Assembly: GCA_947172415.1 (NCBI GenBank)
Contig: OX359191.1
Location: forward strand, 4,030,001 to 4,094,000
Reading direction: 5' to 3'
Source: Chondrosia reniformis
Taxonomy: Eukaryota; Porifera; Demospongiae; Chondrillida; Chondrillidae
DNA length: 64,000 nucleotides
Part shown: piece by piece, positions 1-64,000 of the stretch
Layout: each line of letters begins with the position of its first letter
Position numbering within the stretch: the stretch's first letter is position 1
Notes under the pieces: model-generated
Told to the model about the DNA's origin: nothing
Seen by the model: only the letters and a program-made list of their open reading frames with translations
Database searches by the model: none
Program-made: the position numbers and the translations under genes

Positions 1-3000
1 TATATATACAACTAATACACAGAACTTGTACACACCATTAGCACATGCAACTACTACATACATCTAATACATACAACTAGTACCTAAAACTAGTAAATTA
101 AGCTAGTTCTAGTACATACAACTAGTACAAACAACTAGTACTTTCAACTAGTACATATAACTAGTCCAAACATCTACTACATATAACTATTACATAAAAA
201 TATAACTAGTTCAAATAAATAGTGCATCCACATAGTACATACAACTAGCACATAAACGTAGTAAATACAACTAAAAACTAGTAGATACAATTAGTATATA
301 CATAAAATTAGTACATATAACTAGTACATACAACTGGTATATACATACAAGTAGTACATGCAACTAGTACATAAAATTAATAGGTACAACTACTTTATAC
401 AACTAGTAACTAGTACATATAACTAGTACATGTGACTAGTACATAGAAGTAGTACATATACCTAGTACATACAAATATATATAGTACATATAAATAGTAC
501 GTACAACTAGTATATATAACTAGTACAAACAACTATTACATACACCCAGTACATACTAATGTAACGAGTACATACAAGTAGTACATACAACTAGTACATA
601 TAACTAGTACATATAAATAGTACATACAACTAGTACATACAACAATTACACAAAACTGGTACATACAACTAGTACATAAAACTAGTACATATGACCAGTA
701 CATACACATAAAATTAGTACATAAATATAGTACATACCACTAGTACAGAAAACTAGTTCACACAAACAAACAAGTAGTTCATAGAACTAGGTCATTCCTA
801 GTACCTAGTATAACTTGTACTACAACCTAAAATTAGTTCAAACATCTAGTACATACAACTAGTACATACAATTAGGCAATAGTACGTATAACTAGTACAC
901 ACAACTAGTTCATACAACTAGTACATAAAACCAGTACATATAACTAGTACATAAAACAATTACCCACTACTTATACATTCAACTAGTACAAATAACAACT
1001 ACATTCGACTAGTACATACAAATAGTATTGCGTACGTACAACTAGTACATACAACTAGGACAAACAACTAGGACGTATAACTAGTACATACATCTACTAC
1101 ATAAAACTAATAAATACACATATACCTAGTTGTTATGAATAGTACATACAACTAGTACATACAGCTAGTGCACACAACTAGCACATATAACTAGTACACA
1201 AACATATTACCAGTAAATACACATATAACTGGCACATATAAATAGTACATACAAATTTTTCATACAATAACTACATACAACTAATACATACAACTATAAA
1301 ATAGTACATATAACTAGTTCATAGAACGAGTACATAATACTAGAACGTACAACTTGTATATACAACTAGTGCATAGCTATTATTTATAACTAGTATATAC
1401 ATACAACTTATACATACAACTGGTATATAACTGGTACATACAAGTAGTATATACAAATAGAACTAACAATTAGTACATACAACTATTACATACAACTTTT
1501 ACATACAGCTAGTACCTACAACTACTAAATAGAAGTAGGTCTAGTAAATAAAACTAGTCCATGCAACTTGTACCTACAACTGGTAAATATAACTAGTACT
1601 AGTCCACACAACTAGTACATACAACTAGTACTTGCAATTAGTACCTATAACTAATACACAATCTACCACATATAACTAATACAGAAAAATAAAACTAGTA
1701 CGTATAAATAGTACACACAAGTAGTTCAATCAACTACTAGTACATAGAACGTGTACAAAAAACTAGGACCTATAACTAGTACACACCTACTACATATAAT
1801 TAGTATATAAATATATAACTAGTACATATGAATAGTGCATCCATATAGTATATATCACTAGCACATTTAACTAGTTCATACAACTGTTATATACAAACAA
1901 CTAGTTCATACAACTAGTAATTACAATTAGGTCGTACAACTAGTTCACACAACTATTAACTAGTAAATATAACTAGTACATTCAACTAGAACATACAACT
2001 AGGACAAACAACTAGGATATATAACTAGTACATATACCAACTACATATAACCAGTAAATACACATATACCTTGTAATTATAATTAGTACACACAACTTGT
2101 ACATACAGCTAGTGCATACAACTAGTATATATAACTAGTTCACAAATATAACTACTACATACATATAACTGGTACTTATAAATAGTACATACACATAGTA
2201 CATACAAATAGTAGATACAAATAGTACAAACATCTGCTACATATAACTAGCACCTACAACTAGTAAATAAAAATAGAACTACTTCATAAACCTTGTGCAT
2301 ACAACTAGTACATGCAATTAGTACACACAACTAGTACATCCTAACAGTACACACAAATAGTACATACAACTAGTACATACAACTAGTACAATCACCTCGA
2401 ACATACAACTAGTACAAACCAACTAGGACATATAACTAGTACATACACCTACTACATACAACTAGTACATACACATATACCTAGTAATTATAAATAGTAC
2501 ATACAAAGAGTACATAGAACGGGTACATAAAACTAGTACACACAACTAGAAACTAGTCCATACAACTAGTATATATATAACACTAGTACATTTTACTAGT
2601 ACATAAAACTAGGATATACATACAAAGAGTACATACAACTAGTACATAAAATTAGTAGGTACAACTAGTTCACACAACTAGTAACTAGTCCATATAACTA
2701 GTACATACAACTAGTGTCTAGTATATACAACTAGTAACTCCCTAGTTCCTGGTATAATTAGGAATAGAACCTACAACTAGTATATACTATTAGTAAATAC
2801 AACTGGTACATGCAACTAGTACATGCAACTAGTACATATAATTAGTACATAAATATAGTACATACAAGTAGTACAGAAAACTAGTTCACACAAACACACA
2901 AGTAGTTCGTAGAACTAGTTCATTCCTAGTACCTAGTATAACTTGTATTAGAACCTAAAACTAGTTCAAACATCTTGTACGTTCAACTAGTACATACAAT

Positions 3001-4580
3001 TAGGCAATAGTACATACAACTAGTACATATAACTAGTACATCCTAACAGTACATACAAATAGTACATACAACTAGTGCATACAACTTGGACATATAACTA
3101 GAACAAACACCTACTATATATTACTAATGCATAAAAATGTAACTAGTTCAGTAGTGCATCCACATAGTACATACAACTAGTACTTGAAACTAGTAAATAC
3201 AACTAGAAACTAGTACATACAACTAGTATATATATAAAATTAGTACATTTAACTAGTACATACAACTCGTATATACATCCAACTAGTACATAAACTTAAT
3301 AGGTACAACTAGTTCAAACAATAAGTAACTAGTCCATATAACTAGTACATGCGACTAGTATACACAACTAGTACATACAACTAGTACATACAACTAGTTC
3401 ATAAAACTAGTATATAGTTGTACCAAGAACTAGTGCATACATCTTGTACATACAACTAGTACATACAAATAGTACATTCAACTAAACTTTACAACTATTG
3501 ACTAGTACATACAACTGGTACATGCAACAAGTATCTAGTGCATACAAATTAAACCTACCTAGTACATACAACTGGTACATGCAACAAGTATCTAGTGCAT
3601 ACAAATTAAACCTACCTAGTACATATATAACTAGTACAAGAATCTACAACTGGTACATGCACATAGAACATACAACTAGTACTTACAACTAGTACCTATC
3701 ACTAGAAACTAGAAAATACTACTAGTTCATAGAACAAGTACATAATACTATATAGAACATACAACTTGAATATACATCTAGTAAATAGCTAATATTAACA
3801 ACTAGTATATACGTACAACTATTACAACCAAATGGTGTATAACTAGTACATACAAATTGTACATACAACTAGTACATACCAAATAGTACACACACCTAGC
3901 ACATACGATTTGTACATACAACTAGTACATTCAACTAGTCCATATAATTAGGACAAACAACTAGGACAAACAACTAGGACATATAAGTAGTACATACACC
4001 TCCTACATAAAACTAGCACATACACATATACCTACTAATTACAAATAGTACATAAATCTAGTATATTCAACTAGAAACTGGTATGTACAACTAGTATATA
4101 TATAAACACTAGTACATTTAACTAGTACATAAAACTAATATATACATACAAAGAGTACATACAATTAGTACATTGAATTAGTAGGTACAACTAGTTCACA
4201 CAACTAGTAACTAGTACATCTAACTAGTACATGCAACTATAACATACAACTAGTACATACAACTAGCACCTACAACTAGGAAATATAACTAGTATTAGTA
4301 CATAAAACTAGTACAATTACACACAACTGGTACATGCAACTAGTACGTACAACTAGTACATGCAACTAGTATATACATACAATTAGTACACAGAACCTGT
4401 ACATACAATTACTACATGCAACTACTCCATACAACTAATACCCTCAACTAGTACCTAAAACTAGTAAATATAGCTAGTTCTAGTACATACAACTAGTACG
4501 TATATACAACTAGTACTTTCAACTAGTACTTTCAACTAGTACATATAACTAGTACACGCACCTACTACATATAACTAATA
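1..4580 (+). repeat. 13-bp satellite array, + polarity (start of duplicon A)
   Basis: This is a continuous degenerate tandem array of a 13-bp unit close to ACTAGTACATACA, with common variants in which TACAT is TATAT or TTCAT. The unit holds the palindromes ACTAGT and GTAC. The + strand is rich in A and poor in G. Since 13 is not a multiple of 3, each frame of the consensus meets a TAG codon once per 39 bp, so no protein is expected. Longer variant modules (for example near 790, 2745 and 2925) show higher-order structure. The block matches 45,625-51,330 in the same orientation, starting with the shared stretch at 1-120, but lacks about 1.1 kb present there. No gene was seen. Confidence 0.93.
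3503..3616 (+). repeat. Exact 57-bp tandem duplication inside the satellite
   Basis: Two identical 57-bp units lie head to tail (3503-3559 and 3560-3616), followed by the start of a third. The identity is far above that of surrounding 13-bp units, so the duplication is recent. It creates a short open frame with a perfect 19-residue repeat, which is a by-product and not a gene. Confidence 0.9.
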
Positions 4581-5010
4581 TATTAAACAAGTATTTCGAG
4601 TTTAAAAACTCGTGGAGCGCCAGGCGCCCCTAAGTAAACTCGAACTACTTGGCATGTTCCCATAGATAGCCGGTTAACTGATTTCCGATCGACTCTTGTT
4701 GGTCGTCAATTTTTCAAGGCCAAATCTCGTAGAAAACGTTTTTCGCAAGCTTCACTTTACAAAGTATTAGTAAGGGTGGTTTTTAAGTCCATTTCGTTTG
4801 TTCAATGTTCTACGCTAAGGAAGAGAAAGCTAATTTTAAGCTAGAAAACGGAAGCTAGCCGAACATCCGCCATTTTTTGACAGATATATATATATATATA
4901 TATAATAAAACTTTGGTAATTGAAGCTCTGTCTTCTCTTCTTACGCTTTTTGTTCATATTTTTACTTGTCCATGTGTAGGAATTAGGAGTGTTTGTTGCG
5001 ATCATTATGA

Positions 5011-5156
5011 GAATAAAGCCTTGTTGAGCTTCAGGAACACGAATTTACTAATTTACTACTTGATATTCCCTTTCCTGTATTACTGATGAAGACTTCCGGG
5101 TTGAAACGTCCAGAACTAGTAAATTTATGTTACTGATGTTCAACAAGGCTTTATTC
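5011..5156. repeat. Nested fold-back unit with ~19-bp arms
   Basis: GAATAAAGCCTTGTTGA at the left (5011-5030) and its inverse at the right (5138-5156) enclose about 107 bp. A second short inverted pair (AATTTACT at 5042-5049 and AGTAAATT at 5118-5125) lies within it. Between them is CTGATGA (5083-5089), then GAAAC (5103-5107), followed by GTC. The unit is kept in all three composite copies, with an imperfect right arm in some. Confidence 0.7.
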
Positions 5157-5241
5157 TTATCCATGTGTGTATGTTTTCCATGTGTACAGTAGAATCTCAT
5201 AACAAAATTGCTCATAGTGAATGTCTTAAGTACAGTGAGGC

Positions 5242-5421
5242 TAATTACACTCAAGTACACTACGCAGTGAAAGTTACTGGCAATATTAAAATTACTATCA
5301 AATACTACACAGTACAAGTTACAAATTTAAGAGGGCCAAGTGACTATACAATATTAAAATTACAATCAAGTACTAGCTACACATGCAGTGCAAGTTACAA
5401 ATTTAAAGAGATCCAAGTGAC
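5242..5421 (+). repeat. Degenerate direct repeats inside composite element
   Basis: Two units of about 65-75 bp (5281-5343 and 5349-5421) share CAATATTAAAATTAC, AAGTTACAAATTTAA and a final CCAAGTGAC. A shorter relative lies at 5242-5280. They underlie the internal repeats of the 98-codon open frame seen here, which argues against a real protein. Confidence 0.7.
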
Positions 5422-5744
5422 CCCTAGGATAATCAGTATTTTAAACACCACAAGACTTTAGTCACACTAGTACTGTTGCAGGTTTTGAAATCCTCAACTA
5501 CTGCATAGAGAGTAGTAGTTGATACAGATCATCCAATTGCGAGGTAGAACACATGGCCTACCAATTACCTTTTCACACCTTAGTATAGACTGAAGATGAT
5601 GCATCTGCATGCCATATATCAAAAAAGGCTCCAGTATTAAAGGGGTCTCAGCTAATAGCCACAGCAGATTTGATTTGCCTTGTGAGGGAGCTAAGAACAC
5701 CGATGGTTGGTTGCATGCATTGGCATAATCACCAGGGTTAGAGA

Positions 5745-5832
5745 CCATTTTGTAACTTTTACACAAGGGACATAATAGGCCAAGGCCTTTATATACGTAT
5801 ATGATGTCCCTTGTGTACAAGTTACAAAATGG
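5745..5832. repeat. Long hairpin, 29-bp arms, in composite element copy 1
   Basis: The left arm 5745-5773 and right arm 5804-5832 are inverse complements with one mismatch, separated by about 30 bp that itself holds GGCC/AAGGCCTT palindromes and a (TA)-rich stretch. Equivalent hairpins occur near 18,130-18,220 and 52,494-52,580. The role is unknown. Confidence 0.85.
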
Positions 5833-6736
5833 TATTGGTATGATATGGCTACATATGGACAAGTAAAAATATGAACAAAAAGCGTAAGAAGAGAAGACAG
5901 AGCTTCAATTACCAAAGTTTTATTAAGGTCGACTAAACCAATTTCTTTTGCATCAATATAGGGACAATTCTGCCTCAAACTTAACGGAAACGTACACAAA
6001 TACGCTTTATCTAACCTTCGCTACAACTCGTTTATTCCGTAGCTCCTTCTCGTAGTAGAGCATCGACTTGTCATAGCCGTTCTCGAAAGGATGATCTTCT
6101 TTTGCAACGAGCTGTGACGTTTTCCCAACGTCACATGATAATCCATTAAATATGTACCGAGCAACATACGAGGTGTTGGTGACGCACTAGGGAAACATCA
6201 TAATACATCACCAGATTCCACAATCGTAAACTTGCATTCTTCATTATATCTTGATGATGTTGCAATTTTAATTAAGCAAAACTTCGCCAGACGTTTGTCA
6301 TACACATGTACCATGATATATATCGGTTTCACAGTGATCTGAGCAATTGATAATTTTTATTAATATAACACTTGGTTTCAATATAAATTTCACATAGGTT
6401 TTCTATAGTCCTATGGCATTTTATATACAGACTTTGTCCTCCGTTTTCTACCAAACCGAGACCTAAATAAAAAATCCTTTAATTAAAAATGAGTTTTATA
6501 CACTAAACTTTATGATACTATGCCCATTCTGTTGCTAGGTCCTTTCCTGGAGTCATATGAATTATTTATATTATATTATATTATATTATATTATTTATTT
6601 ATTTATATTAATTACCTTAGTATATTGAAACTTGTACTGCTTATATATATATATATATGTGTATACTAGACTACGAACAGGAAACCATACGTTAACATAA
6701 TTTCTTAAAATAATATAGGGGAACCTGCGGCGCCCC

Positions 6737-6905
6737 AAAAATGTAACTAGTTCAAACAAATCATGCATCCACATAGTCCACACAACTAGTACAAAACACT
6801 AGTAAATACAACTAGAAACTAGTACATACAATTGGTATATACATACAACTGGTATATACATTCAACTAGTACATAAAATTAATAGGTACAACTAGTTCAT
6901 ACAAC
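6737..6905 (+). repeat. 13-bp satellite, + polarity
   Basis: This is a short satellite stretch between the composite element and the inversion point at about 6,905. It matches 53,469-53,660 in duplicon C and, inverted, the satellite just left of 17,246. Confidence 0.88.
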
Positions 6906-7676
6906 TAGATGTATATTTAAGTTGTATGTTCTATATAGTATTATGTACTCGTTCTATGAACTAGTAGTAGTTACTAGTTGTATGTACTCAATACTATTGG
7001 TATGTACTAGTCGACTGTAGTAGTTATTTGTACTAGTTGAATGTATGAGTAGTGTGTAATTGTTGTATGTACTAGTTATATATAGTAGGTTATGTACTAT
7101 TTGTATGGACTAACTATATGTACTAGTGTTTTGTGCTATTGCCTAATTGTATGTACTAGTTGTATGTACTAGATGTTTGAACAAGTTTTAGGTTCTAGTA
7201 CAAGTTATACTAGGTACTAGGAATGAATTAGTTCTATAAATTACTTGATTGTTTGTGTGAACTAGTTTTCTGTACTAGTTTTTTGTACTATATTTATGTA
7301 CTAATTATATGTGTATATACTAGTCATATTTAATAGTTATATGTATTATTTATATGTACTAGTTGCATGTTCTAGTTGCATGTACTAGTAGTATATACTA
7401 GTTGTACGTAATGTATATATGTACTATATATATGTGTAAGAACTAGGGATATGTACTACTCTTATGTCCTAGCTGTATTAGCTGGTTGTATATACTAATT
7501 CTATGTAATAATTGAATGTACTAGTTGTATGTACTAGATATGAACCATTTGTATGTATAAGATGTATGCACTAGTTCTCTGGACTAGCTATATACAAGTT
7601 TTATGAACTAGTTGTATATACTAGTTGTATGTACTAGTTGTATATACTTGTCGCATGTACTAGTTATATGTACCAG
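6906..7676 (-). repeat. Inverted satellite island, found only in duplicon A
   Basis: Unit polarity changes abruptly from ACTAGTACATACA to TGTATGTACTAGT at about 6,905 and back at about 7,676. Duplicon C has no such island at the matching place (its sequence there runs on in + polarity and holds the intact retrotransposon). The text of the island resembles - polarity satellite near 14,400-14,700, including the variant module around 7,190-7,225. Confidence 0.82.
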
Positions 7677-9551
7677 TTACTAGTACATAGCTTATATTAA
7701 CAACTACTATATACATACAACTATTATGTAAAACTAGTACATACCAAATAATACCCACAACTATTACATACAATTAGTACATACAACTAGTACATTCAAC
7801 TAGTCCATACAACTACGACAAACAGCTAGGACATATAACTAGTACATACACCTACTACATATAACTAGTAAATAAACATCCATTGTAATTATAAATAGTA
7901 CATACAACTAGTAAATACAACTAGTAAATAAAAGTGGTACATACAACTAGTACATACAACTAGAAACTAGGATATACAAATAGCTCACAGAATGAGTACA
8001 TAATACTAGAACGTACAACTCGTATAATCAACTAGTACATAACTACTACACACAACTAGGAAAAAAAACTGGGAATTATAAATAGTACATACAACTACTA
8101 CATATAACTGGTATATAGACATTTACCTAATAATTATAAATAGTACATACAGCTAGTATCTACTACATAGAACTAGTACCTTCTTAGCCCCTAGTATAAC
8201 TAGTACAAGAACCTACCACTTGTACATACAACTAGTACATACAACTAGAACATACAACCAGTACATAGCTAGTACATACAACTAGTATATACATACAACT
8301 AGTACATACAACTAGTATTTGCAATTAGTACATATAACTAGTACACACATCTACAACAAATAACTAATACATAAAAATATAACTAGTACATATAAATAGT
8401 ACATAAACATAGTACATACAAGTAGTTCATACAACTACTAGTACATAGAACGAGTACATAAAACTAGGACCTATAACTAGTAAATACCTACTACATATAA
8501 TTAGTACATAAATATATAACTAGAACATATGAATAGTGCATCCATATAGTATATATAACTAGTACATAAAACTAGTACATGCAACTAGAAACTAGTACAT
8601 ACAACTATTATATACAAACAACAAGTTCACACAACTAGTATTTACAACTAATATTTACAATTAGGTCATACAACTAGTTCACACAACTATTAACTAGTAC
8701 ATATAACCAGTACATGTAAATTCGTGGGTACAACTAGTTTATAAAATTAGTAACTAGTAAATATAATTAGTACATGTGACTAGTACATACAACTAGTACA
8801 TACAACTAGTGCATTCAACTAGTACATACAACTAGGACATATAACTAGTACATAAACCTACTACATATAACTAGAACATACATGTAAACCTAGTAAATGT
8901 AAATAGTACATACAACTAGTACATACAGCTAGCGCATACAACTAGTACATATAACTAGTACACACAAATAAATTGTACATACAAATAGTAAATATAACTA
9001 GTACCTACAACTAGTACGTACAACTAGTATCTAGTAGATACAACTAGAACATACAACTAGTACATAGCTGGTACATACAACTAGCATATACATACAACTA
9101 GTTCACAGAACTTGTGTATACAATTAGCACATGCAACTACTACATAGAACTAATACATACAACTAGTACCTAAAACTAGTAAATATAGCTAGTTCTCATT
9201 CATACAACTAGTATATACAACTAGAACTTTCAATAGTACATATAACTAGTTCACACACCTACTACATAAAACTAATACATAAAAATATAACTTGTTCAAA
9301 GAAATAGTGCATCCACAGAGTACATAAAACTAGTATATAAAACTAGTAAATACAACTAGAAACTAGTACACACAACTAGTATATATATAAAATTAGTACA
9401 TTTAACTGGTACACACATCTGGTATATACATACAACTAGTACATACAAGTAGTACATTAAACTAGTTCATAAAACTAGTATATAGCTAGTACAAAGAACT
9501 AGTGCATACATCTTCTACATACAACTGATTGATATCTATTACATACAACTA
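7677..9551 (+). repeat. 13-bp satellite, + polarity
   Basis: Degenerate 13-bp units run up to the TA target duplication of the first MITE. From about 8,150 the sequence parallels 57,150-58,550 of duplicon C, including the variant module CTTCTTAGCCCCTAG. No gene was seen. Confidence 0.9.
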
Positions 9552-10058
9552 CAGTGCAGTCCACTTAATTCGAATCCGTTTTTGACGAAATTTCACCTAT
9601 TTCGAATAGAACTCCGGTTCCCTGTACAGTCCCAGTATATCAAGTTCTTTGGGAATTTTAGTTTGCTACGTAGAGAATACGGAAGTATTTCAACACAAAT
9701 AAGCAAGCTCATAGTTATTAAGGAGGTAATCACACTTTTAACGGTTAAGAAATTTAGCTAAATTGCATTAATCATTCTCAGTACAGTGTTATTCTCTAGG
9801 TATGCAACGTTCACTGTACCAATCACTTATTCTGGAACAAAAACTAGAGATTATCCATCTCGTGGACAACGCTCCATCTTGAAGGAAAAAAAGGACATTG
9901 CTACTACTACTTAGCTGCATAATCTTCTCTTTTTCATTATATTTCAAATCTATATTTGGTGTTTAGACATCACTTTGCTATTTTGTGCATAAACCTGATA
10001 ATTCAAAATTCCTGTTATTTCAAATTCCCTAGAGATTCGAATTAGGTGGACTGCCCTG
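9552..10058 (+). mobile_element. pogo/Tc1-mariner-like MITE, copy 1
   Basis: This is a 507-bp insertion with terminal inverted repeats of about 25 bp. The left end begins CAGTGCAGTCCACTTAATTC; the right end read inverted begins CAGGGCAGTCCACCTAATTC. A TA dinucleotide lies on each side (9550-9551 and 10059-10060). Terminal CAG plus TA duplication is the hallmark of Tc1/mariner, and the CAGT...TTCGAA pattern is pogo/Tigger-like. No transposase frame is present, so mobilisation would need a partner in trans. Removing the insert and one TA restores a satellite ACTAGTACATAC context, so it landed in the central TA of the ACTAGT core. Copies: 15,184-15,691 (-) and 58,551-59,058 (+). Confidence 0.88.
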
Positions 10059-10060
10059 TA

Positions 10061-12436
10061 GTACATACAACTAGTACATAGAATTAGTACATACAACCAG
10101 CTAATACAGCTAGTACATACAAGTAGTACATATATCTAGTACATACACACATATATAGTACATATAAATAGTACGTACAACTAGTATATATAACTAGTAC
10201 AAGCAACTAGTACATACACCCAGTACATACAAACATAACGAGTACATATAAGTAGTACATACAACTAGCACATATAAATAGTACACACAACTAGTACATA
10301 CAACAATAACACAAAACTGGTACATACAACTAGTACATATAACTAGTACATACAACTAGTACATACAACTAGTGTCTAGTATATACAATTAGTACCTCCC
10401 TAGTACCTAGCATAATTAGGACAAGACCCTACAACTAGTATATACTACTAGTACATACAACTAGTACATGCAACTAGTACATATAACTAGTACATACAAC
10501 TATTACATATGACTAGTACATATACATCTAACTACTACATAAATTTAGTATATACTACTAGTACAGAAAACTAGTTCACACAAAGAATCAAGTAGTTCAT
10601 AGAACTAGTTCATTCCTAGTACCTAGTATAACTTGTATTAGAACCTAATACTAGTTCAAACATCTAGTACATACAACTAGTACATACAATTAGGCAATAG
10701 TACATTCAACTAGAACATATAACAAGTACATACAACAATCACACACAACTTATACATTCAACTAGTACAAATAACTACTACATTCGACTAGTACATACAA
10801 ATGGTATTGAGTTCATACAACTAGTAAATAAGACTAGTGTATACAATTAGTACACACAAATAGTAAATACAGTTGGTAAATATAACTAGTACACACTACT
10901 AGTACATATAACTGGTACATATAACTAGTACTTATAAGCAGTACATAAAACTAGTTCATACAACTAGTACATGCAACAAGTATCTAGTACATACAAATAG
11001 AACCTACCTAGTACATAGTATAACTGGTACAAGAATCAACAACTGGTAAATACACATTGTACATACAACAAGTACTTACAAGTAGGACATACAACTGGAA
11101 ACTAGTAAATACTACTAGTTTTTAGAAGGAGTATATAATACTTTATAGAGAATACAACTTGAATATACATCTAGTATTTAGCTAATATTAACAATTGGTA
11201 TATACATACAACTATTACGTTCAACTGGTAATAGTATATACAACTAGTACATGCAATTAGTACATACAACTAGTATATACCAAATAGTACCCACAACTAG
11301 TAAATACAATTAGTACATTCAACTAGTCCATACAACTACGACAAACAGCTAGGACATATAACTAATACATACACCTACTACATATAACTAGTAAATACAC
11401 ATACCTTGTAATTATAAATAGTACATACAACTAGTACATACAACTAGAAAGTAGTATATACAACTAGCTCACAGAATGAGTACATAATACTAGAACATCC
11501 AACTTGAATATTCAACTAGTAAATAACTCCTACACAACACTAGGAAACACAACTAGGACATACAAATATTACATACACCTACCACATATAACTAGAACAT
11601 ACACTTTTACCTAATAATAATAAATAGGACATACAACGAGTACATACAACTAGTACATAAAACTAGTATCTCCAACAAGTAAATTTAACTAGTACTAGTC
11701 CATACAACTAGTACATACAACTAGTCCTTGCAACTAGTACATAGCTAGTCCACACAACTAGTACTTGCAACTTGTACATATAACTAGTACACACATCTAC
11801 AACATATAACTAATGCATAAAAATAATACTTGTACATATAAATAGTACATAAAGATAGTACATACAAGTAGTTCATACAACTACTAGTACATAGAACGAG
11901 TACATAAAACTAGGACCTATAACTAATACACACCTACTACATATAATTAGTACATAAATATTTAACTAGTATATATGATTAGTGCATCCATATAGTATAG
12001 TACATGCAACTAGAAACTAGTACATACAACTAATATACACACAAAACTAGCACATGTAATTAGTTCATACAACTATTATATACAAACAACTAGTTCATAC
12101 AACTAGTATTTACAATTAGGTCGTCCAACTAGTTCACACAACTGTTAACTAGTACATATAACCAGTACATGCAACTAGTACATACAACTAGAACATACAA
12201 CTAGTTCATATACCTAGTACATCCAACTAGTTCATACAACTAGTATTTACAATTAGTACGTACAACTAGTTCATAGAACTAGTAACTAGTACATATAACT
12301 AGTACATTCAACTAGTACATACAACTACGACAAACAACTAGGATATATAACCAGTACATATTCCAACTACATATAACTAGTAAATAAACATATACATTGT
12401 AATTATAAATAGTACATACAACTAGAGCATACCGCT
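10061..12436 (+). repeat. 13-bp satellite, + polarity (end of duplicon A)
   Basis: This array parallels 59,061-62,753 of duplicon C but without the LINE insertion. It contains variant modules near 10,385 and 10,615. The last ~400 bp (12,040-12,436) have no partner in the neighbouring inverted arm and form the spacer of the A/B palindrome. Confidence 0.9.
10850..10870 (+). other. Empty (pre-insertion) site of the CR1-like LINE
   Basis: The sequence ACACACAAAT followed directly by AGTAAATACAG is the uninterrupted form of the flanks of the LINE copies in duplicons B and C. The tetramer AAAT (10,858-10,861) is present once here and on both sides of each filled site, which suggests a 4-bp target duplication. 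The flanks match the filled copies for several hundred bp in each direction, so the correspondence is not chance similarity of satellite units. Confidence 0.85.
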
Positions 12437-12437
12437 A
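12040..12437. repeat. Spacer at the A/B palindrome centre
   Basis: Left of about 12,040 duplicon A is matched in inverted form by sequence starting at about 12,437. The ~400 bp between belong to the A/C-type satellite (matching about 62,470-62,753) and have no inverted partner. Unit polarity switches at the right edge of this spacer. Boundaries are read by eye and approximate. Confidence 0.7.
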
Positions 12438-13641
12438 GTGCATACAACTAGTATAGTTGTATGTACTAGTTTTTTGTTGCATGTACTACACTATATGGAT
12501 TCACTAATCATATGTACTAGTTAAATATTTATGTACTAATTATATGTAGTAGGTGTGTATTAGTTATTGGTCCTAGTTTTATGTACTCGTTCTATGTATT
12601 AGTAGTTGTATGAACTACTTGTATGTACTATCTTTATGTACTATTTATATGTACAAGTTATATTTTTATGTATTAGTTATATGTGGTAGATGTGTGTACT
12701 AGTTATATCTCCTAGTTGCAAGTACTAGTTGTGTGGACTAGCTATGTACTAGTTGCAAGGACTAGTTGTATGTACTAGTTGTATGGACTAGTACTAGTTA
12801 AATTTACTTGTTGGAGATACTAGTTTTATGTACTAGTTGTATGTACTCGTTGTATGTCCTATTTATTATTATTAGGTAAAAGTGTATGTTCTAGTTATAT
12901 GTGGTAGGTGTATGTAATATTTGTATGTCCTAGTTGTGTTTCCTAGTGTTGTGTAGGAGTTATTTACTAGTTGAATATTCAAGTTGGATGTTCTAGTATT
13001 ATGTACTCATTCTGTGAGCTAGTTGTATATACTACTTTCTAGTTGTATGTACTAGTTGTATATACTATTTATAATTACAAGGTATGTGTATTTACTAGTT
13101 ATATGTAGTAGGTGTATGTATTAGTTATATGTCCTAGCTGTTTGTCGTAGTTGTATGGACTAGTTGAATGTACTAATTGTATTTACTAGTTGTGGGTACT
13201 ATTTGGTATGTACTAGTTGTATGTACTAGTTGCATGTACTAGTTGTATATACTATTACCAGTTGAACGTAATAGTTGTATGTATATACCAATTGTTAATA
13301 TTAGCTAAATACTAGATGTATATTCAAGTTGTATTCTCTATAAAGTATTATATACTCCTTCTAAAAACTAGTAGTATTTACTAGTTTCCAGTTGTATGTC
13401 CTACTTGTAAGTACTTGTTGTATGTACAATGTGTATTTACCAGTTGTTGATTCTTGTACCAGTTATACTATGTACTAGGTAGGTTCTATTTGTATGTACT
13501 AGATACTTGTTGCATGTACTAGTTGTATGAACTAGTTTTATGAACTAGTTTTATGTACTGTTTATAAGTACTAGGTATATGTACCAGTTATATGTACTAG
13601 TAGTAGGTACTAGTTATATTTACCAGCTGTATTTACTATTT
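12437..13641 (-). repeat. 13-bp satellite, - polarity
   Basis: Inverted units (TGTATGTACTAGT) run up to the 3' end of the LINE fragment. The block is the inverse of 61,256-62,470 and of about 10,862-12,040. No gene was seen. Confidence 0.9.
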
Positions 13642-14352
13642 CAGGATATCAGGAAATCTTATTTAAACTGGGGAGGCCAATAGCCTGAGGCTACTACAAA
13701 GGCACCCAGTACAAAACCATATGTACAATAAATAAATAATAAATAAATAAATAAAATAGAATTGTCAATTCGGTTGTGTTAATATTGTTACATAATACAA
13801 ATTGTCCCTCATGCATTAGAATAAAAACGTTTACATAGTGCCGTAAAATTGTTGAGGTCGAGGTTAGGTGTTGCACGAATGGCTGTAGGTATACTGCGCC
13901 AGAGGGAAGCACCGGCAAAATTGAATGCCCTCTGTCCGAATGACGACCTGACCAAGGGAAGATTAAGTTGGGAAGTGGAAGAGGAGCGAGTGTTATGGTG
14001 GCAAGAAACATAAGAGGAGAGCCGAGACAGATAAGGTGGAGCCTGGGAGGATAGGCTGCAAAACATACACTGAGCCATGTGAAGTTTTCTTCTCAAGGTG
14101 AGAGTCGTTAATCCAAGTTCTTGAAGAGCAGCAGTGGAAGAAGAGTCACGACACCTATGAAGCACAATCTTGCAACCAAAGTTCAGCAGCAATTCCAAGC
14201 GGCGAGATTCATCTTGAGTACAGCCAGACCAGACGACATCACAATAGTCAAAGTGGGGAAGGATGTGTGATTTAAGATAAGTGAGGAGGAGAGAGTGAGG
14301 AAGAAACCAAGAGAGCCTACGAAGAAGGTTGAGACGACAGCTTACGTTAAGA
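13642..14352 (-). mobile_element. CR1/L2-like LINE fragment, copy in duplicon B (internally deleted)
   Basis: This is the minus-strand counterpart of 59,706-61,251. Its 3' end with the TATTTATT-rich tail and terminal stretch is retained, and it sits at the same target (ATTT at 13,638-13,641 and 14,353-14,356). Only about 711 bp remain against 1,546 bp in the other copy. The 5' boundary is the same, but after a few bases the sequence jumps to the part downstream of the catalytic RT motifs. So the reverse transcriptase core was lost by an internal deletion of about 835 bp, not by a separate truncated insertion. Confidence 0.88.
13809..14352 (-). pseudogene. C-terminal remnant of CR1-like reverse transcriptase ORF
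   Basis: The minus strand encodes the C-terminal part of the LINE protein: the thumb-side segment near LRRLSWF, then NFGCKIVLHR, and the end NFAGASLWRSIPTAIR, stopping at 13,809. This ending resembles the usual C-terminus of CR1/L2 proteins (a GxxLWNSLP-like motif followed by a short helix). The catalytic RT motifs are missing. The position that is a TAG stop in the other copy is a tyrosine codon here, so this remnant preserves the older state of that codon. Not functional alone. Confidence 0.8.
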
Positions 14353-15183
14353 ATTTGTGTGTACTAATTGTATGCACTAGTTGTATTTACTAGTTGTATG
14401 TACTCAATACCATTTGTATGTACTAGTCGAATGTAGTAGTTATTTGTACTAGTTGAATGTACTATGGCCTAATTGTATGTACCAGCTGTATGTACTAGAT
14501 ATTCGAACTAGTATTAGGTTCTAATACAAGTTATACTAGGTACTAGGAATGAACTAGTTCTATGAACTACTTGATTCTTTGTGTGAACTAGTTTTCTGTA
14601 CTAGTTGTATATACTAAATTTATGTAGTAGTTAGATGTATATGTACTAGTCATATGTAATAGTTGTATGTACTAGTTATATGTACTAGTTGCATGTACTA
14701 GTTGTATGTACTAGTAGTATATACTAGTTGTAGGGTCTAGTCCTAATTATGCTAGGTACTAGGGAGGTACTAGTTGTATATACTAGACACTAGTTGTATG
14801 TACTAGTTGTATGTGTACTAGTTATATGTACTAGTTGTATGTACCAGTTTTGTGTTATTGTTGTATGTACTAGTTGTGTGTACTATTTATATGTACTAGT
14901 TATATGTACTAGTTGTATGTACCAGTTTTGTGTTATTGTTGTATGTACTAGTTGTGTGTACTATTTATATGTGCTAGTTGTATGTACTACTTATATGTAC
15001 TCGTTACGTTTGTATGTACTGGGTGTATTTACAAGTTGCTTGTACTAGTTATATATACTAGTTGTACGTACTATTTATATGTACTATATATGTGTGTATG
15101 TACTAGATATATGTACTACTTGTATGTACTAGCTGTATTAGCTGGTTGTATGTACTAATTCTATGTACTAGTTGTATGTACTA
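14353..15183 (-). repeat. 13-bp satellite, - polarity
   Basis: Inverted satellite between LINE and MITE, matching inverted 59,061-59,705 and 10,061-10,857. It includes a near-exact 78-bp (6 x 13) tandem duplication starting at 14,818 and variant modules near 14,530 and 14,745. Open frames here are cysteine- and tyrosine-rich satellite translations, not genes. Confidence 0.88.
14818..14973 (-). repeat. 78-bp tandem duplication (two units of 6 x 13 bp)
   Basis: The units 14,818-14,895 and 14,896-14,973 are nearly identical over six satellite monomers, including the variant CCAGTTTTGTGTTATTG. Surrounding monomers differ much more, so this is a recent local expansion. Confidence 0.82.
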
Positions 15184-15691
15184 CAGGGCAGTCCACCTAA
15201 TTCGAATCTCTAGGGAATTTGAAATAACAGGAATTTTGAATTATCAGGTTTATGCACAAAATAGCAAAGTGATGTCTAAACACCAAATATAGATTTGAAA
15301 TATAATGAAAAAGAGAAGATTATGCAGCTAAGTAGTAGTAGCAATGTCCTTTTTTTCCTTCAAGATGGAGCGTTGTCCACGAGATGGATAATCTCTAGTT
15401 TTTGTTCCAGAATAAGTGATTGGTACAGTGAACGTTGCATACCTAGAGAATAACACTGTACTGAGAATGATTAATGACGATTTAGCTCAAATTCTTAACC
15501 GTTAAAAGTGTGATTACCTCCTTAATAACTATGAGCTTGCTTATTTGTGTTGAAATACTTCCGTATTCTCTACGTAGCAAACAAATCTTCCCAAAGAAAT
15601 TGATATACTGGGACTATACAGGGAACCGGAGTTCTATTCGAAATAGGTGAAATTTCGTCAAAAACGGATTCGAATTAAGTGGACTGCACTG
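15184..15691 (-). mobile_element. pogo/Tc1-mariner-like MITE, copy 2
   Basis: This is the inverted copy of the 508-bp MITE, with TA on both sides (15,182-15,183 and 15,692-15,693). It shares flank and internal variants with the copy at 58,551 against the copy at 9,552 (for example the AAGAATT-type tract and the TTCTTTGTA flank), which supports a closer B/C relationship. No coding capacity. Confidence 0.88.
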
Positions 15692-15693
15692 TA

Positions 15694-17246
15694 GTTCTTT
15701 GTAATAGATACCAACCAGTTGTATGTAGAAGATGTATGCACTAGTTCTTTGTACTAGCTATATACTAGTTGTATGTACTAGTTGTATGTATATACCAGAT
15801 TTGTGTACTAGTTAAATGTACTAATTTTATATATATACTAGTTGTGTGTACTAGTTTCTAGTTGTATTTACTAGTTTTATATACTAGTTTTATGTACTCT
15901 GTGGATGCACTATTTCTTTGAAAAAGTTATATTTTTATGTATTAGTTTTATGTAGTAGGTGTGTGTACTAGTTATATGTACTATTGAAAGTTCTAGTTGT
16001 ATGTATATACTACTTGTATGAACGAGAACTAGCTATATTTACTAGTTTTAGGTACTAGTTGTATGTATTAGTTCTATGCAGTAGTTGCATGTGCTAATTG
16101 TATACACATGTTTCGTGTACTAGTTGTATGTATATGCTAGTTGTATGTACCAACTATGTACTAGTTGTATGTTCTAGTTGTATCTACTAGATACTAGTTG
16201 TACGTACTAGTTGTAGGTACTAGTTATATTTACTATTTGTATGTACTATTTGTTTGTGTGTACTAGTTATATGTACTAGTTGTATGCGCTAGCTGTATGT
16301 ACTAGTTGTATGTATACTATTTACATTTACTAGGTATAGGTGTATGTACTAGTTATATGTAGTAGGTTTATGTACTAGTTATATGTCCTAGTTGTATGTA
16401 CTAGTTGAATGCACTAGTTGTATGTACTAGTTGTATGTACTAGTCACATGTACTAATTATATTTACTAGTTACTAATTTTATAAACTAGTTGTACCCACG
16501 AATTTACATGTACTGGTTATATGTACTAGTTAATAGTTGTGTGAACTAGTTGTATGACCTAATTGTAAATATTAGTTGTAAATACTAGTTGTGTGAACTT
16601 GTTGTTTGTATATAATAGTTGTATGTACTAGTTTCTAGTTGCATGTACTAGTTTTATGTACTAGTTATATACACTATATGGATGCACTATTCATATGTTC
16701 TAGTTATATATTTATGTACTAATTATATGTAGTAGGTATTTACTAGTTATAGGTCCTAGTTTTATGTACTCGTTCTATGTACTAGTAGTTGTATGAACTA
16801 CTTGTATGTACTATGTTTATGTACTATTTATATGTATTAGTTATATTTTTATGTATTAGTTATTTGTTGTAGATGTGTGTACTAGTTATATGTACTAATT
16901 GCAAATACTAGTTGTATGTACTAGTTGTATGTATATACTAGTTGTATGTACAAGTGAAGGTTCTTGTACTAGTTATACTAGGGGCTAAGAAGGTGCTAGT
17001 TCTATGTAGTAGATACTAGTCGCATGTACTAGTTATATGTACTAGTTATATGTACTAGTTACTAGTTGTATGAACTAGTTGTACCTATTAATTTTATGTA
17101 CTAGTTGTATGTACTAGTTGAATGTATATACCAGTTGTATGTATATACCAATTGTATGTACTAGTGTCTAGTTGTATTTACTATTTTTCTGTACTAGTTG
17201 TGTGGACTATGTGGATGCACGAGTTGTTTGAACTAGTTACATTTTT
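15694..17246 (-). repeat. 13-bp satellite, - polarity, with empty site of the intact retrotransposon
   Basis: Inverse of 53,469-53,701 plus 57,141-58,550 without the 3.4-kb element. Around 17,005-17,025 the sequence passes directly from the inverse of the right flank (TCTATGTAGTAGATACTAGT) into the inverse of the left flank (CGCATGTACTAGTTATATG). It is also two 13-bp units shorter than C with the element removed. No gene was seen. Confidence 0.85.
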
Positions 17247-19381
17247 GGGGCGCCCGAGGCTCCCCTATATTATTGTCAAAAATTATGTTAACGTATGGTT
17301 TCCTGTTCGTAGTCTTGTATACATATATATATATATATACAGTACAATTTACAATATACTAAGATAATCTAATATAAATAAATAAATAATATAATATAAT
17401 ATAAATAATTCGTATGACTCCAGGAAAAGACCTAGCAACAGAATGGGCATAGTATCATAAAGTTTAGGGTATAAAAGGATTGATTAAGGGATTTTTTATT
17501 TAAGTCTCGGTTTGGTAGAAAACGGAGGACAAAGTCTGTATATAAAATGCCATAGGACTATAGAAAACCTATGTGAAATTTATATTGAAACCAAGTGTTA
17601 TATTAATAAAAATTATCAATTGATCAGATCACTGTGAAACCGATATATATCATGGCACCTGTGTATGACAAACGTCTGGCGAAGTTTTGCTTAATTAAAA
17701 TTGCAACACCATCAAGATATAATGAAGAATGCAAGTTTACGATTGTGGAATCTGGTGATGTATTATGATGTTTCCCTAGTGCGTCACCAACACCTCGTTT
17801 GTTGCTCGGTACATATTTAATGGATTATCATGTGACGTTGGGAAAACGTCACGGCTCGTTGCAAAAGAAGATCATCCTTTCGAGAACGGCTATGACAAGT
17901 CGACGCTCTACTACGAGAAGGAGCTACAGAATAAACGAGTTGTAGCGAAGGTTAGATAAAGCGTATTTGTGTACGTTTCCGTTAAGTTTGAGGTAGAATT
18001 GTCCCTATATTGATGCAAAAGAAATTGGTTTAGTCGACCTTAATAAAACTTTGGTAATTGAAGCTCTGTCTTCTCTTCTTACGCTTTTTGTTCATATTTT
18101 ACTTGTCCATGTGTAGCCATTCCATACCTATGCCATTTTGTAACTTGTACACAAGGGACATCATATATGTATATAAAGGCCTTGGCCTTTTATGTCCCTT
18201 GTGTACAAGTTACAAAATGGTCTCTAACCCTGGTGATTATGCCAATGCATGCAACCAACCATCGGTGTTCTTAGCTCCCTCACAAGGCAAATCAAATCTG
18301 TGTGGCTATTAGCTGAGACCCCTTTAATACTGGAGCCTTTGTTGATATATGGCATGCAGATGCATCATCTTCAGTCTATACTAAGGTGTGAAAAGGTAAT
18401 TGGTAGGCCATGTGTTCTACCTAGCAATTGGGTGATCTGTATCAACTACTACTCTCTATGCAGTAGTTGAGGATTTCAAAACCTGCAACAGTACTAGTGT
18501 GACTAAAGTCTTGTGGTGTTTAAAATACTGATTATCCTAGGGGTCACTTGGATCTCTTTAAATTTGTAACTTGCACTGCATGTGTAGCTAGTACTTGATT
18601 GTAATTTTAATATTGTATAGTCACTTGGCCCTCTTAAATTTGTAACTTGTACTGTGTAGTATTTGATAGTAATTTTAATATTGCCAGTAACTTTCACTGT
18701 GTAGTGTACTTGAGTGTAATTAGCCTCACTGTACTTAAGACATTCACTATGAGCAATTTTGTTATGAGATTCTACTGTACACATGGAAAACACACACACA
18801 TGGATAAGAATAAGGCCTTGTTGAACATCAGTAAAATAAATTTACTAGTTCTGGACGTTTCAACCCGGAAGTCTTCATCAGTAATACAGGAAAGGGAATA
18901 TCAAGTAGTAAATTAGTAAATTCGTGTTCCTGAAGCTCAACAAGGCTTTATTCTCATAATGATCGCAACAAACACTCCTAATTCCTACACATGGACAAGT
19001 AAAAATATGAACAAAAAGCGTAAGAAGAGAAGACAGAGCTTCAATTACCAAAGTTTTATTATATATATATATATATATCTGTCAAAAAATGGCGGACGTT
19101 CGGCTAGCTTCCGTTTTCTAGCTTAAAATTAGCTTTCTCTTCCTTAGCGTAGAACATTGAACAAACGAAATGGACTTAAAAACCACCCTTACTAATGCTA
19201 TGTAAAGTGAAGCTTGCGAAAAACGTTTTCTACGAGATATGGCCTTGAAAAATTGACGACCAACAAGAGTCGATCGGAAACCAGTTAACCGGCTATCTAT
19301 GGGAACATGCCAAGTAGTTTGAGTTTACTTAGGGGCGCCTGGCGCTCCACGAGTTTTTCAACTCAAAATACTTGTTTAATA
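17247..19381 (-). mobile_element. Composite non-coding element, copy 2
   Basis: Inverted copy of the block at 4,581-6,736, with the same nested structure: GC-rich ends (GGGGCGCC at 17,247 and again near 19,332), (TA)n tracts, the 76-bp inverted repeat pair (near 18,045-18,117 and 18,989-19,062), the hairpin near 18,130-18,220 and the small fold-back unit near 18,810-18,960. It is nearly identical to copies 1 and 3, apart from scattered substitutions and microsatellite length changes. No gene was recognised. Confidence 0.78.
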
Positions 19382-20624
19382 TATTAGTTATATGTAGTAG
19401 GTGCGTGTACTAGTTATATGTACTAGTTGAAAGTACTAGTTGAAAGTACTAGTTGTATATACGTACTAGTTGTATGTACGTACTAGTTGTATGTACTAGA
19501 ACTAGCTATATTTACTAGTTTTAGGTACTAGTTGGGGGTATTAGTTGTATGTAGTAGTTGCATGTAGTAATTGTATGTACAGGTTCTGTGTACTAATTGT
19601 ATGTATATACTAGTTGCATGTACTAGTTGTACGTACTAGTTGTATCTACTAGTTGTATTTACTATTTGTATGTTCTATTTATATGTCTTTGCACTAGTTA
19701 TATGTACTAGTTGTAGCCCTAGCTGTATGTACTAGTTGTATGTACTATTTACATTTACTAGGTATACTTGTGTGTACTAGTTATATGTTCTTGTTGCATG
19801 TACTAGTTGCATGCACTAGTTGTATGTACTAGTTGTATGTACTAGTCACATGTACTAATTATATTTACTAGTTACTAATTCTATGAACTAGTTTTAACTA
19901 AGAATTTTATGTACTATTTGTATGTACTAGTTGTCTGTACTAGTTGTATGTATATACCAGTTGTATGTACTAGTTAAATCTACTAGTTTTATACGTATAC
20001 TAGTTGTATGTATTATGTGCATGTACTATTCACATATACTAGTTATATGTTTATGCATTAGTTATATGTGATAGGTGTGTGTACTTGTTATATGTAGTAG
20101 GTGTGTGTACTTGTTATATGTAGTAGGTGTGTGTACTTGTTATATGTACTAGTTGAAAGTACTAGTTGTACCTGCTAACTGTATGTACACGTTCTGTGTA
20201 CTAGTTGCATGTTTATACTAGTTATATGTTTATTTTAGTTGTAGGTACTAGCTTTGTACTAGTTGTATGTACTAGTTGTATGTACTAGTTTTTTGAATTA
20301 GTTGTAGGTTCTGGTACAAGTTATACTAGGAACTAGGAAGGAAGTCGTTCTCTATACTACTTGTGTTGTTTGTTTGAACTAGTTTTATGTACTAATTGTA
20401 TGTACTAGTTGTATGGACTAGTTGTATGTACTTGTTGGATGTACTAATACTAGTTATATTCACTAGTTGTAGGTGCTAGTTGTATGTACAAGTTGTGTGT
20501 GGTAGTTGTATGTACTAATTTTATGTACTAGTTAGATGTACTAGTTGTATGTACTAGTTGTGTGTACTAGATATGAACTAGTTGTATGTACAAGATACGG
20601 GCACAAGTTTTTTGTAGTAGCTAT
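19382..20624 (-). repeat. 13-bp satellite, - polarity
   Basis: Inverse of 50,688-51,330 and of 4,360-4,580 near its left edge. A 26-bp (2 x 13) motif TATATGTAGTAGGTGTGTGT is repeated three times in tandem near 20,063-20,145; a similar expansion occurs near 43,790-43,850. No gene was seen. Confidence 0.88.
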
Positions 20625-20898
20625 CAGAGAGTACGGTAGTACTCTCTAAGTAGGGAAGTAGGGACTATGCACATCACTTCTATGTTTGGGCGCATCGATC
20701 CCTACTTCTAGTATATCCATGATGCGCCCAAACATAGAAGTGATGTGCATAGTTAAGTTTCAGTATGCCACTTCTGCAATGTTAGCCTTACCATATGATC
20801 ACTTTCTTGTTTCGTTATTTTTTTAGATATGATAGATACGGTTGCAGGGACTGCCATCCCTACTTCTCATTTCATTTTTTAAATGTTTTATTTACTTG
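20625..20898 (+). mobile_element. Fold-back element with perfect 32-bp hairpin, copy 1
   Basis: About 275 bp of non-satellite DNA. A perfect 32-bp inverted repeat (20,665-20,696 and 20,721-20,752) forms a hairpin with a 24-base loop. GAAGTAGGGA (20,655-20,664) has its inverse TCCCTACTTC both in the loop (20,699-20,708) and near the far end (20,857-20,866), so two alternative folds are possible. A further palindrome (AGAGAGTAC/GTACTCTCT) marks the left edge. The inverted copy is at 50,404-50,687; duplicon A lacks it. The class is unknown: MITE-like fold-back or SINE-like are both possible, and no target duplication was resolved. Confidence 0.75.
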
Positions 20899-23800
20899 TA
20901 GACTAGTTGTGTGAACTAGTTGTACCTACTAATTTTATGTACTAGTTAAATGTGCTAGCGTTATATATATACTAGTTGTATGGACTAGTTTCTAGTTGTA
21001 TGTACTAGGTTTATGTACCCGTTCTTTGTACTAGTTGTATGTACTTTTTATAATAACTAGGTATATGTGTATGTACTAGTTGTGTGTAGTAGGTGCATGT
21101 ATTAGTTATATGTCTTAGTTGTTTGTACTAGTTGTATGTTCTAGTTCAATGTAATAGTTGTATGTACTAGTTGTATGTTCTGTTTGTGTGTACTGTTAGG
21201 ATGTACTAGTTGTATGTACTAATTGCATGTACTAGTTGTATGCACTAGTTTTATGAAGTAGTTCTATTTTTATTTACTAGTTGTAGGTGCTAGTTATATG
21301 TAGCAGATGTATGTACTATTTGTATCTACTATTTGTATGTACTATGTGTATGTACTATTTATAAGTACCAGTTATATGTATGTAGTAGTTATATGTTTGT
21401 GAATTAGTTATATAGACTAGTTGTTTGTCCTAGTTGTATGTACTAGTTGAATGTACTAGTTATATGTACTTGTTACTAGTTGTATGAACTAGTTGTATGT
21501 TCCAGTCGTATGTACTAGTTGCATATACTGGTTATATGTACTAGTTAATAGTTGTGTGTAGTTGTACGACCTAATTGTAAATACTAGTTGTATTTTAGCT
21601 GGTTGTTTGTATATAATAGTTGTATGAACTAGTTAAATTGACTAGTTTTATGTACTAGTTGTATGTACTATATTTATGTACTAATTATATGTGTATGTAC
21701 TAGTCATATGTAATAGTTATATGTACTAGTTATATGTACTAGTTGCATGTACTAGTTGCATGTACTAGTTGTATTTACTAATAGTATATACTAGTTGTAG
21801 GTTCTATTCCTAATTATACCAGGAACTAGGGAGTTACTAGTTGTATATACTAGACACTAGTTGTATGTACTAGTTATATGTACTAGTTATATGTACTAGT
21901 TGTATGTACCAGTTTTGTGTAATTGTTTTATGTACTACTTGTATATACTATTTATATGTACTAGTTGTATATACTAGTTGTATGTACTACTTATATGTAC
22001 TCGTTACATTTGTATGTACTGGGTGTATGTACTAGTTGTTTGTTCTAGGTATATAACCTAGTTGTACGTACTATTTGTATGTCCCATATATGTGTGTATG
22101 TACTAGGTATATGTACTACTTGTATGTACTAGCTGTATTAGGTGGTTGTATGTACTAATTCTATATACTAGTTGTATGTACGAGGTGTATGTACTAGATA
22201 TGAACCAGTTGTATGTACAAGATGCATGCACTAGTTCTTTGTACAAGCTATATACTAGTTTTATGAACTAGTTGTATGTACTAGTTGTATGTACTAGTTG
22301 TATATACTAGTCGCATGTACTGGTTATATGTACTAGTTACTAATTGTTTGAACTAGTTGTAGCTATTAAGTTTATGTACTAGTTGGATGTATATACCAGT
22401 TGTATGTACTAGTTAAATGTACTAATTTTATATATATACTAGTTGTATGTACTAGTTTCTAGTCGTCTTTACTAGTTTCATGTAATAGTTGTATGTACTA
22501 TGTGGATGCACTATTTATTTGAATTGGTTACATTTTTATGTATTAGTTAGGTGTTTGTTCTAGTTATATGTCCAAGTTGTATGCACTAGCTATATGTACT
22601 ATATGCATGTACTGTTAGGATGTACTAGTTGTATGTACTAGTTGCATGTACTAGTTGCATGTACTAGTTGTATTTACTAATAGAATATACTAGTTGTAGG
22701 TTCTATTCCTAATTATACCAGGAACTAGGGAGTTACTATTTGTATATACTAGACACTAGTTGTATGTACTAGTTATATGTACTAGTTATATGTACTAGTT
22801 GTATGTACCAGTTTTGTGTAATTGTTGTATGTACTACTTGTATGTCTCTTTGTATGTATATCCTAGTTTTATGTACTAGTAAAATGTACTAGTGTTATAT
22901 ATATACTAGTTGTATGGACTAGTTTCTAGTTGTGTGTACTAGTTTTATGTACCCGTTCTATGTACTAGTTGTATGTACTATTTATAATTACTAGGTATAT
23001 GTGTATGTACTAGTTGTATGTAGTAGGTGTATGTACTAGTTATATGTTCTAGTTGGATTGTACTAGTTGTATGTTCTAGGTGATTGTACTAGTTGTATGT
23101 ACTAGTTGTATGTACTATTTGTGTGTACTGTTAGGATATACTAGTTGTATGTACTAATTGCATGTACTAGTTGTGTGCACAAGGTTTATGAAATAGTTCT
23201 ATTTTTATTTACTAGTTGTAGGTGCTAGTTATATGTAGCAGATGTTTGTACTATTTGTATCTACTATTTGTATGTACTATGTGTATGTACTATTTATAGG
23301 TACCAGTTATATGTATGTAGTAGTTATATTTGTGAACTAGTTATATATACTAGTTGTATGCACTAGCTGTATATACAAGTTGTGTGTACTATTTATAATT
23401 ACAAGGTATATGTATATTTACTAGTTATATGTAGTTGGTGTATGTACTAGTTATATATCCTAGTTGTTTGTCCTAGTTGTATGTACAAGTTGCATGTACC
23501 AGTTATATGTACTAGTTAATAGTTGTGTGAAATAGTTTTACGACCTAATTGTAATTACTAGTTGTATGAACTAGTGGTTTGTATATAATAGTTGTATGAA
23601 CTAGTTGTTTGTATATAATAGTTGTATGAACTAATTAAATGTGCTAGTGATATATACTATATGGATGCACTATTCATATGTACTAGTTATATATTTATAT
23701 ACTAATTATATGTGGTAGGTGTGTACTAGTTATAGGTCCTAGTTTTTTGTACTCGTTCTATGTACTAGTAGTTGATTGAACTACTTGTGTATACAATTTA

Positions 23801-26149
23801 TACGTACTAGTTATATTTTTCTGTATTAGTTATATGTGGTAGATTGTGTATTAGTTATAGGTACTAATTGCAAGTACTAGTTGTATGTACTAGTTGTATG
23901 GACTAATTGTATGTATATACTAGTTGTATTTACTAGCTATGTACTGGTTGTATGTTCTAGTTGTATGTACCAGTTGTATGTACAAGTGGTAGGTTCTTGT
24001 ACTAGTTATACTAGGTGCTAAAAAGGTACTAGTTGTATGTACTAGTTGTATGTACTATTTATAATTATCAGGTAAAAGTGTATAAACCAGTTATATTTAG
24101 TATATGTATCTACTATTTATATGTCCTAGTTGTTTTTCCTAGTTGTGTGTAGTAGTTATGTACTAGTTGAATATACAAGTTGTACGTTGTAATATTATGT
24201 ACTCATTCTGTGAGCAAGTTGTACAAACTAGTTTCTAGTTGTATGTACTAGTTATATGTGCTAGTTTTATATACTAGTTGTTTATACTAGTTGTATGCAC
24301 TATTTATAATTACAAGGTATATGTATTTACTACTTATTTGTAGTAGGTGTATGTCCTAGCTGTTTGTCGTAGTTGTATAGACTAGTTGAACGTACTAGTT
24401 GTATGTACTAATTGTTTGTACTAGGTGTGGGTCCTATTTGGTATGTATTAATTGTATGTACTAGTTGCATGGACTAGTTTTATGTACTAGGCCTACTTAT
24501 ATTTAGTAGTTGTAGGTACTAGCTGTATGTAAAAGTTGTATGTAATAGTTGTATGTACTAATTGTATGTACCAGTTATATACCAGTTGTATATATTAGTT
24601 GTATGTATATACTAGTTATAAATAATAGCTATGCACTAGTTGTATATACAAGTTGTACGTTCTAGTATTATGTACTCGTTCTATGAACCAGTTATATGTA
24701 CTAGTTTATAGTTGTATGTATTAGTTGTATGTAGTTATTGTGTGAACTATATGTATGTACTATTTATATATGCCAGTTATATGTGTATTTACTGGTTATA
24801 TGTTTGTGTACTAGTTATATGTACTAGTTGTGTGCACTAGCTGTATGTACTAGTTGTATGTACTATTCATAATTACTAGGTATATGTGTATTTATTAGTT
24901 ATATGTAGTAGATGTATGTACTAGTTATACGTCCTAGTTGTTTGTCCTAGTTGTATGAACTAGTTGTACGTACTAAATACTATTTGTATGTACTAGTCGA
25001 ATGTAGTAGTTATTTGTACTAGTTGAATGTATAAGTAGTGGGTAATTGTTGTATGTACTAGTTATATGTACTGGTTTTATGTACTATATGTATGTACTAG
25101 TTGTGTGTACTAGTTATACGTACTATTGCCTAATTGTATGTACTAGTTGTATGTACTAGATGTTTGAACTAATTTTAGGTTCTAATACAAGTTATACTAG
25201 GTACTAGGAATGAAATAGTTCTATAAACTACTTGTTTGTTTGTGTGAACTAGTTTTCTGTACTAGTTGTATGTACTATATTTATGTACTAATTATATGTG
25301 TATGTACTAGTCATATGTACTAGTTATATGTACAAGTTGTATGTACCAGTTTTGTGTAATTGTTGCATGTACTAGTTGTGTGTACTATTTATATGTACTA
25401 GTTATATGTACTAGTTGTATGTACTTCTTATATGTACTAGTTACATTTGTATGTACTGGGTGTATGTACTATTTGTTTGTACTAGTTATATATACTAGTT
25501 GTACGTACTATTTATATGTACTATATATATGTTTATGTACTAGGTATATGTGCTACTTTTATGTATTAGTCACAAGTACTAGTTATTTGTACTAGTTACT
25601 AGTTGTATGAACTAGTTGTACCTATTAATTTTATGTACTAGTTGCATGTACTACTTGTATGTATATACCAGTTGTATGTACTAGTTATATGTACTAATTT
25701 TATATATATACTTATTGTATCTACTAGTTTCTAGTTGTATTTACTACGTTTATGTGCTAGTTGTATGTACTATGTGGATGCACTATTTATTTGAACTAGT
25801 TATATTTTTATGTAATAGTTATATGTAGTAGATGTTTGTACTAGTTATATGTACTAGTTGAAAGTACTAGTTGTATGTACTAGTTGTATGTACTAGAACT
25901 AGCTTAATTTACTAGTTTTAGGTACTAGTTGTATGTATTAGATGTATGTAGTAGTTGCATGTGCTAATTGTGTGTACAAGTTCTGTGTACTAGTTGTATA
26001 TATATAGTAGTTGTATCTACTAGCTATGTACTAGTTGTATGTACCAGTTGTAGGTACTAGTTGTATGTACTAGATGTATTTACTGTTTACATTTACTAGG
26101 TATACGTGTGTGTACTAGTTATATGTTAAAGTCTATTTATATTTACCAG
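20899..26149 (-). repeat. 13-bp satellite, - polarity, with kilobase-scale internal duplications
   Basis: Inverse of 45,341-50,403. A block around 21,720-21,920 recurs around 22,625-22,830 (spacing ~0.9 kb), and a block around 21,190-21,330 recurs near 23,110-23,260. The inverted arm shows the first pair too (near 48,557 and 49,446). Variant modules occur at about 21,820, 22,720, 24,000 and 25,200. Predicted frames are satellite translations. No gene was seen. Confidence 0.86.
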
Positions 26150-27826
26150 TTTTAAACAACTAGTAAATATAAATAGAACTAGTTTTACTAGTTTTATACA
26201 ACTAGTAAATATAAATAGAACTAGTTCATAAAACTAGTGCATGCAACTAGTACATGCAATTAGTACATAAAACTAATACATCCTAATAGTACACACAAAT
26301 AGTACATACAACTAGTACATACAACTAATACATTCAACTAGAACATACAACTAGTACAAACAACTAGGACATATAACTAGTACATACACCTACTACATAC
26401 AACTAGTACATACACATTTACCTTGTAATTATAAATAGTATATGCAACTAGTTCACACAACTAGTAACTAGTATATACAACTAGTACATACAATAACTTC
26501 ATAAAACAAGTATATAGCTAGCACAAACAATTAGTGCATACATCTTGTACATACAACAGGCTCATTTCTAGTACATACAACTAGTACATACAACCAGTAC
26601 ATCCAACTAGTACCTACAATTAGTAAATACAACTACCACATACAACTTGTACAAACACGTAACACCAACAAACTATTAAATATAACTATTTAGTATTAGT
26701 ACATACAACAAGTAGATACAATTAGCACATACAATCAGAACATACAGCTAGTACATACAAGTAGTACATATACATAGTACATAAACATATAAATAGTACA
26801 TATAAATAGTTCATACAACTAGTACAATTACACAGAACGGGTACATACTACTAGTACATACAATTAGTATCTAGTACATACAACTAGCCCCTCCCTAGTA
26901 CCTAATATAACTAGGACTTGAACCTACAACTAATACATACAACTAGTATATACAATTAATACAAAAACTAGTTCAAACAAACAAACAAGTAGTATATAGA
27001 ACGAGTTCCTTCCTAGTTCCTAGTATAACTTGTACCAGAACCTACAACTAATTCAAAAAACTAGTACATACAATTAGTATAAACATACAGCTAGTACACA
27101 GAACGTGTACATACAATTAGGACATACAACTAGTACTTTCAACTAGTACATATAACAAGTACACACACCTACTACATATAACTAATACCTAAACATATAA
27201 CTAGTATATATGAATAGTACATACACATACTGCACACAACTAGAAACTAGTACATACAACTAGTGTATATATACAACTAGTACATACAACTAGTACATAC
27301 AAGGTACAACTAGATCATAAATTTGTAAATAGTAAATATAATTACTGCATGCGACTAGTACATACAACTAGTACATACAATTAGAATCTAGTACATACAA
27401 CTAGCCCCTCCCTAGTACCTAGGACTTGAACCTAAAACTAGTACATACAACTAGTACATACAATTAGTAGATAAAACTAGTTCAAACAAAGAAACAAGTA
27501 GTATAGAGAACGAGTTCCTTCCTAGTTCTTAGTATAACTTGTACCAGAACCTACAACTAGTTCAAAACACTAGTACATACAACTAGTACATACAACTAGG
27601 TACATACAACCAGTATCAACATACAACTGGTACACAGAACGTGTATATACAATTAGGACAAACAACTTGTACTTTCAACTAGTACATATAACAAGTACAC
27701 ACACCTACTACATATAACAAATACACACACCTACTACATATAACTAGTATATATGAATAGTACATACAACTAGAAACTAGTACATACAACTAGTATATAT
27801 ATAAAACTAGTACATTTAACCAGTAT
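26150..27826 (+). repeat. Opposite-polarity satellite island in duplicon B
   Basis: Units run as ACTAGTACATACA within an otherwise inverted arm. The left junction has a short hairpin (CTATTTATATTTAC near 26,130 and GTAAATATAAATAG near 26,162). The right junction, near 27,826, reads TTTAACCAGTATATGTACTA. The island contains two close copies of a module with CCTAGTACCTA and TTCCTAGTTCCTAGTATAAC (near 26,895-27,060 and 27,400-27,550). Its mirror partner is 43,707-45,340. Confidence 0.85.
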
Positions 27827-30800
27827 ATGTACTATCTATAATTACTAGGTATATGTTTATTTACTAGTTATATGTAGTTGGTGTATGTACTAGATATATA
27901 TCCTAGTTTTTTGTCCTAGTTGTATGGACTAATTGAATGTACTAATTGTGAATACTAGTTGTATGAACTAGTTGTATGTATATACTAGTTGTATGTACTA
28001 GTTTCATGTACTGGTTATATATATGTACTAGTTAATAGTTGTGTGAACTACTTGTACGATCTAATTGTCAATACTAGTTGTATGAACTAGTTGTTTGTAT
28101 ATAATTGTTGTATGAACTAGTTAAACGTACTAGCTTTATGTATATATTAGTTGTATGTACTAGTTTCTAGTTGCATGTACTAGTTTTATGTACTAGTTAT
28201 ATATACTATAAGGATGCACTATTCATATGTACTAGTTAAATATTTATGTACTAATTATATGTAGTAGGTGTTTACTAGTTATAGGTCCTAGTTTTATGGA
28301 CTCGTTCTATGTACTAGTAGTTGTATGAACTACTTGTATGTACTATGTTTATGTACTATTTATACGTACTAGTTATATTTTTATGTATTAGTTATATGTG
28401 GTAGATGTGTGTACTAGTTATATGTACTAATTGCAAATACTAGTTGTATGTACTAGTTGTATGGACTAGTACTAGGTATATTTACTAGTTGTAGATACTA
28501 GTTGTATGTACTAGTTGTATGTATATACTAGTTGTATGTACTAGCTATGTACTGGTTGTATGTTCTAGTTGTATGTACTAGTTGTATGTACAAATGGTAG
28601 GTTCTTTTACTAGTTATACTAGGTGCTAGGAAGGTACTAGTTATATGTAGAAGATACTAGTTTTATGTACTACTTTTATGTACTAGTTGTATGTCCTATT
28701 TATAGTTACAAGATATGTGTATTTACTAGTTATATGTAGTAAGTGTATGTGCTAGTTGCATGTATTAGTTGTATGTAATAATTGTATGTACTAGTTGTAT
28801 TCAGTAGTTTTATGTACTAGTCTTAGTTATATTTAGTAGTTGTAGGTACTAGTTATGTACCTGTTGTATGTACTAGTTGTATGTATATACTAGTTATAAA
28901 TAATAGCTATGCACTAGTTGTATATACAAGTTTAACGTTCTAGTATTATGTATTCGTTCTATGAACCAGTTGTATGTACTAGTTTATAGTTGTATTGTAC
29001 TTGTTGTATGTACTAGTTTATAGTTGTATGTACTTGTTGTATGTACTAATTGTATGTAGTATGCGTATGTACTAGTTTTAAGTGCCAGTTATATATGTAT
29101 TTACTGGTTATATGTTTGTTTACTAGTTATATGTACTAGTTGTATGTACTATTCATAATAACTAGGTATATGTGTATTTACTAGTTAAATGTAGTAGATG
29201 TATGTACTAGATATATGTCCTAGTTGTTTGTCCTAGTTGTATGGACTAGTTGAATGTACTAGTTGTATGTACTAATTGTATGTGCTAGGTGTGTGTACTA
29301 TTTGGTATGTACAAGTTGTATGTACTATTTCTATGTACTAGTTATGTATTGTACGTAATAGTTGTATCTATATACTAGTTGTTAACATTAGCTATGTACT
29401 AGATGTATATTCAAGTTGTATGTTCTATATAGTATTATGTACTCATTCTATGAACTAGTAGTATTTACTAGTTTCTAGCTGTAAGTACTAGTTATATGTA
29501 CTAGTTGTATGTACTATGTGTATGTACCAGTTGTTGATTCTTGTACTAGTTATACTATGTACTAGGTAGATATTATTTGTATGTACTAGATACTTGTTGC
29601 ATGTACTAGTTGTATGAACTAGTTTTATAAACTAGTTGTGTGTACTCTTTATATGTACTAGTTATATGTACCAGTCATATGTACTAGTTCAATGTACTAG
29701 TTGTATGTACTCGTTACTAGTTGTTAGTAGTAGTTGTGTGTACTAGTTTTATGTATTAGTTCCAGTTATATGTACTAGTTGTAGGTACTAGTTGTATTTA
29801 TTAGTTGCAAGTACGATTCGTATGTCCTATTTCTATGTACTAGTTGTATGTACTAGTTGTATGTATTATTTGGATATACTAATTGAATGTACAAATTGTA
29901 TATACTAGGTGTATGTAGTAGTTGTATGTTCTGATTTTTTGAACTAGTTCTATGTACTAATTGTATGTACTAGTTATGTACTAGTTATATGAATTAGTTT
30001 TAAGTCCTAGTTCTGGGCACCAGTTGTATGTACTAGTTTTATGTACAACTTTTATGTACTATTTGTATGTACTATTTGTATGTACTAGTCATATGAACTA
30101 GTAATATTAACTAGCTGTAGGTACTATTTGTGTGTACTACTTGTATGCACTAGTTGTATGTACTAGTTGTATGTACTCAATACTATTTGTATGTACTAGT
30201 CGAATGTAGTAGTCATTTGTACTAGTTGAATGTATAAGTAGTGGGTAATTTTTGTATGTACTAATGTACTGGTTGTATGTACTATTTGTATGTACCAGTT
30301 GTATGTATTAGATGTTTTAACTAGTTTTAAGTTCTAGTACAAGTTTTACTAGGTACTAGGAATGAACTAGTTCTAAGAACTACTTGTTTGTTTGTGTGAA
30401 CTAGTTTTCTGTACTAGTTGTATGTACTATATTTATGTACTAATTATATGTGTAGGTGCTAGTCAAATGTAATAGTTATATGTACTAGTTATATGTACTA
30501 GTTGCAAGTACTAGTCACATGTACTAGTAGTATATACTAATTTTAGGTTCTAGTCCTAATTATACTAGGGACTAGGGAGGTACTAGTTGTATATACTAGA
30601 CACTAGTTTTATGTACTATTTATATGTACTAGTTGTATGTACTAGTTGTATGTATATACTAGTTGTATATACTAGCCCTGTACTAGTTGTTGGTTCTAGT
30701 TGTATGTACTAGTTGTACGTACTACGTGTATGTACCAGTTGTATTTACTATTTGCATTTACTATTTGTATGAACTATTTATATGTGTGTTTACTAGTTAT

Positions 30801-31824
30801 ATGTACTAATTGTATGCGCTAGCTATATATACTAATTGTATGTACTATTTACATTTACTAGGTATACGTGTATGTACCAGATATATATAGTAGGTGTATG
30901 TACTAGTTATATGTCATAGTTGTATGTACTAGTTGCATGTACTAGTTGTTTGTACAAGTTGAATGTACTAGTCGCATGTTCTAATTATATTTACTAGTTA
31001 CTAATTTGATGAACTAGTGGTGCCTACGAATTTTATGTGCTGCTTGTATGTACTAGTTGTATGTACTAGTTGTATGTATATACCAGTTGTATGTACTAGT
31101 TAAATATAGTAGGTGTGTGAACTTGTTATATGTACTAGTTGTATATATGTGCTGCTTGTATGTACACGTTCTGTGTACTAGTTTTATGTTTATACTAGTT
31201 GAATGTACTAGCTTTGAAATAGTTGTATGTTCTACTTGTATGTACTAGATACTAGTTGCATGTACTATTTGCATGTACTAGTTGTACGTACTAGTTGTAC
31301 GTTCTAGTATTATGTACTCGTTCTATGAACCAGTTATATATACTAGTTTATAGTTGTATGTATTAGTTGTATGTAGTTATTGTATGAACTATATGTATGT
31401 ACTATTTATATGTGCCAGTTATATGTGTATTTACTGGTTATATGTTTGTGTACTACTTATATGTACTAGTTGTATGCACTAGCTGTATGTACTAGTTAAA
31501 TGTACTATTTATATTTTCTAGGTATATGTGTATGTACTCATTCTATGAATTAGTTGTATGTACTAGTTTCTAGTTGTATATACTAGTTGTATGTAGTTTT
31601 TGTATGTACTAGTACTATGTACTGGTACTAGTTATAATTACTAGATGTAGGTACTGGTTGTATGTAGTACTTGGATGTAGTAGTTGTATGTATTAATTGT
31701 TTGTGCTAGTTGAATGTACCAGTTGTATGTATATACTAATTGTAAGTACTAGCTATGTTCTAGTTGTATGTATATACTAGTTTGTTGTTTATGTAGTAGT
31801 TGTATATGCTAGTTTTATGTACTC
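27827..31824 (-). repeat. 13-bp satellite, - polarity
   Basis: Inverse of about 39,030-43,706, with variant modules near 28,615, 29,540, 30,345 and 30,560. The short frame at 31,057-31,248 has an identical partner translation at 39,606-39,797 in the other arm, which follows from the inverted duplication and not from selection. No gene was seen. Confidence 0.87.
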
Positions 31825-31832
31825 ACACTATG

Positions 31833-31923
31833 AAAAATCTAGGATACCATTTTCCTACGTGCTATATGCCTATTCTGTAAAAAGAGCCTATAGGGGAACT
31901 AAACCTAAAGAGAGCTTTTGGTT
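31833..31923 (+). mobile_element. 91-bp insert flanked by 8-bp direct repeats, copy 1
   Basis: Ninety-one bp of non-satellite sequence lie between two perfect copies of ACACTATG (31,825-31,832 and 31,924-31,931). Eight-bp duplications are typical of hAT transposons, but no convincing terminal inverted repeats are visible, so a very short deleted derivative or another process is possible. An identical-length inverted copy sits at 38,931-39,021 in the same satellite context. No coding function. Confidence 0.72.
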
Positions 31924-31931
31924 ACACTATG

Positions 31932-34900
31932 TACAAGTTGTATGTACTAGTTATGTACCAGTTGAACGTACTAGTTGTACGTATATACTAGTTGTATGTA
32001 TGTTTGTATGTACTTGTTGGTTGTACTAGGTGTATGTGCTATTTTTAAATACTAGTTATATGTGTATGTACTGGTTATATGTAGTAGTTGTATGTAACAG
32101 TTGTATGTACAAGTTGCCTTTACTACGTGTATCCGCTAGCTGTATGTACTAGTTGTAGGTTCTAGTACTAGTTATATTAGGTACTAAGTAGGCATTAGTT
32201 GTATGTACTAGTTGTTAGGACTATTTTAACATATTAGATGTATGTACTAGTTCTATGTACTAGTACTAGTAATATTAACTAGTTGTAGGTACTGGTTGTA
32301 TGTAGTAGTTGGATGTAGTAGTTGTATGTACTAATTGAATTTATTAGTTGTTTGCACTAGTTGTATGTATATTCTAGTTGTATGTAGGCGCTATGTACTA
32401 GTTGTATGTACTAGTTTCCTCTTTATGTAGTAGTTGTATATACTAGTTGAATGTTCTAGCTGTATATAGTAGTTGTATGAACTCGATACTATTTGTATGT
32501 TCCAATCAAATGTAGTATTTATATGTACTAGTTGTATGTATTAGTTGTATGTACTCGATACTATTTGTATGTACCAATCAAATGTAATATTTATATGTAC
32601 TAGTTGTATGTACTAGTTTTTTGAACTAGTTGTAGAAGTTATACTAGGAACTAGGAAGGAACTTGTTCTATATGCTACTTGTTTGTTTGTTTGAACTAGT
32701 TTTTGTACTAATTGTATATACTAGTTGTATGTACTAGTTGTATGTACTAGTTGTAGGTTGAAGTCCTAGATACTAATTGTATGTACTAGTTGTATGTACC
32801 AGTTGTGGGTAATTGTACTAGTTGTATGTACTATTTATATGTTTATGTACTAGGTATATGTACTACTTGTACGTACTAGCTGTATGTGCTGGTTGTATGT
32901 ACTAATTCTATCTACTAGTTGTATGTACTAATACTAGTTATATTTACTAGTTCTAGGTGCTAGTTGTATGTACAAGTTGTATGTGGTAGTTGTATGTACT
33001 AATTGTATGTACTATTTGGATGTACTAGTTGTATGTACTAGTTGTACGAACTAGATATGAACCAGTTGTAAGTACAAGATGTATGCACTAGTTGCTTGTA
33101 CTAGCTATATATTAGGTTTATGAATTTGTAGTATGTACTAGTTGTGTGAACTAGTTATACATCCTAATATTGTGTACTAGTTGTATGTACTCTTTGTATG
33201 TATATACCAGTTTTATGTACTAGTTAAATGTACTAGTGTTATATATATACTAGTTGTATGGACTAGTTGTATGGACTAATTTCTTGTTGTATGTACTAGT
33301 TGTATGTACTATTTATATTTACTAGGTATATTTGTATGACCTAGTTGTATTTAGTAGGTGTATGTACTAGTTATATATCCTAGTTGTTTGTACTCGTTGT
33401 ATGTTCACGTTGAATGTACTATTTGTATGTACGTTTTGTATGAACTATTTATAAGTACCAGTTTAATGTATGTTGTAGTTATATGTTTGTGAACCAGTTA
33501 TATATACTCGTTGTATGCACTAGCTGTATGAACTAGTTGTATGTACTATTTATAATTACAAGGTATATGTGTATTTACTAGTTATATGTAGTTGGTGTAT
33601 GTACTAGTTATATATACTAGTTGTTTGTCCTAGTTGTATGTACTAGTTGAATGTACTAGTTATATGTACTAGTTGTATGGACTAGTTGTATGTACTCAAT
33701 ACTATTAGTATGTACTAATCGAATATAGTAGTAATTTGTACTAGTTGAATGTATAAGTAGTGTGTAATTGTTGTATGTACTAATTAAATGAATGAACTAG
33801 TTCTATGAGCTCCTTGTTTGTTTGTGTGAGCTAGTTTTCTACACTAGTTGCATGTACTATATTTATGTGCTAATTATATGTGTATGTACTAGTCATATGT
33901 AATAGTTATATGTACTAGTTATATGTACTAGTTGTATGTGCTAGTTGTATGTACTTGTGGTATATACTAGTTGTAGGTTCTAGTCCTAATTATACTAGGT
34001 ACTAGGGAGGTACTAGTTGTATATACTAGACACTAGTTGTATGTACTACTTGTATGTACTAGTTGTATGTACTAGTCGCATGTAGAAGTTATATGTACTA
34101 GTTACTAGTTGTATGAACTAGGTGTACCTATTAATTTTATGTACTAGTTGGATGAACTAGTTGTATGTATATACCAGTTGTATATACTAGTTAAATGTAC
34201 TAATTTTATATATATACTAGTTGTATGTATTAGTTTCCAGTTTTATTTACTAGTTTTATGTACTAGTTGTATGTACTATGTGGATTCACTATTTATTTGA
34301 ACTAGTTATATTTTTATGCATTAGTTATATGTAATAGGTGTGTGTACTAGTTATATGTACTAGTTGTATGCGTTAGCTGTATGTACTAATTGTATGTACT
34401 ATTTACATTTACTAGGTATACGTGTATGTACTAGATATATGTAGTAGGTGTATCTACTAGTTATGTGTCCTAGTTGTTTGTACTAGTTGTATGTTCTAGT
34501 TGTATGTTCTAGTTGGATATACTATTTGTGTGAACTGTTATGATGTACTAGTGGTATGTACTAATTGCATGTCCTAGTTGTATGCACTAGTTTTATGAAC
34601 TAGTTCTATTTATATTTACAAATTTTAGGTACTAGTTAAATGTAGCAGATGTATGTACTATTTTTATCTACTGTTTATTTATATGTGCTATGTGTATGTA
34701 CAATATAAAAGTACCAGTTATATGAATGTAGTGGTTATATGTTTGTGAACTAGTTATATATACTAGTTGTATGCACTAGCTGTATGTACTAGTTGTATGT
34801 ATTATTTATAATTATAAGGTATATGTGTATTTACTAGTTATATGTAGTTGGTGTATGTACTAGTTATATATCCTAGTTGTTTGTCCTAGTTGTATGTACT

Positions 34901-35985
34901 AGTTGAATGTACTAGTTATATGTACTAGTTACTAGTTGTATGAACTAGTTGTACGTACTAATTGTAAATACTAGTTGTATGAACTAGTTGTATGTACCAG
35001 GTTTATGAACTAGTTGTATGTACTAGTTGTATGTACTAGTTGTATGTACTGGTTATATGTACTAGTTAATGGTTGTGTGAACTAGTTGTACGACCTAATT
35101 GTAAATAGTATGTACTAGTTGTAAGTACTATTCATAATTACTATGTATATGTGTATTTACTAGTTATATGTAGTAGATGTATGTACTAGTTATATTTCCT
35201 AGTTTTTTGTCCTAGTTATATGGACTAGTTGAATGTACTAGTTGTAGGTACTAATTGAATGGGCTAGGTGATTGTACTATTGGGTATGTACTAGTTGTAT
35301 GTACTATTTCTATGTACTAGTTATGTACCAGTTGTACTTAATAGTTGTATGTATATTCTAGTTGTTAATATTAGCTATGTACTAGATGTATATTCAAGCT
35401 GTATGTTCTATATAGTATTTTGTACTCGTTCTATGAACTAGGAGTATTTACTAGTTTCTAGTTGTATGTACTAGTTGTTAGTACTAGTTGTATGTACTAT
35501 GTGTATGTACCAGTTGTTAATCCTTGTGCTAGTTATACTATGTACTAGGTAGGTTCTTTTTGTATGTACTAGATACTTGTTGTATGTGCTAGTTGTATGA
35601 ACTAGTTTTATGAACTAGTTGTATTTACTGTTTATATGTACTAGTTATATGTACCAGTTATATGTACCAGTTATATGTACTAGTAGTATGTACTAGTTAT
35701 AATTACTAGCTTTATGTACTATTTGTGTGTACTAATTGTATGCACTTCTTGTATGTACTAGTTGTAGGTTCTAGTACTGGTTAAACTAGGTACTAGGTAG
35801 GTTCTTTATAGTTATATGTACTAGAAACTACTTGTATGTACTTGTTATATAAAGTTGTTATATGACCTAGTTGTATATACCAGTTGTATGACCTAGTTGT
35901 TTGTACCAGTTGTATGTCCTAGCTGATTGTACTATTTACTAGTTTTATGTACAAGTTGTGTGTAATAGTTCAATGTTTTGGTTGT
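31932..35985 (-). repeat. 13-bp satellite, - polarity (inner end of duplicon B)
   Basis: Inverse of 36,474-38,922. A 72-bp tandem duplication containing ACTCGATACTATTTGTATGT lies near 32,470-32,610, and its mirror is at 38,275-38,420. Variant modules lie near 32,170, 32,640, 33,985, 35,540 and 35,790. No gene was seen. Confidence 0.87.
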
Positions 35986-36473
35986 ATGTTTTCATTCCAA
36001 TTTGTATGTACTAGTTATATGTACTAATTTTATCAACTCATTGTATGTACAAGTTGCATGTACTAGCTGCATGTACATGTTGTGTGTTCTAGTTCAATGT
36101 ACTAGTTGTATGTACTCGTTAATAGTTGTTAGTAGTAGTTGTATATTCTTATTTTATGTTCTACTTCCAGTTATATGTACTAGTTGTATATATTAGTTGC
36201 AAGTACAATTCTTATGTCCAATTTGCATGTACTAGTTGTATGTACTAGTTAATGGTTGTATAGTCTAGTTGTATGTACTAGTTGTGTGCACTAGTTTAAA
36301 GTACTAGTTGTATGTACTATGTGCAGGTTACAGTTGTTGATTCTTGTACTAGTTATACTATGTTCTAGGTCGGTTCTAGTTGTATGTACTAAATACTTGT
36401 TGCATGTACTAGTTGTATCAACTAGTTCTATGAACTAGTTGTATGTACTCTTTATATGTACTAGGTATATGTA
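35986..36473 (-). repeat. Spacer at the centre of the giant palindrome
   Basis: About 490 bp of - polarity satellite separate the two arms. The left arm ends with GTAATAGTTCAATGTTTTGG, and the right arm begins with the inverse at about 36,474. The polarity switch is at the right edge. The spacer itself holds variant modules related to those near 35,520-35,600 but no separate element. Confidence 0.8.
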
Positions 36474-38922
36474 CAAAACATTGAACTATTACGCACAACT
36501 TGTACATAAAACTAGTAAATAGTACAATCAGCTAGGACATACAACTGGTACAAACAACTAGGTCATACAACTGGTATATACACCTAGGTCATATAACAAC
36601 TTTATATAACAAGTACATACAAGTAGTTTCTAGTACATATAACTATAAAGAACCTACCTAGTACCTAGTTTAACCAGTACTAGAACCTACAACTAGTACA
36701 TACAAGAAGTGCATACAATTAGTACACACAAATAGTACATAAAGCTAGTAATTATAACTAGTACATACTACTAGTACATATAACTGGTACATATAACTGG
36801 TACATATAACTAGTACATATAAACAGTACATACAACTAGTTCATAAAACTAGTTCATACAACTAGCACATACAACAAGTATCTAGTACATACAAAAAGAA
36901 CCTACCTAGTACATAGTAGCACAAGGATCAACAACTGGTACATACACATAGTACATACAACTAGTACTAACAACTAGTACATACAACTAGAAACTAGTAA
37001 ATACTAGTAATAAGTTCATAGAACGAGTACAAAATACTATATAAAACATACAGCTTGAATATACATCTAGTACATAGCTAATATTAACAACTAGAATATA
37101 CATACAACTATTAAGTACAACTGGTACATAACTAGTACATAGAAATAGTACATACAACTAGGACATACCCAATAGTACAATCACCTAGCCCATTCAATTA
37201 GTACCTACAACTAGTACATTCAACTAGTCCATATAACTAGGACAAACAACTAGGAAATATAACTAGTACATACATCTACTACATATAACTAGTAAATACA
37301 CATATACATAGTAATTATGAATAGTACTTACAACTAGTACATACTATTTACAATTAGGTCGTACAACTAGTTCACACAACCATTAACTAGTACATATAAC
37401 CAGTACATACAACTAGTACATACAACTACTTCATAAAACTAGTACATACAACTAGTTCATACAACTAGTATTTACAATTAGTACGTACAACTAGTTCATA
37501 CAACTAGTAACTAGTACATGTAACTAGTACATTCAACTAGTACATACAACTAGGACAAACAACTAGGATATATAACTAGTACATACACCAACTACATATA
37601 ACTAGTAAATACACATATACCTTATAATTATAAATAATACATACAACTAGTACATACAGCTAGTGCATACAACTAGTTTATATAACTAGTTCACAAACAT
37701 ATAACCACTACATTCATATAACTGGTACTTTTATGTTGTACATACACATAGCACATATAAATAAACAGTAGATAAAAATAGTACATACATCTGCTACATT
37801 TAACTAGTACCTAAAATTTGTAAATATAAATAGAACTAGTTCATAAAACTAGTGCATACAACTAGGACATCCAACTAGTACATACAATTAGTACATACAA
37901 CTACCACATACAACTTGTACATACAACTAGCACCTAGAACTAGTAAATATAACTAGTATTAGTACATACAACTAGTAGATAGAATTAGTACATACAACCA
38001 GCACATACAGCTAGTACGTACAAGTAGTACATATACCTAGTACATAAACATATAAATAGTACATACAACTAGTACAATTACACACAACTGGTACATACAA
38101 CTAGTACATACAATTAGTATCTAGGACTTCAACCTACAACTAGTATATACAACTAGTATATACAATTAGTACAAAAACTAGTTCAAACAAACAAACAAGT
38201 AGCATATAGAACAAGTTCCTTCCTAGTTCCTAGTATAACTTCTACAACTAGTTCAAAAAACTAGTACATACAACTAGTACATATAAATACTACATTTGAT
38301 TGGTACATACAAATAGTATCGAGTACATACAACTAATACATACAACTAGTACATATAAATACTACATTTGATTGGAACATACAAATAGTATCGAGTTCAT
38401 ACAACTACTATATACAGCTAGAACATTCAACTAGTATATACAACTACTACATAAAGAGGAAACTAGTACATACAACTAGTATATAGCGCCTACATACAAC
38501 TAGAATATACATACAACTAGTGCAAACAACTAATACATACAATTAGTACATACAACTACTACATCCAACTACTACATACAACCAGTACCTACAACTAGTT
38601 AATATTACTAGTACTAGTACATAGAACTAGTACATACATCTAATATGTTAAAATAGTCCTAACAACTAGTACATACAACTAATGCCTACTTAGTACCTAA
38701 TATAACTAGTACTAGAACCTACAACTAGTACATACAGCTAGCGGATACACGTAGTAAAGGCAACTTGTACATACAACTGTTACATACAACTACTACATAT
38801 AACCAGTACATACACATATAACTAGTATTTAAAAATAGCACATACACCTAGTACAACCAACAAGTACATACAAAACGTACATACAACTAGTATATACGTA
38901 CAACTAGTACGTTCAACTGGTA
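36474..38922 (+). repeat. 13-bp satellite, + polarity
   Basis: The part 37,650-38,900 is also a direct match to 62,700-64,000 at the end of the window. It contains the 72-bp tandem duplication (38,275-38,346 and 38,347-38,418, with CTACATTTGATTGG in each unit). No gene was seen. Confidence 0.88.
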
Positions 38923-38930
38923 CATAGTGT

Positions 38931-39021
38931 AACCAAAAGCTCTCTTTAGGTTTAGTTCCCCTATAGGCTCTTTTTACAGAATAGGCATATAGCACGTAGG
39001 AAAATGGTATTCTAGATTTTT
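38931..39021 (-). mobile_element. 91-bp insert, copy 2
   Basis: Inverted copy of 31,833-31,923 with flanking CATAGTGT on both sides (38,923-38,930 and 39,022-39,029). The same length and flanks show it was duplicated with the arm and not inserted twice. Confidence 0.72.
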
Positions 39022-39029
39022 CATAGTGT

Positions 39030-42000
39030 GAGTACATAAAACTAGCATATACAACTACTACATAAACAACAAACTAGTATATACATACAACTAGAACATA
39101 GCTAGTACTTACAATTAGTATATACATACAACTGGTACATTCAACTAGCACAAACAATTAATACATACAACTACTACATCCAACTACTACATACAACCAA
39201 TACCTACATCTAGTAATTATAACTAGTACCAGTACATAGTACTAGTACATACAAAAACTACATACAACTAGTATATACAACTAGAAACTAGTACATACAA
39301 CTAATTCATAGAATGAGTACATACACATATACCTAGAAAATATAAATAGTACATTTAACTAGTACATACAGCTAGTGCATACAACTAGTACATATAAGTA
39401 GTACACAAACATATAACCAGTAAATACACATATAACTGGCACATATAAATAGTACATACATATAGTTCATACAATAACTACATACAACTAATACATACAA
39501 CTATAAACTAGTACATATAACTGGTTCATAGAACGAGTACATAATACTAGAACGTACAACTAGTACGTACAACTAGTACATGCAAATAGTACATGCAACT
39601 AGTATCTAGTACATACAAGTAGAACATACAACTATTTCAAAGCTAGTACATTCAACTAGTATAAACATAAAACTAGTACAGAGAACGTGTACATACAAGC
39701 AGCACATATATACAACTAGTACATATAACAAGTTCACACACCTACTATATTTAACTAGTACATACAACTGGTATATACATACAACTAGTACATACAACTA
39801 GTACATACAAGCAGCACATAAAATTCGTAGGCACCACTAGTTCATAAAATTAGTAACTAGTAAATATAATTAGAACATGCGACTAGTACATTCAACTAAT
39901 ACAAACAACTAGTACATGCAACTAGTACATACAACTATGACATATAACTAGTACATACACCTACTATATATATCTGGTACATACACGTATACCTAGTAAA
40001 TGTAAATAGTACATACAATTAGTATATATAGCTAGCGCATACAATTAGTACATATAACTAGTAAACACACATATAAATAGTTCATACAAATAGTAAATAC
40101 AAATAGTAAATACAACTGGTACATACACGTAGTACGTACAACTAGTACATACAACTAGTTTCTAGTACATACAACTAGAACCAACAACTAGTACAGGGCT
40201 AGTATATACAACTAGTATATACATACAACTAGTACATACAACTAGTACATATAAATAGTACATACAACTAGTGTCTAGTATATACAATTAGTACCTCCCT
40301 AGTCCCTAGTATAATTAGGACTAGAACCTACAATTAGTATATACTACTAGTACATGTGACTAGTACTTGCAACTAGTACATATAACTAGTACATATAACT
40401 ATTACATTTGACTAGCACCTACACATATAATTAGTACATAAATATAGTACATACAACTAGTACAGAAAACTAGTTCACACAAACAAACAAGTAGTTCTTA
40501 GAACTAGTTCATTCCTAGTACCTAGTAAAACTTGTACTAGAACTTAAAACTAGTTAAAACATCTAATACATACAACTGGTACATACAAATAGTACATACA
40601 ACCAGTACATATAACTAGTACATACAACAATTACCCACTACTTATACATTCAACTAGTACAAATGACTACTACATTCGACTAGTACATACAAATAGTATT
40701 GAGTACATACAACTAGTACATACAACTAGTGCATACAAGTAGTACACACAAATAGTACCTACAGCTAGTTAATATTACTAGTTCATATGACTAGTACATA
40801 CAAATAGTACATAAAAGTTGTACATAAAACTAGTACATACAACTGGTGCCCAGAACTAGGACTTAAAACTAATTCATATAACTAGTACATAACTAGTACA
40901 TACAATTAGTACATAGAACTAGTTCAAAAAATTAGAACATACAACTACTACATACACCTAGTATATACAATTTGTACATTCAATTAGCATATCCAAATAA
41001 TACATACAACTAGTACATACAACTAGTATATAGAAATAGGACATACGAATCGTACTTGCAACTAATAAACACAACTAGTACCTACAACTAGTAAATATAA
41101 CTGGAACTAATACATAAAACTAGTACATACAACTACTACTAACAGCTAGTAACGAGTACATACAACTAGTACATTGAACTAGAACGCACAACATTTACAT
41201 GCAACTAGTACATGCAACTTGTACATACAATTAGTAGATAAAATTAGTACCTATAACTAGTACATACAATTAATAACGAAAACATAAAACTAGTACATTG
41301 AACTACTACACAAAACTTGTACATGAAACTAGTAAATAGTACAATCAGCTAGGACAAACAACTGGTATATACAACTAGGACATACAACTGGTATAACAAC
41401 TAGGTCATATAACTACTTTATATAACAAGTACATACAAGTAGTTTCTAGTACATATAACTATATAGTCCCTCCCTAGTACCTAGTTTAAGTAGTACTAGA
41501 ACCTACAACTAGTACATACAATTATTGCATACAATTAGTACACACAAATAGTACATACAGATAGTAAATATAAATAGCACAAACGAATCGTACTTGCAAC
41601 TAATAAATACAACTAGTACCTACAACTAGTACCTATAACTAGTACATATAACTGGCACTAGTACATACAACTAGTACATACAGCTACTACTAACAACTAG
41701 TAGCGAGTACATACAACTAGTACATAGAACTAGAACGCACAACATTTACATGCAACTAGTATATGCAACTTGTACATACAATTAGTTGATAAAATTAGTA
41801 CATACCACTAGTATATAAAACTAGTACATATGACTGGTACATATAACTAGTACATATAAAGAGTACACACAACTAGTTCATAAAACTAGTTCATACAACT
41901 AGTACATGCAACAAGTATCTAGTACATACAAATAATATCTACCTAGTACATAGTATAACTAGTACAAGAATCAACAACTGGTACATACACATAGTACATA

Positions 42001-43706
42001 CAACTAGTACATATAACTAGTACTTACAACTAGAAACTAGTAAATACTACTAGTTCATAGAATGAGTACATAATAGTATATAGAACATACAACTTGAATA
42101 TACATCTAGTACATAGCTAATGTTAACAACTAGTATATAGATACAACTATTACGTACAATACATAACTAGTACATAGAAATAGTACATACAACTTGTACA
42201 TACCAAATAGTACACACACCTAGCACATACAATTAGTACATACAACTAGTACATTCAACTAGTCCATACAACTAGGACAAACAACTAGGACATATATCTA
42301 GTACATACATCTACTACATTTAACTAGTAAATACACATATACCTAGTTATTATGAATAGTACATACAACTAGTACATACAGCTGGTGCATACAACTAGTA
42401 CATATAACTAGTAAACAAACATATAACCAGTAAATACATATATAACTGGCACTTAAAAATAGTACATACGCATACTACATACAATTAGTACATACAACAA
42501 GTACATACAATTATAAACTAGTACATACAACAAGTACATGCAACTATAAACTAGTACATACAACTGGTTCACAGAACGAATACATAATACTAGAACGTTA
42601 AACTTGTATATACAACTAGTGCATAGCTATTATTTATAACTAGTATATACATACAACTAGTACATACAACAGGTACATAACTAGTACCTACAACTACTAA
42701 ATATAACTAAGACTAGTACATAAAACTACTGAATACAACTAGTACATACAATTATTACATACAACTAATACATGCAACTAGCACATACACTTACTACATA
42801 TAACTAGTAAATACACATATCTTGTAATTATAAATAGGACATACAACTAGTACATAAAAGTAGTACATAAAAGTAGTATCTTCTACATACAACTAGTACC
42901 TTCCTAGCACCTAGTATAACTAGTAAAAGAACCTACCATTTGTACATACAACTAGTACATACAACTAGAACATACAACCAGTATATAGCTAGTACATACA
43001 ACTAGTATATACATACAACTAGTACATACAACTAGTATCTACAACTAGTAAATATACCTAGTACTAGTCCATACAACTAGTACATACAACTAGTACTTGC
43101 AATTAGTACATATAACTAGTACACACATCTACCACATATAACTAATACATAAAAATATAACTAGTACGTATAAATAGTACATAAACATAGTACACACAAG
43201 TAGTTCATACAACTATTAGTACATAGAATGAGTCCATAAAACTAGGACTTATAACTAGTAAACACCTACTACATATAATTAGTACATAAATATTTAACTA
43301 GTACATATGAATAGTGCATCCATATAGTATATATAACTAGTACATAAAACTAGTACATGCAACTAGAAACTAGTACATACAACTAATATATACATAAAGC
43401 TAGTACGTTTAACTAGTTCATACAACTATTATATACAAACAACTAGTTCATACAAATAGTATTGACAATTAGATCGTACAAGTAGTTCACACAACTAATA
43501 ACTAGTACATATATATAACCAGTACATGAAACTAGTACATACAACTAGTATATACATACAACTAGTTCATACAACTAGTATTCACAATTAGTACATTCAA
43601 TTAGTCCATACAACTAGGACAAAAAACTAGGATATATATCTAGTACATACACCAACTACATATAACTAGTAAATAAACATATACCTAGTAATTATAGATA
43701 GTACAT
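39030..43706 (+). repeat. 13-bp satellite, + polarity
   Basis: Mirror of 27,827-31,824. It contains internal local repeats: the stretch with CGAATCGTACTTGCAACTAA occurs near 41,046 and 41,583, and the GAACGCACAACATTTACATG module near 41,188 and 41,729. Variant modules lie near 40,305, 40,514, 41,465 and 42,903. No gene was seen. Confidence 0.88.
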
Positions 43707-45340
43707 ATACTGGTTAAATGTACTAGTTTTATATATATACTAGTTGTATGTACTAGTTTCTAGTTGTATGTACTATTCATATATACTAGTTATATGTAGT
43801 AGGTGTGTGTATTTGTTATATGTAGTAGGTGTGTGTACTTGTTATATGTACTAGTTGAAAGTACAAGTTGTTTGTCCTAATTGTATATACACGTTCTGTG
43901 TACCAGTTGTATGTTGATACTGGTTGTATGTACCTAGTTGTATGTACTAGTTGTATGTACTAGTGTTTTGAACTAGTTGTAGGTTCTGGTACAAGTTATA
44001 CTAAGAACTAGGAAGGAACTCGTTCTCTATACTACTTGTTTCTTTGTTTGAACTAGTTTTATCTACTAATTGTATGTACTAGTTGTATGTACTAGTTTTA
44101 GGTTCAAGTCCTAGGTACTAGGGAGGGGCTAGTTGTATGTACTAGATTCTAATTGTATGTACTAGTTGTATGTACTAGTCGCATGCAGTAATTATATTTA
44201 CTATTTACAAATTTATGATCTAGTTGTACCTTGTATGTACTAGTTGTATGTACTAGTTGTATATATACACTAGTTGTATGTACTAGTTTCTAGTTGTGTG
44301 CAGTATGTGTATGTACTATTCATATATACTAGTTATATGTTTAGGTATTAGTTATATGTAGTAGGTGTGTGTACTTGTTATATGTACTAGTTGAAAGTAC
44401 TAGTTGTATGTCCTAATTGTATGTACACGTTCTGTGTACTAGCTGTATGTTTATACTAATTGTATGTACTAGTTTTTTGAATTAGTTGTAGGTTCTGGTA
44501 CAAGTTATACTAGGAACTAGGAAGGAACTCGTTCTATATACTACTTGTTTGTTTGTTTGAACTAGTTTTTGTATTAATTGTATATACTAGTTGTATGTAT
44601 TAGTTGTAGGTTCAAGTCCTAGTTATATTAGGTACTAGGGAGGGGCTAGTTGTATGTACTAGATACTAATTGTATGTACTAGTAGTATGTACCCGTTCTG
44701 TGTAATTGTACTAGTTGTATGAACTATTTATATGTACTATTTATATGTTTATGTACTATGTATATGTACTACTTGTATGTACTAGCTGTATGTTCTGATT
44801 GTATGTGCTAATTGTATCTACTTGTTGTATGTACTAATACTAAATAGTTATATTTAATAGTTTGTTGGTGTTACGTGTTTGTACAAGTTGTATGTGGTAG
44901 TTGTATTTACTAATTGTAGGTACTAGTTGGATGTACTGGTTGTATGTACTAGTTGTATGTACTAGAAATGAGCCTGTTGTATGTACAAGATGTATGCACT
45001 AATTGTTTGTGCTAGCTATATACTTGTTTTATGAAGTTATTGTATGTACTAGTTGTATATACTAGTTACTAGTTGTGTGAACTAGTTGCATATACTATTT
45101 ATAATTACAAGGTAAATGTGTATGTACTAGTTGTATGTAGTAGGTGTATGTACTAGTTATATGTCCTAGTTGTTTGTACTAGTTGTATGTTCTAGTTGAA
45201 TGTATTAGTTGTATGTACTAGTTGTATGTACTATTTGTGTGTACTATTAGGATGTATTAGTTTTATGTACTAATTGCATGTACTAGTTGTATGCACTAGT
45301 TTTATGAACTAGTTCTATTTATATTTACTAGTTGTATAAA
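43707..45340 (-). repeat. Opposite-polarity satellite island in duplicon C
   Basis: Mirror partner of 26,150-27,826. The left junction (TAGTACATATACTGGTTAAA) is the exact inverse of the right junction of the B island. The shared breakpoints show the small inversion existed before the large inverted duplication. It contains two variant modules near 43,995 and 44,505. Confidence 0.85.
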
Positions 45341-46080
45341 ACTGGTATCTACATACAACTAGTACATACATCTAGTGTATACAAGTAGTACATAAAATTC
45401 GTAGGTACAACTAGTTCATAAATTAGTAACTAGTAAATATAATTAGTACAGGCGACTAGTACATTCAACTAGGACATATAACTAGTAGATAAGACTTTTA
45501 CATATAACTAGTACACACACGTATACCTAGTAAATGTAAACAGTAAATACATCTAGTACATACAACTAGTACCTACAACTAGTACATACAACTAGTACAT
45601 AGCTAGTAGATACAACTAGTATATATATACAACTAGTGCACAGAACTTGTACACACAATTAGCACATGCAACTACTACATACATCTAATACATACAGCTA
45701 GTACCTAAAACTAGTAAATTAAGCTAGTTCTAGTACATACAACTAGTACATACAACTAGTACTTTCAACTAGTACATATAACTAGTACAAACATCTACTA
45801 CATATAACTATTACATAAAAATATAACTAGTTCAAATAAATAGTGCATCCACATAGTACATACAACTAGCACATAAACGTAGTAAATACAACTAGAAACT
45901 AGTAGATACAATAAGTATATATATAAAATTAGTACATATAACTAGTACATACAACTGGTATATACATACAAGTAGTACATGCAACTAGTACATAAAATTA
46001 ATAGGTACAACTAGTTCATACAACTAGTAACTAGTACAAATAACTAGTACTTGTGACTAGTACATAAAAGTAGTACATAT

Positions 46081-46312
46081 ACCTAGTACATAAACATATA
46101 TATAGTACATATAAATAGTACGTACAACTAGTATATATAACTAGTACAAACAAATAGTACATACACCCAGTACATACAAATGTAACTAGTACATATACCT
46201 AGTACATAAACATATATATAGTACATATAAATAGTACGTACAACTAGTATATTTAACTAGTACAAACAACTAGTACATACACCCAGTACATACAAATGTA
46301 ACTAGTACATAT
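46081..46312 (+). repeat. 116-bp tandem duplication
   Basis: Two units (46,081-46,196 and 46,197-46,312) begin with ACCTAGTACATAAACATATA and differ at only a few positions. Duplicon A has a single related unit near 460-580, so the expansion occurred after A diverged or was lost there. Confidence 0.82.
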
Positions 46313-47574
46313 AAGTAGTACATACAACTAGTACATATAACTAGTACATATAAATAGTACACACAACTAGTACATACAACAATTACACAAAACTGGTACA
46401 TAAAACTTGTACATATAACTAGTACATATGACTAGTACATACACTTATAATAAGTACATAAATATAGTACATACCACTAGTACAGAAAACTAGTTCACAC
46501 AAACAAACAAGTAGTTTATAGAACTATTTCATTCCAAAGTACCTAGTATAACTTGTATTAGAACCTAAAATTAGTTCAAACATCTAGTACATACAACTAG
46601 TACATACAATTAGGCAATAGTACGTATAACTAGTAAACACAACTAGTACATACATATAGTACATAAAACCAGTACATATAACTAGTACATACAACAATTA
46701 CCCACTACTTATACATTCAACTAGTACAAATAACTACTACATTCGACTAGTATATACAAATAGTATTTAGTACGTACAACTAGTTCATACAACTAGGACA
46801 AACAACTAGGACGTATAACTAGTACATACATCTACTACATATAACTAATAAATACACATATACCTAGTAATTATGAATAGTACATACAACTAGTACATAC
46901 AGCTAGTGCACACAACTAGTACAAATAACTAGTACACAAACATATAACCACTAAATACACATATAATTGGCACATATAAATAGTACATACACATAGTTCA
47001 TACAATAACTACATACAACTAATACATACAACTATAAACTAGTACATATAACTGGTTCATAGAACGAGTACATAATACTAGAACGTACAACTTGTATATA
47101 CAACTAGTGCATAGCTATTATTTATAACTAGTATATATATACAACTAATACATACAACTGGTATATAACTGGTACATACAATTAGTACATACAACTATTA
47201 CATACAACTTTTACATACAGCTAGTACCTACAACTACTAAATATAAGTAGGTCTAGTACATAAAACTAGTCCATGCAACTAGTACATACAATTAATACAT
47301 ACCAAATAGGACCCACACCTAGCACAAACAATTAGTTCATACAACTAGTACGTTCAACTAGTCTATACAACTACGACAAACAGCTAGGACATACACCTAC
47401 TACAAATAAGTAGTAAATACAAATACCTTGTAATTATAAATAGTGCATACAACTAGTATAAAAAACTAGTATATAAAACTAGCACACACAACTAGTACAT
47501 ACAACTAGAAACTAGTTTGTACAACTAGCTCACACACTTATACAAGTTACACTTATACAAGCTCACACACTTAT

Positions 47575-47629
47575 ACAAGTTGTACGGTCTAATATTATGT
47601 ACTCATTAATATTAGAACGTACAACTTGT
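47575..47629. repeat. Quasi-palindrome (23-bp arms) from apparent template switch
   Basis: Left arm 47,575-47,597 and right arm 47,607-47,629 are inverse complements with one mismatch and a 9-base loop. Homologous places elsewhere (near 7,975 and 11,460) have only the right-arm version, preceded by AGCTCACAGAATGAGTACAT. Here the inverse copy has been added, together with short direct repeats of CTCACACACTTATACAAG just upstream. Confidence 0.82.
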
Positions 47630-50403
47630 ATATTCAACTAGTACATAACTACTACACACAACTAGGAAAAACAACTAGGACATATAAATAGTACATACAC
47701 ATACTAAATATAACTAGTTTATACACTTTTACCTAATAATTATTAATAGTACATACAACTAGTACATACAACTAGTACCTTTTTAGCACCTAGTATAACT
47801 AGTACAAGAACCTACCACTTGTACATACAACTAGTACATACAACTAGGACAAACAACTAGGATATATAACTAGTACATACACCAACTACATATAACTAGT
47901 AAATACCCATATACCTTGTAATTATAAATAGTACACACAACTTGTACATACAGCTAGTGCATACAACTAGTATATATAACTAGTTCACAAATATAACTAC
48001 TACATACATATAACTGGTACTTATAAATAGTACAGACACATAGTATATACAAATAGTAGACACAAATAGTACAAACATCTGCTACACATAACTAGCACCT
48101 ACAACTAGTAAATAAAAATAGAACTACTTCATAAACCTTGTGCACACAACTAGTACATGCAATTAGTACATACAACTAGTACATCCTAACAGTACACACA
48201 AATAGTACATACAACTAGTACATACAACTAGTACAATCACCTAGAACATACAACTAGTACAATCCAACTAGGACATATAACTAGTACATACACCTACTAC
48301 ATACAACTAGTACATACACATATACCTAGTAATTATAAATAGTACATACAACTAGTACATAGAACGGGTACATAAAACTAGTACACACAACTAGAAACTA
48401 GTCCATACAACTAGTATATATATAACACTAGTACATTTTACTAGTACATAAAACTAGGATATACATACAAAGAGTACATACAACTAGTACATAAAATTAG
48501 TAGGTACAACTAGTTCACACAACTAGTAACTAGTCCATATAACTAGTACATACAACTAGTGTCTAGTATATACAACTAGTAACTCCCTAGTTCCTGGTAT
48601 AATTAGGAATAGAACCTACAACTAGTATATACTATAAGTTAATACAACTAGTACATGCAACTAGTACATGCAACTAGTACATACAACTAGTACATCCTAA
48701 CAGTACATGCAAATAGTACATACAGCTAGTGCATACAACTTGGACATATAACTAGAACAAACACCTAACTAATACATAAAAATGTAACTAATTCAAATAA
48801 ATGGTGCATCCACATAGTACATGCAACTAGTACATGAAACTAGTAAAGACGACTAGAAACTAGTACATACAACTAGTATATACATAAAATTAGTACATTT
48901 AACTAGTACATACACCTGGTATATACATCCAACTAGTACATATACTTAATAGCTACAACTAGTTCAAACAATTAGTAACTAGTATATATAACCAGTACAT
49001 GCGACTAGTATATTCAACTAGTACATACAACTAGTACATACAAGTAGTTCATAAAACTAGTATAATAGCTTGTACAAAGAACTAGTGCATGCATCTTGTA
49101 CATACAACTGGTTCATATCTAGTACATACACCTAGTACATACAACTAGTATATAGAATTTAGTACATACAACCACCTAATACAGCTAGTACATACAAGTA
49201 GTACATATACCTAGTACATACACACATATATGGGACATACAAATAGTACGTACAACTAGGTTATAAAACTAGAACAAACAACTAGTACATACACCCAGTA
49301 CATACAAATGTAACGAGTACATATAAGTAGTACATACAACTAGTATATACAACTAGTACATATAAATAGTACATACAAGTAGTACATACAACAGTTACGC
49401 AAAACTGGTACATACAACTAGTACATATAACTAGTACATACAACTAGTGTCTAGTATATACAACTAGTAACTCCCTAGTTCCTGGTATAATTAGGAATAG
49501 AACCTACAACTAGTATATACTATTAGTAAATACAACTAGTACATGCAACTAGTACATGCAACTAGTACATATAACTAGTACATATAACTAGTACATATGA
49601 CTAGTACATACACATATAATTAGTACATAAATATAGTACATACAACTAGTACATAAAACTAGTGAATTTAACTAGTTCATACAACTATTATATACAAGCA
49701 ACCAGCTAAAATACAACTAGTATTTACAATTAGGTCGTACAACTACACACAACTATTAACTAGTACATATAACCAGTATATGCAACTAGTACATACGACT
49801 GGAACATACAACTAGTTCATACAACTAGTAACAAGTACATATAACTAGTACATTCAACTAGTACATACAACTAGGACAAACAACTAGTCTATATAACTAA
49901 TTCACAAACATATAACTACTACATACATATAACTGGTACTTATAAATAGTACATACACATAGTACATACAAATAGTAGATACAAATAGTACATACATCTG
50001 CTACATATAACTAGCACCTACAACTAGTAAATAAAAATAGAACTACTTCATAAAACTAGTGCATACAACTAGTACATGCAATTAGTACATACAACTAGTA
50101 CATCCTAACAGTACACACAAACAGAACATACAACTAGTACATACAACTATTACATTGAACTAGAACATACAACTAGTACAAACAACTAAGACATATAACT
50201 AATACATGCACCTACTACACACAACTAGTACATACACATATACCTAGTTATTATAAAAAGTACATACAACTAGTACATAGAACGGGTACATAAAACTAGT
50301 ACATACAACTAGAAACTAGTCCATACGACTAGTATATATATAACGCTAGCACATTTAACTAGTACATAAAATTAGTAGGTACAACTAGTTCACACAACTA
50401 GTC

Positions 50404-50687
50404 TACAAGTAAATAAAACATTTAAAAAATGAAATGAGAAGTAGGGGTGGCAGTCCCTGCAACCGTATCTATCATATCTAAAAAAAATAACGAAACAAGA
50501 AAGTGATCATATGGTAAGGCTAACATTGCAGAAGTGGCATACTGAAACTTAACTATGCACATCACTTCTATGTTTGGGCGCATCATGGATATACTAGAAG
50601 TAGGGATCGATGCGCCCAAACATAGAAGTGATGTGCATAGTCCCTACTTCCCTACTTAGAGAGTACTACTGTACTCTCTGATAGCTA
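50404..50687 (-). mobile_element. Fold-back element with perfect 32-bp hairpin, copy 2
   Basis: Inverted copy of 20,625-20,898. The hairpin arms are 50,553-50,584 and 50,609-50,640 and remain perfectly complementary. The 65-codon open frame on the minus strand (50,422-50,619) runs through the hairpin and has no recognisable protein features, so it is not called a gene. Confidence 0.75.
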
Positions 50688-51330
50688 CTACAAAAAACTT
50701 GTGCCCGTATCTTGTACATACAACTTGTTCATATCTAGTACACACAACTAGTACATACAACTAGTACATCTAACTAGTACATAAAATTAGTACATACAAC
50801 TACCACACACAACTTGTACATACAACTAGCACCTACAACTAGTGAATATAACTAATATTAGTACATCCAACAAGTACATACAACTAGTCCATACAACTAG
50901 TACATACAACTAGTGCATGCAACTAGTACATGCAACAAGAACATATAACTAGTACACACAAGTATACCTAGTAAATGTAAATAGTACATACAACTAGTAC
51001 ATACAGCTAGGGCTACAACTAGTACATATAACTAGTGCAAAGACATATAAATAGAACATACAAATAGTAAATACAACTAGTAGATACAAATAGTAAGTAG
51101 AACTAGTACATGCAACTAGTATATACATACAATTAGTACACAGAACCTGTACATACAATTACTACATGCAACTACTACATACAACTAATACCCCCAACTA
51201 GTACCTAAAACTAGTAAATATAGTTAGTTCTAGTACATACAACTAGTACGTATATACAACTAGTACTTTCAACTAGTACTTTCAACTAGTACATATAACT
51301 AGTACACGCACCTACTACATATAACTAATA
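50688..51330 (+). repeat. 13-bp satellite, + polarity
   Basis: Short satellite between the fold-back element and composite copy 3. Its right end (51,110-51,330) matches 4,360-4,580 almost base for base. No gene was seen. Confidence 0.88.
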
Positions 51331-53468
51331 TATTAAACAAGTATTTTGAGTTGAAAAACTCGTGGAGCGCCAGGTGCCCCTAAGTAAACTCGAACTACTT
51401 GGCATGTTCCCATAGATAGCCGGTTAACTGATTTCCGATCGACTCTTGTTGGTCGTCAATTTTTCAAGGCCATATCTCGTAGAAAACGTTTTTCGCAAGC
51501 TTCACTTTACATAGTATTAGTAAGGGTGGTTTTTAAGTCCATTTCGTTCGTTCAATGTTCTACACTAAGGAAGAGAAAGCTAATTTTAAGCTAGAAAACG
51601 GAAGCTAGCCGAACGTCCGCCATTTTTTGACAGATATATATATATATATATATAATAAAACTTTGGTAATTGAAGCTCTGTCTTCTCTTCTTACGCTTTT
51701 TGTTCATATTTTAACTTGTCCATGTGTAGGAATTAGGAGTGTTTGTTGCGATCATTATGAGAATAAAGCCTTGTTGAGCTTCAGGAACACGAATTTACTA
51801 ATTTACTACTTGATATTCCCTTTCCTGTATTACTGATGAAGACTTCCGGGTTGAAACGTCCAGAACTAGTAAATTTATTTTACTGATATTCAACAAGGCT
51901 TTATTCTTATCCATGTGTGTATGTTTTCCATGTGTACAGTAGAATCTCATAACAAAATTGCTCATAGTGAATGTCTTAAGTATAGTGAGGCTAATTACAC
52001 TCAAGTACACTACGCAGTGAAAGTTACGGGCAATATTAAAATTACTATCAAATACTACACAGTACAAGTTACAAATTTAAGAGGGCCAAGTGACTATACA
52101 ATATTAAAATTACAATCAAGTACTAGCTACACATGCAGTGCAAGTTACAAATTTAAAGAGATCCAAGTGACCCCTAGGATAATCAGTATTTTAAACGGCA
52201 CAAGACTTTAGTCACACTAGTACTGTTGCAGGTTTTGAAATCCTCAACTAATGCATAGAGAGTAGTAGTTGATACAGATCATCCAATTGCGAGGTAGAAC
52301 ACATGGCCTACCAATTACCTTTTCACACCTTAGTATAGACTGAAGATGATGCATCTGCATGCCATATATCAACAAAGGCTCCAGTATTAAAGGGGTCTCA
52401 GCTAATAGCCACACAGATTTGATTTGCCTTGTGAGGGAGCTAAGAACACCGACGGTTGGTTGCATGCATTGGCATAATCAACAGGGTTAGAGACCATTTT
52501 GTAACTTGTACACAAGGGACATAAAAGGCCAAGGCCTTTATATACGTATATGATGTCCCTTGTGTACAAATTACAAAATGGTATTGGTAAGGAATGGCTA
52601 CACATGGACAAGTAAAAATATGAACAAAAAGCGTAAGAAGAGAAGACAGAGCTTCAATTACCAAAGTTTTATTAAGGTCGACTAAACCAATTTCTTTTGC
52701 ATCAATATAGGGACAATTCTGCCTCAAACTTAACGGAAACGTACACAAATACGCTTTATCTAACCTTCGCTACAACTCGTTTATTCCGTAGCTCCTTCCC
52801 GTAGTAGAGCGTCGACTTGTCATAGCCGTTCTCGAAAGGATGATCTTCTTTTGCAACGAGCCGTGACGTTTTCCCAACGTCACATGATAATCCATTAAAT
52901 ATGTACCGAGCAACAAACGAGGTGTTGGTGACGCACTAGGGAAACATCATAATACATCACCAGATTCCACAATAGTAAACTTGCATTCTTCATTATATCT
53001 TGATGGTGTTGCAATTTTAATTAAGCAAAACTTCGCCAGACGTTTGTCATACACATGTACCATGATATATATCGGTTTCACAGTGATCTGATCAATTGAT
53101 AATTTTTATTAATATAACACTTGGTTTCAATATAAATTTCACATAGGTTTTCTATAGTCCTATGGCATTTTATATACAGACTTTGTCCTCCATTTTCTAC
53201 CAAACCGAGACTTAAATAAAAATTCCCTTAATTAATCCTTTTATACCCTAAACTTTATGATACTATGCCCATTCTGTTGCTAGGTCCTTTCCTGGAGTTA
53301 TACGAATTATTTATATTATATTATATTATTTATTTATTTATATTAGATTACCTTAGTATATTGTAAATTGTACTGTATATATATATATATATGTATACAA
53401 GACTACGAACAGGAAACCATACGTTAACATAATTTTTGACAATTATATAGGGGAGCCTCCGGCGCCCC
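51331..53468 (+). mobile_element. Composite non-coding element, copy 3
   Basis: Same orientation and left flank as copy 1. It keeps the 76-bp inverted repeats (near 51,653-51,729 and 52,600-52,674), the hairpin (52,494-52,580), the small fold-back unit and the GC-rich ends. It differs from copy 1 by scattered substitutions, a shorter AT microsatellite near 53,312-53,345 and small indels (near 53,220-53,245). The open frames match those of the other copies but have no recognised function. Confidence 0.78.
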
Positions 53469-53701
53469 AAAAATGTAACTAGTTCAAACAAATCGTGCAT
53501 CCACATAGTCCACACAACTAGTACAAAAAACTACTAAATACAACTAGACACTAGTACATACAATTGGTATATACATACAACTGGTATATACATTCAACTA
53601 GTACATACAACTAGTACATAAAATTAATAGGTACAACTAGTTCATACAACTAGTAACTAGTACATATAACTAGTACATGCGACTAGTATATACAACTAGC
53701 A
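53469..53701 (+). repeat. 13-bp satellite flank ending in target duplication
   Basis: Satellite flank matching 6,737-6,905. Its last 14 bp (53,688-53,701, ATATACAACTAGCA) are the left copy of the target site duplication of the retrotransposon. Confidence 0.88.
53688..53701 (+). repeat. Left target site duplication of the retrotransposon
   Basis: ATATACAACTAGCA, identical to 57,127-57,140. Confidence 0.82.
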
Positions 53702-53840
53702 ATATTATACAACTTATAACGAGTTGGAAAAAATGGCGTCTTTCAAGTTCGAGCCAAAATAAGATCCTTCCTTGTTAGATTTGTTATAGAAATCATTCTG
53801 ACCGACCGAATCAAACGGATATCTGTTCTCTAGAGCGGCA
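53702..53840 (+). other. 5' leader of the retrotransposon
   Basis: A 139-bp leader precedes the ATG. It begins ATATTATACAACTTATAAC, partly resembling the target, and contains a short ATG-initiated frame (ATGGCGTCTTTC near 53,733) that is out of phase or soon closed. Any internal promoter is not recognisable by eye. Confidence 0.6.
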
Positions 53841-56800
53841 ATGCCCTGTTGTGGATGTAACCGCAATGGTCGCTGTAAGAACTGTTCCTGCGTGAAGGAA
53901 GGGAAGAAGTGTGACAGTTGTCTCCCTCACCAGACAGGGAAATGCTTCAACTTGAATCGTGAAGAATCATCTTCTGAACAATCCTTGGAATTACAACCTA
54001 CCGAATCAGTAAGAACTCAAAGTGATCAGCCGCCCGTTTCCTGTACGACAGTTTCATACGATAAATGGCCATCTCCTGATCCACAGACGGCCGCTTTTCG
54101 ATGGGGTTCACTCGATGGGAAGGTCTTTTCTGACCTCACAGCGGCTGCATACGATGAAGTTATACACTGGAAAAGAAACCTCTTTCTAGTGCCATCAGGA
54201 TCTTCTGGGAAAAACTTTGTGGCAGAACTGGCCCGCCTCTGGCAAGCCTTCGCTGACTGCTCTACCCTTGAAGGCATTGCGATGAAGGCAAGTACCATCT
54301 TACAGGTCTTGCTTCTACAAAAACCAAGTAAACACAGCAAAAGCAAAGACAATGTAACACACCTGAAAAGGAGGCTTTACCTTTGGCACAGAGGGGACAT
54401 CCAATCACTCCTAAGGGAAGGTCGTTGCATTCAGGAACATCTCCACAGATCACCAAGACCAACTGATAGTGAGTTAATTGCACAAACCTTCAAACGCTTG
54501 ATGATGCAAGGGAAGATCCAAAGTGCACTAAGACACCTGTCTAGAAAAACAAGTGGTGGGGTCCTAACTCTGGAAGACCTCGTGCCAGAGACAACCGATA
54601 GTGGTGAACGACAATTCCGCTCCACCCTTAGTGTACTACGGGACAAACATCCTCCAGGAAAGCCACCTAATGAAGATTCCCTGCTTAACAACACCACCCC
54701 CCAACTGGTTGACCCTATTCTTTTTGAACATTTGAATGCAGCCACTATCCGCCAAGCAGCCATGCGTATTCATGGAGCAGCAGGTCCATCAGGACTAGAC
54801 GCTCATGCATGGAAGCGATTGTGCTCATCTTTTGGACAGGCTTCATACAGCCTCTGCACTGCAATGGCTGAGGTGGGTCGCCGCATATGTACCACATTTG
54901 TCCATCCAAACAGCTTGAGTGCTTTTGTCGCTTGCCGACTAATCCCTTTAGACAAATGCCCTGGAGTAAGACCTATAGGAGTAGGGGAGGTCCCAAGACG
55001 AATCATAGCAAAGTCTGTGCTTCGTATCATTGGTTGGGATATTGGAAAAGCGGCAGACCCTCTTCAGCTATGTTCTGGGCAGGAGGGGGGATGTGAAGCA
55101 GCAGTACATGCCATGCGACAGATATTCAGAAGCCCTGAGACTGAAGGCATCCTCCTGGTGGATGCCACAAATGCCTTTAACACCATTAACAGGCAGGCTG
55201 CCCTCCATAACATCAGCATCCTATGTCCTCCTTTAGCACCTATTTTGATCAACACCTATAGAGCACCAGTCAGGATGGTCATCACAGGAAGTGGAGAAAT
55301 TGAATCAACAGAAGGTACAACACAAGGGGACCCCTTGGCAATGGCCATGTACGCTCTAGCAATTACCCCATTGATCCAGCAGCTGAGAACAAGAAATCCA
55401 GAAGCCAGTCAAGTGTGGTTTGCCGATGATGCGACATGTGCTGGTACCTGCACACAACTGAGAGCTTGGTGGGAAAATCTATCTTTAAGTGGACCCACCT
55501 TCGGATATCATCCCAATGGTTCCAAAACACATCTAGTGGTGAAAGAAGAACACGAGGAAAGGGCCAGACAGATATTTAGAGACACTGACATACAAGTCTC
55601 CATTCATGGGAAACGCCACCTAGGTGCTGCTCTCGGTTCCAGGACCTTTACCGAGGAATATGTCCGTGACAAAGTACAAGGTTGGCTCCAGGAGATATCT
55701 CACCTATCTGAAATAGCCATCTCCCAGCCACATGCTGCCTACGCTGCCTTTGTACATGGCCTATCTAGTCGCTGGTCATACCTGTCACGAACAATTCCAG
55801 ACATTGATGATTTACTACTACCTCTGGAGGCTGCCATTCAGCAAACCCTGATTCCTGCCCTGACAGGTCGGGCAACCTGCTCTGACCTTGAGCGCGAGCT
55901 GCTGGGCCTTCCTGCTAGATTAGGTGGGATGGCATTGGCAAACCCCGCAACAAAAGCTGGCGAAATTTTTGCCGCCTCAGAAGAACTTACAATGCCCCTT
56001 GTAGCCCTGATAGTCTCACAAGAGTCCAACCAAGTGATTGAGGCCGGCCAGATCATGTCCATCAAGCAAGACATTCGGCATAAGAACAGACAGAGGCAGG
56101 ATAAGAAAGCCAAAGAGGTATACGATCATCTCTCCCCCCATCTGCAGCGTGCAGTTGACCTGGCCAAAGAGAAAGGATCTTCTTCCTGGCTGACAGTCAC
56201 TCCATTGGAAGAGCATGGATTCTACCTAAACAAGGGGGAATTTAGAGATGCACTATGCCTAAGATATGGATGGACCCTAAACAACCCTCCCCAAACATGC
56301 AACTGTGGAACAGCGTTCACTGTTGATCATGCCATGATATGTCCAATGGGTGGCTTTCCGACCATCCGCCACAATGAGATCCGTGATATCACTGCCTCAT
56401 TGCTCACCGAGGTATGCCACAATGTTGCCACAGAACCTCCCTTACAGCCACTGACAGATGAAACATTTCATCTACGTTCAGCAAATGTTGCAGATGGTGC
56501 TCGCCCAGACATCCGTGCCAGGGGTTTTTGGAGCAAAGCTCAGGACGCATTCTTTGACATACGGGTTTTTCACCCAAACGCGCCCAGCAACCGTTCCTCC
56601 TCATTGGCAACTGCATACAAGAAGCATGAGGCTGCTAAGAAAAGAGAATATGCCCAGCGCATACGGGATGTTGAACATGGAGTATTTACACCCATTGTCC
56701 TCTCCACTGTAGGAAGTATGGGAAGGGAGGCAACCATCTTCTACAAGAGGCTGGCAGACCTGGTTGCACAGAAGCAGCAAAGGCCATATGCCCTTGTCAT

Positions 56801-56948
56801 GAATTGGTTGAGATGCCGTCTGTCGTTTGCTATACTTAGGTCCGCCATCATGTGCATCCGTGGAAGTCGTTCCTCTCTACATCACCCAATCTGTGAGGTG
56901 GACATATCTCTTGCTGCCTCTGAGGGACGCATCTCAACAAACCATTGA
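53841..56948 (+). CDS. Non-LTR retrotransposon protein: CXC-like zinc domain, reverse transcriptase, CCHC, restriction-like endonuclease
   Basis: An intact 1,035-residue ORF. Residues 1-37 form a cysteine-rich motif (C3, C4, C6, C12, C15, C17, C24, C27, C35) like a single CXC/tesmin-type repeat, a probable nucleic acid binder. The reverse transcriptase carries RPIGVGE (377-383), LVDATNAFN with catalytic D441, TQGDPLAM (Q495-P498) and FADD with D529/D530, so all three catalytic aspartates are present. After a thumb and linker region, C820-x-C822-x7-H830-x3-C834 is a zinc-knuckle-like motif, followed by RHN (843-845). RPD (888-890) and FFDIRVF with D906 then fit the PD-(D/E)xK restriction-like endonuclease, with lysines in the following YKKHEAAKK segment. 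In this family the protein nicks the target and primes cDNA synthesis from the nick. Residues 38-250 are not recognised. No frameshift or stop was found. Translation could start only at this ATG with the cysteine motif intact. Confidence 0.9.
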   Translation: MPCCGCNRNGRCKNCSCVKEGKKCDSCLPHQTGKCFNLNREESSSEQSLELQPTESVRTQSDQPPVSCTTVSYDKWPSPDPQTAAFRWGSLDGKVFSDLTAAAYDEVIHWKRNLFLVPSGSSGKNFVAELARLWQAFADCSTLEGIAMKASTILQVLLLQKPSKHSKSKDNVTHLKRRLYLWHRGDIQSLLREGRCIQEHLHRSPRPTDSELIAQTFKRLMMQGKIQSALRHLSRKTSGGVLTLEDLVPETTDSGERQFRSTLSVLRDKHPPGKPPNEDSLLNNTTPQLVDPILFEHLNAATIRQAAMRIHGAAGPSGLDAHAWKRLCSSFGQASYSLCTAMAEVGRRICTTFVHPNSLSAFVACRLIPLDKCPGVRPIGVGEVPRRIIAKSVLRIIGWDIGKAADPLQLCSGQEGGCEAAVHAMRQIFRSPETEGILLVDATNAFNTINRQAALHNISILCPPLAPILINTYRAPVRMVITGSGEIESTEGTTQGDPLAMAMYALAITPLIQQLRTRNPEASQVWFADDATCAGTCTQLRAWWENLSLSGPTFGYHPNGSKTHLVVKEEHEERARQIFRDTDIQVSIHGKRHLGAALGSRTFTEEYVRDKVQGWLQEISHLSEIAISQPHAAYAAFVHGLSSRWSYLSRTIPDIDDLLLPLEAAIQQTLIPALTGRATCSDLERELLGLPARLGGMALANPATKAGEIFAASEELTMPLVALIVSQESNQVIEAGQIMSIKQDIRHKNRQRQDKKAKEVYDHLSPHLQRAVDLAKEKGSSSWLTVTPLEEHGFYLNKGEFRDALCLRYGWTLNNPPQTCNCGTAFTVDHAMICPMGGFPTIRHNEIRDITASLLTEVCHNVATEPPLQPLTDETFHLRSANVADGARPDIRARGFWSKAQDAFFDIRVFHPNAPSNRSSSLATAYKKHEAAKKREYAQRIRDVEHGVFTPIVLSTVGSMGREATIFYKRLADLVAQKQQRPYALVMNWLRCRLSFAILRSAIMCIRGSRSSLHHPICEVDISLAASEGRISTNH

Positions 56949-57126
56949 CAATACTATATAGACTTGTAGCTTTGATTTTTTTAAAGACACTGTCAAAATC
57001 CATCACGTATTAATAATCTCTTGTAGATGAGCAATTAGGCAGTTTTTAATTCTTCTTTTGAATGTATAGCATCACTTCACTATTTTAACTCATTTGTTGA
57101 ACACTAGTTATTTATTATGAGATTAC
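56949..57126 (+). other. 3' untranslated region of the retrotransposon
   Basis: A 178-bp AT-rich stretch from after the TGA stop to the right target duplication. It has a run of seven T and several TATT motifs but no poly-A tail or simple terminal repeat. In related elements this part is bound by the protein to prime reverse transcription; that role is inferred here. Confidence 0.7.
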
Positions 57127-57140
57127 ATATACAACTAGCA
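57127..57140 (+). repeat. Right target site duplication of the retrotransposon
   Basis: ATATACAACTAGCA, identical to 53,688-53,701. The satellite continues at once after it. Confidence 0.82.
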
Positions 57141-58550
57141 CATACAACTAGTATCTACTACATAGAACTAGTACCTTCTTAGCCCCTAGCATAACTAGTA
57201 CAAGAACCTACCACTTGTACATACAACTAGTACATACAACTAGAACATACAACCAGTACATAGCTAGTACATACAACTAGTATATACATACAACTAGTAT
57301 ATACATACAACTAGTACATACAACTAGTATTTGCAATTAGTACATATAACTAGTACACACATCTACAACAAATAACTAATACATAAAAATATAACTAGTA
57401 CATATAAATAGTACATAAACATAGTACATACAAGTAGTTCATACAACTACTAGTACATAGAACGAGTAAATAAAACTAGGACCTATAACTAGTAAATAAC
57501 TACCACATATAATTAGTACATAAATATATAACTAGAACATATGAATAGTGCATCCATATAGTATATATAACTAGTACATAAAACTAGTACATGCAACTAG
57601 AAACTAGTACATACAACTATTATATACAAACAACAAGTTCACACAACTAGTATTTACAACTAGTATTTACAATTAGGTCATACAACTAGTTCACACAACT
57701 ATTACCTAGTACATATAACCAGTACATGTAAATTCGTGGGTACAACTAGTTCATAAAATTAGTAACTAGTAAATATAATTAGTACATGTGACTAGTACAT
57801 ACACCTAGTACATACAACTAGTGCATTCAACTAGTACATACAACTAGGACATATAACTAGTACATAAACCTACTACATATAACTAGTACATACACCTATA
57901 CCTAGTAAATGTAAATAGTACATACAACTAGTACATACAGCTAGCGCATACAAATAGTACATATAACTAGTAAACACCAACAAATAGTACATACAAATAG
58001 TAAATATAACTAGTACCTACAACTAGTACGTACAACTAGTATCTAGTAGATACAACTAGAACATACAACTAGTACATAGCTGGTACATACAACTAGCATA
58101 TATATTCAACTAGTACAAAAAACATGTGTATACAATTAGCACATGCAACTACTACATAGAACTAATACATACAACTAGTACCTAAAACTAGTAAAAATAG
58201 CTAGTTCTCGTTCATACAACTAGTATGTACATACAACTAGAACTTTCAATAGTACATATAACTAGTACACACACCTACTACATAAAACTAATACATAAAA
58301 ATATAACTTTTTCAAATAAATAGTGCATCCACAGAGTACATAAAACTAGTATATAAAACTAGTAAATACAACTAGAAACTAGTACACACAACTAGTATAT
58401 ATATAAAATTAGTACATTTAACTAGTACACACATCTGGTATATACATACAACTAGTACATACAAGTAGTACATTATTCTAGTTCATAAAACTAGTATATA
58501 GCTAGTACAAAGAACTAGTGCATACATCTGGTATCTATTACAAAGAACTA
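57141..58550 (+). repeat. 13-bp satellite, + polarity
   Basis: Direct match to about 8,150-9,551 of duplicon A and inverse of 15,694-17,000 of duplicon B, with the module CTTCTTAGCCCCTAGCATAA at 57,175. No gene was seen. Confidence 0.9.
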
Positions 58551-59058
58551 CAGTGCAGTCCACTTAATTCGAATCCTTTTTTGACGAAATTTCACATATT
58601 TCGAATAGAACTCCGGTTCCCTGTATAGTCCCAGTATATCAATTTCTTTGGGAATATTTGTTTGCTACGTAGAGAATACGGAAGTATTTCAACACAAATA
58701 AGCAAGCTCATAGTTATTAAGGAGGTAATCACACTTTTAACGGTTAAGAATTTGAACTAAATCGTCATTAATCATTCTCAGTACAGTGTTATTCTCTAGG
58801 TATGCAACGTTCACTGTACCAATCACTTATTCTGTAACAAAAACTAGAGATTATCCATCTCCTGGACAACGCTCCATCTGGAAGGAAAAAAGGGACATTG
58901 CTACTACTACTTAGCTGCATAATCTTCTCTTTTTCATTATATTTCAAATCTATATTTGGTGTTTAGACATCACTTTGCTATTTTGTACATAAACCTGATA
59001 ATTCAAAATTCCTGTTATTTCAAATTCCCTAGAGATTCGAATTAGGTGGACTGCCCTG
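58551..59058 (+). mobile_element. pogo/Tc1-mariner-like MITE, copy 3
   Basis: A 508-bp copy with terminal inverted repeats CAGTGCAGTCCAC and GTGGACTGCCCTG and TA duplications at 58,549-58,550 and 59,059-59,060. It shares the flank CAAAGAACTA with the B copy, while A has CATACAACTA there. No coding capacity. Confidence 0.88.
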
Positions 59059-59060
59059 TA

Positions 59061-59705
59061 GTACATACAACTAGTACATAGAATTAGTAAATACAACCAG
59101 CTAATACAGCTAGTACATACAAGTAGTACATATACCTAGTACATACACAGATATATAGTACATATAAATAGTGCGTACAACTAGTGTATATAACTAGTAC
59201 AAACAACTAGTACATACACCCATTACACACAAACGTAACAAATACATATAAGTAGTACATACAACTAGTGTCTAGTATATACACCTAGTACCTCCCTAGT
59301 ACCTAGCATAATTAGGACTAGACCCTACAACTAGTATATACTACTAGTACATACAACTAGTACATGCAACTAGTACATATAACTAGTACATACAACTATT
59401 ACATATGACTAGTACATATACATCTAACTACTACATAAATTTAGTATATACAACTAGTACAGAAAACTAGTTCATACAAAGAATCAAGTAGTTCATAGAA
59501 CTAGTTCATTCCTAGTACCTAGTATAACTTGTATTAGAACCTAATACTAGTTCGAATATCTAGTACATACAGCTGGTACACACAATTAGGCCATAGTACA
59601 TTCAACTAGTACAAATAACTACTACATTCGACTAGTACATACAAATGGTATTGAGTACATACAACTAGTAAATACAACTAGTGCATACAATTAGTACACA
59701 CAAAT
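59061..59705 (+). repeat. 13-bp satellite, + polarity, ending in LINE target
   Basis: Matches 10,061-10,861 of duplicon A, with an internal deletion relative to A. It ends with the AAAT (59,702-59,705) that is repeated after the LINE. Confidence 0.88.
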
Positions 59706-61084
59706 TCTTTCCTGAATCCTGGAAGTGTGCTTGGGTTAAGCCACTCCACAAAGGCGGAGATCGTGTCTCCCCCACAAATTACCGACCCATTTCTCTGCTT
59801 CCAGTCTGCAGTAAACTTCTAGAAAGGTGTGTCCAGGAGCAGTTTTCTTCTCACCTCATACAAAACGACCTTCTCTTCCCTTATAAATCTGGATTTCGGC
59901 CCCAGCATTCTACCCAAACGCTTCTTCTTCACTGCTTGGATGACTGGTACAAGGCTCTGGACAGAAGACAGTTCATCGGGGTTGTGTTTCTTGACATCTC
60001 CAAAGCTTTTGACACTGTGAACCATGATCTTCTTTTGTCTAAGCTTTCCCAACTTGGTTTCTCCTCGTCTACAGTTGCTTGGTTTAAGTCTTATCTTTCT
60101 GATCGTTGCCAGGTTACTCGTGTCAGTGATTCATTCTCCTCTCCTGGTTTTCCCACAACTGGTGTTCCCCAAGGCTCTGTGCTTGGTCCTTCTCTCTTCT
60201 CTGCCTTTATCAATGACCAGCCTTCAGTCCTGCCTGCTGATTCTGTTGTTCTCTTTGCTGATGACACTGCCATCTACATCACGAGTAGCAATCTTGCCTT
60301 TTTAAACTCTTCACTTCAACAGTGTCTAGATGCAACCAGCCTGTGGATGGCCAGCAATGGACTGCAACTGAATGCAAGCAATACAAAATGTATGCTCTTT
60401 CACTCTAGTAGAAGAAAAATTGAGACTGGCTTGGACGTTCTTGTTGATGGTGTAACTGTTGATCAGGTACGAGTGTTCAAGTATCTTGGTGTGCTTATAA
60501 ACGATACCCTAACTTGGAGTGATCATGTTGACATGATTTGTAGAAAAGTAAGCTGTCGTCTCAACCTTCTTCGTAGGCTCTCTTGGTTTCTTCCTCACTC
60601 TCTCCTCCTCACTTATCTTAAATCATACATCCTTCCCCACTTTGACTATTGTGATGTCGTCTGGTCTGGCTGTACTCAAGATGAATCTCGCCGCTTGGAA
60701 TCGCTGCTGAACTTTGGTTGCAAGATTGTGCTTCATAGGCGTCGTGACTCTTCTTCCACTGCTGCTCTTCAAAAACTTGGATTAACGACTCTCACCTTGA
60801 GAAGAAAACTTCACATGGCTCAGTGTATGTTTTGCAGCCTATCCTCCCAGGCTCCACCTTAGCTGTCTCGGCTCTCCTCTTATGTTTCTTGCCACCATAA
60901 CACTCGCTCCTCTTCCACTTCCCAACTTAATCTTCCCTTGGTCAGGTCTTCATTCGGACAGAGGGCATTCAGTTTTGCCGGTGCTTCCCTCTGGCGCAGT
61001 CTACCTACAGCCATTCGTGCAACACCTAACCTCGGCCTCAACAATTTTGCGGAACTATGTAAATGTTTTTATTCTAATGCATGA
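59705..61084 (+). pseudogene. CR1/L2-like reverse transcriptase, 5'-truncated and with premature stop
   Basis: The reading frame enters from satellite DNA at 59,681, but LINE coding starts at about 59,705. Residues below count from that upstream ATG. Visible motifs are NYRPISLLPV, FLDISKAFDTVNHDLL (D105), GVPQGSVLGP (161-170) and FADDTAIY (D194/D195), followed by KYLGV and the C-terminal region. The apurinic endonuclease domain and ORF1 expected upstream are missing. A TAG at 60,860-60,862 (after SSQAPP) stops the frame; the same codon is tyrosine in the B copy. The family's usual C-terminus follows in the same frame to 61,084. Catalytic residues are kept, but the protein is incomplete at both ends and should not support retrotransposition. 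Confidence 0.87.
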
Positions 61085-61251
61085 GCGACAATTTGTATTA
61101 TGTAACAATATTAACACAACCGAATTGACAATTCTATTTTATTTATTTATTTATTATTTATTTATTGTACATATGGTTTTGTACTGGGTGCCTTTGTAGT
61201 AGCCTGAGGTTATTGGCCTCCCCAGTTTAAATAAGATTTCCTGATATCCTG
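59706..61251 (+). mobile_element. 5'-truncated CR1/L2-like LINE, copy in duplicon C
   Basis: A 1,546-bp insertion that starts within the reverse transcriptase domain and keeps the 3' end: the C-terminal coding part, an untranslated region with TATTTATT runs, and the terminal TTTCCTGATATCCTG. AAAT on both sides (59,702-59,705 and 61,252-61,255) suggests a 4-bp target duplication; duplicon A has the empty form with one AAAT. Severe 5' truncation is usual for CR1/L2 elements. The B copy (13,642-14,352) is the same insertion carried by the inverted duplication. Confidence 0.9.
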
Positions 61252-61255
61252 AAAT

Positions 61256-64000
61256 AGTAAATACAGCTGGTAAATATAACTAGTACATACTACTAGTACA
61301 TATAACTGGTACATATAACTAGTACTTATAAACAGTACATAAAACTAGTTCGTAAAACTAGTTCATACAACTAGTACATGCAACAAGTATCTAGTACATA
61401 CAAATAGAACCTACCTAGTACATAGTATAACTGGTACAAGAATCAACAACTGGTAAATACACATTGTACATACAACAAGTACTTACAAGTAGGACATACA
61501 ACTGGAAACTAGTAAATACTACTAGTTTTTAGAAGGAGTATATAATACTTTATAGAGAATACAACTTGAATATACATCTAGTATTTAGCTAATATTAACA
61601 ATTGGTATATACATACAACTATTATCTTCAACTGGTACATAACTTGTACATACAAATAGTATATACATCTAGTACATGCAACTAGTACATACAACTAGTA
61701 CATACCAAATAGTACCCACAACTAGTAAATACAATTAGTACATTCAACTAGTCCATACAACTACGACAAACAGCTAGGACATATAACTAATACATACACC
61801 TACTACATATAACTAGTAAAAACACATACCTTGTAATTATAAATAGTACATACAACTAGTACATATAACTAGAAAGTAGTATATACAACTAGCTCACAGA
61901 ATGAGTACATAATACTAGAACATCCAACTTGAATATTCAACTAGTAAATAACTACTACACACAACTAGGAAACACAACTAGGACATACAAATATTACATA
62001 CACCTACCACATACAACTAGAACATACACTTTTACCTAATAATAATAAATAGGACATACAAATAGTACATACAACTAGTACATACAACTAGTACATAAAA
62101 CTAGTATCTCCAACAAGTAAATATAACCAGTACTAGTCCATACAACTAGTACATACAAATAGTCCTTGCAACTAGTACATAGCTAGTCCATACAACTAGT
62201 ACTTGCAACTAGTACATATACCTAGTACACACATCTACAACATATAACTAATACATAAAAATATAACTTGTACATATAAATAGTACAAAAGATAGTACAT
62301 ACAAGTAGTTCATACAACTACTAGTATATAGAACGAGTACATAAAACTAGGACCTATAACTAATACACACCTTCTACATAAAATTAGTACATAAATATAT
62401 AACTAGTACATATGATTAGTGCATCCATATAGTATAGTACATGCAACTAGAAACTAGTACATACAACTAATATATACACAAAACTAGCACATGTAATTAG
62501 TTCATATAACTATTATATACAAACAACTAGTTCATACAACTAGTATTTACAATTAGGTCGTCCAACTAGTTCACACAACTAATAACTAGTACATATAACT
62601 AGTACATTCAACTAGTACATACAACTAGGACAAACAACTAGGATATATAACCAGTACATATTCCAACTACATATAACTAGTAAATAAACATATACATTGT
62701 AATTATAAATAGTACATACAACTAGAGCATACCGCTAGTGCATACAACTAGTATATATAACTAGTTCACAAACATATAATTACTACATACATATAACTGG
62801 TACTTATAAATAGTTCATACACATAGTACATACAAATTGTAGATACAAATAGTACATACATCTGCTACACATAACTAGTACCTACAACGAGTACATATAA
62901 ATAGAACAAGTTCATAAAACTAGTGCATACAACTAGTACATGCAACTAGTACATACAACTAGTACATCCTAACAGTACACACAAATAGTACACACGAATA
63001 GTACACACAACTAGTACATACAACTAGTACATTGAACTAGAACATACAACTAGTACAAACAACTAGGACATATAACTAGTACATACACCTACTACATACA
63101 ACTAGTCCATACAACTAGAAACTAGTCCATACAACTAGTATCTATATAACACTAGTACATTTAACTAGTACATAAAACTAGTATATACATACAAAGAGTA
63201 CATACAACTAGTACATAAAATTAGTAGGTACAACTAGTTCACACATCTAGTAATTAGTACATATAACTAGTACATGAGACTGTGATTTACAACTAGTACA
63301 TACAATTAGTACATAAAACTAGTTCAAACAAACAAACAAGTAGTATATATAACGAGTTCCTTCCTAGTTCCTAGTATAACTTTTACTAGAACCTACACTT
63401 ACTTCAAAAAGCTAGTACATACAACTAGTACAAACAATTAGTCACTAGTACATACAACTACTACATACAACTAGTACATATAAATACTACATTTGATTGG
63501 TACATACAAATAGTATCGAGTACATACAACTAGTATATACAGCTAGTACATTCAACTAGTATATACAACTACTACATGAACAGGAAACCAGTACATACAA
63601 CTAGTACATAGCTACTACATACAATTAGTATACACATACAACTAGTGTATACAACTAATACATACAATTAGTACATACAACTACTACATCAAACTACTAC
63701 ATACAACCAGTACCTACAACTAGTACATAAAACTAGTACATACAATTAATACGTTAATGTAGTACTAACAACTAGTATATACACCTAATGCCTACTTAGT
63801 ACCTAATATAACTAGTACTAGAACCTACAACTAGTACATACAGCTGGCGCATACACGTAGTATAGGCAACTTGTACATACAACTGTTACATACAACTACT
63901 ACATATAACCAGTACATACATATATAACTAGTATATAAAAATAGTACATACACCTAGTACATACAACAAGTACATACAAAACGTACATAAAACTAGTACA
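61256..64000 (+). repeat. 13-bp satellite, + polarity, continuing beyond the window
   Basis: To 62,753 this follows duplicon A (10,862-12,432). From about 62,700 to the end it follows 37,650-38,900 in the same direction, including the module near 63,795 (CCTACTTAGTACCTAATATA). The larger repeat unit therefore begins again here. No gene was seen. Confidence 0.88.

Follow-up and report, generated by a model that had tools for sequence, protein, structure and literature searches.

The window analysed here, the whole stretch of 64,000 nucleotides, lies in an AT-rich satellite array with a degenerate 13-bp unit, TAGTTGTATGTAC. Autocorrelation in four stretches of the array is dominated by multiples of 13; weaker lags (84, 97, 1,887, 2,128 and others) occur in one or more of them, and no single higher-order period stands out in these four stretches. 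No paper turned up in a literature search for a single 13-base form of the satellite word. The initial annotation had described in this array a giant imperfect palindrome of about 50 kb, with arms at 12,437-35,985 and 36,474-62,470 and a spacer of about 490 bp, coordinates that proved right to within about 20 bp. A self-comparison was run by chaining inverted matches of 20-letter words unique on each strand across the 64-kb window. The midpoints of these matches pile up at 35.0-37.5 kb (6,706 of 7,748 inverted word pairs), with a second cluster at 11.5-13.5 kb (938 pairs) and 104 pairs (1.3%) elsewhere in the window. As nearly all of the pairs fall in these two clusters, the signal is far above that expected by chance from the shared 13-bp satellite.

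With boundaries read by eye, the left arm spans 12,454-35,985 on the plus strand (copy 2, or A1 plus X) and the right arm spans 36,474-62,469 on the minus strand (copy 3, or X reversed plus A2). Between them is a 488-bp spacer (spacer 2, 35,986-36,473, plus strand) of satellite that has the polarity of copy 2, and whose best other match in the window is about 75%. An anchored alignment of copy 2 with reversed copy 3 contains 20,112 matches and 307 mismatches (98.5% of 20,419 aligned bases), the latter comprising 153 transitions and 154 transversions. It also has 46 gaps, 11 of which are of 1 bp, with two of these 11 lying within runs of at least five. The right arm holds the longest extra stretch (3,465 bp) and the left arm the next longest (1,549 bp); the gaps that follow in size are of 835, 642, 576 and 484 bp. 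Thus the arms, with about 1.5% substitutions, many indels and the 3,465-bp insertion, are aged, as had been supposed.

The six non-satellite landmarks that had been reported as mirrored and oppositely oriented are borne out, with the pairs being assigned by order and size. From the center outward these are a 112-bp insert, previously given as 91 bp (31,824-31,935 and 38,911-39,030), a polarity island (about 26,200-27,825 and 43,708-45,333), a 312-bp element labeled as fold-back in the initial annotation (20,590-20,901 and 50,403-50,715), a 2.1-kb element labeled there as composite (17,239-19,384 and 51,328-53,476), one labeled as a MITE (15,183-15,716 and 58,520-59,059) and a LINE (13,618-14,375 and 59,683-61,275). 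The LINE fragments themselves are placed at 13,638-14,353 on the minus strand in copy 2 and at 59,702-61,252 on the plus strand in copy 3. The LINE is the only landmark identified by protein: in copy 3 the frame at 59,672-60,862 contains a reverse transcriptase domain (RVT_1, E 2.3e-33). No relative of the protein was found among the viral contigs scanned. To judge from the LINE and the satellite, the host is probably a eukaryote, and a sponge, cnidarian or other invertebrate is no more than a guess from the kinds of element present. The copy 2 fragment occupies the same site with an internal deletion of about 835 bp. Additionally, copy 3 alone carries within its 3,465-bp insertion a retroelement open frame of 1,048 uninterrupted codons (53,802-56,948, plus strand). 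An origin of the polarity island by an old fold-back of a neighboring segment was also considered and set aside: its mirror copy apart, the best of the matches listed are at 69-73%, as for other satellite.

The homology does not stop at position 12,454, a point that the initial annotation missed: the sequence inverts there a second time, and a third copy lies on the left side. This copy 1 (A; 1-12,032, minus strand) is oriented as copy 3 and is cut by the left edge of the window, so that it is seen only to that edge. It aligns in inverted orientation with 12,454-26,004 and directly with 45,622-62,469. The window hence contains three copies, of which the outer two are direct and the middle one is inverted. 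The palindrome stands as a long, old and imperfect inverted repeat; it is incomplete as a simple palindrome, since it makes up the second and third copies in an inverted triplication. Copy 1 lacks the 312-bp fold-back element, along with about 43 bp of satellite, and its LINE site is empty. It also has a separate, private polarity island at 6,942-7,678.

The sequences beyond the copies are also informative. Between copy 1 and the fold at 12,454 (henceforth J1) lies spacer 1 (12,033-12,453, minus strand), a 421-bp stretch of satellite belonging to copy 1. Its ortholog is at 62,470-62,755, just beyond copy 3, with four mismatches in 286 aligned bases, the version in copy 1 being distinguished by an extra 137-bp duplication. 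No ortholog of spacer 1 was found in copy 2, where the best match is only 86%. As to a recurrent inversion-site sequence, in this one window spacer 1 resembles the right flank of the polarity island at 76-82%, which falls inside the range of 70-91% seen when other stretches of the satellite are compared with each other; J2, the central fold at about 36,474, differs. The flank past copy 3 (62,470-64,000, minus strand) consists of the spacer-1 ortholog up to 62,755, followed by satellite of unchanged polarity, and the satellite polarity map shows no fold between 62,470 and the window end at 64,000.

The two folds were further inspected for the anatomy of their joins. At J1 (12,441-12,463) the polarity of the 13-bp satellite flips, and a 10-bp perfect inverted repeat surrounds 3 bp; read by eye, the homology at the joins is short, J1 having about 5 bp (GTATA/TATAC, offset by a slip of 3 nt) and J2 a single base pair. 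Across eight polarity flips, perfect inverted repeats with 10-bp arms occur at J1 and at the left edge of the left-arm island, the arms at the remaining six being 5-8 bp, and random spans reach 10 in two of 400 cases. We place no weight on the 10-bp repeats, as the meeting of units of opposite polarity would explain them. Beside J1, copies 1 and 2 differ by seven mismatches in the nearest 200 aligned bases and 14 in 500, and beside J2 copies 2 and 3 differ by one in 300, three in 500 and 11 in 1,000.

Divergence among the copies was measured in a three-way alignment of 19,001 columns, with counts restricted to columns passing a local filter; its middle setting kept 7,718 of them, and the columns dropped are gaps or poorly aligned satellite. 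At the filtered sites copies 2 and 3 differ by 1.87%, copies 1 and 2 by 2.32% and copies 1 and 3 by 2.72%, and the private changes among the 7,718 sites are unequally distributed (122 in copy 1, 56 in copy 2 and 87 in copy 3; chi-square p 4e-6). Without filtering, copy 1 is 96.5% identical to copy 2 and 94.0% to copy 3, with some windows at 81-87%; these lower values come from stretches of its satellite that lack orthology and that the filter removed. Many indels also separate the copies, some corresponding to one or two satellite units.

The copies look like mosaics, in that successive patches of copy 2 are more like copy 1 in some places and more like copy 3 in others, by turns. At copy-2 coordinates below 17,040, copy 3 is the odd one at 48 sites and copy 1 at 36, and above 17,040 these counts are 39 and 86, respectively. 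This switch has a circular-shift p of about 0.01, whichever of the three filter levels is used, and block-permutation p values of 0.001-0.025 in nine settings, all of them optimistic since the cut at 17,040 was chosen after viewing the alignment table; a runs test gives z -3.1. A cut between inner and outer halves at 24,500 was likewise picked after viewing the table, and its p value is similarly optimistic. Copies 2 and 3 also share an interval of 1,792 bp between successive mismatches (26,243-28,035), spanning most of the polarity island, whereas in 5,000 random placements of the mismatches no interval exceeded 913 bp. Together with the mosaic ancestry, this interval indirectly suggests gene conversion between the arms. 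The patchwork in copy 2 is best read as the result either of conversion between neighboring inverted copies or of initial template switching between non-identical homologs.

The presence of a third copy at 1-12,032 shifts the explanation from a simple palindrome to the product of a double strand switch, and we consider it probable, from the arrangement of the copies and their flanks, that a segment of the satellite array underwent an inverted triplication of the DUP-TRP/INV-DUP type by this route. A replicating strand would have traversed copy 1 in the rightward direction, continued for about 280-420 bp past what later became the boundary of copy 2, switched to the complementary strand to copy back through at least 23.5 kb, and then switched again to restore the original direction and run on into the original right flank. 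Such a course would leave an inverted copy between two direct ones, with folds at J1 (about 12,454) and J2 (about 36,474). It predicts that spacer 1 should be present in copies 1 and 3, that it should be missing from copy 2 and that copy 3 should continue unflipped; spacer 1 is indeed seen with both outer copies and was not found in copy 2, and copy 3 does continue unflipped as far as the window end. For the other end, past the left edge of the window, the model likewise predicts that spacer 2 would accompany copies 1 and 2 but not copy 3 and that the left flank would be intact. The unequal branches and the empty LINE site in copy 1 lead us to reject a single event from one template followed by clock-like divergence, so that the account needs a further element, be it conversion, parental haplotypes that differed or a second, separate event. 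No function need be invoked, any effect being one of structural instability.

A broader version of this scheme, which we regard as a tentative conjecture, is that the satellite grows by unequal exchange and repeated replicative strand switching, with each round adding a flipped pair of copies of tens of kilobases. The array would then be a ladder of inverted triplications of differing age, kept alike by conversion between neighboring inverted copies, and the older polarity island of both arms and the private one of copy 1 would be earlier or smaller products. Counting against this, no closely matching inverted source for either island is present in the window, where the best other matches are 73% and 79%, respectively. 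Rather unlikely is a stepwise origin, wherein a direct tandem duplication gave copies 1 and 3, the LINE entered copy 3, and an inverted copy of copy 3 was subsequently placed between them. It would account for the shared LINE site in copies 2 and 3 and its empty counterpart in copy 1, and for the copy 2-3 distance being the smallest of the three; but it requires two events whose boundaries coincide and, in addition, conversion, since in the 1,000 aligned bases near J1 copy 2 has fewer mismatches with copy 1 (17) than with copy 3 (29).

We think it improbable that the structure is an artefact, such as a fold-back chimera produced during whole-genome amplification, a read in which a SMRTbell adapter was missed, or a head-to-head join between two haplotypes. 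The joins are inverted, with a short spacer and microhomology, as are those of amplification chimeras; in one set, 406 of 475 such chimeras were inverted (PMC1855051), and artefactual palindromes of such a kind also get into assemblies (PMC6218980). The solitary mismatch in the 300 aligned bases nearest J2 fits such an origin. However, folds of the same molecule should have identical arms at the fold, and here substitutions amount to 3.5% at J1 (200 bp) and 0.6-1.1% at J2 (500-1,000 bp). A missed-adapter read would refold at about 62.5 kb, where there is no refold, and the finding of spacer 1 with the outer copies alone, together with the unflipped flank, argues against such reads. Likewise, the stop-free 1,048-codon frame argues for good base accuracy, and joins of 1-5 bp would be unexpected if haplotypes had been joined through an overlap. 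Breakage-fusion-bridge cycles, whose expected product is successive inverted duplications with short spacers, are a very improbable source of the inverted copies, because a second cycle copies the first fold, so that copy 3 should end in another fold, in contradiction to the spacer-1 ortholog and the unflipped satellite at 62,470-64,000, and a fold placed further right offers no rescue, as spacer 1 would still be misplaced.

In the parts of the reports considered here (PMC4352052; PMC10766186), DUP-TRP/INV-DUP and ODIRA triplications resemble the present structure in having three copies with the middle one inverted, two folds, one of which has its spacer repeated just with the outer copies, little join homology and, on the side visible here, a retained original flank. 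These published cases come from human patients or yeast under selection, whereas the present one is inside a satellite, old (about 2% divergence) and mosaic. Human DUP-TRP/INV-DUP events had 1-4 bp of homology in 14 of 16 Jct2 sequences (PMC4352052). At both ODIRA junctions in yeast, short inverted repeats of about 5 nt lie 40-80 nt apart (PMC4352052; PMC10766186), unlike the spacers of 421 and 488 bp seen here, where J1 has 5 bp of homology with a slip and J2 has 1 bp. The ODIRA model permits later enlargement of the spacer, so that such a route may still apply here, and it calls for a replication origin within the amplified segment. Fold-back inverted duplications primed at double-strand breaks, by annealing near inverted repeats, are similar in being inverted duplications (PMC10622511, in part); those described there involve a dicentric chromosome as an intermediate, in need of later stabilization, unlike this locus, where the spacer-1 ortholog and unflipped satellite continue past copy 3.

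The macro-dyad symmetries of Tribolium satellites, as portrayed in a portion of PMC13081366, are similar in comprising kilobase-scale inverted subarrays, which here emerge from the polarity map. There the subarrays measure anywhere between a few and tens of kilobases, the longest being 75 kb; a 110-bp element gave rise to the satellites, one of which has 704-bp monomers, and thousands of arrays share conserved inversion sites. In contrast, the present array has a degenerate 13-bp unit at one locus, J1 and J2 are unlike each other, and the landmarks show duplication of whole arms. According to the authors of that study, in the portion considered, such symmetries are documented exclusively in Tribolium to date, and the present case would extend them beyond it if the host is confirmed as another genus. 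What we describe is a known kind of rearrangement in an unusual place, a satellite array, and an aged inverted triplication with landmarks by which the copies can be told apart would reveal the fate of palindromes, namely divergence, conversion and change of spacers.

The bulk of the window consists of a degenerate AT-rich 13-bp satellite, with the consensus TAGTTGTATGTAC and its complement, interrupted by non-satellite elements. As this satellite matches itself everywhere, inverted matches were sought with 20-base words that are single-copy on each strand. This yielded 7,748 inverted word pairs, with midpoints at 35.0-37.5 kb (6,706), 11.5-13.5 kb (938) and elsewhere (104). The ~50-kb palindrome reported in the initial annotation is real and was well described: when chained and aligned between the outermost anchors (12,609-35,960 versus 62,314-36,494), its arms are 98.5% identical (20,112 matches, 307 mismatches and 46 gaps), and non-satellite segments that fit the six reported landmarks in size and order, including the polarity island, are mirrored between them. 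Read base by base, the arms end at 12,454-35,985 and 36,474-62,469. However, the palindrome is not the whole structure. The midpoint cluster at 11.5-13.5 kb is a further inverted junction (J1), from which the sequence 12,032 to 1 is inverted relative to 12,454-26,004 and direct relative to 45,622-62,469. Satellite polarity flips at 12.45 kb and 36.47 kb, with no flip in the polarity map across 61-64 kb. These observations together give the order copy 1 (-), J1, copy 2 (+), J2 (the palindrome center), copy 3 (-) and flank (-). The palindrome forms part of a larger structure, which is an aged inverted triplication within a satellite array.

Such a triplication could arise by a double strand switch, wherein the copying strand would overrun the end of copy-2 homology, fold, return and later resume in the forward direction. 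If so, spacer 1 (12,033-12,453) is expected in copies 1 and 3 and absent from copy 2, with copy 3 running on unflipped. The equivalent prediction for spacer 2 (35,986-36,473) concerns sequence to the left of the window; the check made here is of the spacer-1 side. Copy 1 at 12,455-12,033 aligns to 62,755-62,470: of 286 aligned bases, 4 are mismatched, and the 137 gap columns correspond to an additional 137 bp in copy 1, which is a tandem duplication. No spacer-1 ortholog was found in copy 2: the top match there (86% across the whole spacer, 23,341-23,719) and a shorter one (89%, 34,754-35,054) lie many kilobases from the expected site, and hence both parts of the prediction hold.

Unfiltered identity is 96.5% between copies 1 and 2 and 94.0% between copies 1 and 3, with the copy 1 alignment being poor in stretches of non-orthologous satellite. 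In 7,718 filtered columns the pairwise differences are 2.32% (1-2), 2.72% (1-3) and 1.87% (2-3), and private changes are unequal (122, 56 and 87 in copies 1, 2 and 3; p = 4e-6). Below copy-2 coordinate 17,040, copy 3 is the odd one at 48 sites versus 36 for copy 1; above it, copy 1 is odd at 86 versus 39 for copy 3. The change of pattern along the sequence gives circular-shift p ~0.01 at all 3 filter levels and block-permutation p of 0.001-0.025, values that are optimistic because the cut was picked after viewing the table. Mismatches between copies 2 and 3 are over-dispersed (p = 1e-11), with a rate of 0.99% in the inner half and 1.99% in the other, this cut also being post hoc, and one 1,792-bp interval is free of mismatches (the longest in 5,000 random placements is 913). 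The polarity islands, which have opposite satellite polarity (26,200-27,825 and 43,708-45,333), are 99.94% identical between arms, the adjoining 500-bp windows differ by ~1-2%, and the left island edge is rearranged. Conversion between neighboring inverted copies explains these patches of alternating likeness. A LINE is shared by copies 2 and 3 at one site, having lost ~835 bp in copy 2, and the same site is uninterrupted in copy 1. An origin from two unlike homologs or one by two successive events would explain this distribution equally well; in a comparison confined to the three copies, these histories and conversion stand as alternatives.

Certain satellite segments are specific to single copies. 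In copy 2, 1.55 kb (33,020-34,570) lacks a copy 3 counterpart, and its closest match elsewhere in the window is ~73%, so it is no recent duplicate of sequence inside the window. Copy 1 carries an additional stretch of satellite longer than 1 kb (6,942-8,271), which includes a separate polarity island (6,942-7,678) and lies nearly at the site of a 3.4-kb retroelement in copy 3; copy 2 has neither. Elsewhere within copy 1, a 57-bp unit occurs in 2.2 tandem copies (3,502-3,625). These are 100% identical, compared with 64% between the 13-bp units of the surrounding array, which suggests that they were duplicated locally only very recently.

The copy 3 retroelement (53,689-57,140) contains an uninterrupted 1,048-codon reverse transcriptase frame (53,802-56,948, + strand). 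It matches RVT_1 (E = 4e-08), and its three solved relatives at E up to 0.1 are all R2 retrotransposon proteins (E = 0.001-0.04). By eye its N-terminus is cysteine-rich, and its C-terminus resembles a restriction-type endonuclease in its motifs. The element is embedded in satellite and flanked by exact 13-bp copies (53,689-53,701 and 57,128-57,140), the sole two on that window strand. As these are one satellite unit in length, satellite-directed insertion is a candidate reading worth testing.

The folds share their join anatomy with amplification chimeras, whose joins are inverted, show short complementarity and have a deletion in between (PMC1855051); such chimeras also enter assemblies (PMC6218980). 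However, these chimeras mostly self-fold one molecule, so the arms adjoining a fold should be identical, whereas beside J1 the alignment of copies 1 and 2 shows 7 differences within the closest 200 aligned bases and 14 within the closest 500. At J2, copies 2 and 3 differ at 1/300, 3/500 and 11/1,000 aligned bases, which alone would be weak evidence. The arm differences comprise 153 transitions and 154 transversions. Single-base gaps make up 11 of the 46, 2 of these 11 falling in runs of five or more, and the copy 3 insertion retains its long frame without a stop. Had the successive inverted copies come from breakage-fusion-bridge cycles, or from a raw read in which adapters were missed, an additional fold would be expected near 62.5 kb; none is present.

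The inverted triplication is of a known kind in an unusual place. Its architecture equals that of DUP-TRP/INV-DUP rearrangements as outlined in their description (PMC4352052), and is the one proposed as the common precursor in the ODIRA model. The ODIRA account places ~5-nt repeats 40-80 nt apart at the junctions, whereas the spacers here are 421 and 488 bp; it also describes later spacer enlargement (PMC10766186). Among satellites, Tribolium macro-dyad symmetry comes closest; its authors regard the phenomenon as so far exclusive to that genus (PMC13081366). The 13-bp monomer of the window does not resemble the 110-bp T. madens element. The window thus likely adds a new taxon beside Tribolium for macro-dyad symmetry.
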